A DNA stretch of 64,000 bases from Chamaelirium japonicum (taxonomy: Eukaryota > Streptophyta > Magnoliopsida > Liliales > Melanthiaceae), in NCBI GenBank assembly GCA_947650365.1, contig OX393551.1, positions 64,345,644 to 64,409,643 on the forward strand, in the 5' to 3' direction. Made by a program: the position numbers and the translations under genes. The first letter of the stretch is position 1; every line of letters begins with the position of its first letter. Below the pieces are notes generated by a model that ran no database searches, was not told the DNA's origin, and saw only the letters and a program-made list of their open reading frames with translations. This document shows positions 1 through 64,000 of this stretch, piece by piece.

Positions 1-62
1 AATATGTGTTGTCGCCGAATGTGGGCACTGCAATGCCGACATGCATGAAAAAATCTTGTGTG

Positions 63-71
<9 letters not shown>

Positions 72-150
<79 letters not shown>
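72..150. repeat. (TA)n microsatellite, preceded by (TG)n
   Basis: A short TG run at about 57-70 passes into an uninterrupted TA run to about 150. The same mixed composition recurs at 8757-8822. Confidence 0.95.
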
Positions 151-151
<1 letters not shown>

Positions 152-170
152 TAGTAATGTCTGTGCTTGG

Positions 171-189
171 CGACCACCTTCGGTGGTCG
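171..189. other. Small hairpin
   Basis: CGACCACC-TTC-GGTGGTCG is a perfect 8-bp stem with a 3-nt loop. No associated terminator or gene was recognised. Confidence 0.5.
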
Positions 190-838
190 TGGAAACACCT
201 GCCTCCGGCAACCTTTGAGCATTCCATGACACCACAACCACCGACCACTGTCTGGATGGTCACCGCCACCTAAGCAGCCGCCTTCGATAGCAACACCTGG
301 CTCCAGTCCGGTGGCCCTCTGCTCTGGCAGACCAGTGACCCCAACACCACCACCACCATTTGGACCGTCACCGCCACTGCCACCACCGCCAAGAGACAAT
401 GTATGTGTGGGGGAAAGGGGTGAAATGAGAGCAAAAGAGGGTTTCCATAACAAGACCAATTATAATTCGTCACAACTTTTCACCTTTTCCCTTAAGGGCA
501 GAGTACCACTTCTAAAAACACTCACTCTGATTACACTCTCTTTTTATTTATATATGTGAGAGTGAGAGAGTGGAGAGGGTGAAATGAGAAAAAGGAATGG
601 TATATTTAAAAGGGTATTTTGTAGAAAGCCTCTCATAGTATAGATTTCTTTCTCCCCTCCCTAGATGAATCATCGTTTAGGATAAATCATGGCCGCCACT
701 TACCCCCCACCCCCCCAGTAAAGATATTATGTTTGTTATCAATATTTCGGTATATATAGATATAAGGGTTGGGTTCCTATTAGAATGTCGTAGGGACTAC
801 CCTATGACTTATGGTTCATACGTGACACTAGAAGCTAT
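190..838. other. 3' flank, no gene recognised
   Basis: CA/CC-rich DNA, then AT-rich DNA with scattered homopolymers. Short open frames on both strands show no recognisable domain. Confidence 0.5.
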
Positions 839-1009
839 AGAATGTGCTGATTTTTTTCTTAGGATAATCACCTTGCCTATATAGATCCACACACAAAAAA
901 AAAAAACCCGCACATTCTAAAACCTCTAGAACTTTTAGAATGTAATGATCTTTTATCGATTTTCTATCTAAGGTAAGGTCATTATCCTCATAAAAAATCA
1001 ATACATTCT
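839..1009. mobile_element. Foldback MITE-like element
   Basis: The left arm from 839 (AGAATGTGCTGATTTTTT) and the reverse complement of the right arm ending at 1009 (AGAATGTATTGATTTTTT) match imperfectly over about 40 bp, including GGATAAT and ACCTT blocks. No convincing target-site duplication was seen, so the superfamily is unassigned. Confidence 0.6.
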
Positions 1010-1465
1010 AAGTGTTGTGTTGCTCTCATCCCTACCGTCGGCTACTCGTCACCATTTGCCTTCCTCCTCTGTACTACTCTGTAGCACCGCCCACCCTTAC
1101 TTTGTATTCGACCTCTGTCCTAAATCAACGAAAATTGTATCAGATCGTTTGTTTAATCTGAGCGAAGCGTTCTTTCCCAAATAATTTGAAAACAGTAAAT
1201 TTTAGGTTTCTTTCAATTGAATTAATTTGTTTCTAAATGTTTCATTGATAACATGATGGTGTAAAAACATAAATCTATCTAGATTTGATATTCCTATACA
1301 GGATTTGGAGATCGATCACTGAACTTCTCATATGTAATTTCGAAATTTGGGGGGTAATTGAAAATATTATAAAAAAAAGTCTTAATGTTGATGGAAACAC
1401 TTTAATTTTGGATGTAGTAGATATTTTCTAGATCTACCACTTTTTACGATCAATTTTCATTTTCA

Positions 1466-1468
<3 letters not shown>

Positions 1469-1540
<72 letters not shown>
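1469..1540. repeat. (AT)n microsatellite
   Basis: About 72 bp of uninterrupted AT dinucleotides in AT-rich flank. Confidence 0.95.
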
Positions 1541-1543
<3 letters not shown>

Positions 1544-2555
1544 CCATCATTTCTATGTTCAGATTGTTATGCATCAGAACAACGTACATAGAACTACACA
1601 TAATGTAGATCTCTGCACCCTAAGATAGTGTAGAAAGTGACTTAAGTGCTACAAGGTGTGTATCTATACTTGGTTTATGATTTTCCAAAGTTTTTTTGAA
1701 AAATTCCATCATTTAATCAAATTTTTCATCATTTCTATAAACTTGCAATATTTCCATACTGCCAAAATATTGCCATACAATATTTCTATACCCTGCAGTA
1801 TCGAAATATTAATCGAAATAAAAAAAAAACGGCAGTATAGATTCCACACAACATTAGCTAGCCCAAAAGCTGCTTCGATAGCTACAACAGCTATGGCAAA
1901 GATCCGCTTTAAGCAATAACCACAACCTATCCTCGAGGTCGATTTCCATATCTTCACTAAAAAGAACCTGCCATTTCCAGGGAAGCGGCCTTGATGAATG
2001 ATTCATCCAACAACGGCTCTGACGGTCTTCGGCCATAGAAATCTGCCTTGTTGATCTTCGGCTTAATCGGAAATATCCAACTCGTTTTCACTCTTGGGGC
2101 GCACATCTAATAGAATCTTTTCTCAGAGTTATTGTCATGATGGATCTTTCATCAGGTCAGCAAATGGGCATTGCATGCTTGCTTATAGTACCATTGTCGA
2201 TTCGACTTAAGGGTAGGTAAGGCTTCAAACTTTCTTTATTCTTCTTCGACATACAACATAAAAGACTTTGTCTAGTGTGAAGGCTTCTTCTTTTCTTCAA
2301 GGTTTGGTTCTACTTCTTTATTTTGTCACGAAGGGAGGGGAGCCTTAATGACCCCAAATTCTAAGCTGGCATGGCACAATAGAACAAGATCAGGAGAAAA
2401 GAAAAACCACAAAAGATGTGATCACCAAGATACTAATAGTTTGCAAACCCATTTTTTGAAAACTACCATTTTGGGGGGTTAACACGTGACAAACGGAAGA
2501 TTGGATTGCTCGCATACACCAGCTGATTATCTCATTGGTAGTACACAAAAGTCTC

Positions 2556-2586
<31 letters not shown>

Positions 2587-3089
2587 GCTCCATTCTAAGC
2601 AATAGCTTAGATGAATGCCACATGGCACAGCTGTAAGAGGGGTTGCATGGTTGTCCTTTGTCCAAAGACAGCTGGTAGGCCTAGTGCAGCAGGCCACACC
2701 AACTTAGTCTACAGGCTACAAGCCGTAATCAACATATAACATAGCTTTTAATAGCATCTTACCTTCAGCCAGTTATCCAGTAGCTATTCACGATCTTTGT
2801 GCTTATGAAGCTTCAAAAGCTATGTGGTGAACCAGTATGCTCTTTATCTTCTTCACACCGTTCTTGTCAAACCAAGCACTTGCTCTGATATGCACGTGCA
2901 GCCAATTATATAATACTTAGGACTAAAATAAGGACCAAGAACTTGAGTATCGTCCAAATAATTAAGATCTTAAAATTTAGCATACCATAAAATTGAACAA
3001 TTGGAAAATGAATGTTCATAGGAGCAGAGGAATAAGAACCAACCAGTTGCTCACAGCAAGAAGTGGATTTTGGCTTAAACTGAAGCTCT
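1541..3089. other. Downstream flank and probable 3' UTR of U11/U12-65K
   Basis: No second gene was recognised. The part nearest 3090 should hold the 3' UTR on the minus strand. A good donor-like GTAAGA on the minus strand near 2758-2763 could mark a UTR intron, but this is unproven. A TG microsatellite lies at 2556-2581. Confidence 0.45.
2556..2581. repeat. (GT)n microsatellite
   Basis: About 13 uninterrupted GT units. Confidence 0.9.
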
Positions 3090-3173
3090 TTAATTGGCTT
3101 TGCAAGCAGCAGGATTGCGCCCAAACTGAATGATCATTGGCTTACCCTTAAAGACATAGCCATTCACTAAATT
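3090..3173 (-). CDS. SNRNP65: U11/U12-65K exon 11 (C-terminus and stop)
   Basis: 84 nt: [20 protein letters not shown], then a short tail PAACKAN and TAA at 3092-3090. It closes RRM2. The acceptor is TTTTGCAG. The 3' UTR continues below 3090; no polyadenylation site could be fixed. Confidence 0.93.
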   Translation of the reverse strand, partial: NLVNGYVFKGKPMIIQFGRNPAACKAN

Positions 3174-6100
3174 CTGCAAAAGAGTATGATTTTCAAGTTG
3201 AATGTGAAGGGAAGCAAAGAACCTGAAATTGCATTTAAGTTTTAAGATCTACATGACTTGTGACAGCTACCGGGTCAGTGAATCCTAAGAAACGAAAATG
3301 TTTCTTAGGTATCCCATGCTAAGGATCCCATCCTTAGTATCCAATTCTAGACAAAGCTAAGCATTGCCAGACCAGCCCTTTATTTCCTGAGATAACCATC
3401 TGAGTAAAAATAGCGGCAACTAGAAGTAGATTGAGCTACTTTAGACTGAATGTGCTCCACTTGCAACAGCAGTAACATGTTAAATGATTTATGCATATAT
3501 AAAGGGAGTTGCATTAATTTTCAAAAAAAGTAAGGGCAAATTACAAAAAACCTCCCCTGAACTACACACCTGATATCAGATTGGTCCCTCTTAACATTTT
3601 TTTTAATTTGACCTATGAGCTATGCTCCGTCTGCATTTACTCCCCTAAGTCAACATTTATTCCGAAAATACCCTTGTAGTTCATTATTTAAGTATTATTG
3701 GAAATAAATAAGGGTATTTTCGGAATAAAAAGTTGACAAGAGAGCCTAAATGCAGACGGAGTGTAGTCCAGGGATCAAATTGTTTAAAAATTAGTTGAGG
3801 GACCAATATGAAATGAGGTGTCTAGTTCAGGGGAGGTATATGTGATTTGCCCACAAAGTAAAATGCCAATTATGAGTCCACATTCACATTAATTCATCAT
3901 ACACACCAGAGCATGATGAGCAAGTTCAATTGATGGAAATGTCACAAAAGCTTGCCCCCTCATTCGTCCCTCCTGAAACACCACAGATTGTACTAAACAT
4001 GAGTATCGTACATACTGTCATAAAGCATTATCATATAATCCTTTCTGATTGATTCAGGAAACATATTTGTTTACTCTCATAAAAGGGGGATATAGTCGTT
4101 TTATTCAAAGACAAGTACATATTACTCAATAACCTGCAAGAAGAAGTAAGTGCAGCTTACCAAAAAAGAACACAAGCAAAGCATACCATCAGAAGAACTT
4201 GGTAGTCAACTTTATTGTGTTCAACAGTTGTGTACGTATACCATGCCAGCGGCAGCATCAACAAAAGATTTAGCCACTAGAGACAAGATGTCAATGGGTA
4301 ACCTTTGGAGACGGCCATAATTCGCCATATATGAAACATCTATTGTATAAAAAACCATATAGTCGTATCGGGCAAGTATAAGATCATATGGACATGAAAC
4401 TATGAGTACATTGTATGTGATGTGATGTCATAGGGGATGTTTGTTACGTCCTAGGAAGCACGGACACTTCAATAGATCACCCGCACCTGTGTCGAACACG
4501 TGTCCGACACGGACACGGCCTGGACACGCCTCGGACACGTGTCCGACACGCCGGGGACATGGCAGTTGGATTTTTATAGGTTTTGGGCTTCGGACACGGG
4601 CTGGACTCGGACTGGACACGGGGCGAACTCGGGCTGGACACGGGGCTGAAGGCGGCCTTTTATTTTTTTAGCGTACCCGACCCGCCTATTAAACAAAACC
4701 CCACCCGCCCCACCCCGTGCTCCACTGTTCTACTCGGTGCGGTGAAAGAGGGGGTTCCCGGGGTTGAAACCCTAGCTGAGACGCCGATCGATCCCGCCGA
4801 AGCGCCGACCGATCCCGCCGAGGCGCTGACCGATCCAGACCCCGTCGAGTCTCCAACGCGATCCTCCGACTCCGCCGAGACGCCGACCAACCAAGTCGCC
4901 ACCGACGCCCAGATATTCCTTCCCCTTCCTCTCATTTCTCCTCTTTTTTTCTTTTTCATGTATCTCTTCTCTTCTTCCTCCTCTCCTACCTCTGCTCCTG
5001 CTCCTGCTCTGTCCTCTTCTCCCTCCTCTCCTCTGATCCTACTCTCATGCTCCTTCCTCATCTCCACGTTGAAACTTAAATTTTTTTTTTCAATTTTTTT
5101 GTTTTTTAATACATAACCATGAATCAGTCAAATGGCTGATCCATGTTTATGCATTAAAAAACAAAAAAAAAACTATGAATTTTTTTCAACATAAAATAGT
5201 AAATTGTTTTTTAAAGAATGTTTTTTTAAAAAAGAATTTTTGTTTTTGACTACAAAAACATGAATCAGTCATTGACTGATTCATGTTTTTGCATTCAAAA
5301 ATAAAATATTATGGAATTTTATTTTTCTTAAAAAACAGTGGGTTTTTTATTTGTTGTTACTTGTTAATTAGTTATTTCCAGAGTTGCATAGTTGAATATC
5401 AGTTACTTCCATAGTTGCTTGCTCCTATAGTTGCATATTGTTGTTAGTTGCATCATATATGCATATTGTTAAGTAAATTATTGTCATGTTAGGAATTTCA
5501 ATAAACATATCAAGTTCTGTCGCGACTTCTAGCTCTGAAGCCGTCGATAGTGGCGTCACTGGCATGTCAAGAGATGATGAGACAAAGCCATTGTGGAAGT
5601 ACGTAACAAGGGTTGAGAAAGCTTCCGGAGGTGGTGGGAATGTTAAATTTGAATGTAATTTCTACAAGGGTACCTACACAGAATCGTATACTAGATTGAA
5701 GGCACACTTGTTGAAAATTACTGGATTTGGGATCGGAAAATGCAGTAAGGTGAGTACCGAAGCAATCAATAAAATGAAAAGAGAAGTGGAACAAGCAGAA
5801 TTGAAAGTCAAAGAGACATGCCCAAAGAAGTACCTTTGCCATCTGTTGGAGGAAGCAGTACACGGTCAACTTCGCTTAGGCAAGAAGCATTTGATCCGCG
5901 AAAAAGAAAGGTGGTGGGAAACACGGCAATTGAGAAGACCTTCAATGTTGGTGCTAGAGAAGACTTACAAGCGGAGATAGCTCGTATGTTCTTCACAAGT
6001 GGCTTGCTGTTTCATTTAGCCAGAAATCCCCATTATGTGAAGGCTTTTACCATGGCTTGTAATAGCAACCTTGGCGGCTTTGTGCCGCCCGGTTACAATA

Positions 6101-8752
6101 TATTGAGGACAACATTGTTGGAGAAAGAAATGGTAAATGTCGAGTTGCTTTTGCAACCGGTGAGAAATGCATGGAAGGATAAAGGGGTTAGCATTGTCAG
6201 TGATGGATGGACTGATGCACAGAGAAGACCTCTTATCAACTTTATAGCAGTGTCAGAAGGACAAACTATATTCCTAGAGGCCGTGAACTGCGAGGGTGAG
6301 TATAAGGACAAGCATTTCATTTCTGGTTTGATCTTAAAAACCATAGAAGAGGTTGGAGCTACAAATGTTGTCCAAGTTATCACGGACAACGCTCCAGTTT
6401 GTCGTGCGGCGGGTTTACTTGTTGAAGCCACACATTCTCACATTTTCTGGACATCATGTGTGGTGCATACCCTCAATCTCGCCCTTAAAAATATATGTGC
6501 TGCAAAAAATACCGAGGCAAATGAGATAGTATATGATAAATATAGTTGGATCACCATTGTCGCTGGGGATGCTTCGATGATTAAAACTTTTATTATGAAT
6601 CATTCAATGAGGCTCGCAATTTTCAATAAGTTCGTGAAGTTGAAGATGCTATCGATTGCGGATACCCGATTTGCCTCGGTGGTGGTGATGCTGAAAAGGT
6701 TCAAGCTTATCAAGAAAGGTCTCCAAAACATGGTCATTAGTGATCAATGGTCCATGTATAGAGACGAGGATGTGGAAAAAGCACAGTTTGTGAAGGAGAA
6801 AGTCCTCGATGACTTGTGGTGGGACAAGGTGGACTACATCCTCTCCTTTACAGATTCTATATATGATATGTTGAGACTAGCAGACACTGATAGACCATGC
6901 CTCCATCTAGTCTATGATATGTGGGATACAATGATTGAGAATGTGAAAACTGCCATCTATCGAAATGAGAAGAATCAAGAAGATGAGGAGTCGTCCTTCT
7001 ACACAGTGGTGCATAATTTCTTGGTTGATAGGTGGAACAAAAGCAGTACACCACTACATTGCATGGCGCATTCGCTGAATCCTAGTTAACTAAATCTAAT
7101 GGGCTAAATGGCTAATATTCTATTGCTATCGAATATTTTTATTTATAATCCATGGTTGATTAGATTTGTTAACCTGTTTTTGTAGATATTATAGCCATGA
7201 ATGGCTTAGTGGTGCTCCAAATCGGCTAGCACCACATCAAGATGCAGAGATTGCTAAGGAAAGAAAGGCATGCATGCAAAAATTCTTTCGAACTGCAGAG
7301 GAGCGTAGAATGGTCAACATTGAATTCGCCAAGTTCTCTAGTGGGGTAGATGACTTTAGAGATAGCGACTCGTTGCATGATAGAGGGGTAATGGATCCTA
7401 AGTTATGGTGGCCTGTGCATGGAGATGTTACCCCTAAACTTCAACGCTTGGCATTGAAGTTACTTGGACAACCTTGCTCATCTTCTTGTTGTGAGAGGAA
7501 TTGGAGCACTTATGCATTTATCAATTCAGTGAAACGAAATAAGATGGCTCCACAACGAGGGGAAAATTTGGTCCATGTGCACAACAACCTATGGCTCCTA
7601 TCAAGGAAAAGTCCAAACTATCATGAAGGGGAAAGCAAGATATGGGATGTAGGAGGGGATGGCTTTGACTCACTTGATGGTGCCGGTGTGCTTGAGATTG
7701 CGGAGCTCTCGCTTGATGAACCGGATTTGGAGGCCATGATATTTCTTGATGGAGATAATGATGATGATATGAACATGGATGCTTAATCTTCATTATCATG
7801 TGTTTCTTTTGTTTTTTGGTGCTTTTGGATGTTTTTGGTTGTTGAATTATGGAAATATGAAACTTATGGTTATCTAATGTCTATCTCTACTTATGCGTAT
7901 TGAGGACCTCGACTCTGGCTTGTCGATTGGAATATGCATAAAATTTTCATTTTAGTTGTTTTCTACGGGGTAATTTTTTTGTTATTGAAATATATATGAA
8001 TTATAACCGCGCATAAAATATTAAAAAATATATTAATTTATTTTGCCGTGTCCCCGTCGTACCCGTGTCCTCTTTTTTTAGGATTTGTCGTGTCGTACCT
8101 GTGTCCCCGTACCCGCATTAGTGCTTGTTAGGTTACATCCAACTGGGTTCATGTAACTACAATTGCAGTAATTCACCTAAACCCATTGTTTGGCTACTTG
8201 AAGAAGAGTTAGACGATAATTGAGTATGCTAACACCTTCAATCTTTTGACGCTCAAGATAAAGTTCATAATAATGCTACTCTAACCCATAACAAAACCAT
8301 GCTTAAAAGTCTATAATATAGAACAACATGTTTACTAGGCATGTATTTAATCTTTGATAATGAAATATATGCTAGTGACAACTCAAATCCAAAAACTATG
8401 TTCATCAAGCATAAAATCAATGTATATCATATCTTTGAACCATATCTATCACACCCTGCCATCTTATGTACAAAATACTTATAACATATATAATGTACAA
8501 ATGACATGACATATATATTATTATATTCTAAAATACAAACAGAGGGTATGATATTCTCTCACATTGTTGATAACAACGGAAGTCCCTATGGTTCTGTCAA
8601 TGGTTCTATGAAGAGAGCTCCTATTTAGCATACAAGGGGACATGCTCATACCTTGTATTTTCAAATAGTGTTCAAAAACCCAGAACTTGGACTCAACTCG
8701 AAAGTCCAACGAGTCGAGTAACTCGAAGACTCGACTTGAAACTCGACTCGGC

Positions 8753-8822
<70 letters not shown>

Positions 8823-11800
8823 ATTTTTTAAAAACTCAAAAAGAGTAAATAGCCCAAGTCAGACCGAGTCAGAACGAGTCACAGTTGGTCCGAGTTTTAG
8901 TCCGAATCGACTCGATTTTCGGCCGAGTCGAGTCGAGTCGGACCGAGTTTTGGTACTATGTTTTCAAATAGCATTTCCCTTCTATGAAAACTAGCATGCC
9001 AATGTCCTGGCTCCAACAGGGCAAACACCCTTTAGGGAGTTCAAGTAAAGTACGATCATACGTCGAACTTAACCATTGCACTAGGAAATCTGGGTTGCCA
9101 ACTGTAATACGATCACATGTCGCACCCCACATAAAAAATAGAACCCAAAATGTTGTGGAGGTTTTCAGAACCTGCTTGTCCACCCAACAACCCAAGAAAG
9201 AGATGTCAAAATTGGATATAATATGTTATGAGAGATGAATGCCAATAATATCTACATATATAGCCAGAAGTGAATAATGTTTCTTCTCCCTAATGTGCAG
9301 GTTGCGATGGAAAATGGGCCTTCTCCCTTGGCGATTGGAGAATCAGAGATCTTTGGTCCTACGGCATGGCTGCTGGAGGGGATTGTATCCCCTACTTGTG
9401 GAGCTCATGAGCGACCGCCAAAAGCTGCATTGCAACCAACAACCTGTGATCAGCTGCCGGCGAGCAGCCATGTCAGCAGTCCACAAGCTAAGTCAGGCTC
9501 AGCATCGTTGCACAACCGTAGGTACAGATAAGACGTTTTTTATAGTTCTAAAAACTTACAGTGATAGGAGAAATCGCAATGAATGCTCTGATGCCCCTGT
9601 TGGTGCTCGTTAACGAGATTCCACGAAAGCGACGATATATGGCGATCTCTGCACGATCTCAAACGCAAGAAGAAGCCGAAACAAGGCTGACATCTGATGT
9701 CCAATTTGCTCCTACGAGAGGGGTGAACTCTACTTCTAGTCCACTCGATTCCTCAACGACGATGACATCGGCAATGAACTATCGGAGAGAAAGTGATTCA
9801 AGACACTATGGGAGTCCCACGAAATCAATTTAAAAACCCACAAATCATGCCAAATAGATGAATAGACATGGAATCAATGTTTAAAAAGGCGAAAGGCCTA
9901 CTGAGGCGTCTTTCCTCTGGAGAGGCGAGGTGTAAGCCTCAAGGCAAACTAAGGCGTAAGCCTCAAATTTTTTCAAGGCGTTTTGGTAAAAAAAGTTAAA
10001 AAAAATAAAAAAAAATCAGAATAAATACTATTATTGAATATTTGAATGTGTAATAATAATTGAACTAGATATGCATTATAAATCACAATGTGTTAGAAAA
10101 TATCTTATATGACACGATTGAGGACTCTATCGAGCAATCTAATAACAAAATATAAAGTCAAATTGCTCAAAAACGCTTAATTCTTTAATATTCAAGATAA
10201 TAATTAAAGTAGCAACTAACAACTAATAACAAACAATAAAATACGAATAGACTAACATTGTCAAGATTCAAAAAAAAAAAAAAACAATGATACAAATACA
10301 TGAGAATGGTAAAATACAAAGAAAAAAACATAGAAAAACTTATCCATACCTCTAAACTTGAAACAAATCTTTATCTCTCACTTGCAGTTGGTAGACAATC
10401 CACAAAGAAGAAGAATACAACTTTGGAATCAAAATTGAAAAAGAAATGAGCACTAGATCTTGATTTTGGGTTTTTGGAGACAAGGGGGTTTCAAAACCTA
10501 AAGAGATCTAAAAGGGTTTAGGAGGTTTCAATGGGTGAAAAAAGGGTCCATGGGGACGATTTACATATCAAACCCTTAGTGCCCCCACACCAAATATTAG
10601 TTTTAACCCCTCCCCGCTCTATGTTTCACGCCTAGTGCAAGAGGCGTATGCCTCGAACACCTTGAGGCGCACCTCGGACAAAGGCGTATGCCTCTTGATG
10701 CAGAAGCATAGGCTTTTTATATGTGGCTGCTGAGGCGTGCGCTTCAAGGCAACACAGGACCGCCTCGCCTTGAGGAGGGCCTCGACTCCTTTTTAAACAT
10801 TGCATGGAATGACATTAAATGTTAGGCGAGGAGGATGCAGATCAACAATGGCAGGAATAGGATTCTGTCAAAAGGCCTTGAATCAGCAATCACAAGGCCT
10901 GGAAGGGCTCTCGAACAACAACAGCTCCGCAAGGGGTGCCGTCATCAATCTAGGCACCTGGGGGTGCCCTCAGTAAACAAGGAGGCCGCAGGGGTGCCCT
11001 TAGGAACAATAGAAGACACGGGAGTTTAATTAATCCTGTGTTTCTACCGTGAAGGGGTTTTCCATACGTGTACAGGGGCTCGGGGAGGGGCTTTCTCACG
11101 AGGACAGAGGATGTGGGGGTCTTCTTCACACGGGAAACAGAGGAGACCGAGAGGGCTTTGCACGGGAAGAAAAGAGAGTGAAAGAGCGGACTAGGTCCTC
11201 TTCTTCTTTTTTCCCCTTCATATTCTTCTTGCTTATTCTCCCATGTCTTTCACACAAGCACTTGAGATATAGAAAAGAGAATATATAAGAAGAGGTAGGG
11301 AGGGGGAGGAAGAAACTTAGGAATTAGCACCTAGGGTTCCGTTGGAGACGGCACCAACGAGGGGGGGGGGGGGATGCACCCTTTCAGCAGGCACACAAAA
11401 AATCTTCAATAATTCATTCATTGCCAATAACAGAAACTTTATATAATAGGTCGGTTTTTTCAATGAACTCCCATAGCTAATGTGGGACAAAAATAAGGCT
11501 TAACTTGACTTGCACACCAAGTCTTAAATTACCCTAATTAATTACTCCGAAAATACTAATTAAAATGATAAAAAAATATATATATATAACTGGGCCCTGT
11601 CTGAGATGGGTCATGCGCGCCTAATATGATCCTCACCAGGAAGAAGAAGCAAACAATTTCTCCCCCTTTTTGGGTGTTTGTTCCCTTGGATGATTGTAGT
11701 ATATAAAGAGGGAAAACCCTCATCTGATAGGATAAAGATCAACCTAGTTCGAATTGAATATGGATAGACATCTATTATTCGAACTCGGATTTAGCATATT

Positions 11801-12848
11801 CTCATCAGTTTGTGCATCTTGGAGGACTTCAAATTCAATTCGAATAACAAAATCTGCATAAAGGGATCGCTAAAAAGATTACAACTAGTAATACATATTA
11901 TAAAAAAATAGTTGACACTCGCAAGCATTTGAAAGAATTTATAGTGGGTGAATGTCATGATCGGGATAAAGCCTGAACAATTTCCCCTGGAACTGTTAGA
12001 AAATTACATGCCCAAGGTGCAGGCCCATTTATAATCTTAAACAGGAATAGATGGAATGAGTATGTTTTGGAACTCCCACCTGATTATAGAATTGATCAGA
12101 TATTCAATATGGAAGATTTAGTTGCATTTCGAAGTCCAACAATTATTCTTGTAAACCCATTCAATGAGCCTGAGTCCGATTCCACAGATATACCCGATCA
12201 TACACCTGTTGTTTTATTATTATTGCCTTTTAAATTACAGGTACGAAAGGAGGTCAACAAGATCTTGGATGAACAGATTATCTTAAGGCATAGTGGTGGA
12301 TACCAGAGGTATCTTGTCGGATGGAGAGCCGCCCGATTCAGATAATACCTGGATTTCTAGAACGGTTGGACCCTGATCTACTGGAGTGTTACCCGAGTGC
12401 TTATTCATCAGAGGTGATTTCTTCTCACCTGAAGGGAGCTGATGGTGACATCGCTACATGTTTGTCGCCTGATCTCAGAGCCTACCGATGCCGGTGACGG
12501 TGGACGGCTACAACGCTATCACTTTGGCTTGGCGACTAGCCCAGAGCATAGTAGCGGACTTATTTTGGTTATTTATTTATTATTTTCGGATTATTAAATT
12601 GTGGGTTTTTTTGGACTTGGTTATTTCTTATTATGCATTAGTTTAGTTCCATATCGGATGTAGGAAGCCATGAAGTGCACCTGGGCCTTTATTCAAAGGA
12701 CTCCAGGAAATCTTTTATTATCAATCAACGAATGAATTAAAAATTTGCTATTTGCAAAGCTCTCCCTGTGAAATGAAGAATTGGGCGAGAAGCTCAGAGG
12801 TGAGAAGTCTCGATCCGTTGGCGTGAAGTCAGGATATTACTCCTCTTC

Positions 12849-12904
<56 letters not shown>

Positions 12905-15900
12905 GATGTGTGAAGACTAGCGGATGCCCCTTCTCTCTGTCTGTTTGGCGTGCAAAGGTCCCGGGTTCCCCCTGCTTCGTACTCCCACGGGCCTGTTGTA
13001 CCTGCAAGGGCACCCCACAGGCCAGCCAGCACCGCAGGGCACCCAGCAGGCCAGTTGGGACTAGCAATTATCCCAAGAACCCAGTGGACCGCAGAGGCAC
13101 CCCAAGTCCCCCACGGATACCTATAGGCTATAGCCCCCTTGGAGCCCTGCACAGCTTTCTAAGGCATCCTGGACCCTCTCGGTTGCTCGTCTGCTCTTCC
13201 TCAACCTCTTGTCGGCCTTATTCGCGCACTGTCGACTTGCGACGATCTTTCCGGTGTGTGCATGCTTCTGGAATACATCAACGTTCGGAATCAATCTACG
13301 AATCCAGGTTCCATCCTTCCTAATATCTAGATTGTGATTAAAGGTAAACATCCATTATTGAATAATTATTTTGCCTACCATGAATATTAAATAAACCTAA
13401 AGATTAACTTTGTCTTCATAATTGATGGTTTGTGCATAACCCTATCATTACATGAGCCTGCATCTTTGTGAAACAAACCTTTGAGACCTAGATAAAAATT
13501 GTTTGAAATCATTTGCATGCAAACTGATTATTCCGCACTAATAAAAGATATACAACAATCATGCGGAAGTTCCATCTTCCCAAACGATCAATTTAATAAG
13601 ATTAAAAGTTGCTTGCTTTTTAGGACTGCAATATTAAGGCCTAATATTACATACTCACTGTATCTCAATTCAAGAACCCAACAAATCATTGATATTTTAT
13701 ATTTGAATTATTAATTGCAAGATTATTAGTGATCTTTGTTGTATCATCATCATCATCTAAAGAGTCAGTCCTGCATCACATTGCACAGATGCGAGTAGGA
13801 AAACTCTCAAACTAACTTTGCCATCTTCACATCCCAATTAACAAAAGAATGTATGCAATTGACAAACCAATCCTATGTGTGACCCTCTTGATGAACATTC
13901 TTCTTCACTTAGACATCCATAAAGATCCTATTATAGTTTTTGGTGACGTCAACTGTCCACACGACTCCAGACAGACCATGAAACAGAATGCCTTTAGGCA
14001 CCAATTTCAAATTATAAAGAGAGCTACGATAAGCACCATGGATAGAGCAGTGATCTTGACAAATAAATGAACCACCTAGATGGATGAAGTATTAAAAAGT
14101 ATTGTCATGCACTCGGAGGACACTGTGGTAGGAAGCAGAAACTTGAGATCATTTTAATCCAAGAGCCCAAAAGGTTATCAAAATAACACAACATCTTGAC
14201 ACTTGTACATAAAAGAGATGTCACCGTGCTCAAAGACACCAAAATAAATTACTTGGTAGTTTGACTCAAGCCACCTTCAGATATGTGTGTGCAAGGGCTC
14301 ATGAACTTTGAACCAAAACAACTTTCATATTTATAAGCCTATCATATTCTGGAGAAAGGTGGAAAGGGAAAAGGACTAACTGAAATAAGCGATAGTTATA
14401 GTGTTGTCGATCCAGAAAGCATTTCTTAAAACGTAACTCCTAAAGGAAGCATATGCAAGGTGTAATTTATCATAAAAAAGGGACCTTAATAAGATATATC
14501 TAACCTGCATTAACTTGATACTCAAACCAGATCTAACATCCTCAACACTTCCAAAAAGTAATCCTGAAAGGTATCATTACCAAAAAAGTATTTCTTAGAA
14601 AGCATTTCTTAGAATTTGAAACCGACTGACACAGCATTCCAGTAAAAAAATTGAAGACTAGCAATAATGTGAAAGAGAGTTAGATCACTGTTTATGAGAT
14701 AGTTGTGGTCCTAAACATTCAACACAAAACTCTAATCAGTTTCAGCAGGCTTTAATGAGAACTTACCAAATATGAAGTAAAAATCATCAACAACCACATC
14801 TTTTGCGAGGTTCTTGATGTACAACACAGTAGTAGGGTTTCCAGGAGCATAGTTCTGCAAAATGGAAACTGCGTAAAACATATCCAAGTGCAATCTTGTG
14901 ATTGCATTAGTATTTAAAATCGCATGAAAGATGTAATCTTTTTATGGCGTGATAGGCTTGTTTGAATTTGTTTTGGTAGCAGATAATCTAAGGCTCTAGA
15001 AAGAATAGATGATGCTTCTAATAAATGTAAACTTCAAGATGGAACCAGTGGGTAACAAGGATTTAGGAGAACCAACTAATCTAAATGCAGAAATTAAAAA
15101 AAAAAACAAAAAATCCGATAAAGAACTCTTACAATGGCTAGAAAAGCGAAGGATAATAGCTGGAGGGATCACACTCCTAGAAGAACTAAGGAATCACACC
15201 ATTAGTTAACAAGGAACAGCAACAAAACAATTAAGAAAAAACAGTTTTAAAAACTAGCCCCGACTCGAGTCCACTCGCAAAAAATCGAGCCGACTCGCCC
15301 ATCGACTCGGACCATTAACAACTCAGTTGACTCGGTCCAAAACTCAGTTAACTCGCCCGACTTACATTTTCCATCAAGTTATTTATATAGTTATATAAAA
15401 ATCCAATATTATGCACAATATATTGATAATATTTGATTTTATGCTATATAGAAATATATAATAAATACTAGTGCCTTTTTTGATGTACCGAGTTTTTAGG
15501 TAACTACTCGGCCAAGTTTTGGCCGAGTTTTCGAGTCGACTCTACTTGTGAAGGTTCCAAGTCGAGTTGAGTTTTTGGATTTTAAAACACAGAGAAAAAG
15601 AAACAGTGCTTTTCTAAAAAAGTGATGTATATATACTCTCAAACCAACGCAAAACTCAATCCTAATTGACTTGAAACATCCTTATCCTAACAAACTATTA
15701 AGCTAGGAATCTTTTAAATACTTCTATAATTAGAAGATTAATCCAATGTCGGCGCCAAGACTAGAATAAAAAAGTTTAGGGTTGATGTTTGGTTGAAAGC
15801 AAGTCGGAAAAGGCCAACTTAACTATGAAATTCTTAACAGAGATACCTGGCGAAGAAGGATTCGTAAAGTCGACCCAAATGGGACAAGGATCGATGGACC

Positions 15901-18900
15901 ATGGTCTCACTTAAAAAATTGACTAAAAAATAGGTCCAAGAAATAGAACAAAAATAAGAAACCAAAAACAACTTTAAGACTCTTATTCAACTCAAATTAG
16001 GATTGCCAATTTCACTCAAACCAGGGCTCCTACTAAGACAAGTTCACTCAAATCATCTCGAAAGTGGACTACTAAACAACTTGCAAGTCCTAATCAAAAT
16101 AAAGCCTAGACTCTTAGATCCTTCCAATATAACCTGGAGACCTATGAGGAGGGACTTACAAGTGAACTCAATAACCAGGGGCCGGAGCCCTTTGTGAGGC
16201 CTTTGCTAGCTCAACCTTCCCCTCCTAAGTTGAAACCAACCACATTACGTTGAGTTCTATATTATAGTGAAAGAAAAAACTTTAAAAAGTCATAAAGGGG
16301 GTTAAAAGAAGGCATACAATTACATTATGCACTCAGGCATTATGCACACAACTCCTTTGTAATGAACTAAGAAGCATTAAATCAACAGGTGGCCTTTTTT
16401 TTCTAAATATATCTTCACCGACTATTAGTAACAAATGACAAATATAAAAGTAAAATAATAAATTCTCCTTAAATTAGAAGTATATTGCTCAGGCATTAAA
16501 GCATAACTTCAGCCAAAATTGAGCATATGACTACAGCAAAAAGTAAGATTCAAACGGTGCACATGTTTATTTCAGTGCTCCTCTTAAGACTTAGCATTTG
16601 TATGGTTATGATACAGCATAAGTATCTCAGAGTTACCATACCTTGAACATAGGAAGAGAGAGTAATTCCTCCGGAGGCAACTTCCCACTTTCTATTTCTT
16701 GTGATGTTGCGTAAGGTTTTTGTTCCAAATGCTCTTTAGCTGGCTCTGTCAATTCTTTTGTGCTAATATCATCATCTGTAATTTCCTTTTGTGTTGACTT
16801 AGGGGCAATTTTTATCTGCCGTCAAATTGAGAGATTATACAATATACTAGAAAAAGTCCGACTAACTTTATCATGAGACTATGAAATACCTGTAGCACCG
16901 GGTTTTTCTTTTTTATCATTGGAACCAAAGTAACTGGTTTTAATCCAACAGCTTCATGTGCCACACCTTTATCAATTGCAGGGCCTACTATGGTTTCTCG
17001 CTTGACTCGCTTTCGGACTCGGGCATCATCAACATCTTCCTAGCAATATCAAATTCAATAACAATATGACGAAAAAATTCAATAAATACTGGTCACCACA
17101 GCTATGATAGCTGAAATATGAAAAATCATAAAAGGGTACTTCTGATGACTCCAACTCAGACTCATCGCTGGATAGATCAGCCAGAGGAGGCTCTGCTGTA
17201 ATAGGAGGAAATGGTGGTGGTGGGGGAGGAGGAGCAGACACTGGGGGTGGTAGGGGTGGAGTTGGCAAGGCCATGCGGAATGGCGCTGGAATGTTCATTT
17301 TATTCATCAAATGCAATACCTGCAAAAGAGTTGAAGGTTCCAAATTACTTGAATAAAATTTAACTTTTCTGAAAGTTTGTATCCTCTGCTCATTTCCACT
17401 GAAAGATGAAAGACAGCACGAGAAATATGTAATTACACTAAGCATGGAGAAGGAAGTACAACTATTTCAAACCTGTGTATAGAAACGAGGAACGGCAATG
17501 AGAGCATTGACAATATTAGTCAGTATATTTCCATCTGGTGGTGGATATTCATACCTATAAGACAAGCATGCTACTCAGCTAAAAATAAGAGAAACACATC
17601 AATATGCAAAGTGGATGAAGAGACTTGCATGCCTAGTAATTAAGAATGCAAATGAAATCACTCTTTAAGTTTAAATTTATGCAAAACTATTAGATACTTG
17701 AACTGACTTGTTTGGGAAGGAGGGTTGATTTGAAGAATTAGGAGAAAATTGATAAGCATAATAGATAGTTATTCAATGTCAACATGCTGAAACATTGGCA
17801 GATCTATTAGATGCCTTACGCTCAGCACAGTGTGCTCCAAATAAATAAGTTCTCGAGGTAATTGTGATTTTTTATTCATTCGAAGTAATTTAAAAATGTA
17901 AATTATTTTCGTGAATTATAAGAACAATTAAAACAGAATTGCAAATATTTCATGGTTTTTTTCAAATTTTGTTATCTTCTACCCATAGAGACTATAAATA
18001 TGTCTGAGTACATGCGTGATGCATGTGCTTTTCTTACATTTGGTTTTTACATGTTCACAAAAGATTCTTCAATCATCTGTCTGCTCTTTTTTCCCCTCAA
18101 ATTTAGAGTATACAACTTTTCAACTAAAAAATGACTGGTGTTTTAAAGAAAATGCCGATTTTGAGTAAGTTGAACTAGATAGTTTTAAAGCAACATATTA
18201 GGAAATTTTGGATTCCTTCACTACTAGTGAAGTGCTGAGACATGACAGAAGTAAAGTAATATTTGAAGACCCCAGATCAATCAGAACGAAGGAACTTCCA
18301 AAAGTAAAAACAAGGGTCTATTGAACTAATTAATATTTGCTTGCAAAGGTTTTTGAGACCACTTGCAAATCGATGTCGTATGTTTAAATGTCATGAATGG
18401 GCAAAGATGGACAATTGGAGCATTGTCTGCAACATAGGAAAGAAGAAATTCAATAGCTAACCATATCCACCCGTTCTAAATGAATAACAATTGAAATTAA
18501 CATCGACAAATGACATCAAATAGAAAAACTGAAGTAGTCCAGCACCCTCATGGACGTATCATGCATGAGGTAGAACCTCTGTACATCTATATCCCAACAT
18601 ACCATAATCAGTGTTTGAGGAAATAGTTGAACATATCAGGGGATATAGATAAGCAGAAAGAGGAATTTGGTAGGGTCCGATTTTATTTCTTTCAAGTGTC
18701 AAAAAAATTACAATATTTTCAATGCAGTTTAGTAACTCGTGGATGACTATAGCAGCATGATTTGACAGAGTTAGGAGAGCACCTCCAACATTGGAGTCCT
18801 TTTCTTGATCCTCTAGACCCGATGTATTTTATGATGCTCTCAAAACTGAGGGAGAAATCCTCCTACCTTCTTTGTTCAATTATGATTCCAAACAAGATAA

Positions 18901-21900
18901 AGATTGAATTCAAACAAATTCATGTCCAAAAGAAAAATGTGGGACACGCTTTCTCAGATAACCATATGTGCATTGCTTCTGATTTGCAATTCTCTTTCTA
19001 AATTTTTGAGAAATATTAACTAGCAAAGGACATTTGCAAGTCTTGTAAGTAAAACCATCTGGAAACACATCATTTAACTGAAAGATATCTAATGAAAAAT
19101 TACATTCTTCTAGAAGGGTAATATATTATGCATAAGTATTTTGTACAAAGATAACATACTCAAGATGTGGAGGAAATGGGTAGTCCACACCAAGTCTAGC
19201 AGCAACTGGTTCACCACCTGATACCAAGTTTTTTGAATTTAGAGAAGAGTCCTTCAGCAGTGATGCAGGTGGACCAGATGAGTCCTTCACAGTTTGTACT
19301 TCGCTTGGTTGATTGTTCTTTGGATTTGCCATTCCTGTTTTCTCCACTGCCAGGACTTTCCCGTGAAATCTCAACCTATATTCCAATATCCAAGCAAGTA
19401 TTTGGTAAAAGACTGAAGCAAGAATTTCGAAATCACATATATTCAAAGCCCTAAGGTTCTAATGGCATCTGTGCAAGACAAACACCTGTTCAATTGTGAT
19501 TGTGCTTGAGTAGCCAAAGCTTCATCCTTGAAATCCACAAAGGCACAATTCCTTAACCTGCAAAAAAAAAAAGAAGGAAAATTAGAGAATGAAAGACAGA
19601 TTGGTGTGCGGACATATAAGAAGCACATTGCAATTACTTCCAAGATTGATAGTTGTAATTGTGCCACAGCATCCGGTCTTAACAAATGGACTGTTGCGAC
19701 CCTGAAGTGGTAGCGATTGTGGGACTGAATTTGGGTGTTGAAAGTATCAAAGAGGAGCCCTTTGACAAATTAGAAAATGTGTGTGACTAAGAAGCAACTA
19801 TATCCAATAATGAATATTATAACATAGTAAGAACTTGCTTCTTAGTGGCATTTTAAGTTAGCAGATGACAGACATGAAAAAAATCTAGAAAGCATAAATA
19901 GTAACATAATCAATAAATTGAGGTTTGTTTTGATAATATGTTACCAACGAATGTTGATTAAAGAGGGGGCAAGAAGTTTCACAAATAAAGTGTGAGCCGA
20001 TTATGGAGTGGTTGTTGGTTGTGAGACCTTCTGCAGAAGATACTGGCTACTTCGAGACAATAGGCTGATCTGATCCACTACCATGACAATAATTAAGTGA
20101 AAAGATAAGCTTGATAATTGTCTCAGTACGTATGGGAAGTAAATGCCTCACAGATATTCAAGTAGGGCTAGTAGGCCTGTCAATGGATCGGATCATGATC
20201 CGAATCCGATTCAAATTCGATCCGAAAATCCCGGATTTGATATTAGTTTTTTGGTCCAATATCTGATTAAAAGCGATCCAACCGATTTGAAATATAATCA
20301 GATCAACTATGGATCTACCTTATCTGATCCGAATAAGATTTGATATGATACATTTAGTCAGTTTTATAACATATACCATAGTCTGTCCGATACCAAACAC
20401 AACAATCTTATTTCACCGTCTGATGCCCAACACAGTCGTCTTATGTTAATCGTTGGATCTATGGATCGCCAAATCCATTGGACTGGACTAATCAATGATT
20501 CAAACTTGTTTCTGTTGTTTTGACCTCCCAAACCTGTCAATGGACCGGTTATCCGAATCCGAAAACTCTGGGTTTAGTATTAGTATTTTGATCCGAGATC
20601 CAATTAAAAACGATCCAATCAGATTCGAAATATAAATGGATCAAATCTGGATCTACCCTGATTCATTTCGAATCTGACCCATTGACAGGCCTAACTACCT
20701 AAGGGATCGGTGAAATAAGAAATAGATCCAAAACAATATAGAAATGAAATGTAAATAGTGGTGGATAATCATCATCATCCAAGTCTTATCTCATTAAGAT
20801 TGGGTCAACCACCAAATAAGAAGGCTCCACAAAGATATTAACATAAAATTTTCCGACCATCAACCCAACGTCAACCCCCTAAGGTAGTACTTAACCATGG
20901 CAACCTGACAAGAGAGTGGCTTGCCAAGAACATTCGAAGGCCTATTGGTGATGGGGAAACCTACCTTACCAGTTATGTAGTTTAACCTCATGCAACCAGA
21001 AGCAAAAGAATGAATTCCAAAAAAATCCCAAGAAAAATCATACTCACAAGTCACAATCGAGGTGTCCTCATCTTTATTCTCATTGTCCTCTGCAGCGAGG
21101 CATCTCAATAAAAGTAAGCAAGATAAGCAGATAAATAATATTTATTTAAAATTACTAGTTGCACGTGCTACGCTTGTAGAAATAATTTACTAGAGAAGAC
21201 ATGTGGACAGTTGTAGTCACTAATTAGTCATTTGATGATGGTGATCTTATAGTAGCCAAGAGTTTAGTCGACGATTGTGATCACACACACTATGTATACA
21301 GTCAGTCGTAATACCTTCTTATCATATGGACAATGGAGATCAAATATAAGAGGGGGAGAAAGAGTTTTATCAATGGTTGTGATTGAATGTGAACGATTGT
21401 GATCAGTCTCTAGCAGTGATGTGGTTTTCTTTGAACTTACATAAGAGGCAAAAGGGAATTATGGATGAGATCACATTGTGGGCATCGAAATTAGCCCACG
21501 GGTCGAACCCGATTTTTACACGAAAAATAGGCCCGCACCCAACGGCCTTCGGGTCAAACCCGACTCGCTCATGCAACTTGGGCCCGCACACAATGGCCCG
21601 TATACGAAACCCGGCCCGCACACAACGGCCCGCATGCGAAACTCGGCCCGCACACAACGGCCCGTATGCGAAACTCGGCCCGCACACAACGACCCGCGTG
21701 CGAACTCGGCCCACGTGCGAACTCAATTTGCTCGCCATGGCCCGACCCAAAGCAAACGGGTCCCACCGGACCCGCAACTCGGACACAAAGAGGGGGGCCC
21801 ACCGGCCCCCCCTTCTAGAAAACCGTGCCCCCCTCCTCATGGAGAGGTGGGGCCGGCCCTAAAAGAAAAAGAAAAGAAAAGAAAAAGAAAAAGAAAAAGA

Positions 21901-24900
21901 AAAAGAGAAGAAAAGAAAAGAAAAGAAAGGAAAAAGAAATCAAAACTGCCTCGATGCGGGGGGAGGTGGCGTGGACGTCTACGTAGCCGTAGATCCGCGA
22001 CGATCCCTCGATCCAACGGACAAGATGACGTTGTGTCGCCATCCGATCCAAAAGTGCAACAAGAATAACAACTCAATCTTTAAAAGATCGAGTCACATCT
22101 AGCCCGTAACCACCCCAACTAAAAAGGAGGGGATCGAGTTTGTTTCCCCGAATCAGGGAACAATATCTTGATGGTTATGGGGGGAGATATTGGATGAAAC
22201 AAAAAGATTTCAGCAATATCTCCCCCAACCGCCCCCCTTTGCCTATAAATAGAAGGGGTGGGGGAAGGCACAAAGGGTCCGAAAAGCTGAAGACGAAAGA
22301 GCGCTACGAAGAAGCTCCAACGCTTGAAGACCGAAGGCTTCACGAGGCACGGCAAGCATATCCTACGGGAGTCCTTGGCCCTTCAAGTCCTCATCAACGT
22401 GAAGACCTTGCACTCTGAGATCAGAGCTTCGACTCCTCGCACGAAGAAGAAAGCGTGGAGAAGAAGACCCGGAGCCGTCATCACCCGATCGCTCCAACGA
22501 TCTTCATCAGCTCCGAAGACGCCATAAGCAAAGGCCGGAGAAGAAGATCGAAGCCGACAACACCCGTCGTCTTCAAAGGCATCAACTCCTTGCACGAAGA
22601 AGAAAGCCGGGAGAAGAAGGCCTGAAGCCGGTGCTACCCCTGCCGCCTTCGTCAACGAAAACCGACGCTACAACCGTCGTGTTGAAGCCGGTACTACACC
22701 CGCCGTCTTCATCAACAAAAGTCGACGCCACAACCGTCGTACGGGGATCGGTGCTACACCCGCCGTCTTCATCAACAAAAGCCGACGCTACAACCGTCGC
22801 ACAAGAATCGGTGCTACCCCCACCGAGAAGCCAAGCCGACGCCACAACCGTCGAGGAAGCCGGAAGAATCAAGAAGCCTCGCAGAAGTAGCCTTCGCCGT
22901 TCGAGAAGAAGATCGAGTCAAAGCCGAAGCCAAAGCCAACGCAAGAAGCCAAAGCAAACGCACCGGTAAAGCCCGCGCTAAAGCAACCCACGTGCCAAAG
23001 CCAAGCAACTACGACGGTTACGAGCAAAGCACCGCACGTTCTAGCCGATACGACGCGAAGTCCGGAAGAACTAAAGCATCGCAAGTCTCTACCCGCCTAC
23101 GTTCAAGCGCAAGCGCCAAAGCAAAGCAAACGCCAGAGCCACACCAAAGCTACGCCAAAGCCGAAAGCTAAAGCCAAAGCCGACGCAAAAAGCACGATCG
23201 ACGCCGCGAACCGACGATCAAGGACGCCGAGGTCGAGCAAGGATCGAGGAAGACACGAAGACCGAGGAACGAAGCCCAAAGCCTCCCTAGCCGAGAAAGC
23301 GCGAAGCACGGACGGGACAAAATCGACGGCAGAAACTCCTTAGCCTCTAAAAAACCCTCACCCTGTAAAGACCTCTGTCCTGGGCAACCCCTTCAGAGCT
23401 CTCGCACGAATACCACGTGGAGACGCGGATCAAAGGGACCCTCCAGAGGATCTCTCCCACAATCTCCTGATCAAAGAAAATTTGTAATCTCGTGTGATCC
23501 GCAATAAAGATGACCCGAATCTTTTTCTGCGACCACAGATTTCTGGCACGCCCGGTGGGACCTCCTCTCCTTTCATCCGTACGTTTGAAGGAGTTGCTTC
23601 AAGTTCGCCATGGCCGGAACGAACGATGATACGTTTGCTCCAACAAGCCTCTCACCTATCGCCGAGTCTCCACTACTCCAACACGGTGATCCAGAAAACC
23701 CGGAGGATGTCATTCCCCCGGTAGTACGCGTCTACACTCGGCGTACTCAAACTCTTGCGGACTTCTTCACACCAGAAACTGCTGCCGAAGATGCCCGCCA
23801 AGGCGCCAATGAGGTCTTGGTGCATGAAGAAACGAGCCTCAATCCTGGAACATCTGTCCAGAAATTTGGGGAGGACCAGCCCCAACCCCGAGCCCGTTCA
23901 GGTTCTCCAGCGGACATTGCACCTCCTTTGCCGGGGGCAAACATCCGTCATCAAGCAGAAGCAAGCCAGCGTAACTACGTCTCCGACGACGATGGCGAGG
24001 GTGCGGGCATGCAACATCGAGACGTCCTGCGACATCATCCTCCGTCCGCTCTCCAGCTCCAAGTCATGCAAATGGGTGAACACATGGCTCAGCTCACCCG
24101 ACTAATGGAAGAGAAAGATCGTCACATCAACACTTTGCTTCAGAGACTGAGTGCCAGGGATGTCGCAACATTCGGTCAACCTCCTGCTTCTCCAGTAGCT
24201 GCTCCAGCCCCGTCTCCAACAGAAGTTGGCCCGGCAACACTAGCAACTACTCCTGCACTTTCCTCGGCTCCCGTGCCAGTCTCGGTGGCCGCGCAACCTT
24301 CAGTGGCAGCAACTATGAATGCCCAGCAAATACAAGCACTAGTGGCTGACATGATGCGTTCCCACGGCGGCAGCCTACCTCCAATCACGGCGGCATACTC
24401 AAAGCCTTACACCGCAAGGATCCAGCAGCTGCGCTTCCCTACCGGGTTCCAGCCACCAAAGTTTCAACACTTCGACGGAAAGGGGAATCCAAGGCAACAC
24501 ATTGCCCACTTCGTCGAGACTTGCAACAACGCCGGCACATACGGCGATGAGATGGTGAAGCAGTTCGTTCGCACCCTCAAAGGTAATGCTTTTGACTGGT
24601 ATGTTGACCTTCCTCCAGGATCCATTGACAGCTGGGATCAGATGGAGAGGGAATTCCTCAACCGCTTCTACAGCACTCGGCGCATCGTTAGCATGACCGA
24701 GCTTACTGCCGTCAAGCAAAGGAAGGACGAATCAGTAATCGACTACATCGATCGATGGAGGAATCTCGCCCTGAATTCACGAGATCGTTTGTCGGAAGAC
24801 TCGGCTATTGAGATGTGCACCCAAGGCATGCACTGGGGCTTACTCTACATCCTCAAGGGGATCAAGCCTCGGTCCTTCGAAGAACTCGCAACTCGAGCCC

Positions 24901-27900
24901 ACGACATGGAGCTCAGCTTAGCAAATCGCGGGGACTCAAAGACCAAAGACTTCCTGAAGGTGGAAAAGAAAGACAAACCGCCGGCACCCAAATCAAAGCA
25001 AGTTAACGTCGCCGACATCGCCTCGGCCTCCAAGCCACTCAAAATCAGCGGTAAGTCGGATCAAGAAAAGGGAGCTGCCATACCACCACCTCCACCCCAA
25101 AGACAGTCAAAGATGACTCTAGAAGAACTTGAGGCCAAAGAGTATCCCTTTCCAGACTCGGAAGTCTCCTCCATGTTCGATCAACTGCTACAAGAAAAGA
25201 TGATCGAGCTTCCTCCTTCAAAAAGGCCCGAACAGATGCATCGGGTCAACTATCCGCTCTTCTGCAAATACCATCGGCTGGTTAGCCATCCTATTGAGAA
25301 GTGTTTCGTCTTCAAAGAAAAGATCATGGCACTCGCAAAGCAAGGAAAAATTGAGATCGACTCCAGCGACGTCGCAACGGCAAACATGACGTCCATCACC
25401 TTCGGTTCGTTTCAACCAGTACTCGTTGCTGCCCACCAGAGAAGGCCCAAGTTGCGCATCAACCGCCAAAGACCGATTGCGAAGTTAGCCCCACGACGGA
25501 AAATCTCAAGACGACAGCAGTACGCTCCTAAGCTCGCTGAGGAAGAAACGTCACTGCCTTGGGGGCAACCGTCGCCTATGTCGACGTCTCTCTCAAACAA
25601 AGCTATGTCCCAACGAAATCTCCAGACAAGGTACAAGCAAGGAGACCCGGAGGTCGGTCTGTTAGGCCAGCCTTCAGGTAAATTCGACTACTACGTCCTC
25701 TATTCCAGACCTTCGCATGTCTCAATAGAAGAAATCAAGCCCACCGGCTGGGAGTCAGAAGGCGAACCACCAAGGTCCCCAGAGGAGCAAGGCTCCCTGA
25801 CTCATGGAGAACCCACAAATCTCCAGACAAGGTACGAGCAAGGAGACCCGGAGGTCGGTCTGTTAGGCCAGCCTTCAGGTAAATTCGACTACTACGTCCT
25901 CTATTCCAAACCTTCGCCTGTCTCAATAGAAGAAATCAAGCCCACCGGCTGGGAGTCAGAAGGCGAACCACCAAGGTCCCCAGAGGAGCAGGTCTCCCCG
26001 ACCCATGAAGGACCTACCGCTCCCACTCCAGAGCTTCACCTTGGTAACGAAGAATCCACTGATGAAGATGCATGGGTCATGTTGCCTCGCAGACGAAGGC
26101 CATGGATGCCAAGAAGTCGCAAGTTCGATCGGGTAACAAGAAAGCTTCCGGAACGAAGAACTTACAAAAAGAAAAGCAAAGCTCCAGGAAGGAAGGCATT
26201 CAAAGTACCGCCAGCAGATCCTGATGATCTCCTCCTGCAAAACCCTCCAGAACCGACAACGTTGCAAGAGTTCTTCCCCGATTACTTCCTCCCAGCTAAT
26301 CAGCAGCACGAAGCCTCTTGTTGCATGGTTGAGATTCACGTAGCGCCGGAAGAAGAAGATAGGATCAAGCCTTCCAAAGAAAGCAACACCGACAACGAGG
26401 AGGATGATTCCGACAAAGACAGTACTGCTGCTTACGATGAGGCAATCCTGCACTTGCCACTCATAGAAGCACTACACCTCCCAGAGAAAGCTCGCCTAGC
26501 AATGGCCGAGGCTTTGACAGACCCAGACAGCTACAAAAGAAAGAAGAAAAACGCCGAGAAGGACAAAACTATTGTCTCATGTAACGCAGCAATAACTTTC
26601 TCGGACGAAGATCTGCAACTCGGAGCACGACTGCACAATCGACCTGTCTACGTCTCGGGATACATCAACGAGAAGCCGGTAAATCGAATCCTATTGGACT
26701 GTGGCTCCGCTGTCAACATCATGCCTATCCAGACAATGCGCCAGCTCGGCATCACCACCGACCAGCTCTCACAAAGCCAGCTGGTCATTCAAGGGTTCAA
26801 CCAAGGAGGACAGTCCACCATAGGGATCATTCGTCTAAAACTCTCCATCAGTCAACTTGACACGACGGTTCTTTTCCACGTCATTGACTGTCAAACATCA
26901 TATCACCTCTTGCTGGGAAGACCGTGGCTGCACGAAAACGGTGTCGTAGTGTCTACCTGGCACCAATGCCTCAAGTACTACGAGGAAGGTCTGGAGAAGT
27001 GCATTGTTGCAGACGACAAACCATTCAATGAGGCTGAAGCGCACCTCGCCGATGCCAAGTTTTACCAAGCAAAGGACCTTGTCGCAGAAGTCCTTCCAGC
27101 TAAAGCTCCTCGAACTCAGAAAGCTAAAAGGATGGAGCAGGAAGAAGCTCTGCCAACTCCAGATCCAGTACCACTATCTAAGGCGATACGCGAAGTCAAA
27201 GAAGTGCTAGCGCCGAGACGAAGAATGTGCATCAGCTCCAAGCCAAGATCCATGAAGCACACTCCATTACCTGCCCAAGCTACGACAGTCTTATGCCTCA
27301 CGCCTCAGTGGCTTCGCAAAGATGAACCACCACCTTTTGCCTCGCCAAAAGGGATGGTCCAGCCGCTATCAGAAGCTAATGTCATCACTCTGCAAGAGAT
27401 GACACTGCCACTACCCAGCTTGGGGCAAGCTTCAAGTTCGCCAAAACCCATCAATCCCTTCGAATCCAGCCAACTCACATTCAAGCCAAAAGGAAGCTGG
27501 GGGCAAAATGCCGCCAAGCTGCTGTTCAAAGCTGGCTACGACAAAGACAGTGCTGCACATATGAGTACGCTCCTGCCAGCTCCAATACCACACGGGATGA
27601 CTAAGACTCAAGCCCATTTACTCCAGGGTGGCGAGCAAATCCCACCAAATCGGCAAGGCATCGGCTCTCGTCAAACCCCGATGGTCATCAAAATAACAGG
27701 AGAAAAGACCTTCACCTCTAACTACATTGAGGTGAAGTTGGTGGATGAAGCGAAAGAAGGATCGTCAGCCTCCGATGCACGCTCCACCAATATCATTCAT
27801 CCCGCTACAAAGGGCGCCAAAAGAAGGCGATGTCAAGCTCGGCGTCGGACCATACCTTAAAAGCAAAGGAAGAGCGTCAAAAACCAGGCAAGTCAAAACC

Positions 27901-30900
27901 CAATATCAGTATTCAAAAGACTTGGGCCAATCGGGCAAGCAAAGCAAAGGTCAGTATTCGACCGTTTGGGAAAGCCACCCATTGAGGTGAGAAAAATCAT
28001 TCCTACCCACCCACCCAAATTTTTTCAAACTGCCGATGTTCCCAATATCATTCTGGTCTCTCTTAATCATATCACAATTGCCGACTCCTCGGTCGACGTC
28101 ACTTCTACTTCGAACGACGAGTTGCCTGATGCACCGCCAGTCCTCGAAGAAGGGGGGCAATCTACCGTCGACGATCTGAAAGAAATCAACTTGGGGACAC
28201 AGGAGGATCCTCGACCCACATTCGTAAGTGCACTCCTGACTCCCGAAGAGGAGGCCGCGTACATCAAGCTACTCCAAGAATACAGAGATGTCTTCGCATG
28301 GTCCTATAAGGAAATGCCGGGACTTGACCCTAAGATTGCAGTACACCAGCTTGCTGTCAAACATGGAGCTAGCGCCATCAAGCAAGGACAAAGACGTTAC
28401 CGGCCGGAACTGGTACCGCAAATAGAGGGCGAAGTCAACAAGCTCATTGAAGCCGGCTTTATCCGAGAAGTTAAGTATCCAACGTGGATCTCCAGCGTGG
28501 TCCCAGTCAAAAAGAAGAACGGCCAGATCAGAGTATGCGTGGACTTCAGGGACTTAAACAATGCATGACCCAAAGATGACTTCCCACTGCCAATCACAGA
28601 ACTAATGGTGGATGCGACAACAGGCCATGAAGCACTAACCTTCATGGATGGGTCCTCGGGCTACAACCAGATCCGGATGGCGCCCAAAGACGAAGAGCTT
28701 GCGGCATTCCGCACGCCAAAAGGGATCTACTGCTACAAAGTCATGCCTTTCGGCCTGAAAAATGCAGGAGCCACTTACCAACGAACCATGCAAAAAAATT
28801 TCGACGATATCCTTCATAAGAATGTAGAATGCTACGTCGACGACCTCGTGGTAAAATCAAGACAAAAGTCAACACATCTTCAAGACCTCGAGCTAATCTT
28901 CAAGCGACTTCGAAGGTACCAGCTCCGTATGAACCCGCTTAAATGCGCATTTGGGGTCTCCTCGGGAAAGTTTCTCGGCTTTGTCGTACGCCATCGAGGC
29001 ATCGAGATAGATCAATCCAAAATAGATGCTATCCTCAATATGCCAATCCCGAAAACCGTGCGAGACCTCCGAGGTCTCCAGGGCCATCTAGCATATATCA
29101 GAAGGTTCATCGCCAACTTAGCTGGAAAATGCAGCCCCTTCAGTCGCCTCATGAAGAAAGGAGCAGCATTCAAGTGGGATGAAGCTTGTCAGGAAGCCCT
29201 CCAAAACATCAGGGATTACTTACTCAAGCCCCCGGTTCTGACAGCACCAGTTCAAGGAAAGCCATTGGTCCTTTACATCAGCGCCCAGGAGCAGTCCTTG
29301 GGGGCACTCCTGGCTCAAGACAACGAGCTAGGCAAGGAAACAGCATGCTACTATTTGAGCCGCACTCTCATCGGCGCGGAGCTAAACTACTCCCCGATTG
29401 AGAAGGTCTGTCTGGCGCTCATCTTCGCTACAAAAAAGCTGCGACACTATATGTTAGCTCACGCCATCAGGCTCATCTCAAAAACCGATCCGCTCAAATA
29501 CATCATGTCGAGACCAGTGCTCTCCGGACGTCTGGCCAAGTGGGCTTTGCTCCTCCTTGAGTTTGACATCACCTTTGTCCCTCGTAAAGCGGTCAAAGGT
29601 CAAGCTCTCGCAGACTTCTTAGCAGAATACCCCCTTCCAGCAGAATGGGAACTATCGGAAGATCTCCCAGACGAAGAAGTATTCTGCATCGACATCGCCC
29701 CTTCTTGGAAAATGTTCTTCGACGGTGCGGCCAGGCAAGATGTAGCAGGAGCAGGAGTTATCTTCGTCACACCAAACGACGAAGTACTTCCCTTCTCGTT
29801 TCTACTATCAGAGCCATGCTCCAACAACAGGGCGGAATATCAAGCTCTGATCATTGGCCTCGAACTCGCAAATGATATGAAACTTCAAGGGCTCACGATT
29901 TTCGGCGACTTTCAACTCGGCATTCAGTAAATATTGGGGGCATACGAGGTCAACAAAGAAGATCTCGTGCCATTGCACCTACGAGCCCTGAAACTCCTTG
30001 GTACACTCAAAGATGCTTCAATCCAGCATGTTCCCAGAAACCTCAATCAGCAGGCTGATGCGCTTGCAAATTTGGCGGCTACACTTCCATTCCCAGAAAA
30101 AAGCCAACTCATCATCCCTATCTGTAAGAGAATGGTGATCACCGAGGAGGACCTCCCTATGGGAATCCCGGACCAAGTCAATACAGTACACGTTTTCGTG
30201 ACCGACGAGCTAGACTGGAGACAACCATTCATAGACTTTCTTGTCCACGGGAAGCTCCCTGAAGATCCGAAGCGTAAGGTCGACATTCGCTGACGGTCTC
30301 TGAAATTCTTCCACTTCAACAACGAGTTGTACCGTCGAAGCTACGATGGTGCGCTCCTGAGGTGTCTTGCGAAAGAAGAAGCGGAAATAGCACTAGAAGA
30401 AGTCCATGCCGGGATCTGTGGCTCACATCAGTCCGGTCCAAAGCTGCACTTCCGCATCAGGCGGATGGGGTACTACTGGCCCACTATGATCAAGGACTCC
30501 CTCGAGTTTGCAAAAAGATGCCACACTTGCCAGCTGCATGGCGACTACATCCGTCAGCCTCCGGAACCTTTGCATCCAACCATCGCATCATGGCCCTTCG
30601 ATGGATGGGGACTCGATATTGTCGGTCCGCTACCCAAGTCATCCAAGCAGCATCTTTATATCCTGGCGGCAACAGATTACTTCTCCAAGTGGGCTGAGGC
30701 AGTACCATTGCGAGAAGTTACCAGGCACTCTGTCATCAACTTCATCCAGAACGACATCATCTTCCGGTACGGCATCCCTCGCTATATCGTTACGGATAAC
30801 GGGAAGCAATTCAAGAACGCCGCTGTCAGCCAATTTTGCGCCAAGTTCGATATCAAGCAAAAGTGTTCAACCATGTACGCCTCTGCCAACGGCCTAGCTG

Positions 30901-33900
30901 AAGCTTTCAACAAAACACTCTGCAAACTTTTGGAGAAAGTCGTCTCAAAGTCGAAGAAAGACTGGCATGAACGCATGGGTGAAGCGCTATGGGCATATCG
31001 CACCTCTTTTCGCACGCCAACACAGGCAACTCCGTACTCGCTGGTATACGGAGTAGAAGCTGTCCTCCCACTTGAACTCCAGATCCCGTCACTCAGGATA
31101 GCCGTCCAGGAAGGCCTCGTCAATGGCGACAACGCTCAACTTCGCCTAGCAGAATTGGAAGCCCTGGATGAAAAGCGCCTCGAAGCCCAGCAACGCCTGG
31201 AATGCTACCAAGCCAGGCTGACCCAAGCCTTCAACAAAAGGATTCGCCCTCGATCCTTCCAAAAAGGAGAATTGGTGCTCGCAGTCAAACGCCCCATCAT
31301 CCTTTCACATCGAGGAGGAAAGAAGTTCGACGCCAAGTGGGATGGACCTCACGTTGTCAAAGAAGTCTACTCCAACGGCGCATATCTTCTCACCACGCCA
31401 GAAGGGCTTACACTCGGCCCCATCAATGGCAAGTATCTCAAAAGGTACTATGCCTAAAAGCAGGGCTGCTTTCCTTCCAAAAAAAAAAAGGGAACTACGT
31501 GTGACTTGATCCCTCTCAGTAGGGTACGTAGGCAGCCTGTAAAGGTTCAGTCCAAACAAAAGAAAAACACAACCAAACTCTGCCATTCCAGAAGACAAGT
31601 CCAAAAAAATAGATGCATGATATTAAGTTATTACCAGATAAAGAAAAACAGAACTACAAGTCTGTTCAACAAAAATGACAAGAAAGAAAAGGAAATGCGA
31701 CATTGCTAGTAAAGCGAATTAAGTTCTTTGAGACGATGGAGCAGCTCGCCGTCAGTAACCTCCATGCGCTGCAACTCTGAAGACCGAGAAGCTACCCGCT
31801 CCCGATGCGTCGCCAGCTCGATACGCTGCTTTGCCAAGTCTGCTCCAGAAGACTTCTCGATCGTCTCAGCTTTCTCGAAAGATGCGCGAGCAGCCTCTAG
31901 CTTCTTCCGCGCCCGAACAAGGCTCGCAGTGGCAAGTGCATGATGCGCCTCCAGTCGACGCTCCTCGTCCTCGGCCTTTGCCAGTATCAGGGGGAGGTCA
32001 TCTTCCATCGAAGCCCGTTTCAAGCAATGAGCTTCACTATCCGCCAAGAGAACACGCATCTGTGCCTCAAACAAAGAGCCATCTACCTGGAAGGCCGCCA
32101 AGTTCTTGCAAAACTCAGGCCCCTCAAGAACCCACCAGCTGCTCAAAGCGTCAAAGCCCTCTTCCTGGAAGGGTGCGAGCGTCGTCTGGATATACTTCCG
32201 ACAGCTCTCCAAAAGAAGCACAGAGAGAAGGTCTCGCGAACTGCACTTTCTCCTGTCAGCCTCTGAGTGCACAGGCAAGGTGGGCTCCGGTCCTGAAGAC
32301 TCAAGTGTAGGAACCGCCTCCTGGACCATCGCCGTGATAACAGTCAGCGGAACAACCGGAGCCGAAGGAGGAGGCACAGGCAAACCTTCCGACAAAACGA
32401 CTGCGGGAGTAGCCTCTGCCGGAGTACCGGACCTAGCTGGAGGAGTCTGTTCTCTCCCTACACTGGAGACCTCATCCTCCTCCCCAAAGCCCAACTGCTC
32501 CACGTCAATATCATCCAGGTTGACAGCACTGCCGGCAAAATCTGCTCCACACGCTCCCAAAAGCTCCAAGTTATCCCAGGGAACATCCAGCCCGCCACCT
32601 TCAATCAACGTTGCTCTGAGGGGAGAGCACTCCTGCCCAACTCCCTTCGGGGCAGACTCGCAGTCCGGTCCAGCAGACCCTGCCAAAATAAGAGCTGGAC
32701 AACTCAGCCAACGAAGTAAGAGTACAAGCACAGAAATTCATGAAACACTAGAAACAAGGTATACCTGCAGCATCCGAAGAAGATACCCCAGAAGGAGGGA
32801 TTACCTCATCGGCAAAAAGCCCTGGCTCTCCCTCTCGAGCTGACCCTGCCTCGCCAGCACCAGTCAAAGCTGCCTCACACAAGAGGTCCAACTTTCTCCT
32901 CTTGGGAGAAGCACACCCATTCCAAGAAGCCTGAGTCTCAGGAAGACTCTGAACCTTGGAGGACGGAGCCATCTCAACTTCTTGCACAGAAAGTGAAGCC
33001 TGGGAAGTACTCTCTCGACGGCCACAAGATTTCTCTGACCATCGCTCCTCGGACCAGAGACGGCGATCCTCTGACCCCGCCAGAGAGTCAAAAGGAAAGT
33101 CAGCCCGCTCGCTGCTAGCAAGGACGTCTAGCGGAAGGCCAGCCAAGAGGGGAAGCACTGACCCGTTGACCCAGCGGCGATACTCAGGAGTTGCGGCATC
33201 CTTGCCGCCCGACTTAATCCCCGGTGAGAAAGTACACCCAGTAAATCGATCGTAAAGCATTCCCCAGAGGCGGTACGCCTCCTGCGGAGTGTAACGTAAC
33301 CGCAGGCGCAAAGGAGTCCCAGGCAACTCCTGCCGAAAACCCTGCTGACGAGCAAACCGGTGGGGAGAGTATCGGGCCACCTCCACTACATTCCCACGGC
33401 GCCAAACAAGATACCCAGGCCTGCAACTCACCATGCTCCAGTACAAAGGCTCGGACATCTCCGCCCCATCACACACCAGGGATTTCATAGAAGGCGCAAG
33501 TGCATTTTCCGATACAAATTCAAAGTCAGAAGGGCCCATGCGTCGCAAACACTCTCGGGCACTAGGCTTCGGACGCTCCCATGCGTAATAAGCGTTCATC
33601 ACACCTCCCACACAAGGAAGGAAGGGCACCGAGGTCGAAGGTCCACGCGCCGCGAAGATCCCCTTCGGAAAGTGGAGCCCAATCCAACCATAGAGGTAAT
33701 GCAGGGGGCAAAAGGAACTGGCTCTGCCTACTTCCCCTCTTGCATTACCCGCACTCGATAAACTCCAATAGGTGCCGCTAAGCCCGCCGTACAACGAGCA
33801 GAGGATCGCCGGCGCCAGGTTAAGAAACTCTCCAGTCACCATCCGAGCAGCTGCAAGGAAGGTCCCAGGGCGTACCACATCCCCTTCCCAGGGTAAAGCA

Positions 33901-36900
33901 AAGCGGCAGAGAAAAAGTACTAACCCCGCTGACCAGTAAACAGCACGCCAGTCATTGCTGCATTCTTCAAGTCCCAAGACTTCCCAGGGACGTTGCGCCC
34001 CGGCCATGGAGCACCACTCTTTCTTCAGAGATTCGATCGGTCGCCGGAAGGTGCCAGGCGCCGGTCTCTTTGACGAGGCATATCTCCACATCGGGTGACT
34101 CGAAGGGGGAGCGTGACGATACTCTCCTCGAAACCAGAAGTCCACCCAATCCGAGTGAAGTACCCGGTCTGACCGCTCGCGCGCCGCTATAATAACATAC
34201 GCCTTCAAAAGCAAAAGGCAGAAGCTAGGAGACTCGTCTGGGTCCGTCAAAACCTCCAGAGAAGGAACCTCCTCCTGATAGTAGCTCCGAACTTCTGGAC
34301 ACCCAGAGATGACGTGCACGTCACGAAGGGTGATCCCGATTTCACCAGCTCCAGTCAAAAAGGTATTGGTCTCGGGGCACCACTGCTCACACAGAGCCCG
34401 GTACATACCGTCCGGTCGACTGTACTCCCAACAAGCTGGCTCCACAAACCTCGCCAAACGTTCCATCCCTGGCTCTGCCTCCAACGCGCCGGACAGCTCT
34501 TTCATCCAGTCCCGAAAACCTCCCAGATAGGTGACATCTCCACGTGATTGAATCCTCACGCCTCAGCGCGTACGACGGGAGCATATCTTTAAAGCAACAA
34601 CAGGGACCGGAACCGACTCCTCGCCAGTGTGGTGGAACGGCAACCCCAAGCTCGGCCGGACAATTTGCCGAAAAGATCCTTCGTCAGTGAGGATGCGCTC
34701 GCCAAGTTTCAACACTCGACAAGAGCCGTCAGTCACGCCATCCTCGCAAACTCGCTCGTGCGTCAAAAACTGAAGTACCGACAGTCCGGTCTCCTGTCTC
34801 GAAGTACGGTGGTGGAAGACTTGTGCGAAAGGGAAGCGAAGATGCGTACTCCCGTGGGAGACCGCATCAACGATCCAGCCGGAACTCGGAAAGCTCTCGT
34901 AACAACGAGACCTGAAAAAGAAGGAAGACAAAGCCCAGGTCAGATGGATTCCGAATACAGAAACGAAGAAATCAAGGGGGGGACCCTTGAGCAAATAAAG
35001 AAAAATAGAGGGGGGTCACAGCAAAAAAGCCACGACTCTCTCTCCTCTCTCCTGTTAAAACTAGCAGAGGGGGCCCTTGAGCAAATAAAGAGAAATAGAG
35101 GGGGGGTCACGGCAAAAAGCCGCGACCCTCTCCTTCTCTCTCCTGTTAAAATTAGCAGGGGAGGGGGGGCCTTGAGCAAATAAAAAGAAGAGAGGGGGGT
35201 CACGACAAAAAGCCGCGACCCTCTCCTTCTCTCCTGTTAAAGTTAGCGGGGGGGGGGGGCTTTGAGCGAATAAAGAAAATAGAGGGGGGTCATGGCAAAA
35301 AAGCCACGACCCCCTCTCTCTATCTCTTCTATTTTTACATGCAGGGGGGGGTGCGTCGTCCCCGACCAGCACCGGCCGCGCCGGCCCCCGCGGCCTCCGC
35401 GCGCCCGCCCGCGCTCTCCTCCGCGCCCTGCCGCTCCTGCCCACGGCCCCGCCCGCGCCCTGCGCCCGCGCCTCCGGCCCCCGCGCAGCGTGCCGCTCCG
35501 GCCCCCGCGCCCTGCCGCCCTGCGCCCGCACCTCCGGCCCCCGCGCAGCGTGCCGCTCCGGCCCACGGCCCCACCCGCGCCCGCCGCTCCGCGCCCCGTC
35601 TCCAGCCCACGCGCCGGCCGCATATCGCAGCCCCCGGCCGCGTCCCACCTCCAGTCCCCCCGCGCGCCGGCCGCCACAGCAGCCCCCGGCCGCGCCTCGC
35701 GCCTCGCGCCACCGGCCACCGCACCGGCCCACGCCCACCATGCGAAGAAGAAGAAGAAGGAGGAGGAAGACGCGCCTCGCTTGCGACCCTCCGCCGTCCA
35801 CGGGCCGGCGGTCTTCCCTCCTCCGCGAACCCCATGGCGTCACCATCTTCATCCTCCTCGGCATCGTTGCGAAGCAAGAAACCCTAGCAGAGCTCTCGAC
35901 TCCAAGCCGCCGGGAATTGCCAATAATGAAGAGAAACAAAAACGGGGGGGGCCTTTTAAAGACCTAATCCCACACGAATACGCGACTCAAGTCCAAGCGC
36001 TACGCGTTTCCCGCGGGCGCACTCAAACTTGAGGGGGCACTTGTGGGCATCGAAATTAGCCCACGGGTCGAACCCGATTTTTACACGAAAAATAGGCCCG
36101 CACCCAACGGCCTTCGGGTCAAACCCGACTCGCTCATGCAACTTGGGCCCGCACACAATGGCCCGTATGCGAAACCCGGCCCGCACACAACGGCCCGCAT
36201 GCGAAACTCGGCCCGCACACAACGGCCCGTATGCGAAACTCGGCCCGCACACAACGACCCGCGTGCGAACTCGGCCCACGTGCGAACTCAATTTGCTCGT
36301 CATGGCCCGACCCAAAGCAAACGGGTCCCACCGGACCCGCAACTCGGACACAAAGAGGGGGGCCCACCGGCCCCCCCTTCTAGAAAACCGTGCCCCCCTC
36401 CTCATGGAGAGGTGGGGCCGGCCCTAAAAGAAAAAGAAAAGAAAAGAAAAAGAAAAAGAAAAAGAAAAAGAGAAGAAAAGAAAAGAAAAGAAAGGAAAAA
36501 GAAATCAAAACCGCCTCGATGCGGGGGGAGGTGGCGTGGACGTCTACGTAGCCGTAGATCCGTGACGATCCCTCGATCCAACGGACAAGATGACGTTGTG
36601 TCGCCATCCGATCCAAAAGTGCAACAAGAATAACAACTCAATCTTTAAAAGATCGAGTCACATCTAGCCCGTAACCACCCCAACTAAAAAGGAGGGGATC
36701 GAGTTTGTTTCCCCGAATCAGGGAACAATATCTTGATGGTTATGGGGGGAGATATTGGATGAAACAAAAAGATTTCAGCAATATCTCCCCCAACCGCCCC
36801 CCTTTGCCTATAAATAGAAGGGGTGGGGGAAGGCACAAAGGGTCCGAAAAGCTGAAGACGAAAGAGCGCTACGAAGAAGCTCCAACGCTTGAAGACCGAA

Positions 36901-39900
36901 GGCTTCACGAGGCACGGCAAGCATATCCTACGGGAGTCCTTGGCCCTTCAAGTCCTCATCAACGTGAAGACCTTGCACTCGGAGATCAGAGCTTCGACTC
37001 CTCGCACGAAGAAGAAAGCGTGGAGAAGAAGACCCGGAGCCGTCATCACCCGATCGCTCCAACGATCTTCATCAGCTCCGAAGACGCCATAAGCAAAGGC
37101 CGGAGAAGAAGATCGAAGCCGACAACACCCGTCGTCTTCAAAGGCATCAACTCCTTGCACGAAGAAGAAAGCCGGGAGAAGAAGGCCTGAAGCCGGTGCT
37201 ACCCCTGCCGCCTTCGTCAACGAAAACCGACGCTACAACCGTCGTGTTGAAGCCGGTACTACACCCGCCGTCTTCATCAACAAAAGTCGACGCCACAACC
37301 GTCGTACGGGGATCGGTGCTACACCCGCCGTCTTCATCAACAAAAGCCGACGCTACAACCGTCGCACAAGAATCGGTGCTACCCCCACCGAGAAGCCAAG
37401 CCGACGCCACAACCGTCGAGGAAGCCGGAAGAATCAAGAAGCCTCGCAGAAGTAGCCTTCGCCGTTCGAGAAGAAGATCGAGTCAAAGCCGAAGCCAAAG
37501 CCAACGCAAGAAGCCAAAGCAAACGCACCGGTAAAGCCCGCGCTAAAGCAACGCACGTGCCAAAGCCAAGCAACTACGACGGTTACGAGCAAAGCACCGC
37601 ACGTTCTAGCCGATACGACGCGAAGTCCGGAAGAACTAAAGCATCGCAAGTCTCTACTCGCCTACGTTCAAGCGCAAGCGCCAAAGCAAAGCAAACGCCA
37701 GAGCCACACCAAAGCTACGCCAAAGCCGAAAGCTAAAGCCAAAGCCGACGCAAAAAGCACGATCGACGCCGCGAACCGACGATCAAGGACGCCGAGGTCG
37801 AGCAAGGATCGAGGAAGACACGAAGACCGAGGAACGAAGCCCAAAGCCTCTCTAGCCGAGAAAGCGCGAAGCACGGACGGGACAAAATCGACGGCAGAAA
37901 CTCCTTAGCCTCTCAAAAACCCTCACCCTGTAAAGACCTCTGTCCTGGGCAACCCCTTCAGAGCTCTCGCACGAATACCACGTGGAGACGCGGATCAAAG
38001 GGACCCTCCAGAGGATCTCTCCCACAATCTCCTGATCAAAGAAAATTTGTAATCTCGTGTGATCCGCAATAAAGACGACCCGAATCTTTTTCTGCGACCA
38101 CACACATGTAAGATGATCATGAATGGTAGTGACATCTAATTAGCAGAATGAAGAACTTGCATGAGAGGCAAGAGGGAATTATGGATGAGATCACATGTAA
38201 GATGCTCATGAATGGTAATGACATCTAATTAGCAGGATGATGAACTTGCATGAGAGGCAAGAGGGAATTATGGATAAGATCACATGTAAGATGCTCATGA
38301 ATGGTAGTGACATCTCATTAGCGGATGCACACACTTGCAAAAGGTGGGTGATTATGATCTTACACGAGAAGGGTGAGACTATTTGTTGTTTGACTGTCAG
38401 CCTATCACTATCATCATGCATGATGAATTGTTGCAATACTCAGTAGCGGACATATGATAAATTGATAATGATCTTACATGAGATAAAATAAGAGATTTGT
38501 TTGATGGCATGATGACATGTAGGGGTGGCAATCCTTGACCCAACCCGCCAACCCGACCCAAAGTTAGCGGGTTTGGGTTTGGCCTAAACAGGTTTGGGTC
38601 ATAAACGGGTTGACCCGATTGACCCGTTTATTAAACGGGTAGAGTTTGGGTTTGTACTTGTAACCCGATTGACTCGACTTGACCCGTTTACCAAGTGGGT
38701 CGTGTCAACCTGACCCAACCCGATCAAACCCGACCCAACACGATCAAACCTGACCGATTTATATGGGTAATGTTGAGCCAACCCGACCTGACCCATTTAT
38801 TAAACGGGTCAGGTCAAGTCAACCCGTTTATTAGGAAGGTCGGATTTGGGTTTAAGTTTTGACCCATTTAGTAAACGGGTCGGGTTCGGGTTGGGTGTTT
38901 GCCCTTGTACCTATGTCTCAACCCGACCCATTGCCACCCCTAATGACACGTGAGACACACTTGAAGACTGATGATTTTATATAAGAAAAAACATGGGGTT
39001 TAGTATTGTGATCAGACAATTGATGCACATGAATGGTTGTGATTTGTCATTGGTGGATGGATGAGGGTGATCATACATTGGAGGGGATAGCGTTCAGGTG
39101 ATGGCTGAGGTAAATAGGTTATACATATGATGCATGTGAATAATTACATTCAGTCATTAGTAGATAGAATATAATGTATTAATGATCATCATGAATGATG
39201 CATGTGAACAATTGCCATCTATTAGTGGATGGAAGACAGTGATCATCGACGAGGGAAGAGGGTTTGGTTAAGGGTTAAAATCACAAGTTGCACTAATTAA
39301 AGGACACATAGGAACTACCAATCTCACGTCAAGATATTAGATATTCTGGATAGGAGAGGTGATGCGCAGTAAAGCAGATCCAAATAGTGTTGTATACATG
39401 TGAAATAGCATACAAAGACACACAAATTTGAGTTTAATATACAAATAGATGCTTCGTAGCAATACAACTTCATAAAAACGATTAAGCCATTTATGAAATA
39501 TTTGGGTGATTTAAATCTAATGAACCCTTCTTCACCGATCATTTCAATTATGGGCCTCCTCCATCAGTACCAAAAGCCTTTCCATTTCTTCTCTTGTCCA
39601 TCCATGTTGTCATTTCTTCTCTTGTCCATCCATGTTGTTTTAAGTCTTTCCCTCCTGTTTTTTTCATCCCTCGCATGCACAAGGATATGTGAGCTCCATA
39701 TCACCAGGGATACATATTTGCAAACGAAATATATGCATGTGCCAGTGCCAGTGCCAGTGCCAGTGCCACTCCCAATGCCTCCACACCAGTCTCATATTGT
39801 CGATTGTTGACTACAAAACATTTTATCAAAGCATTTGACTCTATAGTGTCTCCCTCAGAGGCCTCGGCTATGAAGCACAAAACTTGAGGCATTTCATCAA

Positions 39901-42900
39901 GTACATGCCGAGTGCAAGTGCATGCATTCCATTGCAATAACCAAGGGCCTTGAGCACATGAATGAGGGTTTGGGATGTTCATTCCTTAGATCCAACCTAA
40001 AGCACATTTATATAATATCCTTGGGTCGGTTTCTTTCTACATAAGGAAATAGAGTGCACCAATCAAAATAGGGGGTGTGTTTTTTCTTCCTCGACCTAAA
40101 CCCTAGCCTTCCCTTATCTCTTTCCCGACTTGGCCACACATCCTCAACCAAACCTTACTCTGTCTTGCTACGCCCCTCTCATCCAAACTATTTCCACACT
40201 CCCTGCGAACTCTACTTTTGCGCTTCAAAATTTCGAGCATCCACCTTAACCTCCTTTGCCAACCCCCCATGACTAGCTTCCACTGCTTTACATTCTTGTC
40301 CCTCTGTCAAACCCATTTCTAGACTGATACAGTGATACCTCCTTCTCTCGACCTAACGCCTTTTCCCTCCACCTCCACCTTCACCACTTCTATCCCAACA
40401 CTACCTCCCCAACCACTTTTAGGCTTCTCAAATTTTTGCTTCGTACTCCCCATGCCTCGCTCCTCCATGTCAATAAATGAGATTCACGATTATGGTAAGA
40501 CACGGTCTAATGGGATTATATAAAGGGGTGTTAATTTTAGAAATAATAATAGATACAAAAAAAATGCACAAAAGCATTAGACTAGTGAATTTAACAAGGA
40601 AAAGTATTCCTTTTCCCTTTATGCATAATTCGAATTTAGTTAACAAGAAAACTCTAAAATAACATCAACAAACACAAAAAGTCACTTCCTATCAAATTAT
40701 TAGTAACAACATCATGCTACCCTGAAGTTCTGCATAATAGATGGAAAATAACACACTAAATTGAATAAGCTATCCTTTGGAATTGATAATGGACTTTCAA
40801 AATCATCCGCCTTAACCTTTTTTTTATTAGGAGAGATCAAATATAACATTATACCCCCATCGCTGGAGTGGAAAAGGATGGAGAGATTAAAAAAATAAAA
40901 GGAAAGAGGATACAAAATCCTCAACTTCACCATTGGTGCCGCTCATAGATAGAAATAATCAAATCAGTCAACAAATTTATTTCTTTGTTCAAAAGCTATC
41001 ACTAAAATTTCATCATTCTACATAATTCTAGCAAACTCAAAATAACACTATTTAACTCTTAGATATACGTCAGGCACGTTTGGTTCCTTTGAAATTGTTG
41101 CACATGCATTTATTTGCACATGTGATATGTGCAAATAAAGTTTCACCTACATAAGTGTGTTTTCAATTGCACAATCATTACACAACTTTACAGTAAAAAG
41201 TAAACATGTACATTTGTTTGCACAGGTACACCCCTTAACCAAACAACTTCAATCTAAGTGCACATGTGCAACTAGAAAAACAAGTTAATTGCACAGGAAT
41301 CAAACGTGCCCTTAAAGTATACATTGTAAGGCTACAACATTTTCTAAACCTATTTAATAAAAACAAGCTTCAATGATTCTAAAACATTTCCATTTTCCTA
41401 TGAGCTTCCTATGAATACATAATACTATGGATAGATATTTATGCCCTAAGGAGCCCATTCTAACTCTTTTATTAGTTCCAAAATAACTACCAAATTAATC
41501 AAAAAATCACTTTCAAAACTTCTTTAATAAAAATAAGCAGGCTTCGATATTTCGAAAACATTTCTTATGAGTTTCCTATCAATACATAATATTATGGATA
41601 TATTTATGCCCTAAGGAGTAAGGAGCCCATTCAACTCTTTTATTGGTTCCCAAAAAAACTACCAAACTAATTAAAAAATAACGAGAAAACACAAATAATA
41701 TAGGGAATTGCTATTGGATGTTGTCAGGGCATTCATGGAGAATGTTGCTCTTATTTGTAGGGAAGCGTATCGATGTTTGTGTCTTATCATTACCCTCTTT
41801 TTATTAAGGATTGTCTTTTTTCATAAAATAATGAGACATTGGATAAGCCCATCAATGCATTCTTGGTGCTCAATGTGAGGAGCAAAGGTTTATCATGTTA
41901 AATAGTTGAATAGGTCACATAGGGTAATGACATATACAACAAGATTGGTGGTGAATATAATTAGCCAAGACGTGCCAACTACCAAGTATGATGGACATAG
42001 AAGACTCCACTAAGGGATTGGAGAAAATTTACAGCCTGTTTGGTTGCCTATAGTTGGAACCCACGGGTTACAACTCACGTGCGTTCAGCATTTCGCTCCC
42101 ATTTGGTTGGTTGTAGCTACTTGAAACCTTGAACAGAAACGGTTGGAACTCTAGATGACTATGTTGTTGTGTAAAAGAAATCGAGAGTTGGAACACATAC
42201 GTTTTCGGTGTGTTTTCCAACTCTTGCAATTGGAGCGGGCTTTCTCTCCTTGTTGACCGGTGAGCCGCCTTTGTTGACTCATGTCTTCCGCATTGCGTCA
42301 GTTTTAGGGTTTCAGCAATCCCTTCTTCTCCAACGTGGTGTCGACTGTTTCAGTCTTCTCCCTTCTCCTTCGTCGTGGTGTTGACTGTTCCAGCCTTCTC
42401 CCTTCTCCTTTGTCACAGTTCGTTGTTTCTCATCTGTCACAATATGGATCTACTCCTTTTGTTGATGCAATTGAGATCTTTGGTATGAAATTTCGTACGA
42501 TTTCTATAAAATTTGATTCTTTGAGGTGTTTGAAGCCTCCCCTCCCCTAATTGCTAAGGTTAAAGATAGAGTATTGTAGAGAGAATGATGCATCTAGAGA
42601 GAGAAAATTCAATCACTTGAAAAATGATAGTGAGAAAATCCAATCATTTTAGCAAATTTGACATAAATATTTACATATACAGATAGAGTATTGTAGGAGA
42701 ATGGTTTCTCTATAAAGAGAAAGTCTAGTCACTTGAACAAATTTGACTTTAATAAATGTAAACATCATATCAACTACATCCAACCAAACAACAGAGTTGC
42801 AACTCCACCATCAAAACTCCATGCAACTAAACATCAGAGTTGCAACTCCAGCATCAGAATTCAGAACTACATCCAAGCAAAGTAAACAGCAAGAGTTGCA

Positions 42901-45900
42901 ATTCAGCATTAGAACTCCCTGCAACCAAATATTATACTTTGTAATTAAGTACAACTGCATGCTTTCCAACCACATACATTAGAAATACATTTTGTAGTCA
43001 GAACTCCCTTGAATCAAACAGGGCGTTACGATGGGCTATCAACTTAATGGCAACCCTCCTATTGATTGGCTAGATTCCTCGAATACACCAATTGACAGTA
43101 CAAGAACTACCAAAAATAGTGAGAGCAAAGAAAAATTAATCACTAAATAAATAAGCATGCATGCACATATAAATAAAAAGTAAGAAAAACATTAATTGGG
43201 AAGCTAAATCATGTTTCTAGTCCATCGAATAGACTTATTGATGTGGGACAGTGTGTGTAACAGGGATTTCAAGATTCGTTGAGCGGCGACAGGATCGCCA
43301 GTTTGCTCCGAGCCGAAACAGGACAATTAATTTAAACAATCAATGTGGCGAATGTTTTAAGCAAAGCCGAGCCGGCACACAAATGGTATTCCAACGCTTA
43401 AATAGCTAAATAACATGTACCCGGTTATTAGCAAAGTTCTACGTGCAATATTAGGACAAGCAGCTAACAAGGTTAAACAGAATCACACGCCTCACATTTC
43501 ATAAGAAAAACAGCAGTTTATAGATAAAACCTAGGAGATTCGATTATTGGGGCTACCCTCGAATATTGACCGGGGGAAAAGGAAACTCACCTACTGAGGG
43601 TTGTGGGGGACCTCAGGGATCTCAACTGGTGGCGGGGTCGATGTCGATGCGGTGTCCTCGGGTTGGGCCGGGGCTTGAGCGAGGGCCTGGAGTGCTAGTA
43701 CGTTGGGATGTACGGGCGCGCCGGGATGCCACCGTTGATAGTTCTCCGAGATTCCCAGTCGTGCTTCCGCGTCTTTGGCGACGAGGTAGGTGATGCGCTC
43801 CACGTACTCCTTCACGCTCTCGCCGGCGCTGAACTGGAAGTCGAGGAAGGGAGACCGGATATCGAGGAATCCGTCTTCGTCGTCGATCAGGCCGTGATCA
43901 ACATCTGGATCCGCCATGCCGTCATACCGAGGGGGTGGAACGGTGGGATTCGGGTCGGATCGCAAGAGAGAAAAGGGAGGGGGAGGGGATCGGGAGGCAA
44001 GGGGAGGGGTTCGGTTGGTTGCAGGGAAGGGGAGGGGAGGGGAGGGGATGGGGTGAGGCCGGTCGGGTGGGAGTGGAGAGAGTGGCTCGGGGGCGGCGGC
44101 ACAGAGAGGTGGCCGGGGCCGGGGCTGGTTCGGGTGGTGGGGACGGGATCGGGCCGGTCGGATGGAAAGGAGAGGAGAGAAGGGACGGGATCGGGAGGGA
44201 GGGAGGTGCAAGGGGGGTTGGGGCCGGTCGGGATGGAGAGGAGAGGAGGGGAGGGAGGGGGTCGGGAGGGAGAGCGGCACAAGGGGGGAAGGTCGGGCCG
44301 GTCGGGTGGGAGACGAGAGGAAAGGAGGGAGGGGGTCGGGAGGGGGAGCGGCACAAGGGGGGAGGTTGGGGCCGGTCGGGTGGGAGAGGAGAGGAGGGAG
44401 GGGATCGGGAGGGAGGGCAGCACAGGCAGGGTCGGCCGGTCGGGTGGGAGAGGAGGAAAAAGATGAGGGCTAGGGTTTCACACACTAGCCTGATCCTAGG
44501 GTTTCACACGCCTAGGGTTTGGGTTTCACACACCTCACCCTGGTTTCTCTCAACACGCATGTGAAGGAAAACAAATTTTTATTATTCATTCCATCTGAAG
44601 GAAAAGATGACAGGCCTATAAATAGGCTTGCAACGACAGACGAAACAGCCCACTAATCGAGGTGGGACTAAAAGTACACAAGCCAAATAACAAAACAGAA
44701 AAAACAACAGCCAACATGGCTAGAACCACATGCTCAGATGTCGCCTCCTGCGCTGATACACTCGCCAGGGCCGAGGCTCGATGTCCCCATCATTCTCCCC
44801 AGATGGGAGAGAGCTCGACCCCGTCGAGTGAGGATCTGCAAAACTCTCGTACTGCTCCAAGGTGTCAGGATCCAACTGCTGAAGATCGCTGCGGTCAATC
44901 CAGGTGTCATCAGAGGCGGGTCTTCCCTTCCAACGGATCAGATACCGTCGGGTGCCACCGTCTTACTGGACACAATCTCATCATCCACAATTTTATCTAT
45001 TTTATCTGCTGCATAATTTGGGGGAATTTCTGAAAGTGGGGGTAGGGAGGGACTCTCAGAAAATGGGTCTTGGGAAGGCTCACCTATGAGAGGATTACTA
45101 GGGTTAAAATCAGGACCCTTGTAGGCCACTAGGTCCTCGATATTGAAGGTGGAACTGATGCCGAAATCTTCAGGGAGATCTATAACATAGGCATTGTCAT
45201 TCAGTTTCTTTAAGATTTGGAAAGGACCCGCACTGCGTGCATGCAGCTTTTTAACAGTTCCCGAGGGAAACCGTTCCGGACGGATCCGGACCATTACATA
45301 ATCGCCCACATTAAATGTTTTAAACCTTCTCCTGAGATCAGCTCGTAGCTTATAGGTAGCATTGCTCTGCTCAATCTTATCTTTGATTTCCCTGTGTAGT
45401 TCTTGGACATGCGATGCAAATGCGGATGCTGACTCAGAGACTCGATGATAGTTAGCCATGGGGATGGAGATCTATAGGCTGCCTAGGCTTAAAACCATGC
45501 ACAATTTCATGGGGACTCAAACCAGTGGTCATATTAACAGATGTATTGTATGCAAATTCAGCGATGAACAATTTTAGATCCCAAGTCCCAACATGCTCAC
45601 CTACCAAGGTGCGCAAAAGGTTTCCCAGACTTCGATTCACTACCTCGGTTTGGCCATCAGTTTGTGGGTGGAAAGCGGTAGAAAACTGGAGCTTAGTGCC
45701 CAACTTGTGCCACAGGATTTTCCAGAAAAAACTGGTGAACTTGACATCCCTGTCAGAAACAATGGTTTTGGGCAGGCCGTGCAATCTGACGATACCGTCG
45801 AAAAAAAATTAAGCAACCCTCGAAGCATCAGATGTCTTGGAGCAGGGCAAGAAATGGGCCATTTTGGAGAAACGATCCACGACGACCAGAATTGAGTCGT

Positions 45901-48900
45901 GTTTCCTTAGAGTCCTCGGAAGGCCTAGTACGAAGTCCATGCTGATATCTTGCCACGGACAATTTGGGACCGGTAAAGGAGTGTACAGGCCAGTGTTTTG
46001 CTTGTGCTGCTTGGCTAGCTGACAGGTGTGACATCTACCAACGTGCCTAGCAACATCGCGCTTCAGACTTGGCCAATAGAACCAGTATTCCACAGCTTTA
46101 ATCGTTTTCTCATTACCAAAATGTCCGACAAGACCTCCAGCGTGCAACTCCCATACGAGAAACTCACGTAAGGATGTTCGTGGGATGCACAACCTTCGTC
46201 CCCGGAACAGATACCCATCATGCATGAGATAGCCATCAACTTCGGACAGGGTCCCGTCTCTCAATAACGCATAGGTTTCACTAAAGTTGGGACATGACTC
46301 ATACTCGGCTTTTATCCTAGCAAACCCATCAACTGCCGTGGTTAATTTGGAAAGGATGAACGCGACGACTGAGCGCATCAGCGGCTTTATTTTCAACTCC
46401 CGCTTTGTGGCGCAGACTAAAAGTATAGTCCTGGAGGAATTCAACCCATCGACCATGTCGCGCATTCAGTCTCTTCTGGGAGTAAATATAACGGAGGGCC
46501 TCATGATCAGAAAAAATGGCGAATTCTTGCGGCAAGAGGTAATATCGCCAATGGCGAAGTGATTGAATCACCGCATAGTCGAGTGTCATTTAGCTTCTCG
46601 CTAAAGTAGGCGACCGGGTGGCCTTCCTGGGAAAGGACTCCACCTATCCCAAGCCCAGACGCGTCGCAAGCCACTTCGAAAACCTTAGAAAAATCAGGGA
46701 GACGCATGACAGGGGCCTCAACCATCCTTTTCTTTATTTCAATGAATGCTCTCGTGGCGGCACTAGACCAAGTGAATTCACCCTTCTTCAAACAGTCAGT
46801 CACTGGGGCCATGATGTACTGAACCCTTTAATGAACCGACGATAAAAGGTGGCTAGCCCATGGAAACTCCTGACATCACGAATAGTCTTGGGTTCGGGCC
46901 ACTCTTCGATAGCTTTGACCTTTTCGGGGTCCACAGAGACTCCCTCGATAGAAACAACAAATCCTAAGAATTGGACCTGGGTTGTGAGAAACGTGCACTT
47001 CTTCGGATTGGCGTACAGCTCTTCTTTTCTCAACACAGTACAGACTTGACGCAGGTGGTCTAAACGTTGCGCCCGAGATTGACTATAGATAAGTATGTCG
47101 TCAAAGTACACCACAAGGAATTTACCCATAAATGGTCGGAGTACTTGCGTCATAACTCTCATAAAGGTACTCGGGGCGTTAGTCAGCCCAAAGGGCATAA
47201 CCATCCACTCATATAGCCCATCCTTAGTCTTGAACGCAGTCTTCCACTCGTCGCCAGGACGGATACGAATTTGGTGATAGCCACTCTTCAGGTCGATCTT
47301 GGAGAAGATGGTAGCTCCGGACATCATATCCAGCATGTCGTCCAGTCGCGGGATAGGAAAACGGTACTTGACTGTTATTTTGTTGATGGCGCGACTATCG
47401 ACACACGTACGCCATGATCCGTCTTTCTTAGGCGTCAGCAGGGCGGGGACCGCACAAGGACTCATACTCTCCTTGATGAAACCCTTTTGTAGGAGTTCGT
47501 CAACCTGCCTCTTCAACTCCGCGTACTCAGTAGGGTTCATTCGATAATGTGGCAGGTTGGGAAGACTTGCCACAGGGTCCAAATCAATGGCATGCTGTAT
47601 GTCGCGCATCGGGGGCAGTTGGTCAGGGAGAACTTCAGGGAAAACGTCAGCAAACTCCCTAAGCACAGGGGTGACTTCGGGGGGAATCGACTGGCCGGAG
47701 TCCTTAGGGGTTTCTCTTGCTACTAGGATGATGATAGGAGCTCCCTTTTCTACCTCGTGACTCAGCTCTTTGGCACTGACAAAACTAACGCTCTTGGCTT
47801 TCTTTGCGGGGGCAGTCTTTTGCTCGGCTTGGGCACTCTTGGATGGGGAGGGGATCAACTTGACTTTCTTGCCCTAATGTTCAAACAGACACATGTTCGA
47901 GCGTCCGTAAATGAGGACATCGTTATCGAACAGCCAAGGTCTTCCCAAGATGACTTGGCCCACATCCATGGTCAGGACATCACACCAGATCTTGTCCTGG
48001 TAGATGTTGAAATTGATAGGCACTAGGCACCTCTGCTTGACCTCCATGGCAGTGGAGTTGATCCAAGACACTTGATAGGGACGAGGGTAGGGGACGACCT
48101 TGAGGCCAGGCTTGGAGATTACCGCGGATGACACGGCATTGATGCAACTACCACTGTCGATGATGACCTTACAGTTTTTATCCCCAATTTTGGTGAACGT
48201 GTGGAAAATAGCGGTGCACCTCCAGTCATCTTGATCCTTGGGTTGGGATAGTGCGCACCTAACAACTGACACGGTGGGGGACGACAACTGCCTAAGACAA
48301 CTCAGAATGGCACCGTCAGCATCGTCATCAAAATCTCCATCTTCTTCTTCTGCCTGGTAGATGAATTCTTCTTCTCCGGGCTCTACTGCTTCGATGGAAT
48401 TGCCATCGACAATGTTGACTCTGACAGGACTGGGGCAGTTGGCAGCTACGTGGCCATACCCTTGACATTTGTAACACTTTGTGAGAGGGTTGACTTTGGA
48501 GAAGTCTCGCTCGACACTCTTCCCTCAGGCGTCCCTCTCAAAATTCTTATTGGGAATGCTAGGCTTTGGCTGAGATGAGTTGGGGTAGGTTCGATTGGAA
48601 TTGCTAGGGGAGGGCCTGGCGGGATAACTCCTGGAGTCAGGATGCCTGTAGGCCTGACTGGACCTAGAGGCGTCAAGGTCTTGTACTAAAGCGTAGGCTC
48701 TTTCCAATTCCGCGACATCTCTGGCAAGGAGCTCATTCCTTAGGTCTTCCCTCAGACCAGACCGAAAACGGGAAAGGACTTGGACAGGCGTCTCGGTCCC
48801 AAGGACGTTGCAGCGAGTGAGGAACTCATCAAATTTGGCAACATAGTCCTTAGCCGATTTGCTACCTTGGGTAAATTGGTGCCATTGGTCTAACAGTCGT

Positions 48901-51900
48901 GCCTGATACGATGGTGGCACATACTTACCCTTCAGCTCATTCTTCATGGCGACCAAAGTATCAATAGGGTCCTGGGTTCGCGCAACTCTCAAAGCTTCCA
49001 CGTTGGTCCAGTATTGGCTCGCGGGTCCGCTGAGCTTCATGGATGAAAAGCGGACCTTCCTAACCTCAGTTAACGGGTACCACATGAAATACCGATCCAT
49101 GGACTGGAGCCAGTCCAAGAAAAACTGGGGATCATGTCTACCATCAAAAGACGGTACCTCTAACCGAATACTTCGAAGGTACTGATCATCGGGGTCCTGA
49201 TTGTTTTGCCAGTTGGCCGGGTGCCCTTGAGGGGGATTGGGAAACTCGACATGCGGATCGGTCCGCGCTTGTTCCATCCGGTCTAACCAGGCATTGGTGT
49301 CGCGCTGATATGCGGCACGATTTTGGTTCATGGCGGTTATACCTTGGGTCAACTCAGCGAGTGCTCTAGTCAAGGCCTCGGTATCCATATTGTAATTGTC
49401 CGACTCGCTAGACTCTCCTAACAGATATGGCCTACCCCTACGGGTTGGCATGCAATGACAACACACAAGATGATGCTAATATTGATTTTTTTTTTTTTTT
49501 GACTTAATGCATAAGAACTAAAATGGATGCACGATGCATGATCAGGTGTTGAATGCGAATGATCTAGCTATAATGATGCAGTATGATCAGCATCATCAGA
49601 TCATCACCGCATCTTCGGTTCATCGTCAGAGACCATTATTTACAGTCGTTTTATTTTATGCTTGGAGGACATTACCCATATGGGATTTGTTCGTCGTTTA
49701 TTTCAGTTTTTGGCCATTTTTCTATGTTTTTGGCCTGATTTCAGCACTTAGTACTATTTGTGTTTTTGCCCAATTCATGGGGGATGTCCATGATCTCATC
49801 CGAGGGCTTTTCGGATTGAATCTGGGTCTTCTCGGGCGAGTTTCTACATGATATTAATAAAATTATGGGTATGTGTGTTTGCGGGGTACCGACGGACGAG
49901 ATTAGATCTCGAAACCGACGGTTAGATAGCAAAATAGCTCCATTTAGATGACGTAGCAAGTTATGGGCTTCAGTTAGGGATTAAATGGGCTTATCTTAAG
50001 CCCAATAGGTCTTCTATTGAGTTACCGCCCCCCCCCCCCTTTCTCTTTTCCCGTGAACCACCCGACCGGCTCCCTTGTCCGCGCGAAAACCGAGGCCCGG
50101 ACCCCTAGTCCGTCCCTCTCTTCTCTCTCTCTCTTCTCTCCCTTTTCCTTGCCTTTCTTAGCCCTTTGAATCCCCACCATCCTCCCTTATTCCCCTTTGA
50201 TCTTGGCCATCCAAACAGAAACCCTAATTCTACAAAAAGATGAAGAAAGAAGAAGAATTCAGTTCTTTGCTCATTGCTGAAATTTGTGCCTCTTCGTGAG
50301 TGCTTCCGGGCGAGACGCGTGTCCCCGATCCTCGCCGCATCCGCGACTTGCCTTGTGAAGGCCTCGGTGTTGTTCTTCCGAAGGTTCCGGCTTCTCCCGA
50401 TGTCCGGCCTTGCTCCGTGTGCGGGATCATCGGCGCATCCTCGCAATCGACCCACGGCGGAAAACCCCAGGCAGTATCTATCTTTTACTTTATTTCCCAT
50501 CGCATCCGCATCGTTTTCATTTGTTTCCATTGCCTCCGCTCCGCATTGCAGTCGTCATCTTCCCTTTCATCGCTAGTTGAAGTCCTAACATATGCCTATT
50601 CATTAGTTTTGCTATCTATAGTCTGTCGGTAACCCTAGCAAGCATATCTAACCTATTTTTAGTGAAAAATCTGATGCAAACCTATTGTTAAATTTCCATA
50701 TCTATTGCTGCGATTGAATCTGTTATTTGCTGAAATTAGTTTTGTGATAACATTGCGTTCTTTATTGTTCAATCTGAAACCTGCTTTGTGTTGATTGCGT
50801 AGACTTTTAGTCCTGCGCGAGATAACTTATATTTGCTGTCCTTTTGAGTTATACAGTGCTATATTGATCACTAAATTTTAGTTATTGACCAAAGGGAACC
50901 CTAAAAGGGTTTAAGATTGTAGTGCACCTTATCGGCGCCTGCATCATATAACCATGCTCTGATACCAAAAATGATGTGGGACAGTGTGTGTAACAGGGAT
51001 TTCAAGATTCGTTAAGCGGTGACAGGATCGCTAGTTTGCTCCGAGCCGAAACAGGACAATTAATTTAAACAATCAATGTGGCGAATGTTTTAAGCAAAGC
51101 CGAGCCGGCACACAAACGGTATTCCAACGCTTAAATAGCTAAATAACATGTACCCGGTTATTAGCAAAGTTCTACGTGCAATATTAGGACTAGCGGCTAA
51201 CAAGGTTAAACAGAATCACACGCCTCATATTTTATGGGAAAAACAGCAGTTTATAGATAAAACCTAGGAGATTCGATTATTGGGGCTACCCTCGAATATT
51301 GACCGGGGGAAAAGGAAACTCACCTACTGAGGGTTGTGGGGGACCTCAGGGATCTCAACTGGTGGCGGGGTCGATGTCGATGCGGTGTCCTCGGGTTGGG
51401 CCGGGGCTTGAGCGAGGGCCTGGAGTGCTAGTACGTTGGGATGTACGGGCGCGCCGGGATGCCACCGTTGATGTTTCTCCGAGATTCCCAGCCGTGCTTC
51501 TACGTCTTTGACGACGAGGTAGGTGATGCGCTCCACGTACTCCTTCACGCTCTCGCCGGCGCTGAACTGGAAGTCGAGGAAGGGAGACCGGATATCGAGG
51601 AATCCGTCTTCGTCGTCGATCAGGCTGTGATCAACATCTGGATCCGTCATGCCGTCATACCGAGGGGGTGGAACGGTGGGATTCGGGTCGGATCGCAAGA
51701 GAGAAAAGGGAGGGGGAGGGGATCGGGAGGCAAGGGGAGGGGGGTTCGGTTGGTTGCAGGGAAGGGGAGGGGATGGGATGGGGTGAGGCCGGTCGGGTGG
51801 GAGTGGAGGCAGGGGCTCGGGGGCGACGGCACAGAGAGGTGGCCGGGGCCGGGGCTGGTTTGGGTGGTGGGGACGGGATCGGGCAGGTCGGATGGAGAGG

Positions 51901-54081
51901 AGAGGAGAGAAGAGACGGGATCGGGAGGGAGGGAGGCGCAAGGGGGGTTGGGGCCGGTCGGGATGGAGAGGAGAGGAGGGGAGGGAGGGGGTCGGGAGAG
52001 AGAGCGGCACAAGGGGGGAAGGTCGGGCGAGTCGGGTGGGAGAGGAGAGGAAAGGAGGGAGGGGGTCGGGAGGGGGAGCGGCATAATGGGGGAGGTTGGG
52101 GCCGGTCGGGTGGGAGAGGAGAGGAGAGGAGGGAGGGGATCGGGAGGGAGTGCGGCACAGGCAGGGTCGGCCGGTCGGGTGGGAGAGGAGGAAAAAGATG
52201 AGAGCTAGGGTTTCACACACTAGCCTGATCCTCGGGTTTCACAAGCCTAGGGTTTGGGTTTGGGTTTCACACACCTCACCCTGGTTTCTCTCAACACACA
52301 TGTGGAGGAAAACAAATTTTTATTATTCATTCCATCTGAAAGAAAAGATGACAGGCCTATAAATAGGCTTACAACGACAGACGAAACAGCCCACTAATCG
52401 AGGTGAGACTAAAAGTACACAAGCCAAATAACAAAACAGAAAAAACAACAGCCAACATGACTAGAACCACATGCTCAGATGTCACCTCCTGCGCTGGTAC
52501 ACTCGTCAGGGCCGAGGCTCGATGTCCCCATCACTTATCTAAGTTTTCTATCACTTTTGGGGAAAGCCAAAAATTGGGATACAATTATATGATACAATAT
52601 AAAAAGTGGTAGAGAAAATCAAGTGGTGGATGCTCTTTCATACAAAAAAGGAGAATGCAGCGATTTCTAGACAATTATATATCTTGAATCTGTTCTACAT
52701 GGCCAGATTACACAATGGCAAAAGTGATATAATTTTATTCTACAATCCTAACACATCCTTGTTACCAAAGATTTTGGGAAAGCTACATGAGACTCCCCAA
52801 TAGCTGGACATTCTGGGTATAAAAATACTCTCAAGAACTACAACCTTATTCTATCGCCCGGGGATGTGTGAGACGATCAAGAACTTCATTAAACAATGTG
52901 ACGTTTTTCAAAGAAACAGTGTCGAAAATGTAGCTCCAGCTGGACTTCTACAACCATTGGATGTGCCTGAGCGTATTTGGAGCGATATATTCCTGGACTT
53001 TATTGAAGAGTTACCCATATCAAGCTGTGTTTGTCATTTAGCCAAAGGAAAGATGGCTTTAGACCATTGAGGGAAAATCTAATCCGTGCAGAAGGAAGGA
53101 AAACGGAACATGATCTAAAGTTAATGATTGGATTTATCTTTGCTTGTAGCCATATCACCAAACCGCAGTGGCTATCAGACGACCACTAATATTGCTTGCA
53201 TGTTACATTGGCCCCTATCAAGTAATGTACCGGTCGCACAAGCTAGCATTCTCGAAAGGTTCATGCAGCGGCATTCCATGTTTCATTTTTGAACAGGAAG
53301 GTCAACAAGGCCCACGCCCGAACATCCTTGCCGACCTTCGAAGAGCACGATACTTTACAGCCACAACCACCCACTACTTTGGGTCCTTGTATGATCAATA
53401 AAGAATCAAGTGATCACTAAGATCTTTTTTTTTTTTTTTTTTTGACATCGGCGGGTGTCCTGAAATCTTTCGGGCAATGGCCCACTTCAGGCTCGGACTA
53501 ATCCCTCCGGGAGTGAAGCCCAACCCACTCGGCAATTCCCACTTCACTAAGATCTTAGTTCGATGGCAGGTTGCCCTACCCGAGGATACAAAGTGTACGA
53601 AGTACAATTCCTTTGTGGAAAGATTACCAAATGTTTCACTTTGTTAGGAAGCCCTAAACCCGATCACGATAGACGATAGATAATTAGTTGTTTTGAAGCC
53701 CTTCTTTGCTTGAATTGGACCATTCCCGATTCTTCTTCAACATCAAAACATCTTTTCTACGAAGGAACACATTACACAGCATGGGAATTTTTCACCAAAC
53801 ATGGGTTTATAATTTTGAGGAAAGAGTATGAGGAGAAGGGGGGGGGGGATGGGGTAATACCTCCCACCGGCGCAAGGGCGGACGGCGGAAGCTCCGTAGT
53901 GAGAGAAGAGGCGAGAGAGCATGTCGTGGGGTATCGACTCCGGGAGATGCCGAACTAGCAGGGTCGCCGTCGCCGCCGCCGCTTCCTCTGAATTGGTAAT
54001 CGACTGCTGCTGCTGCTGCCGCAGCGGAGGAGTAGGAACGGTTGGATGGTGGTGGAAGTAGGTAGGGACGCTCGACGCCAT
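3090..54081 (-). CDS. SNRNP65: U11/U12-65K-like minor spliceosome protein (RNPC3 family), 11 exons, whole gene span
   Basis: In this family the protein is part of the nuclear U11/U12 di-snRNP, contacts U12 snRNA and helps bridge the two snRNPs. CDS is the complement of join(3090..3173, 3907..3972, 14505..14563, 14767..14854, 16642..16815, 16890..17039, 17140..17319, 17473..17554, 19160..19375, 19486..19557, 53861..54081): 1,392 nt, 463 residues plus stop. RRM1 is about residues 39-108 (LLVRHL at 41-46, RNCAFVDF at 76-83). A proline-rich stretch is about 213-238. RRM2 is about 375-450 (VLYIKNL and [10 protein letters not shown]). The motif [13 protein letters not shown] across the exon 4/5 join is a family hallmark. 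All ten introns are GT-AG, phases match at every junction, and no stop interrupts. The ATG at 54081 has A at -3 and G at +4. Family recognition is from memory; transcription is not shown. Confidence 0.93.
3534..3852. mobile_element. Mutator-type MITE in intron 10
   Basis: Long terminal inverted repeats: the left end starts GGGCAAATTACAAAAAACCT and the right end, reverse-complemented, starts GGGCAAATCACATATACCTC. The inner arms also fold back (CCGTCTGCATTTA and its complement). Flanks AAAAAGTAA (3525-3533) and ACAAAGTAA (3853-3861) are a 9-bp target duplication with one mismatch, typical of Mutator-like elements. The 319-bp element sits between exons 10 and 11. Confidence 0.85.
3907..3972 (-). 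CDS. SNRNP65: U11/U12-65K exon 10 (RNP1 of RRM2)
   Basis: 66 nt, 22 codons: [20 protein letters not shown] then AL. It holds the RNP1 motif of RRM2. Acceptor TTTCAG, donor GTGTGT. It is too short to show in an ORF scan and was found by matching the expected sequence between exons 9 and 11. Confidence 0.93.
5253..5291. repeat. 39-bp palindrome inside the hAT element
   Basis: A perfect 19-bp inverted repeat around one base, centred on the sequence TCAGTCATTGACTGA. A degenerate relative (ATGAATCAG and CTGATCCATG) occurs at about 5117-5150. Both lie in the untranslated leader before the transposase. Confidence 0.8.
5486..7786 (+). pseudogene. hAT transposase (BED finger, DUF659, hAT dimerisation), disrupted
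   Basis: This gene would cut and join the hAT ends. The first segment (5486 to about 5815) holds an N-terminal BED-like finger whose CxxC reads C-N-F-Y, so the second metal cysteine is missing. A frameshift near 5800-5818 is needed to reach the second segment (to 7084), which carries DUF659 ([24 protein letters not shown]). The third segment (7186-7786) carries [13 protein letters not shown] and the C-terminal dimerisation region ([21 protein letters not shown]). The conserved NP-[RK]-YYS join spans an intron at about 7086-7185; the only GT donor (7085) leaves the frame off by one, as if one base was lost. Three defects make an active protein unlikely. Confidence 0.85.
8140..8668. other. Intron 9 spacer
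   Basis: AT-rich sequence with no open frame or repeat that I recognise. Confidence 0.5.
8669..8960. mobile_element. Non-autonomous insertion rich in GACTCG repeats
   Basis: Flanked by an exact 11-bp direct repeat TTTTCAAATAG (8658-8668 and 8961-8971), evidence of an insertion. Both halves are dense in ACTCG/CGAGT motifs. The centre holds a TA/TG microsatellite (about 8757-8822). The termini (CCCAGAACTTGG and CCAAAACTCGG) match weakly. A relative lies at 15253-15579. The composition suggests a hAT-type MITE. Confidence 0.65.
8757..8822. repeat. (TA)n(TG)n compound microsatellite
   Basis: A TA run passes directly into a TG run in the middle of the GACTCG-rich insertion. Confidence 0.92.
8972..9866. 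other. Intron 9 spacer with small open frames
   Basis: Three overlapping plus-strand frames of 84-106 codons (9277-9833) show no recognisable domain. They are probably chance frames or transposon remnants. Confidence 0.4.
9875..10802. mobile_element. Non-autonomous hAT-type element (928 bp)
   Basis: Perfect 15-bp terminal inverted repeats CAATGTTTAAAAAGG / CCTTTTTAAACATTG with a perfect 8-bp target duplication CATGGAAT (9867-9874, 10803-10810). Both subterminal regions hold repeated AGGCGT/AAGCCTC motifs; the centre is AT-rich with no transposase. 8-bp duplications and subterminal repeats point to hAT. Confidence 0.9.
10811..11849. other. Intron 9 spacer
   Basis: Mixed purine-rich and AT-rich DNA including a G13-14 run near 11361-11373. 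No protein similarity recognised. Confidence 0.45.
11850..12437 (+). pseudogene. Chromovirus (Ty3/gypsy) integrase C-terminus and chromodomain, remnant
   Basis: Broken frames carry [12 protein letters not shown], then [20 protein letters not shown], then a chromodomain ([20 protein letters not shown], followed after a frameshift by the expected TWIS and LDPDLLE-type region). This is the 3' end of a chromovirus pol. At least two frameshifts are needed, so it is dead. The same arrangement, with the coding end abutting TGATGG at the LTR start, is seen in the element at 43239-52533. Confidence 0.8.
12438..13322 (+). repeat. Probable 3' LTR of the chromovirus remnant
   Basis: Starts TGATGGTGACATCG directly after the chromodomain reading, as in the intact chromovirus. 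It holds a TC microsatellite and ends tentatively near 13322. Only one LTR copy is present, so the right boundary is a guess. Confidence 0.45.
12850..12901. repeat. (CT)n microsatellite
   Basis: About 26 CT units, uninterrupted. Confidence 0.95.
13323..14504. other. Intron 9 spacer next to exon 9
   Basis: AT-rich. No domain recognised on either strand. Confidence 0.5.
14505..14563 (-). CDS. SNRNP65: U11/U12-65K exon 9
   Basis: 59 nt. Two bases complete Gly395, then [19 protein letters not shown] (396-414). Acceptor CTTTCAG, donor GTTAGA. The next exon is 10.5 kb away. Confidence 0.93.
14767..14854 (-). CDS. SNRNP65: U11/U12-65K exon 8 (RNP2 of RRM2)
   Basis: 88 nt, residues 366-394 plus one base. 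It reads [18 protein letters not shown] then [11 protein letters not shown], the start of the C-terminal RRM, which binds U12 snRNA in characterised homologues. Acceptor TTTGCAG, donor GTAAGT. Confidence 0.94.
14855..16641 (-). other. Intron 7 of U11/U12-65K
   Basis: 1,787 bp, donor GTATGG, acceptor TTTGCAG. It contains a GACTCG-rich insertion (15253-15579); the rest is unassigned AT-rich sequence. Confidence 0.85.
15253..15579. mobile_element. GACTCG-rich non-autonomous insertion in intron 7
   Basis: Same composition as the element at 8669-8960 (CGACTCG and GGCCGAGTTTT blocks at both ends). Flanked by TTTTAAAA (15245-15252 and 15580-15587), a possible 8-bp duplication, though this octamer is low-complexity. 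Probable hAT-type MITE. Confidence 0.55.
16642..16815 (-). CDS. SNRNP65: U11/U12-65K exon 7
   Basis: 174 nt, 58 codons, phase 0. An acidic linker ends [11 protein letters not shown], the conserved lead-in to the C-terminal RRM. Acceptor ACGGCAG, donor GTATGG. Confidence 0.92.
16890..17039 (-). CDS. SNRNP65: U11/U12-65K exon 6
   Basis: 150 nt, 50 codons, phase 0. It is lysine/arginine-rich ([15 protein letters not shown], then IKKKNPVLQ), probably including a nuclear localisation signal. Acceptor TTGCTAG, donor GTATTT. Confidence 0.92.
17140..17319 (-). CDS. SNRNP65: U11/U12-65K exon 5 (proline-rich)
   Basis: 180 nt, 60 codons, phase 0 at both ends. It begins [14 protein letters not shown], continues through a proline-rich stretch including seven consecutive prolines, and ends with an acidic serine segment ([11 protein letters not shown]). 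Acceptor TTTGCAG, donor GTACCC. Confidence 0.94.
17473..17554 (-). CDS. SNRNP65: U11/U12-65K exon 4
   Basis: 82 nt, residues 170 (split) to 197. It reads [20 protein letters not shown] then VPRFYTQ, the conserved central segment of the RNPC3 family. Acceptor TTATAG, donor GTTTGA. Confidence 0.94.
17555..19159 (-). other. Intron 3 of U11/U12-65K
   Basis: 1,605 bp, donor GTATGT, acceptor TTATAG. AT-rich; no transposon or gene recognised. Confidence 0.85.
19160..19375 (-). CDS. SNRNP65: U11/U12-65K exon 3 (end of RRM1 and linker)
   Basis: 216 nt, residues 98 (split) to 169 plus two bases. It reads [12 protein letters not shown], the last strand of RRM1, then a serine-rich linker ending [10 protein letters not shown]. 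Acceptor ATATAG, donor GTATGT; in phase with exons 2 and 4. Confidence 0.93.
19486..19557 (-). CDS. SNRNP65: U11/U12-65K exon 2 (RNP1 of RRM1)
   Basis: 72 nt. The acceptor is a T-run then GCAG. The first G completes codon 74 (AG|G, Arg), giving [14 protein letters not shown] across the junction. It ends QLN plus AG before donor GTGTTT. The exact phase fit and conserved sequence across the join link it to exon 1. Confidence 0.93.
19558..20171. other. Start of TE-bearing part of intron 1
   Basis: AT-rich sequence upstream of the exon 2 acceptor. Nothing recognised apart from the A-run at 19562-19571, which is the polypyrimidine tract on the minus strand. Confidence 0.5.
20172..20693. mobile_element. 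MITE with perfect 15-bp ends (hAT-like)
   Basis: Terminal inverted repeats TAGGCCTGTCAATGG (20172-20186) and its complement CCATTGACAGGCCTA (20679-20693). The body is rich in GATCCGAATCCG-type repeats. A second internal CCTGTCAATGGACC near 20534 suggests a nested or duplicated copy. No clean target duplication was found. Confidence 0.75.
20694..21429. other. Intron 1 spacer
   Basis: No gene recognised. The right part has degenerate GTGATCA/GATGATG-type repeats related to the sequence beyond the Tat element (38330-39250). Confidence 0.45.
21430..21476. repeat. Partial 89-bp tandem unit left of the Tat insertion
   Basis: The 47 bp ending GGATGAGATCACAT matches the end of the 89-bp unit repeated at 38103-38330. 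It shows that the retrotransposon landed inside that array. Confidence 0.8.
21581..21710. repeat. 32-bp tandem repeat in the LTR (about 4 copies)
   Basis: Units begin GGCCCGCACACAAYGGCCCG. The same array is in the 3' LTR at about 36146-36275. Confidence 0.8.
22244..22251 (+). promoter_or_regulatory. LTR TATA box
   Basis: TATAAATA follows a C-rich tract and precedes GGGTGGGGG. The same box is at 36809-36816 in the 3' LTR. It is the likely core promoter of the element. Confidence 0.7.
22628..22855. repeat. 60-bp tandem repeat in the LTR (about 4 copies)
   Basis: Units start CCGGTGCTAC/TCGGTGCTAC at 22628, 22688, 22748 and 22808 and each contains CAACCGTCG. The 3' LTR copy lies at about 37193-37420. 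The 60-bp period keeps frame, giving spurious open frames on both strands. Confidence 0.85.
23544..23562 (+). other. Probable primer-binding site of the Tat element
   Basis: TGGCACGCCCGGTGGGACC begins six bases after the 5' LTR end, where a tRNA primer site is expected. The matching tRNA was not assigned. Confidence 0.5.
23610..27860 (+). CDS. Tat retrotransposon gag-protease polyprotein
   Basis: 1,416 codons from ATGGCCGG. The gag domain (about residues 270-450) contains [20 protein letters not shown] and a C/H motif [14 protein letters not shown] near 550, the zinc-binding form usual in Tat gag. The aspartic protease (about 1015-1130) has [11 protein letters not shown] at the active site, with Cys where many retropepsins have Ser or Thr, and LLLGRPWL. 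Two direct 67-residue repeats occupy about residues 670-800. The frame ends TAA at 27858-27860, but the same frame continues into RT, so this stop may be a mutation or a readthrough site. Confidence 0.88.
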   Translation: MAGTNDDTFAPTSLSPIAESPLLQHGDPENPEDVIPPVVRVYTRRTQTLADFFTPETAAEDARQGANEVLVHEETSLNPGTSVQKFGEDQPQPRARSGSPADIAPPLPGANIRHQAEASQRNYVSDDDGEGAGMQHRDVLRHHPPSALQLQVMQMGEHMAQLTRLMEEKDRHINTLLQRLSARDVATFGQPPASPVAAPAPSPTEVGPATLATTPALSSAPVPVSVAAQPSVAATMNAQQIQALVADMMRSHGGSLPPITAAYSKPYTARIQQLRFPTGFQPPKFQHFDGKGNPRQHIAHFVETCNNAGTYGDEMVKQFVRTLKGNAFDWYVDLPPGSIDSWDQMEREFLNRFYSTRRIVSMTELTAVKQRKDESVIDYIDRWRNLALNSRDRLSEDSAIEMCTQGMHWGLLYILKGIKPRSFEELATRAHDMELSLANRGDSKTKDFLKVEKKDKPPAPKSKQVNVADIASASKPLKISGKSDQEKGAAIPPPPPQRQSKMTLEELEAKEYPFPDSEVSSMFDQLLQEKMIELPPSKRPEQMHRVNYPLFCKYHRLVSHPIEKCFVFKEKIMALAKQGKIEIDSSDVATANMTSITFGSFQPVLVAAHQRRPKLRINRQRPIAKLAPRRKISRRQQYAPKLAEEETSLPWGQPSPMSTSLSNKAMSQRNLQTRYKQGDPEVGLLGQPSGKFDYYVLYSRPSHVSIEEIKPTGWESEGEPPRSPEEQGSLTHGEPTNLQTRYEQGDPEVGLLGQPSGKFDYYVLYSKPSPVSIEEIKPTGWESEGEPPRSPEEQVSPTHEGPTAPTPELHLGNEESTDEDAWVMLPRRRRPWMPRSRKFDRVTRKLPERRTYKKKSKAPGRKAFKVPPADPDDLLLQNPPEPTTLQEFFPDYFLPANQQHEASCCMVEIHVAPEEEDRIKPSKESNTDNEEDDSDKDSTAAYDEAILHLPLIEALHLPEKARLAMAEALTDPDSYKRKKKNAEKDKTIVSCNAAITFSDEDLQLGARLHNRPVYVSGYINEKPVNRILLDCGSAVNIMPIQTMRQLGITTDQLSQSQLVIQGFNQGGQSTIGIIRLKLSISQLDTTVLFHVIDCQTSYHLLLGRPWLHENGVVVSTWHQCLKYYEEGLEKCIVADDKPFNEAEAHLADAKFYQAKDLVAEVLPAKAPRTQKAKRMEQEEALPTPDPVPLSKAIREVKEVLAPRRRMCISSKPRSMKHTPLPAQATTVLCLTPQWLRKDEPPPFASPKGMVQPLSEANVITLQEMTLPLPSLGQASSSPKPINPFESSQLTFKPKGSWGQNAAKLLFKAGYDKDSAAHMSTLLPAPIPHGMTKTQAHLLQGGEQIPPNRQGIGSRQTPMVIKITGEKTFTSNYIEVKLVDEAKEGSSASDARSTNIIHPATKGAKRRRCQARRRTIP
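25617..26012 (+). repeat. 201-bp in-frame tandem duplication in gag
   Basis: Copy 1 (25617-25817) and copy 2 (25818 to about 26012) are nearly identical. Each encodes the 67-residue unit starting LQTRY and containing [13 protein letters not shown]. The period is 3 x 67, so the frame is kept. Confidence 0.92.
27861..30293 (+). pseudogene. Tat retrotransposon reverse transcriptase and double RNase H, with in-frame stops
   Basis: Continues the gag frame. RT carries [20 protein letters not shown] and the catalytic YVDD. A degenerate gypsy RNase H follows, then a second, archaeal-type RNase H ([31 protein letters not shown]), the feature that marks the Tat group. Stops break the frame at 28566-28568 (TGA after DLNNA), 29928-29930 (TAA) and 30291-30293 (TGA). 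Each looks like a single-base change of a conserved codon. No frameshift was found. Confidence 0.88.
30294..31457 (+). CDS. Tat retrotransposon integrase
   Basis: Open from after the TGA at 30293 to TAA at 31457, with an internal ATG at 30327. It has an HHCC zinc finger ([18 protein letters not shown]), then the catalytic core with Asp in GLDIVGP, Asp in VTDNGKQF and Glu in GLAEAFNKT (D,D-35-E pattern). The C-terminal domain ends [13 protein letters not shown]. There is no chromodomain. In the element this is the last part of pol, in the same frame as gag and RT, so it would normally be made from the polyprotein. Confidence 0.88.
   Translation, partial: RSLKFFHFNNELYRRSYDGALLRCLAKEEAEIALEEVHAGICGSHQSGPKLHFRIRRMGYYWPTMIKDSLEFAKRCHTCQLHGDYIRQPPEPLHPTIASWPFDGWGLDIVGPLPKSSKQHLYILAATDYFSKWAEAVPLREVTRHSVINFIQNDIIFRYGIPRYIVTDNGKQFKNAAVSQFCAKFDIKQKCSTMYASANGLAEAFNKTLCKLLEKVVSKSKKDWHERMGEALWAYRTSFRTPTQATPYSLVYGVEAVLPLELQIPSLRIAVQEGLVNGDNAQLRLAELEALDEKRLEAQQRLECYQARLTQAFNKRIRPRSFQKGELVLAVKRPIILSHRGGKKFDAKWDGPHVVKEVYSNGAYLLTTPEGLTLGPINGKYLKRYYA
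31706..34559 (-). CDS. Antisense ORF of the Tat element: plant-mobile-domain-like protein with C-terminal coiled coil
   Basis: Two long open frames (34559-32748 and 32731-31706) join cleanly through an 85-bp GT-AG intron (32764-32680; donor GTATACC, acceptor TTGGCAG), giving about 922 codons: complement(join(31706..32679, 32765..34559)). The first exon resembles the plant mobile domain ([19 protein letters not shown], then [12 protein letters not shown] and MLYDRFTGC). The second has a proline/acidic linker and an Ala/Glu/Arg-rich coiled coil (about the last 120 residues). The open frame begins with GTG at 34559 and the first ATG is at about 34505. A TGA at 34565-34563 separates it from a further 143-codon open stretch in the same frame up to 34994. 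Antisense extra ORFs are known in Tat elements; function unknown. Confidence 0.75.
34985..35348. repeat. 90-95-bp tandem repeat with hairpins, 4 copies
   Basis: Units begin CCTTGAGCAAATAAAG at 34985, 35075 and 35170, with a variant at 35260. Each contains GGGTCACGGCAAAAAGCCGCGA-type inverted repeats and a CCTGTTAAA block, and the units are joined by G-runs. It lies between the antisense ORF and the 3' LTR. Confidence 0.88.
35349..35745. other. Extremely GC/CpG-rich block in the Tat 3' region
   Basis: About 400 bp almost only G and C with very many CpG, including an internal direct repeat of GTGCCGCTCCGGCCC (about 35490 and 35550). Long open frames here on both strands are compositional and are not called as genes. 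Confidence 0.8.
36027..36041 (+). other. Polypurine tract of the Tat element
   Basis: AACTTGAGGGGGCAC lies just before the 3' LTR start (TGTGGGC at 36042), the expected site for plus-strand priming. Confidence 0.7.
36042..38102 (+). repeat. 3' LTR of the Tat element
   Basis: 2,061 bp, same length as the 5' LTR, about ten substitutions and no indels seen. It carries the same TATA box and the AATAAA at 38068-38073. Confidence 0.93.
38103..38330. repeat. 89-bp tandem repeat (about 2.5 copies) beside the Tat element
   Basis: Units start CACATGTAAGATG at 38103, 38192 and 38281. Each contains GAGAGGCAAGAGGGAATTAT. The sequence left of the 5' LTR is the missing end of one unit. Confidence 0.9.
38331..38519. 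other. Intron 1 spacer
   Basis: Degenerate GATCTTACA/ATGATAA repeats; nothing recognised. Confidence 0.45.
38520..38942. mobile_element. hAT-type MITE (TAGGGGTGGCAAT ends)
   Basis: Terminal inverted repeats TAGGGGTGGCAAT and ATTGCCACCCCTA. The flanking 8-bp duplication ATGACATG (38512-38519) / ATGACACG (38943-38950) has one mismatch. The 423-bp body is made of ACCCGACCC/GGGTCGGGT-type subterminal repeats. No coding capacity. Confidence 0.88.
39583..39638. repeat. 28-bp direct tandem duplication
   Basis: Two exact copies of a unit starting CATTTCTTCTCTTGTCC. Confidence 0.9.
39740..39768. repeat. (TGCCAG)n hexanucleotide repeat
   Basis: Nearly five TGCCAG units, slightly degenerate at the end. 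Confidence 0.9.
41072..41312. mobile_element. MITE with AGG(G)CACGTTTGRTTCCT ends
   Basis: Left end AGGCACGTTTGGTTCCT and right end AGGAATCAAACGTGCCCT are inverted. The body has repeated GCACATGTG motifs. No clear target duplication, so the superfamily is open. Confidence 0.65.
41313..42033. other. Intron 1 spacer with a diverged direct duplication
   Basis: A block with ATTATGGATA and ATTTATGCCCTAAGGAG occurs twice (about 41340-41520 and 41525-41700) with divergence. No gene. Confidence 0.55.
42034..43023. mobile_element. Non-autonomous TIR element (about 1 kb)
   Basis: Ends GCCTGTTTGGTTGC and GAATCAAACAGGGC are imperfect inverted repeats. The right half has several AGAGTTGCAACTCC subterminal repeats and the left half has GTTGGAAC blocks. 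No transposase and no clear target duplication. Confidence 0.55.
43239..44792 (-). repeat. 3' LTR of the chromovirus
   Basis: 1,554 bp. Same organisation as the 5' LTR, with substitutions and small indels mostly in the G-rich block (about 43925-44450). Confidence 0.9.
44793..46370 (-). pseudogene. Chromovirus integrase and chromodomain, disrupted
   Basis: Zinc finger ([21 protein letters not shown]) and core ([11 protein letters not shown], then [10 protein letters not shown] and [14 protein letters not shown]). A TAA near 45811-45809, a frameshift near 45460-45480 and another near 44960 interrupt it. The C-terminal part ([35 protein letters not shown]) leads to a chromodomain ([20 protein letters not shown]), whose reading runs to PSGENDGD at the LTR boundary. 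Chromodomains in this group direct insertion toward marked chromatin. Confidence 0.87.
46320..46812 (-). pseudogene. Chromovirus RNase H, deleted and frameshifted
   Basis: Restarts in a new frame ([34 protein letters not shown]). About 30 bp are missing after SEKLNDTR, removing the conserved RYSTYDKEF-type segment and shifting frame to [14 protein letters not shown] and [10 protein letters not shown] further frameshift lies near 46370. Confidence 0.82.
46800..48524 (-). pseudogene. Chromovirus zinc knuckle, protease and reverse transcriptase
   Basis: The frame continues from gag. Protease has [13 protein letters not shown] and [13 protein letters not shown] at about 47876-47874 separates it from RT (47873 onward), which has [24 protein letters not shown], the YFDD catalytic box and FLGFVVS. 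RT ends with a one-base frameshift near 46810 (KGFST then out of frame). Confidence 0.87.
48525..49466 (-). pseudogene. Chromovirus gag
   Basis: Open from 49466, with the first likely gag Met at [16 protein letters not shown], to a TGA at 48527-48525. It contains the gag core ([30 protein letters not shown]). Beyond the stop, the same frame continues into the zinc knuckle [14 protein letters not shown] (48476-48435), so gag was cut by a nonsense mutation just before it. Confidence 0.85.
49467..50955 (-). other. Chromovirus untranslated leader
   Basis: Between the primer-binding site and gag. It has a T-run at about 49482-49500 and a C-run at about 50027-50039. No domain was recognised in the small frames. 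Confidence 0.7.
50956..50967 (-). other. Primer-binding site (initiator methionine tRNA type)
   Basis: Minus strand reads TGGTATCAGAGC four bases after the 5' LTR, the classic site complementary to the 3' end of initiator Met-tRNA. Confidence 0.9.
50972..52533 (-). repeat. 5' LTR of the chromovirus
   Basis: 1,562 bp. It contains a long GGGAGGGG/GGTCGGG-rich block (about 51660-52190) and a TATAAATA/TATTTATA box near 52361. The GA-rich block opens large spurious frames. Confidence 0.9.
52545..53330 (+). pseudogene. Decayed Ty3/gypsy RNase H-integrase fragment
   Basis: Plus-strand broken frames: a RNase H tail (REN then QVVDALSYK), an integrase zinc region ([20 protein letters not shown]), [18 protein letters not shown] of the core, then a C-terminal part (WIYLCLQPYHQT, IGPYQV). 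Several stops and losses, including most of the catalytic core. It directly adjoins the chromovirus target duplication. Confidence 0.8.
53427..53543 (-). mobile_element. Short retroposon (SINE-like) with poly(A) on the minus strand
   Basis: Flanked by a perfect 13-bp duplication TCACTAAGATCTT (53414-53426, 53544-53556). The T-run at 53425-53445 is the poly(A) tail of a minus-strand insert. The 117-bp body resembles the 3' part of plant SINEs (CACTCCCGGAGGGATTAGTC). No A/B promoter boxes were confirmed, so it may be 5'-truncated. It lies about 320 bp inside intron 1 from exon 1. Confidence 0.75.
53861..54081 (-). CDS. SNRNP65: U11/U12-65K exon 1 (start codon, first half of RRM1)
   Basis: 221 nt encoding residues 1-73 plus two bases of codon 74. 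It starts ATG at 54081-54079 and includes a histidine/proline run, a Q5 run, an alanine-rich patch and the RNP2 motif LLVRHL. It ends RPCAGG followed by the donor GTATTA. The open frame continues upstream to 54147 only through a TTG codon, so 54081 is the first ATG in frame. The next exon lies 34.3 kb away. Confidence 0.92.
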
Positions 54082-54660
54082 TATTCTTCTACTAGGACAC
54101 CAATGAGGAGGAGATAAAAGAGGCCTTCGCGGGGTCTCGATCAACAAAAGCGAGCTGGCGAGGCAGAATCGCCGGGATGCCGAGGAGCGCGAGAACCCCC
54201 TCCTCTGACCTTACGTCCTGAGCAAACCTCCAGCTCCAGCACCCCCAGTCGCCGGGAAGCTTCAGTGGAGGCGGAGGAGGAGGAGGAGGGAGCCGGGGAC
54301 CAGGGTGGTGCGGTCTGATGCTCACGGCCGCCAGTGGCACGGGTGGGGTCGAGGGGAAAAAAAAATAAAGGGCGGGCGCGAGCGGCTCTGGCGGCAGCGG
54401 CAGCTACGGCGAAGGTGGTAGCGACGGGGATTCGATTTGCTCTAGGGGTAGGTTGGGGTTCATCCCATGGCATGTATATTAGGTCCGGCCGGCTCCAGGG
54501 GGGGTTCGATTAGGTCCGACACGGGGGGGGGGGTTAGGTCTGACAGCGATGGGGAGGTCGGTTAGGTCTAGCGGCAGCGGCGGGGGAAGGGAGGAGTTAA
54601 GTGGTTCGGAGGGACCTGGTCCAACACCATTTTGTTGCTATCCTTCCTCTTAAACTGATC
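54082..54660 (-). promoter_or_regulatory. Upstream region and probable 5' UTR/promoter of U11/U12-65K
   Basis: GC-rich with many CpG, as in many plant housekeeping promoters. A 110-codon minus-strand frame (54473-54141) ends before the ATG and could only be an upstream ORF. G-runs and repeated GTTAGGTCYG motifs lie at 54479-54570. No TATA box was identified. Confidence 0.5.
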
Positions 54661-56170
54661 TCTTTGTCAGGGACCTCTCACTAAATCCCCCAAAAATAAA
54701 CCTTTAGATAGTAAGAGTTTTACGGTATATGTTTTATCCCAAGGCCTCTCTCCCCACACGATTTTCTCTTTACACAGCTTGCATTGTGTCATAGTAGTTC
54801 CATAGAGAACAAAGTTGGGGTTGAGAGCGATTAACTCGTTGGTTCTGTGGAGTACAAATTCAGCATCGAGCAGTACATTGTGATGTTTTGTATTCAAAAT
54901 AGATCTAGAGTAAATGTAAATGATAAAGCCCGATCGAACCCACTTTCTTTTTCTTTTTTCCTTTTCCTCTTCACAACAACAAGGAGGTAATAAATTCATG
55001 AAAGAGTAGTGGAGAAAATTAGATCGTTAGGTTTTGATTTTCTTTTTTGGCCTCTACAACTCCTTAAACAGAATAAATTTTTTATTTGATTATGTGAAGA
55101 CTAATATGTTATGGATGATGGCGGTGGAGGGTTTGGGTATACTTATTTTCAATCATTGTTTAAAATTTTGACATTTGAATATCAAAAACTGAAAACCATT
55201 TATACTTGCTAGCACTACCATATAACTTTTGCTGCATTTATATCCATACAATTTACTAGATAATCAAATAATGTCTTTATTTGATAAGCAATAAGCAAAT
55301 AAATAATATGGGCTGGGTGAAATGGATGATTGTGATTGTGACCCCTCGATATATGAGTACTCGGGATGGTTGTGATTGGTACCTATTTATCACATACTCA
55401 CTTATATACATGAGTACTCAAGTTCGTGTTGGGTTGGGTTGTCCGACCCCTCAACCCAAGCCTGACCCTTATTCAACTTGGGTTCTACTTTTTCAACCCT
55501 GACCCAACCCAATATTCAAATACATCAACCCAAACCGGGCGAAAACTCGGGTTGGGCTCGAGTTGGGTCAAGTCCTACCCGCCCAATTTGCAGCCCTAAG
55601 TACAAGTTGTTGGTCTCTAGCTAGCCTATTCTAATCGTAGCAAAGTGAAAAACATATCTAGCAAAGGACTCAAAGACATTTTAGTAAGAAGAGTGAATGG
55701 ACTTATCGATTTGTCATCGAGGCTGGTGCTTGCACAATGCCCTGAAAAACAATATTCGCCGCCTCTGGTGGTGCCTGCACCCAAGACACTACACATATAA
55801 TCATCATAACGATGTTAATGATTCCAATTTACACATCTTGCTTAGTACTTTTAATGGCCCTGTGATTAAGTGAGTGAGTGGAAGAGTTAGGCATCCAACA
55901 AGTCGCGAAGCTGGAAACATCAAAGGAAGATATAGGCCGAAGGCGATTCTCTAACTGCAATAACCAAATTGAAGGAAGTAAGACATCAAATATCCCCCCT
56001 TCTAGATGATTGTTGAACAACAGCGTTGGATCTGTTCGAATGTGTTAGAGATCGATTTCACATATCCATAGGGAAGGCAATCAACCAGCAGACTGGATAG
56101 CAAGTGAAGCTAAATTGTTTGGATCCAAACTTTGACCCAATGTCAATAGTGATAATTGCCCACTTTTTTT
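54661..56170. other. Upstream intergenic DNA
   Basis: AT-rich. A 110-codon minus-strand frame (54999-54667) has no recognised domain. At about 55425-55605 is a block rich in TTGGGTTGGG/CCCAACCC motifs ending TTTGCAGCCCTA, probably a degenerate hAT-type MITE. Confidence 0.45.

Positions 56171-56172
<2 letters not shown>

Positions 56173-56203
<31 letters not shown>
56173..56203. repeat. (GA)n microsatellite
   Basis: About 15 GA units. Confidence 0.93.
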
Positions 56204-56206
<3 letters not shown>

Positions 56207-56410
56207 CGACGATCAGTACATCACATGTTACGCATAGAGAACAAAAAAGATCAAGATTTGAATGCCTATAATTTTGCAACACGGATCACCGATAAATTTG
56301 TCATAAACACAAGAGATAATCTCACCACAAAGCAGAGATAAACCCACTACAAAGACGGAAGGGAGTCCGGACCAGCTGTCATCGGTGTTCCAAAATGACC
56401 AAGCTGTTGA

Positions 56411-57090
56411 AGATGAGATATTGGAGAAAACCAAACCGATTAATGTCACGGATCGCAATTAACGGGTTTGATCACCTCCGATTCTCACATTCAAAACTCG
56501 ATGTCATACATTAGGTACCCGGTTGATGAGGAGTACGATTTTGTTCCAACTATTGGAGCATCCCGCTGTCTCTCATTGGTCCATTCCAAGGGGATGTTTG
56601 TCATTTCATATGTTTATCATGGTGAAATGACCAAAAGCCCTCGAGATGGACCAATGAGAGAGTGCGGGATGCTCCAACCTCTTTAAGGAGGTTGGAACAA
56701 AATCGTTCTCGTTGATGAGGCATTGAAGGTGAGACATTGGAGGAAATTAAACCCAAGATACCAAGTAACAATGGGTTCGATCACCTCCAATTCTCACGTT
56801 CAAAGCTCCAAGTCTCCATCTGCTGCCTCAGTCCAAGCCCCTCATCGCCATCTCCGTTTCAAGATGATCATGTTGTTGAAGATGAGATATTAGAGGAAAC
56901 CAAACCAATTGCTGCTGCCCGCAAATAATGGGTTTGGTCGCCTCCAATTCTCACGTTCAAAACTCGATGTTCGACCCCTGGGTCTCCGATTGGGCTGGAC
57001 CGGTGAAGGTGAGATGTTGGAGGAAACAGAACCCCTAGCCTTTGATTGTTAGTGGGTTTGATCTCTGCAACTTTCACCTTCAAAATCCAG
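56411..57090. repeat. Four diverged copies of a roughly 90-bp repeat
   Basis: Copies at about 56411-56505, 56722-56815, 56872-56975 and 57005-57090 share GATGAGATATTGGAGGAAA-, GGGTTTGATC- and TCTCACGTTCAAAA-like blocks. A MITE (56531-56710) splits the array. Confidence 0.7.
56531..56710. mobile_element. Mutator-type foldback MITE (180 bp)
   Basis: Ends GAGTACGATTTTGTTCCAAC and GTTGGAACAAAATCGTTCTC are inverted; inner arms (GGAGCATCCCGC, TCTCATTGGTCCA) also pair. Perfect 9-bp duplication GTTGATGAG (56522-56530, 56711-56719). Confidence 0.9.
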
Positions 57091-57220
57091 CAGAGGTTTA
57101 AGACATAAATGAAGGAACCATGGACATCCTATCTATTTATAGAATCCTCAATGCAACAGATGTGGTACGATATTCTTTCTGTTTTCCCATGTGGAGTGCA
57201 TGGTCGCACCAACTTTTACC

Positions 57221-57432
<212 letters not shown>

Positions 57433-57433
<1 letters not shown>

Positions 57434-58272
57434 TGGCCCAGCCCCAAGTGAAGGAAACTGGATGTGCATAAGCTTATTTTAAAAAGGGGACTTAGTGATA
57501 GTTCGATATCAACTAGTAATAAGTCCTCCTACAAGCTTCATACGTACTGCAATAGCTCCCTTACAAAATCCCACGGAACCAAATTCAAAAAAAAAACAAT
57601 AACGACCAGCCCAAGTTTATTAAGTCTATATTTCCTATCATCAACTTAGCACGAACAAATTTTTACATGAAAATCAATAGAAATCACTCCAGGTTGTAGA
57701 TTTAAAAACACAAATCTTAATATTTTTCTATATATTTTCATAAAAAAAAATTATTCTATCAACCGACCAAATAGTTACTCTTTTTTATCTAGTTCTCACT
57801 CTTTATGTGCGAGATAGAATCAGTTTGGTTTCTCATAATTAAAAGTACTTTGGTTATTAAAAAAAATCATATTGTGACCAGTAGGCAAAAATACTGACAC
57901 AATCAATCGACAATTAAGATATTTTACCATATCAAATTGTTACTTTTTACTAACGGATTGTTACTTTGTACCAATTGTTACTTTTGTGCTACGATTACTA
58001 CACTTTATATGTAGAGCTAAAATTATCATTTAAAGTTTTATGTTATTATATGTGCATGGCAGAAGAAATCCGTGTTAGCCAAAACTAACGGATTTTTGAT
58101 TTTTACCAATTATTACTTTTTTGCTATGATTGTTACACTTTATCTGTAGGGATAAATTATCATTTAAAATTTTTTGTTATTGCAAATGCACAAGAGAAAA
58201 GGCTTGCATTAGCCAAAGTCCAACTGCAGGGGCTTAACGTTAAGTTTAAACTTTACATATCCTTAAGTTTAA
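57433..58272. other. Upstream AT-rich spacer
   Basis: No gene. A block with TTGTTACTTTTTtGCTA and TTTATMTGTAGRG occurs twice (about 57960-58040 and 58105-58190), a diverged direct duplication. Confidence 0.5.
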
Positions 58273-58537
58273 GGGTTATTTTGACTTTGCCCCCCAAATT
58301 ATGCCTTGAATTAGACTTTACCCCCCATCTTTTCATTAATTAGACTTTACCCCCCAAAACTAACTGTTCCGTCAGCTCACCATCTAAGAGAAAGGGTTAG
58401 CTAACGGAAAAGAAATAAAGTTTTGGGGGGTGAGCTGATGGAACAGTTAGTTTTGGGGGGTAAAGTCTAATTAATGAAAATATGGGGGGTAAAGTCTAAT
58501 TCAAGGTAAAATTTGGGGGGCAAAGTCAAAATAACCC
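58273..58537. mobile_element. Mutator-type foldback MITE (265 bp)
   Basis: Ends GGGTTATTTTGACTTTGCCC and GGGCAAAGTCAAAATAACCC form long arms that include the GGGGGGTAAAGTCTAATTAA-type segments. Perfect 9-bp duplication TAAGTTTAA (58264-58272, 58538-58546). It ranks among the best preserved insertions here. Confidence 0.93.
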
Positions 58538-58546
58538 TAAGTTTAA

Positions 58547-58977
58547 AGGGAATCCTTTTTAAGGAGCTAACGTTAATAATCCATTTTAAAAATTTCGGGC
58601 CGGATCCATAACCGGCCTGAATCTCAGGTTCGAACCTCAAACTTATGCTCGAACCCGGCCTAAAGCTAGCCCAAATGAGCCGCTGTGCCGTGGTGCAATG
58701 TTCGGTGTACCATAACAAATCAGGCATGGTGCTGTGCACAATAGGATATGGCTACAGTGCCGTATCCAAGTCAATGGATAAGAACCCATGTTTTCAGGCT
58801 ACAGGGATAAGTCTGTTTTGTGGGACCCCTCCCCACAAGGAGGCATGTAAGAGCATCTCCAAGAGACTTCTGTCCCTTTCCCTACTATAGGGAGCCATAT
58901 GGTCGTCCCAACAAAATAGGAAACCACTTTTCAAAACTAGCTCTAAGAGACTCTTTCTTTCCCTATTATTTGGAAAT
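58547..58977. other. Upstream spacer
   Basis: No gene recognised. GGCCTGAATC/GAACC-type motifs suggest MITE debris. Confidence 0.4.
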
Positions 58978-59153
58978 TGTTACGGATATATGTGGCTGCT
59001 CACTTTGGTGGGATACATCTAACCGACACGTCTATCCCTTATCCCTAGCTCTTTATATATATGTTATGAATAAACAAGAGGCTCTCACGGATTCGTGAGA
59101 GCGCAGCCATCATCCCGTGTGCAACTATCTCCATCTCCCTTTCTCTCGTAACA
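58978..59153 (+). repeat. Short LTR-like sequence (176 bp)
   Basis: Starts TGTTACG and ends CGTAACA, a 7-bp perfect inverted end. It has a TTTATATATAT box near 59051-59061 and is followed at once by CGTTATTAGCACGA, resembling the primer-binding region of plant Ty1/copia elements. No second LTR was found in the window, so this is one end of a truncated or interrupted element. Confidence 0.6.
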
Positions 59154-60994
59154 CGTTATTAGCACGACCCGGCCAACCGACCCCATCGCAGATAGAGAGA
59201 GAGAAAAGAGATCATAGAGGAGCAGGGACAACATCAAGAGAGAGAGGGACGGACTCGAAGGCAAGACCTGACGTCGGCAAGACGAGACCATCACAAGGTA
59301 TATACTGCAAACTTCTCCGTCGCATCAACCGACCACACCTGGTCGGAGACCATCGGATAAACCCCGGGTTGCTCGAGGCCTTGTGCGACTTCATGCAATC
59401 CGGGTTGCCGACTTCATGCATTGCATGCCCAATTACTTCATGTTGTACCCTGACCGAAAACCCATCGACGGATACACCCCGGGTTGCCGACTTCAAGCAT
59501 CGCACACCGGCCATGTCTAGCCGGAGACCCAACACTACATGCCAGAGGTGCAGATCTGTCACCTTCCATGGCATCCCATCCAAGACTTATACCCCCATAC
59601 CCGAGGTGATGGCCTGTAACTACCCTCTCGACCACCCCACTGGACTCAGCGGCGTGATCCAGCGTTGCAAAGCAGCGAGCGGCGTCCGACGGGGCTTGCT
59701 CCCGCGAGCGGCGTTCAACGGGGCTTGCTCCTGCGAGTGGCATCTGGCGGGGCCTACTCTCGAGAACAACGGCGAGCGGCACACGAGAACGACTGCCGGC
59801 GGCTGCAGTTAGAGATCTCAGAAATCTCGGTTTTGTTTTCCGGTTTTAACGGAGAAGATATACAGTAACAACTGTTTTTTGGGTTTTAAACCCATTTAAA
59901 TACAAACCCAACCCGATCCCAGATCCAGACCCAACCCGAGCCGAACCTGGTTATAGACCCGAGCCCGAGTCTGAATCCAGACCCAGGCCCGAACCAAGAT
60001 CAGGCCCGAGCCATAGGCTCAGATCCGACTACATAGTGCAGGTACGACCCGACTGTATTGAGCAGACCCGACCCCCGACTGTGGTTAATACAAATCCGAC
60101 CCATCTAAGTTTACATGCATTCACATATATTTATCTATCTGATTTAATCTAGACCGTCAGTTTTATTTTGTGATTGTGGACCTAATCTTGGCCCGATCTG
60201 ATCGATCCAAGTAAAGATCTTGACTAATTGAACCATTCCGGATGAATCGGTATGGTCTGATTTTACAAATTCAAACTATTTAATATATGTTTTTAATCTG
60301 AACCGTTTAATTTGATATTGTGATCTCGAGTCCAATATAGATCCGTTTTCAGCGATCTATATATGGTTATTGAGTATTTGGGCCATTCCGGACTCATCGG
60401 TATGGTCCGATCTTATCAATTTAAATAAGTTAATGCATGTTTAATATGGACTATCGATTTTAGTTATATGTCTGTGAACTCGATCTAGACCCGATCTAGA
60501 CTATCTAAATATGGATCTTAGCTTTTGAGATTGCTCCGGATGCATTGGAATGATCCGATCTTACAAAATCAAATTGTGTTTCATTATATCATATCACTTT
60601 CTTATGAACATATAGTTGGTAGATATCTTACTTGATTAAATTGGTTCAAGCAATATTTTACTTATTGGTCATTTTTTTACTTTGTTATTCAAGATAGATA
60701 TCTTATACCTCGTAGTATGTATTAACTTTATCATTGTTAGATAAAATAATTTTCACTATTTTCAGTACCAATATATTTAATACCAAATATTATTTGTTTA
60801 TGGACACATATCAACTAGTTAAAATGATTACTCTTTAACCTCATCCATAGCCTGTGTGTGAGCTTGGCCCTTGTTAGCCGAGACAGTACAATGTGGCTAC
60901 GGATACATCTTAACTAGTTTTTCTACCATGTATAGGATCCATAGTTCCATCACGGTTAGGATTTCGATGTTCCTAGAATTCTATAGCCTTTAAT
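59154..60994 (+). other. Non-coding internal region after the short LTR
   Basis: Begins with the possible primer-binding site. No gag or pol was recognised. It contains repeats at 59350-59510 (GGGTTGCCGACTTCA-type), a roughly 30-bp minisatellite at about 59670-59755 (GCGAGCGGCGTYCRACGGGGC) and three copies of a roughly 150-bp repeat at about 60145-60590. Confidence 0.5.
60145..60590. repeat. About 150-bp tandem repeat, three diverged copies
   Basis: Units begin near 60145, 60296 and 60447 and share GACCGT/GAACCGT, GATCT and CATTCCGGAYKMATCGGTATGG-like blocks followed by GATCTTACAAA. Confidence 0.7.
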
Positions 60995-60999
60995 CTATC

Positions 61000-61919
61000 T
61001 GTGGGGGAAAATCTTCGTGCCGACCCGAAGACTCTCGCAGCACCAGTCAATTGAAGGTTCGAGTTGAAGATCGTTGATCGATCTGTCAATTGGATTTGAA
61101 GTTACCTCTTTCGATATGTAAACAGAGAGGCAATCAGAGAGAGTTTGACACAAGAGATTAATCTCGGAGTTCAGCCGAAGCCTACGTCTCCGTGCTATAG
61201 GGAGCAACCCGAATTCACTAACACTTATGCTGGAGTGATCTCGACAGGCCGAGTATCACTGTAAACACTGATCTCTTCGAGAGAAAAAGAAGATCAAAGA
61301 GAGGTGGAAGATGGGAAGTTGGAAATCCCAGAGCTCTGGTTTTAGAACTGAGAATTCGATCCTTTTACATTCGAAGGCTCTGCTATTTATAGGCTTCTCT
61401 GGGAGGAATTCCGGGGTAAATGGCGGTTTCTGCTGTCGTATCTGGGGATCCTCCAGGTAAAGCTGGTGGGCTCCGCTGCCGTCTTCTGGGGGTTTCTACA
61501 GGCTCGTGGGCCTATCGGACAGGGCCGATGGGTCCCGCGGTGGTCCTCGTGGGCCCACCAGGCAGGGCCGGTGGGTCCCGTGGTAGTCTTCGTGGGCCCA
61601 CCAGGCAGGGCCGGTGGGTCCCGTGGTAGTCTTCGTGGGCCCACCAGGCAGGGCCGGTGGGTCCCGTGGTAGTCCTCGTGGTCCCACCAGGCAGGGCAGG
61701 TGGGTCCCGTGGTAGTCCTCGTGGTCCCACCAGGCAGGGCAGGTGGGTCCCGTGGTAGTCTTCGTGGGCCCACCAGGCAGGGCCGGTGGGTCCCGTGGTA
61801 GTCTTCGTGGTCCCACCAGGCAGGGCCGGTGGGTCCCGTGGTAGTCTTCGTGGTCCCACCAGGCAGGGCCGGTGGGTCCCGCGGTAGTTGGTAAACTTCT
61901 GCCAAAATTTGCACCCACA
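61000..61919 (-). repeat. 3' LTR of a minus-strand LTR retrotransposon entering from the right edge
   Basis: Plus-strand ends TGTGGGGG (61000) and CACCCACA (61919) are inverted. On the minus strand a TATA box CTATAAATAG lies at 61392-61383, and a purine tract AACTTGGAGGGGGTAAC (61936-61920) immediately precedes the LTR start TGTGGGTGC, so this is the 3' LTR. The outer flank is CTATC (60995-60999). The rest of the element lies beyond 64000. Confidence 0.75.
61518..61890. repeat. 43-bp minisatellite in the LTR (about 8.5 copies)
   Basis: GGCAGGG landmarks recur at 61561, 61604, 61647, 61690, 61733, 61776, 61819 and 61862. Units contain GGTGGGTCCCGTGGTAGTC and the palindrome GTGGGCCCAC. Period 43 is not a multiple of three, so open frames across it on all minus-strand frames are artefacts. 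Confidence 0.95.
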
Positions 61920-62039
61920 GTTACCCCCTCCAAGTTAGCTAGAGTTCGTTCTGGCTGGCTTGGATTTGGTGCAAAAAATAGCAACCCCCTATCGCAAAAG
62001 GCATGAAGAAGCTTGTCGAGTGTTAGCATAAAAAAGGAC

Positions 62040-62562
62040 TAACCGGTCAATTTCGATTGATCGGTCAATTTTGACCGATCGGTCAATTTTGACCGATCGG
62101 TCAATTTTTGACCGATCGGTCAAAATTCAACCGGTCAAGAATCGGGTGATCGGTCAAAAAACAGGGTTTTTTGACCGATCCAGTAGGAAATTTGACCGAT
62201 CGGTTGAAATTTGACCGATCGGTTAATTTTTGACCGATCGGTCATATTTGACCGATCGGTCATATTTGACCGATCGGTCAAATTTTGACCGATCGGTCAA
62301 AATTCAACCGGTCAAGAATAGGGTGATCGGTCAAAAAACATGGTTTTTTGACCGATTCAGTAGGAAATTTGACCGATCGGTTGAAATTTGACCGATCGGT
62401 TAATTTTTGACCGATCGGTCATATTTGACCGATCGGTCATATTTGACCGATCGGTCATATTTGACCGATCGGTCAAATTTTGACCGATCGGTCAAAATTC
62501 AACCGGTCAAGAATAGGGTGATCGGTCAAAAAACATGGTTTTTTGACCGATCCAGTAGGAAA
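62040..62562. repeat. 18-bp GACCGATCGGTC subrepeats in 177/195-bp higher-order units
   Basis: TTGACCGATCGGTCAA units dominate. CAGTAGGAAATTTGACC landmarks fall at 62181, 62358 and 62553, spacings of 177 and 195 bp, differing by one 18-bp unit. Confidence 0.9.
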
Positions 62563-63864
62563 TTTGACCGATCGAATGATTTTTGCCGATCGGACAAGTT
62601 TGTCCGATCAGTAAAAATTATCCGATCAAGGTTCGAGTGATCGGCAAAAAACCTTGGTTTTTTGCCAGATCCAGTAGAAATTTGACCGATCAAATGATTT
62701 TTGCCGATCGGTCAAGTTTGACCGATCGGTAAAAAATTATCCGGTCAAGGTTCGAGTGATCGGCAAAAAACCTTGGTTTTTTGCCAGATCCAGTAGAAAT
62801 TTGACCGATCGAATGATTTTTACCGATCAGTCAAGTTTGACCGATCGGTAAAAAATTATCCGGTCAAGGTTCGAGTGATCGGCAAAAAACCTTGGTTTTT
62901 TGCCAGATCCAGTAGAAATTTGACCGATCGAATGATTTTTGCCGATCGGTCAAGTTTGACCGATCGGTAAAAAATTATCCGGTCAAGGTTCGAGTGATCG
63001 GCAAAAAACCTTGGTTTTTTGCCAGATCCAGTAGAAATTTGACCGATCGAATGATTTTTGCCGATCGATCAATTTTGTCCGATCGGTAAAAATTATCCGG
63101 TCAAGGTTCGAGTGATCGGCAAAAATACCTTGGTTTTTTGCCAGATCCAGTAGAAATTTGACCGATCGAATGATTTTTGCCGATCGGACAAGTTTGTCCG
63201 ATCGGTAAAAATTATCCGGTCAAGGTTCGAGTGATCGGCAAAAAACCTTGGTTTTTTGCCAGATCCAGTAGAAATTTGACCGATCGAATGATTTTTGCCG
63301 ATCGGACAAGTTTGTCCGATCGGTAAAAATTATCCGGTCAAGGTTCGAGTGATCGGCAAAAAACCTTGGTTTTTTGCCAGATCCAGTAGAAATTTGACCG
63401 ATCGAATGATTTTTGCCGATCGGACAAGTTTGTCCGATCGGTAAAAATTATCCGGTCAAGGTTCGAGTGATCGGCAAAATACCTTGGTTTTTTGCCAGAT
63501 CCAGTAGAAATTTGACCGATCGAAGGATTTTTGCCGATCGGACAAGTTTGTTCGATCGGTAAAAATTATCCGGTCAAGGTTCGAGTGATCGACAAAAAAC
63601 CTTGGTTTTTTGCCAGATCCAGTAGAAATTTGACCGATCGAATGATTTTTGCCGATCGGACAAGTTTGTCCGATCGGTAAAAATTATCCGGTCAAGGTTC
63701 GGGTGATCGGCAAAAAACCTTGGTTTTTTGCCAGATCCAGTAGAAATTTGACCGATCGAATGATTTTTGCCGATCGGACAAGTTTGTCCGATCGGTAAAA
63801 ATTATCCGGTCAAGGTTCGTGTGATCGGCAAAATACCTTGGTTTTTTGCCAGATCCAGTAGAAA
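62563..63864. repeat. 118-119-bp tandem repeat, 11 copies
   Basis: TTTGACCGATCGAATG starts (with variants) at 62563, 62681, 62800, 62919, 63038, 63157, 63275, 63393, 63511, 63629 and 63747; the array ends at about 63864. Units carry palindromic CCGATCGG twice plus the inverted pair CGGCAAAAAACC/GGTTTTTTGCC. Copies are very similar. Confidence 0.95.
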
Positions 63865-64000
63865 TTTGAAAGATTAGTTGAAAGTTTTGAACCTGCCCTT
63901 AGAGAGGGTTTCATAACTGTTCCATTCTTCGATCTTCTGGCAGAGTTTTGATCATTGATGGAGTTTGATCTTTCTTGTTTTGAGTCTTTGGTTGGTTTGA
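63865..64000. other. Unassigned internal sequence at the right edge
   Basis: AT-rich, no reading frame of note. Presumed to belong to the retrotransposon whose 3' LTR is at 61000-61919. Confidence 0.4.

What the first reader, a model, noticed from the sequence alone, without database searches (positions are those of the whole stretch)
3090..54081. Intact U11/U12-65K gene stretched over 51 kb with a 1.4-kb coding sequence
Eleven exons, several under 90 bp, can be joined on the minus strand with matching phases and GT-AG junctions into a complete two-RRM protein. Simple ORF scans see only fragments and would miss that 3.1 kb and 54.1 kb belong to one gene. Nearly all other DNA between the ends is intronic transposon sequence.
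Basis: partly seen in the sequence, partly recalled or inferred. Interest (0 to 1): 0.88.

Follow-up and report, generated by a model that had tools for sequence, protein, structure and literature searches.

The report
Splicing gene stretched by jumping genes
A normal-looking monocot gene for a minor-spliceosome protein (U11/U12-65K) is spread over 51 kb, largely because retrotransposons landed in its introns recently on an evolutionary scale; the gene itself is a standard one, and its most unusual feature is that microRNA-2275 clusters flank it on both sides.

Summary
Eleven minus-strand exons join with matching phases and GT-AG borders into a 1,392-nt CDS (463 aa) spanning 50,992 bp. Each of five plant 65K proteins finds all 11 exons in order; a reversed-sequence control gives 0 hits. 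The best relative is date palm U11/U12-65K (81%), and the C-terminal RRM matches human 65K structures. It is an ordinary orthologue. Two LTR retrotransposons with 5-bp target duplications (about 0.2-0.4 and 1.2-2.4 My, at recalled rates) make up 25.9 of the 34.3 kb of intron 1; a hAT remnant lies in intron 9. "Nearly all" transposon is overstated: I could show about 56%. TE-expanded plant introns are known. Not shown: transcription, and absence of a second copy (the genome-wide protein search did not complete). Functional coupling is speculation.

The parts
53861..54081 (-). U11/U12-65K exon 1 (start codon, proline/glutamine-rich N-terminus, first half of RRM1)
   Evidence: one match in own genome
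19558..53860 (-). intron 1, 34,303 bp, GT-AG, U2-type
19486..19557 (-). exon 2 (second half of RRM1)
19160..19375 (-). exon 3 (216 nt, in-phase; absent from a Magnolia isoform X2)
17473..17554 (-). exon 4
17140..17319 (-). exon 5 (polyproline stretch)
16890..17039 (-). exon 6
16642..16815 (-). exon 7
14767..14854 (-). exon 8 (start of C-terminal RRM, RNP2)
14505..14563 (-). exon 9
   Evidence: weak match on its own
3973..14504 (-). intron 9, 10,532 bp
3907..3972 (-). exon 10 (RNP1 RGQAFVTF)
3090..3173 (-). exon 11 with stop codon
21477..38102 (+). RT1: Ty3/gypsy LTR retrotransposon, LTRs differ at 10 of 2065 sites, TSD CACAT on both sides; antisense to the gene
32748..34559 (-). plant mobile domain (PF10536) ORF inside RT1, antisense to its gag-pol
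43239..52533 (-). RT2: Ty3/gypsy LTR retrotransposon, coding broken into separate ORFs, LTRs differ at 48 of 1549 sites, TSD CTTAT on both sides
5818..7786 (+). hAT transposase remnant (DUF659 and hAT dimerisation region) in intron 9; possible terminal repeats near 4496 and 8068
56404..57086 (-). four-hairpin MIR2275 cluster 2.3 kb upstream of the 65K start codon, same strand (neighbour, not part of the gene)

Best explanation
This is the intact-looking U11/U12-65K (RNPC3 orthologue) gene of a monocot with a 1.5-Gb genome. Shown from sequence: a complete two-RRM reading frame in 11 exons with U2-type GT-AG introns, spread over 51 kb. Much of the stretching is recent: intron 1 would be about 8.4 kb without its two LTR retrotransposons, which inserted with 5-bp target duplications about 1.2-2.4 and 0.2-0.4 million years ago (LTR divergence, recalled rates). 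Inferred: the pre-mRNA is transcribed through silenced intronic transposons and spliced by the major spliceosome, as for other heterochromatic long introns in plants (IBM2/EDM2-type protection from premature 3' ends). The protein would then link U11 and U12 snRNPs by binding the U12 3' stem-loop with its C-terminal RRM.
For: Exon chain and open frame; all 11 exons found by each of the 5 homologues tried of 120 listed, 0 hits in the reversed control; palm, Typha, Dioscorea, Amborella and Aquilegia matches run from exon 1 straight on into exon 2; 81% identity to Phoenix dactylifera 65K over 92% of the query; placed inside monocots in a 34-row tree (33 of the 120 plus this protein), paired 95/90 with an unnamed protein of source lgn; C-terminal RRM matches 5obn/3egn, RNA-binding protein 40, E 1.3e-25; RNP2 Tyr and RNP1 Gln/Phe present; LTR pairs and TSDs; TE domains.
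Against: No transcript data. The genome-wide protein search for another copy did not complete. RT1 is young and 16.6 kb, so some or all transcripts may end prematurely inside intron 1. A 4-aa gap in exon 6 relative to palm, Typha, Amborella and P0009 is a minor oddity. Exon 9 is weak as a stand-alone match. LTR ages rest on recalled substitution rates.
Confidence: 0.9

Rival explanations
1. The locus is a decaying or silenced copy: the frame is still open, but recent insertions in intron 1 stop full-length transcription, and another copy supplies the protein.
For: RT1 is only about 0.2-0.4 My old, so the frame would not yet have decayed; no transcript data; protein search for a second copy unanswered.
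Against: Exon 1 plus flanks has one match in the 1.52-Gb assembly; 11 exons, 10 splice junctions and the stop are intact.
Confidence: 0.07
2. Exon 1 is not joined to exon 2: an alternative first exon or start near exon 2 is used, and 54 kb belongs to another transcript.
For: The distance is 34 kb; simple gene finders would split it (inference).
Against: Exon 1 encodes the first half of RRM1 and ends after two bases of a codon; palm, Typha, Dioscorea, Amborella and Aquilegia proteins continue from exon 1 into exon 2 residues without a gap. A crude motif count finds both halves of RRM1 close together in 84 of the 120 listed proteins; the other 36 were not looked at.
Confidence: 0.02
3. The length is an assembly artefact: a contig join placed unrelated repeats inside the gene.
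For: The assembly has 3,253 contigs; no read data were available to me.
Against: Both LTR elements in intron 1 are complete from LTR to LTR with matching target duplications on both sides, which a false join would not produce; exons are ordered and on one strand.
Confidence: 0.01

Closest known systems
Plant U11/U12-65K (Arabidopsis u11/u12-65k, rice, date palm orthologues)
   Same: Two RRMs, polyproline linker, conserved C-terminal RRM; 81% identical to date palm over 92% of the query.
   Different: Gene length: 51 kb here. Gene lengths of the relatives were not available to me.
Grapevine large introns filled with LTR retrotransposons (PMC3058033, passages seen)
   Same: Young LTR elements in large introns, often intron 1 or 2, with exon structure kept; some introns over 20 kb.
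   Different: Mostly Copia there, two Ty3/gypsy elements here.
Oil palm EgDEF1 with Karma LINE in intron 5 (PMC6558080, passages seen)
   Same: Transposon inside an intron of a monocot developmental gene, tolerated while methylated.
   Different: LINE rather than LTR elements; a methylation-dependent splicing defect is shown there, nothing is measured here.
Vertebrate RNPC3 with USSE feedback element (PMC5473595, PMC3584512, passages seen)
   Same: Orthologous protein.
   Different: No tandem U12-type 5' splice-site pair in the last exons or 3' flank here; the one intragenic pair (39713/39688, intron 1) is within chance.
Gypsy-encoded plant mobile domain, PMD-A (PMC5418596, passages seen)
   Same: PMD carried by a Ty3/gypsy element, as in RT1.
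   Different: Clade not determined here.

Membership tests
U11/U12-65K (RNPC3) | Two RRM domains, one near each end | tested here: met
   Pfam RRM_1, 2 stretches, E 3.9e-22; C-terminal one located
U11/U12-65K (RNPC3) | C-terminal RRM with its N-terminal extension as in the human 65K structures | tested here: met
   residues 344-456 align to 5obn/3egn, E 1.3e-25; the paralogue RBM41 (9xu3) scores lower, 5.7e-23
U11/U12-65K (RNPC3) | RNP2 Tyr and RNP1 Gln/Phe in the C-terminal RRM (PMC11039992, passage; shared with RBM41 and U1A/U2B'', so not exclusive) | tested here: met
   Tyr in VLYIKNL (from 375), Gln and Phe in RGQAFVTF (from 419)
U11/U12-65K (RNPC3) | Groups with plant 65K orthologues | tested here: met
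   best hit named U11/U12 65 kDa, many others so named; inside monocots in the tree of 34 rows
U11/U12-65K (RNPC3) | Binds U12 snRNA, needed for U12-type splicing | not testable with these tools
   reported for Arabidopsis and human proteins (PMC4892727, passages)
USSE-regulated gene | Tandem U12-type 5' splice-site repeat downstream of an alternative 3' splice site | tested here: inconclusive
   2 tandem RTATCC pairs on the minus strand of 94 kb with 42 single sites, one outside the gene, one in intron 1; 16 of 200 Markov surrogates have 2 or more pairs. The intron-1 pair has a T-rich TGTTTTGTAG about 100 nt upstream, so it is not excluded
Ty3/gypsy LTR retrotransposon (RT1) | LTR pair TG...CA, 5-bp TSD, gag, RT, RNase H, integrase in this order | tested here: met
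   (protease matches below the curated cut-off)
Ty3/gypsy LTR retrotransposon (RT2) | LTR pair TG...CA, 5-bp TSD, gag, RT, integrase parts | tested here: met
   (integrase zinc-binding and C-terminal SH3-type parts; no match to the integrase core in the ORFs scanned)
MIR2275 | Covariance-model match over the gathering score | tested here: met
   2 of 4 hairpins of the window cluster over 60.5 bits; the other two 57.3 and 33.6
MIR2275 | Polycistronic cluster of stem-loops (PMC6367383, passages) | tested here: met
   four stem-loops within 683 bp on one strand; a common transcript is not shown
MIR2275 | 22-nt miRNA produced in anthers | not testable with these tools
   no small-RNA data

The most novel reading that the evidence does not exclude
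The U11/U12-65K gene lies inside a MIR2275 supercluster: duplicated four-hairpin MIR2275 units on both sides, one inverted, all pointing at the gene. Minor-spliceosome supply and the meiotic 24-nt phasiRNA trigger could therefore share anther-specific transcription, or read-through from pri-MIR2275 into 65K could regulate it.
Probability: 0.04. Interest if true: 0.65.

Novelty: new member of a known kind. Interest (0 to 1): 0.3.

Why it matters
It is a clean, datable example of a conserved gene whose first intron grew about fourfold (about 8.4 to 34.3 kb) within roughly one to two and a half million years while its reading frame stayed intact, useful for testing how plants transcribe through fresh intronic retrotransposons. 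It also warns annotation pipelines with short intron limits. The neighbouring MIR2275 clusters give a marker for asking whether the linkage is conserved in other monocots.

Tried and rejected
USSE-type feedback element: looked for in the 94-kb block; two tandem pairs, within chance, one of them in intron 1 and not excluded. U12-type introns in the gene itself: none of the 10 donors fits RTATCC. tRNA genes: none found by ARAGORN. Nested host genes in intron 1: 12 of the 32 ORFs of 150 aa or more lying there were scanned; those with Pfam matches are retrotransposon-type, plus a plant mobile domain, known in gypsy elements. An intron-containing nested gene would not be seen this way. miR2275 targeting of the 65K mRNA: no site with 3 or fewer mismatches in the exons as they lie in the genome (sites across exon junctions not covered). 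hAT terminal repeats: one 24-nt inverted pair at 83% flanks the transposase, weak. Other Rfam matches below gathering score (MIR869, MIR6440, MIR1444 and others): those I looked at fall on inverted or tandem repeats and were set aside. Species identity: left open; only 'monocot' is supported. Literature link between miR2275 and the minor spliceosome: 0 papers. MIR2275 synteny: 10 of 1,058 papers listed, only one of the ten holds miR2275 (a Paspalum apomixis paper, not opened).

Full report
Observation. The minus strand of the window carries 11 exons that join with consistent phases and GT-AG borders into a 1,392-nt reading frame of 463 aa plus stop, from 54081 down to 3090. The span is 50,992 bp and the two giant introns are intron 1 (34,303 bp) and intron 9 (10,532 bp). 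Exons 2, 4, 8, 9, 10 and 11 are under 90 nt.

Not chance. tblastn with 5 of the 120 listed homologues (Phoenix, Typha, Dioscorea, Amborella, Aquilegia) each recovers all 11 exons in order on the minus strand. These runs were unfiltered and also list many proline-rich hits elsewhere; exon 9 (E 0.004 to 0.034) is no stronger than some of those. With filtering, date palm gives 13 hits, 10 on exons (E from 8e-33 to 0.012), 3 others at E 1.8 or worse, and 0 in the reversed sequence. Exon-by-exon comparison with 9 homologues shows conservation in each exon that the homologue has, lowest in exons 1 and 3; P0009 is partial and lacks exon 1. A Magnolia isoform (P0111) lacks exactly the exon 3 residues, resuming at exon 4.

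Identity. Pfam finds two RRM stretches. The C-terminal RRM with its N-terminal extension aligns to RNA-binding protein 40 (65K) structures 5obn and 3egn at 1.3e-25, ahead of RBM41 9xu3 at 5.7e-23. The protein search gave 971 proteins at E <= 0.001, 120 listed, best date palm 65K at 81%. The RNP2 Tyr and RNP1 Gln/Phe described for 65K, RBM41 and the U1A family (PMC11039992, passage) are present. In a 34-row tree it falls among monocots, paired with an unnamed protein of source lgn (95/90), with relations to palm, Typha and others unresolved. The host is therefore a monocot, with a 1.52-Gb assembly; I did not identify the species. In Arabidopsis the u11/u12-65k mutant has stronger U12-splicing defects than the 31k and 48k mutants (PMC4892727, passages).

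What fills the introns. RT1 at 21477-38102 is a Ty3/gypsy element on the plus strand, antisense to the gene, with gag, RT, RNase H and integrase ORFs and a plant mobile domain ORF on the opposite strand. Gypsy-encoded PMDs are known (PMC5418596, passages). Its LTRs differ at 10 of 2065 sites (K 0.0049) and it has TSD CACAT/CACAT. RT2 at 43239-52533 is a Ty3/gypsy element in the sense orientation with its coding broken into separate ORFs, LTRs differing at 48 of 1549 sites (K 0.032), TSD CTTAT/CTTAT. At the recalled rates 1.3e-8 and 6.5e-9 the ages are 0.19-0.37 and 1.2-2.4 My. Taking both out leaves 8,372 bp of intron 1. Intron 9 holds a hAT transposase remnant (DUF659 and dimerisation region). 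Together 27,890 of 49,600 intronic bp (56%) are identified transposon; the rest is unassigned because the genome repeat searches did not complete.

How it works. Shown: intact coding capacity and splice sites. Inferred: transcription through silenced transposons and major-spliceosome removal of all introns, since none of the 10 donors has a U12-type core. In Arabidopsis, splicing of T-DNA-bearing heterochromatic introns needs IBM2 and EDM2 to prevent ectopic 3' ends, and in that study an intron of over 20 kb was not rescued, though the authors also mention transcribed introns over 100 kb (PMC5364540, passages). In oil palm, loss of methylation on an intronic LINE changes EgDEF1 splicing (PMC6558080, passages). 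A vertebrate-like USSE feedback element was not seen at the 3' end of this gene; one tandem pair in intron 1 (39713/39688) is within chance but not excluded. A review says the USSE mechanism for 48K/65K extends to plants (PMC3584512, passages).

Second copy. Exon 1 plus flanks (301 bp) matches the own genome once (that search skips simple repeats and very common words). The protein search that would settle copy number was sent 13 times and never answered.

Beside the gene. Rfam finds two MIR2275 hairpins over threshold in the window and two more below it, all on the minus strand 2.3-3.0 kb upstream of the start codon. Genome-wide the RF03896 search lists 29 matches (some are the two strands of one place), 10 over the cut-off; 7 of the 10 lie within 79 kb around this gene (only 61 of 146,710 candidates were scored, so counts are lower bounds). 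There are three four-hairpin clusters: left of the window on the plus strand (window frame -3640 to -3156), in the window, and right of it on the minus strand (74873-75359). They are copies of one another (K 0.137-0.155 over 893-915 sites). Left and right each have two hairpins with the recalled canonical 22-mer; the middle cluster's two best differ from it at one position each. MIR2275 clustering and its presence in grasses, Asparagales, Arecales and Commelinales is known (PMC6367383, passages). I found no paper that holds both miR2275 and minor spliceosome (0 papers), and one synteny search listed 10 of 1,058 papers, one with miR2275, not opened.

Verdict. Observation confirmed; gene ordinary; long introns of a known kind; 'nearly all transposon' and 'expressed single gene' not fully shown.

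Noticed in passing
56404-57086, minus strand: Four MIR2275 stem-loops in a polycistronic-looking cluster with a TATA-like CTATAAATAG just upstream, 2.3 kb upstream of the 65K start codon.
   Followed up: yes
L022:6360-6844 (+) and L024:873-1359 (-), i.e. 3.2 kb left and 11 kb right of the window: Two further four-hairpin MIR2275 clusters, duplicates of the window's cluster, the left one inverted; 7 of the 10 over-threshold MIR2275 hairpins found in the genome lie around this gene.
   Followed up: yes
22183-22204 and 36748-36769, plus strand: Both LTRs of RT1 hold, in the element's sense strand, a site that matches the miR2275 complement (recalled) with 3 mismatches; 100 shuffles of the window gave no match at all at that level. 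By my count one mismatch lies opposite miRNA position 10.
   Followed up: no
32748-34559, minus strand: Plant mobile domain ORF (603 aa) carried antisense inside the young Ty3/gypsy element RT1.
   Followed up: partly
C6, C9, C211 of the own genome: Seven MIR2275-like copies with the same score of 57.0 bits, four of them within 20 kb on C9; perhaps a MIR2275-like hairpin carried by a repeat.
   Followed up: no
61504-61888 and 62044-63869: Long tandem arrays of 43-bp and about 118/177-bp units rich in GACCGATCGGTC palindromes upstream of the MIR2275 cluster.
   Followed up: no
58272-58538 and 56553-56677: Self-complementary stretches (80-86% in self-comparison, MITE-like) beside the MIR2275 cluster; relatives of the first recur near the right cluster.
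   Followed up: no
38103-38339: RT1 lies against an 89-bp tandem repeat whose unit also borders its left side.
   Followed up: partly
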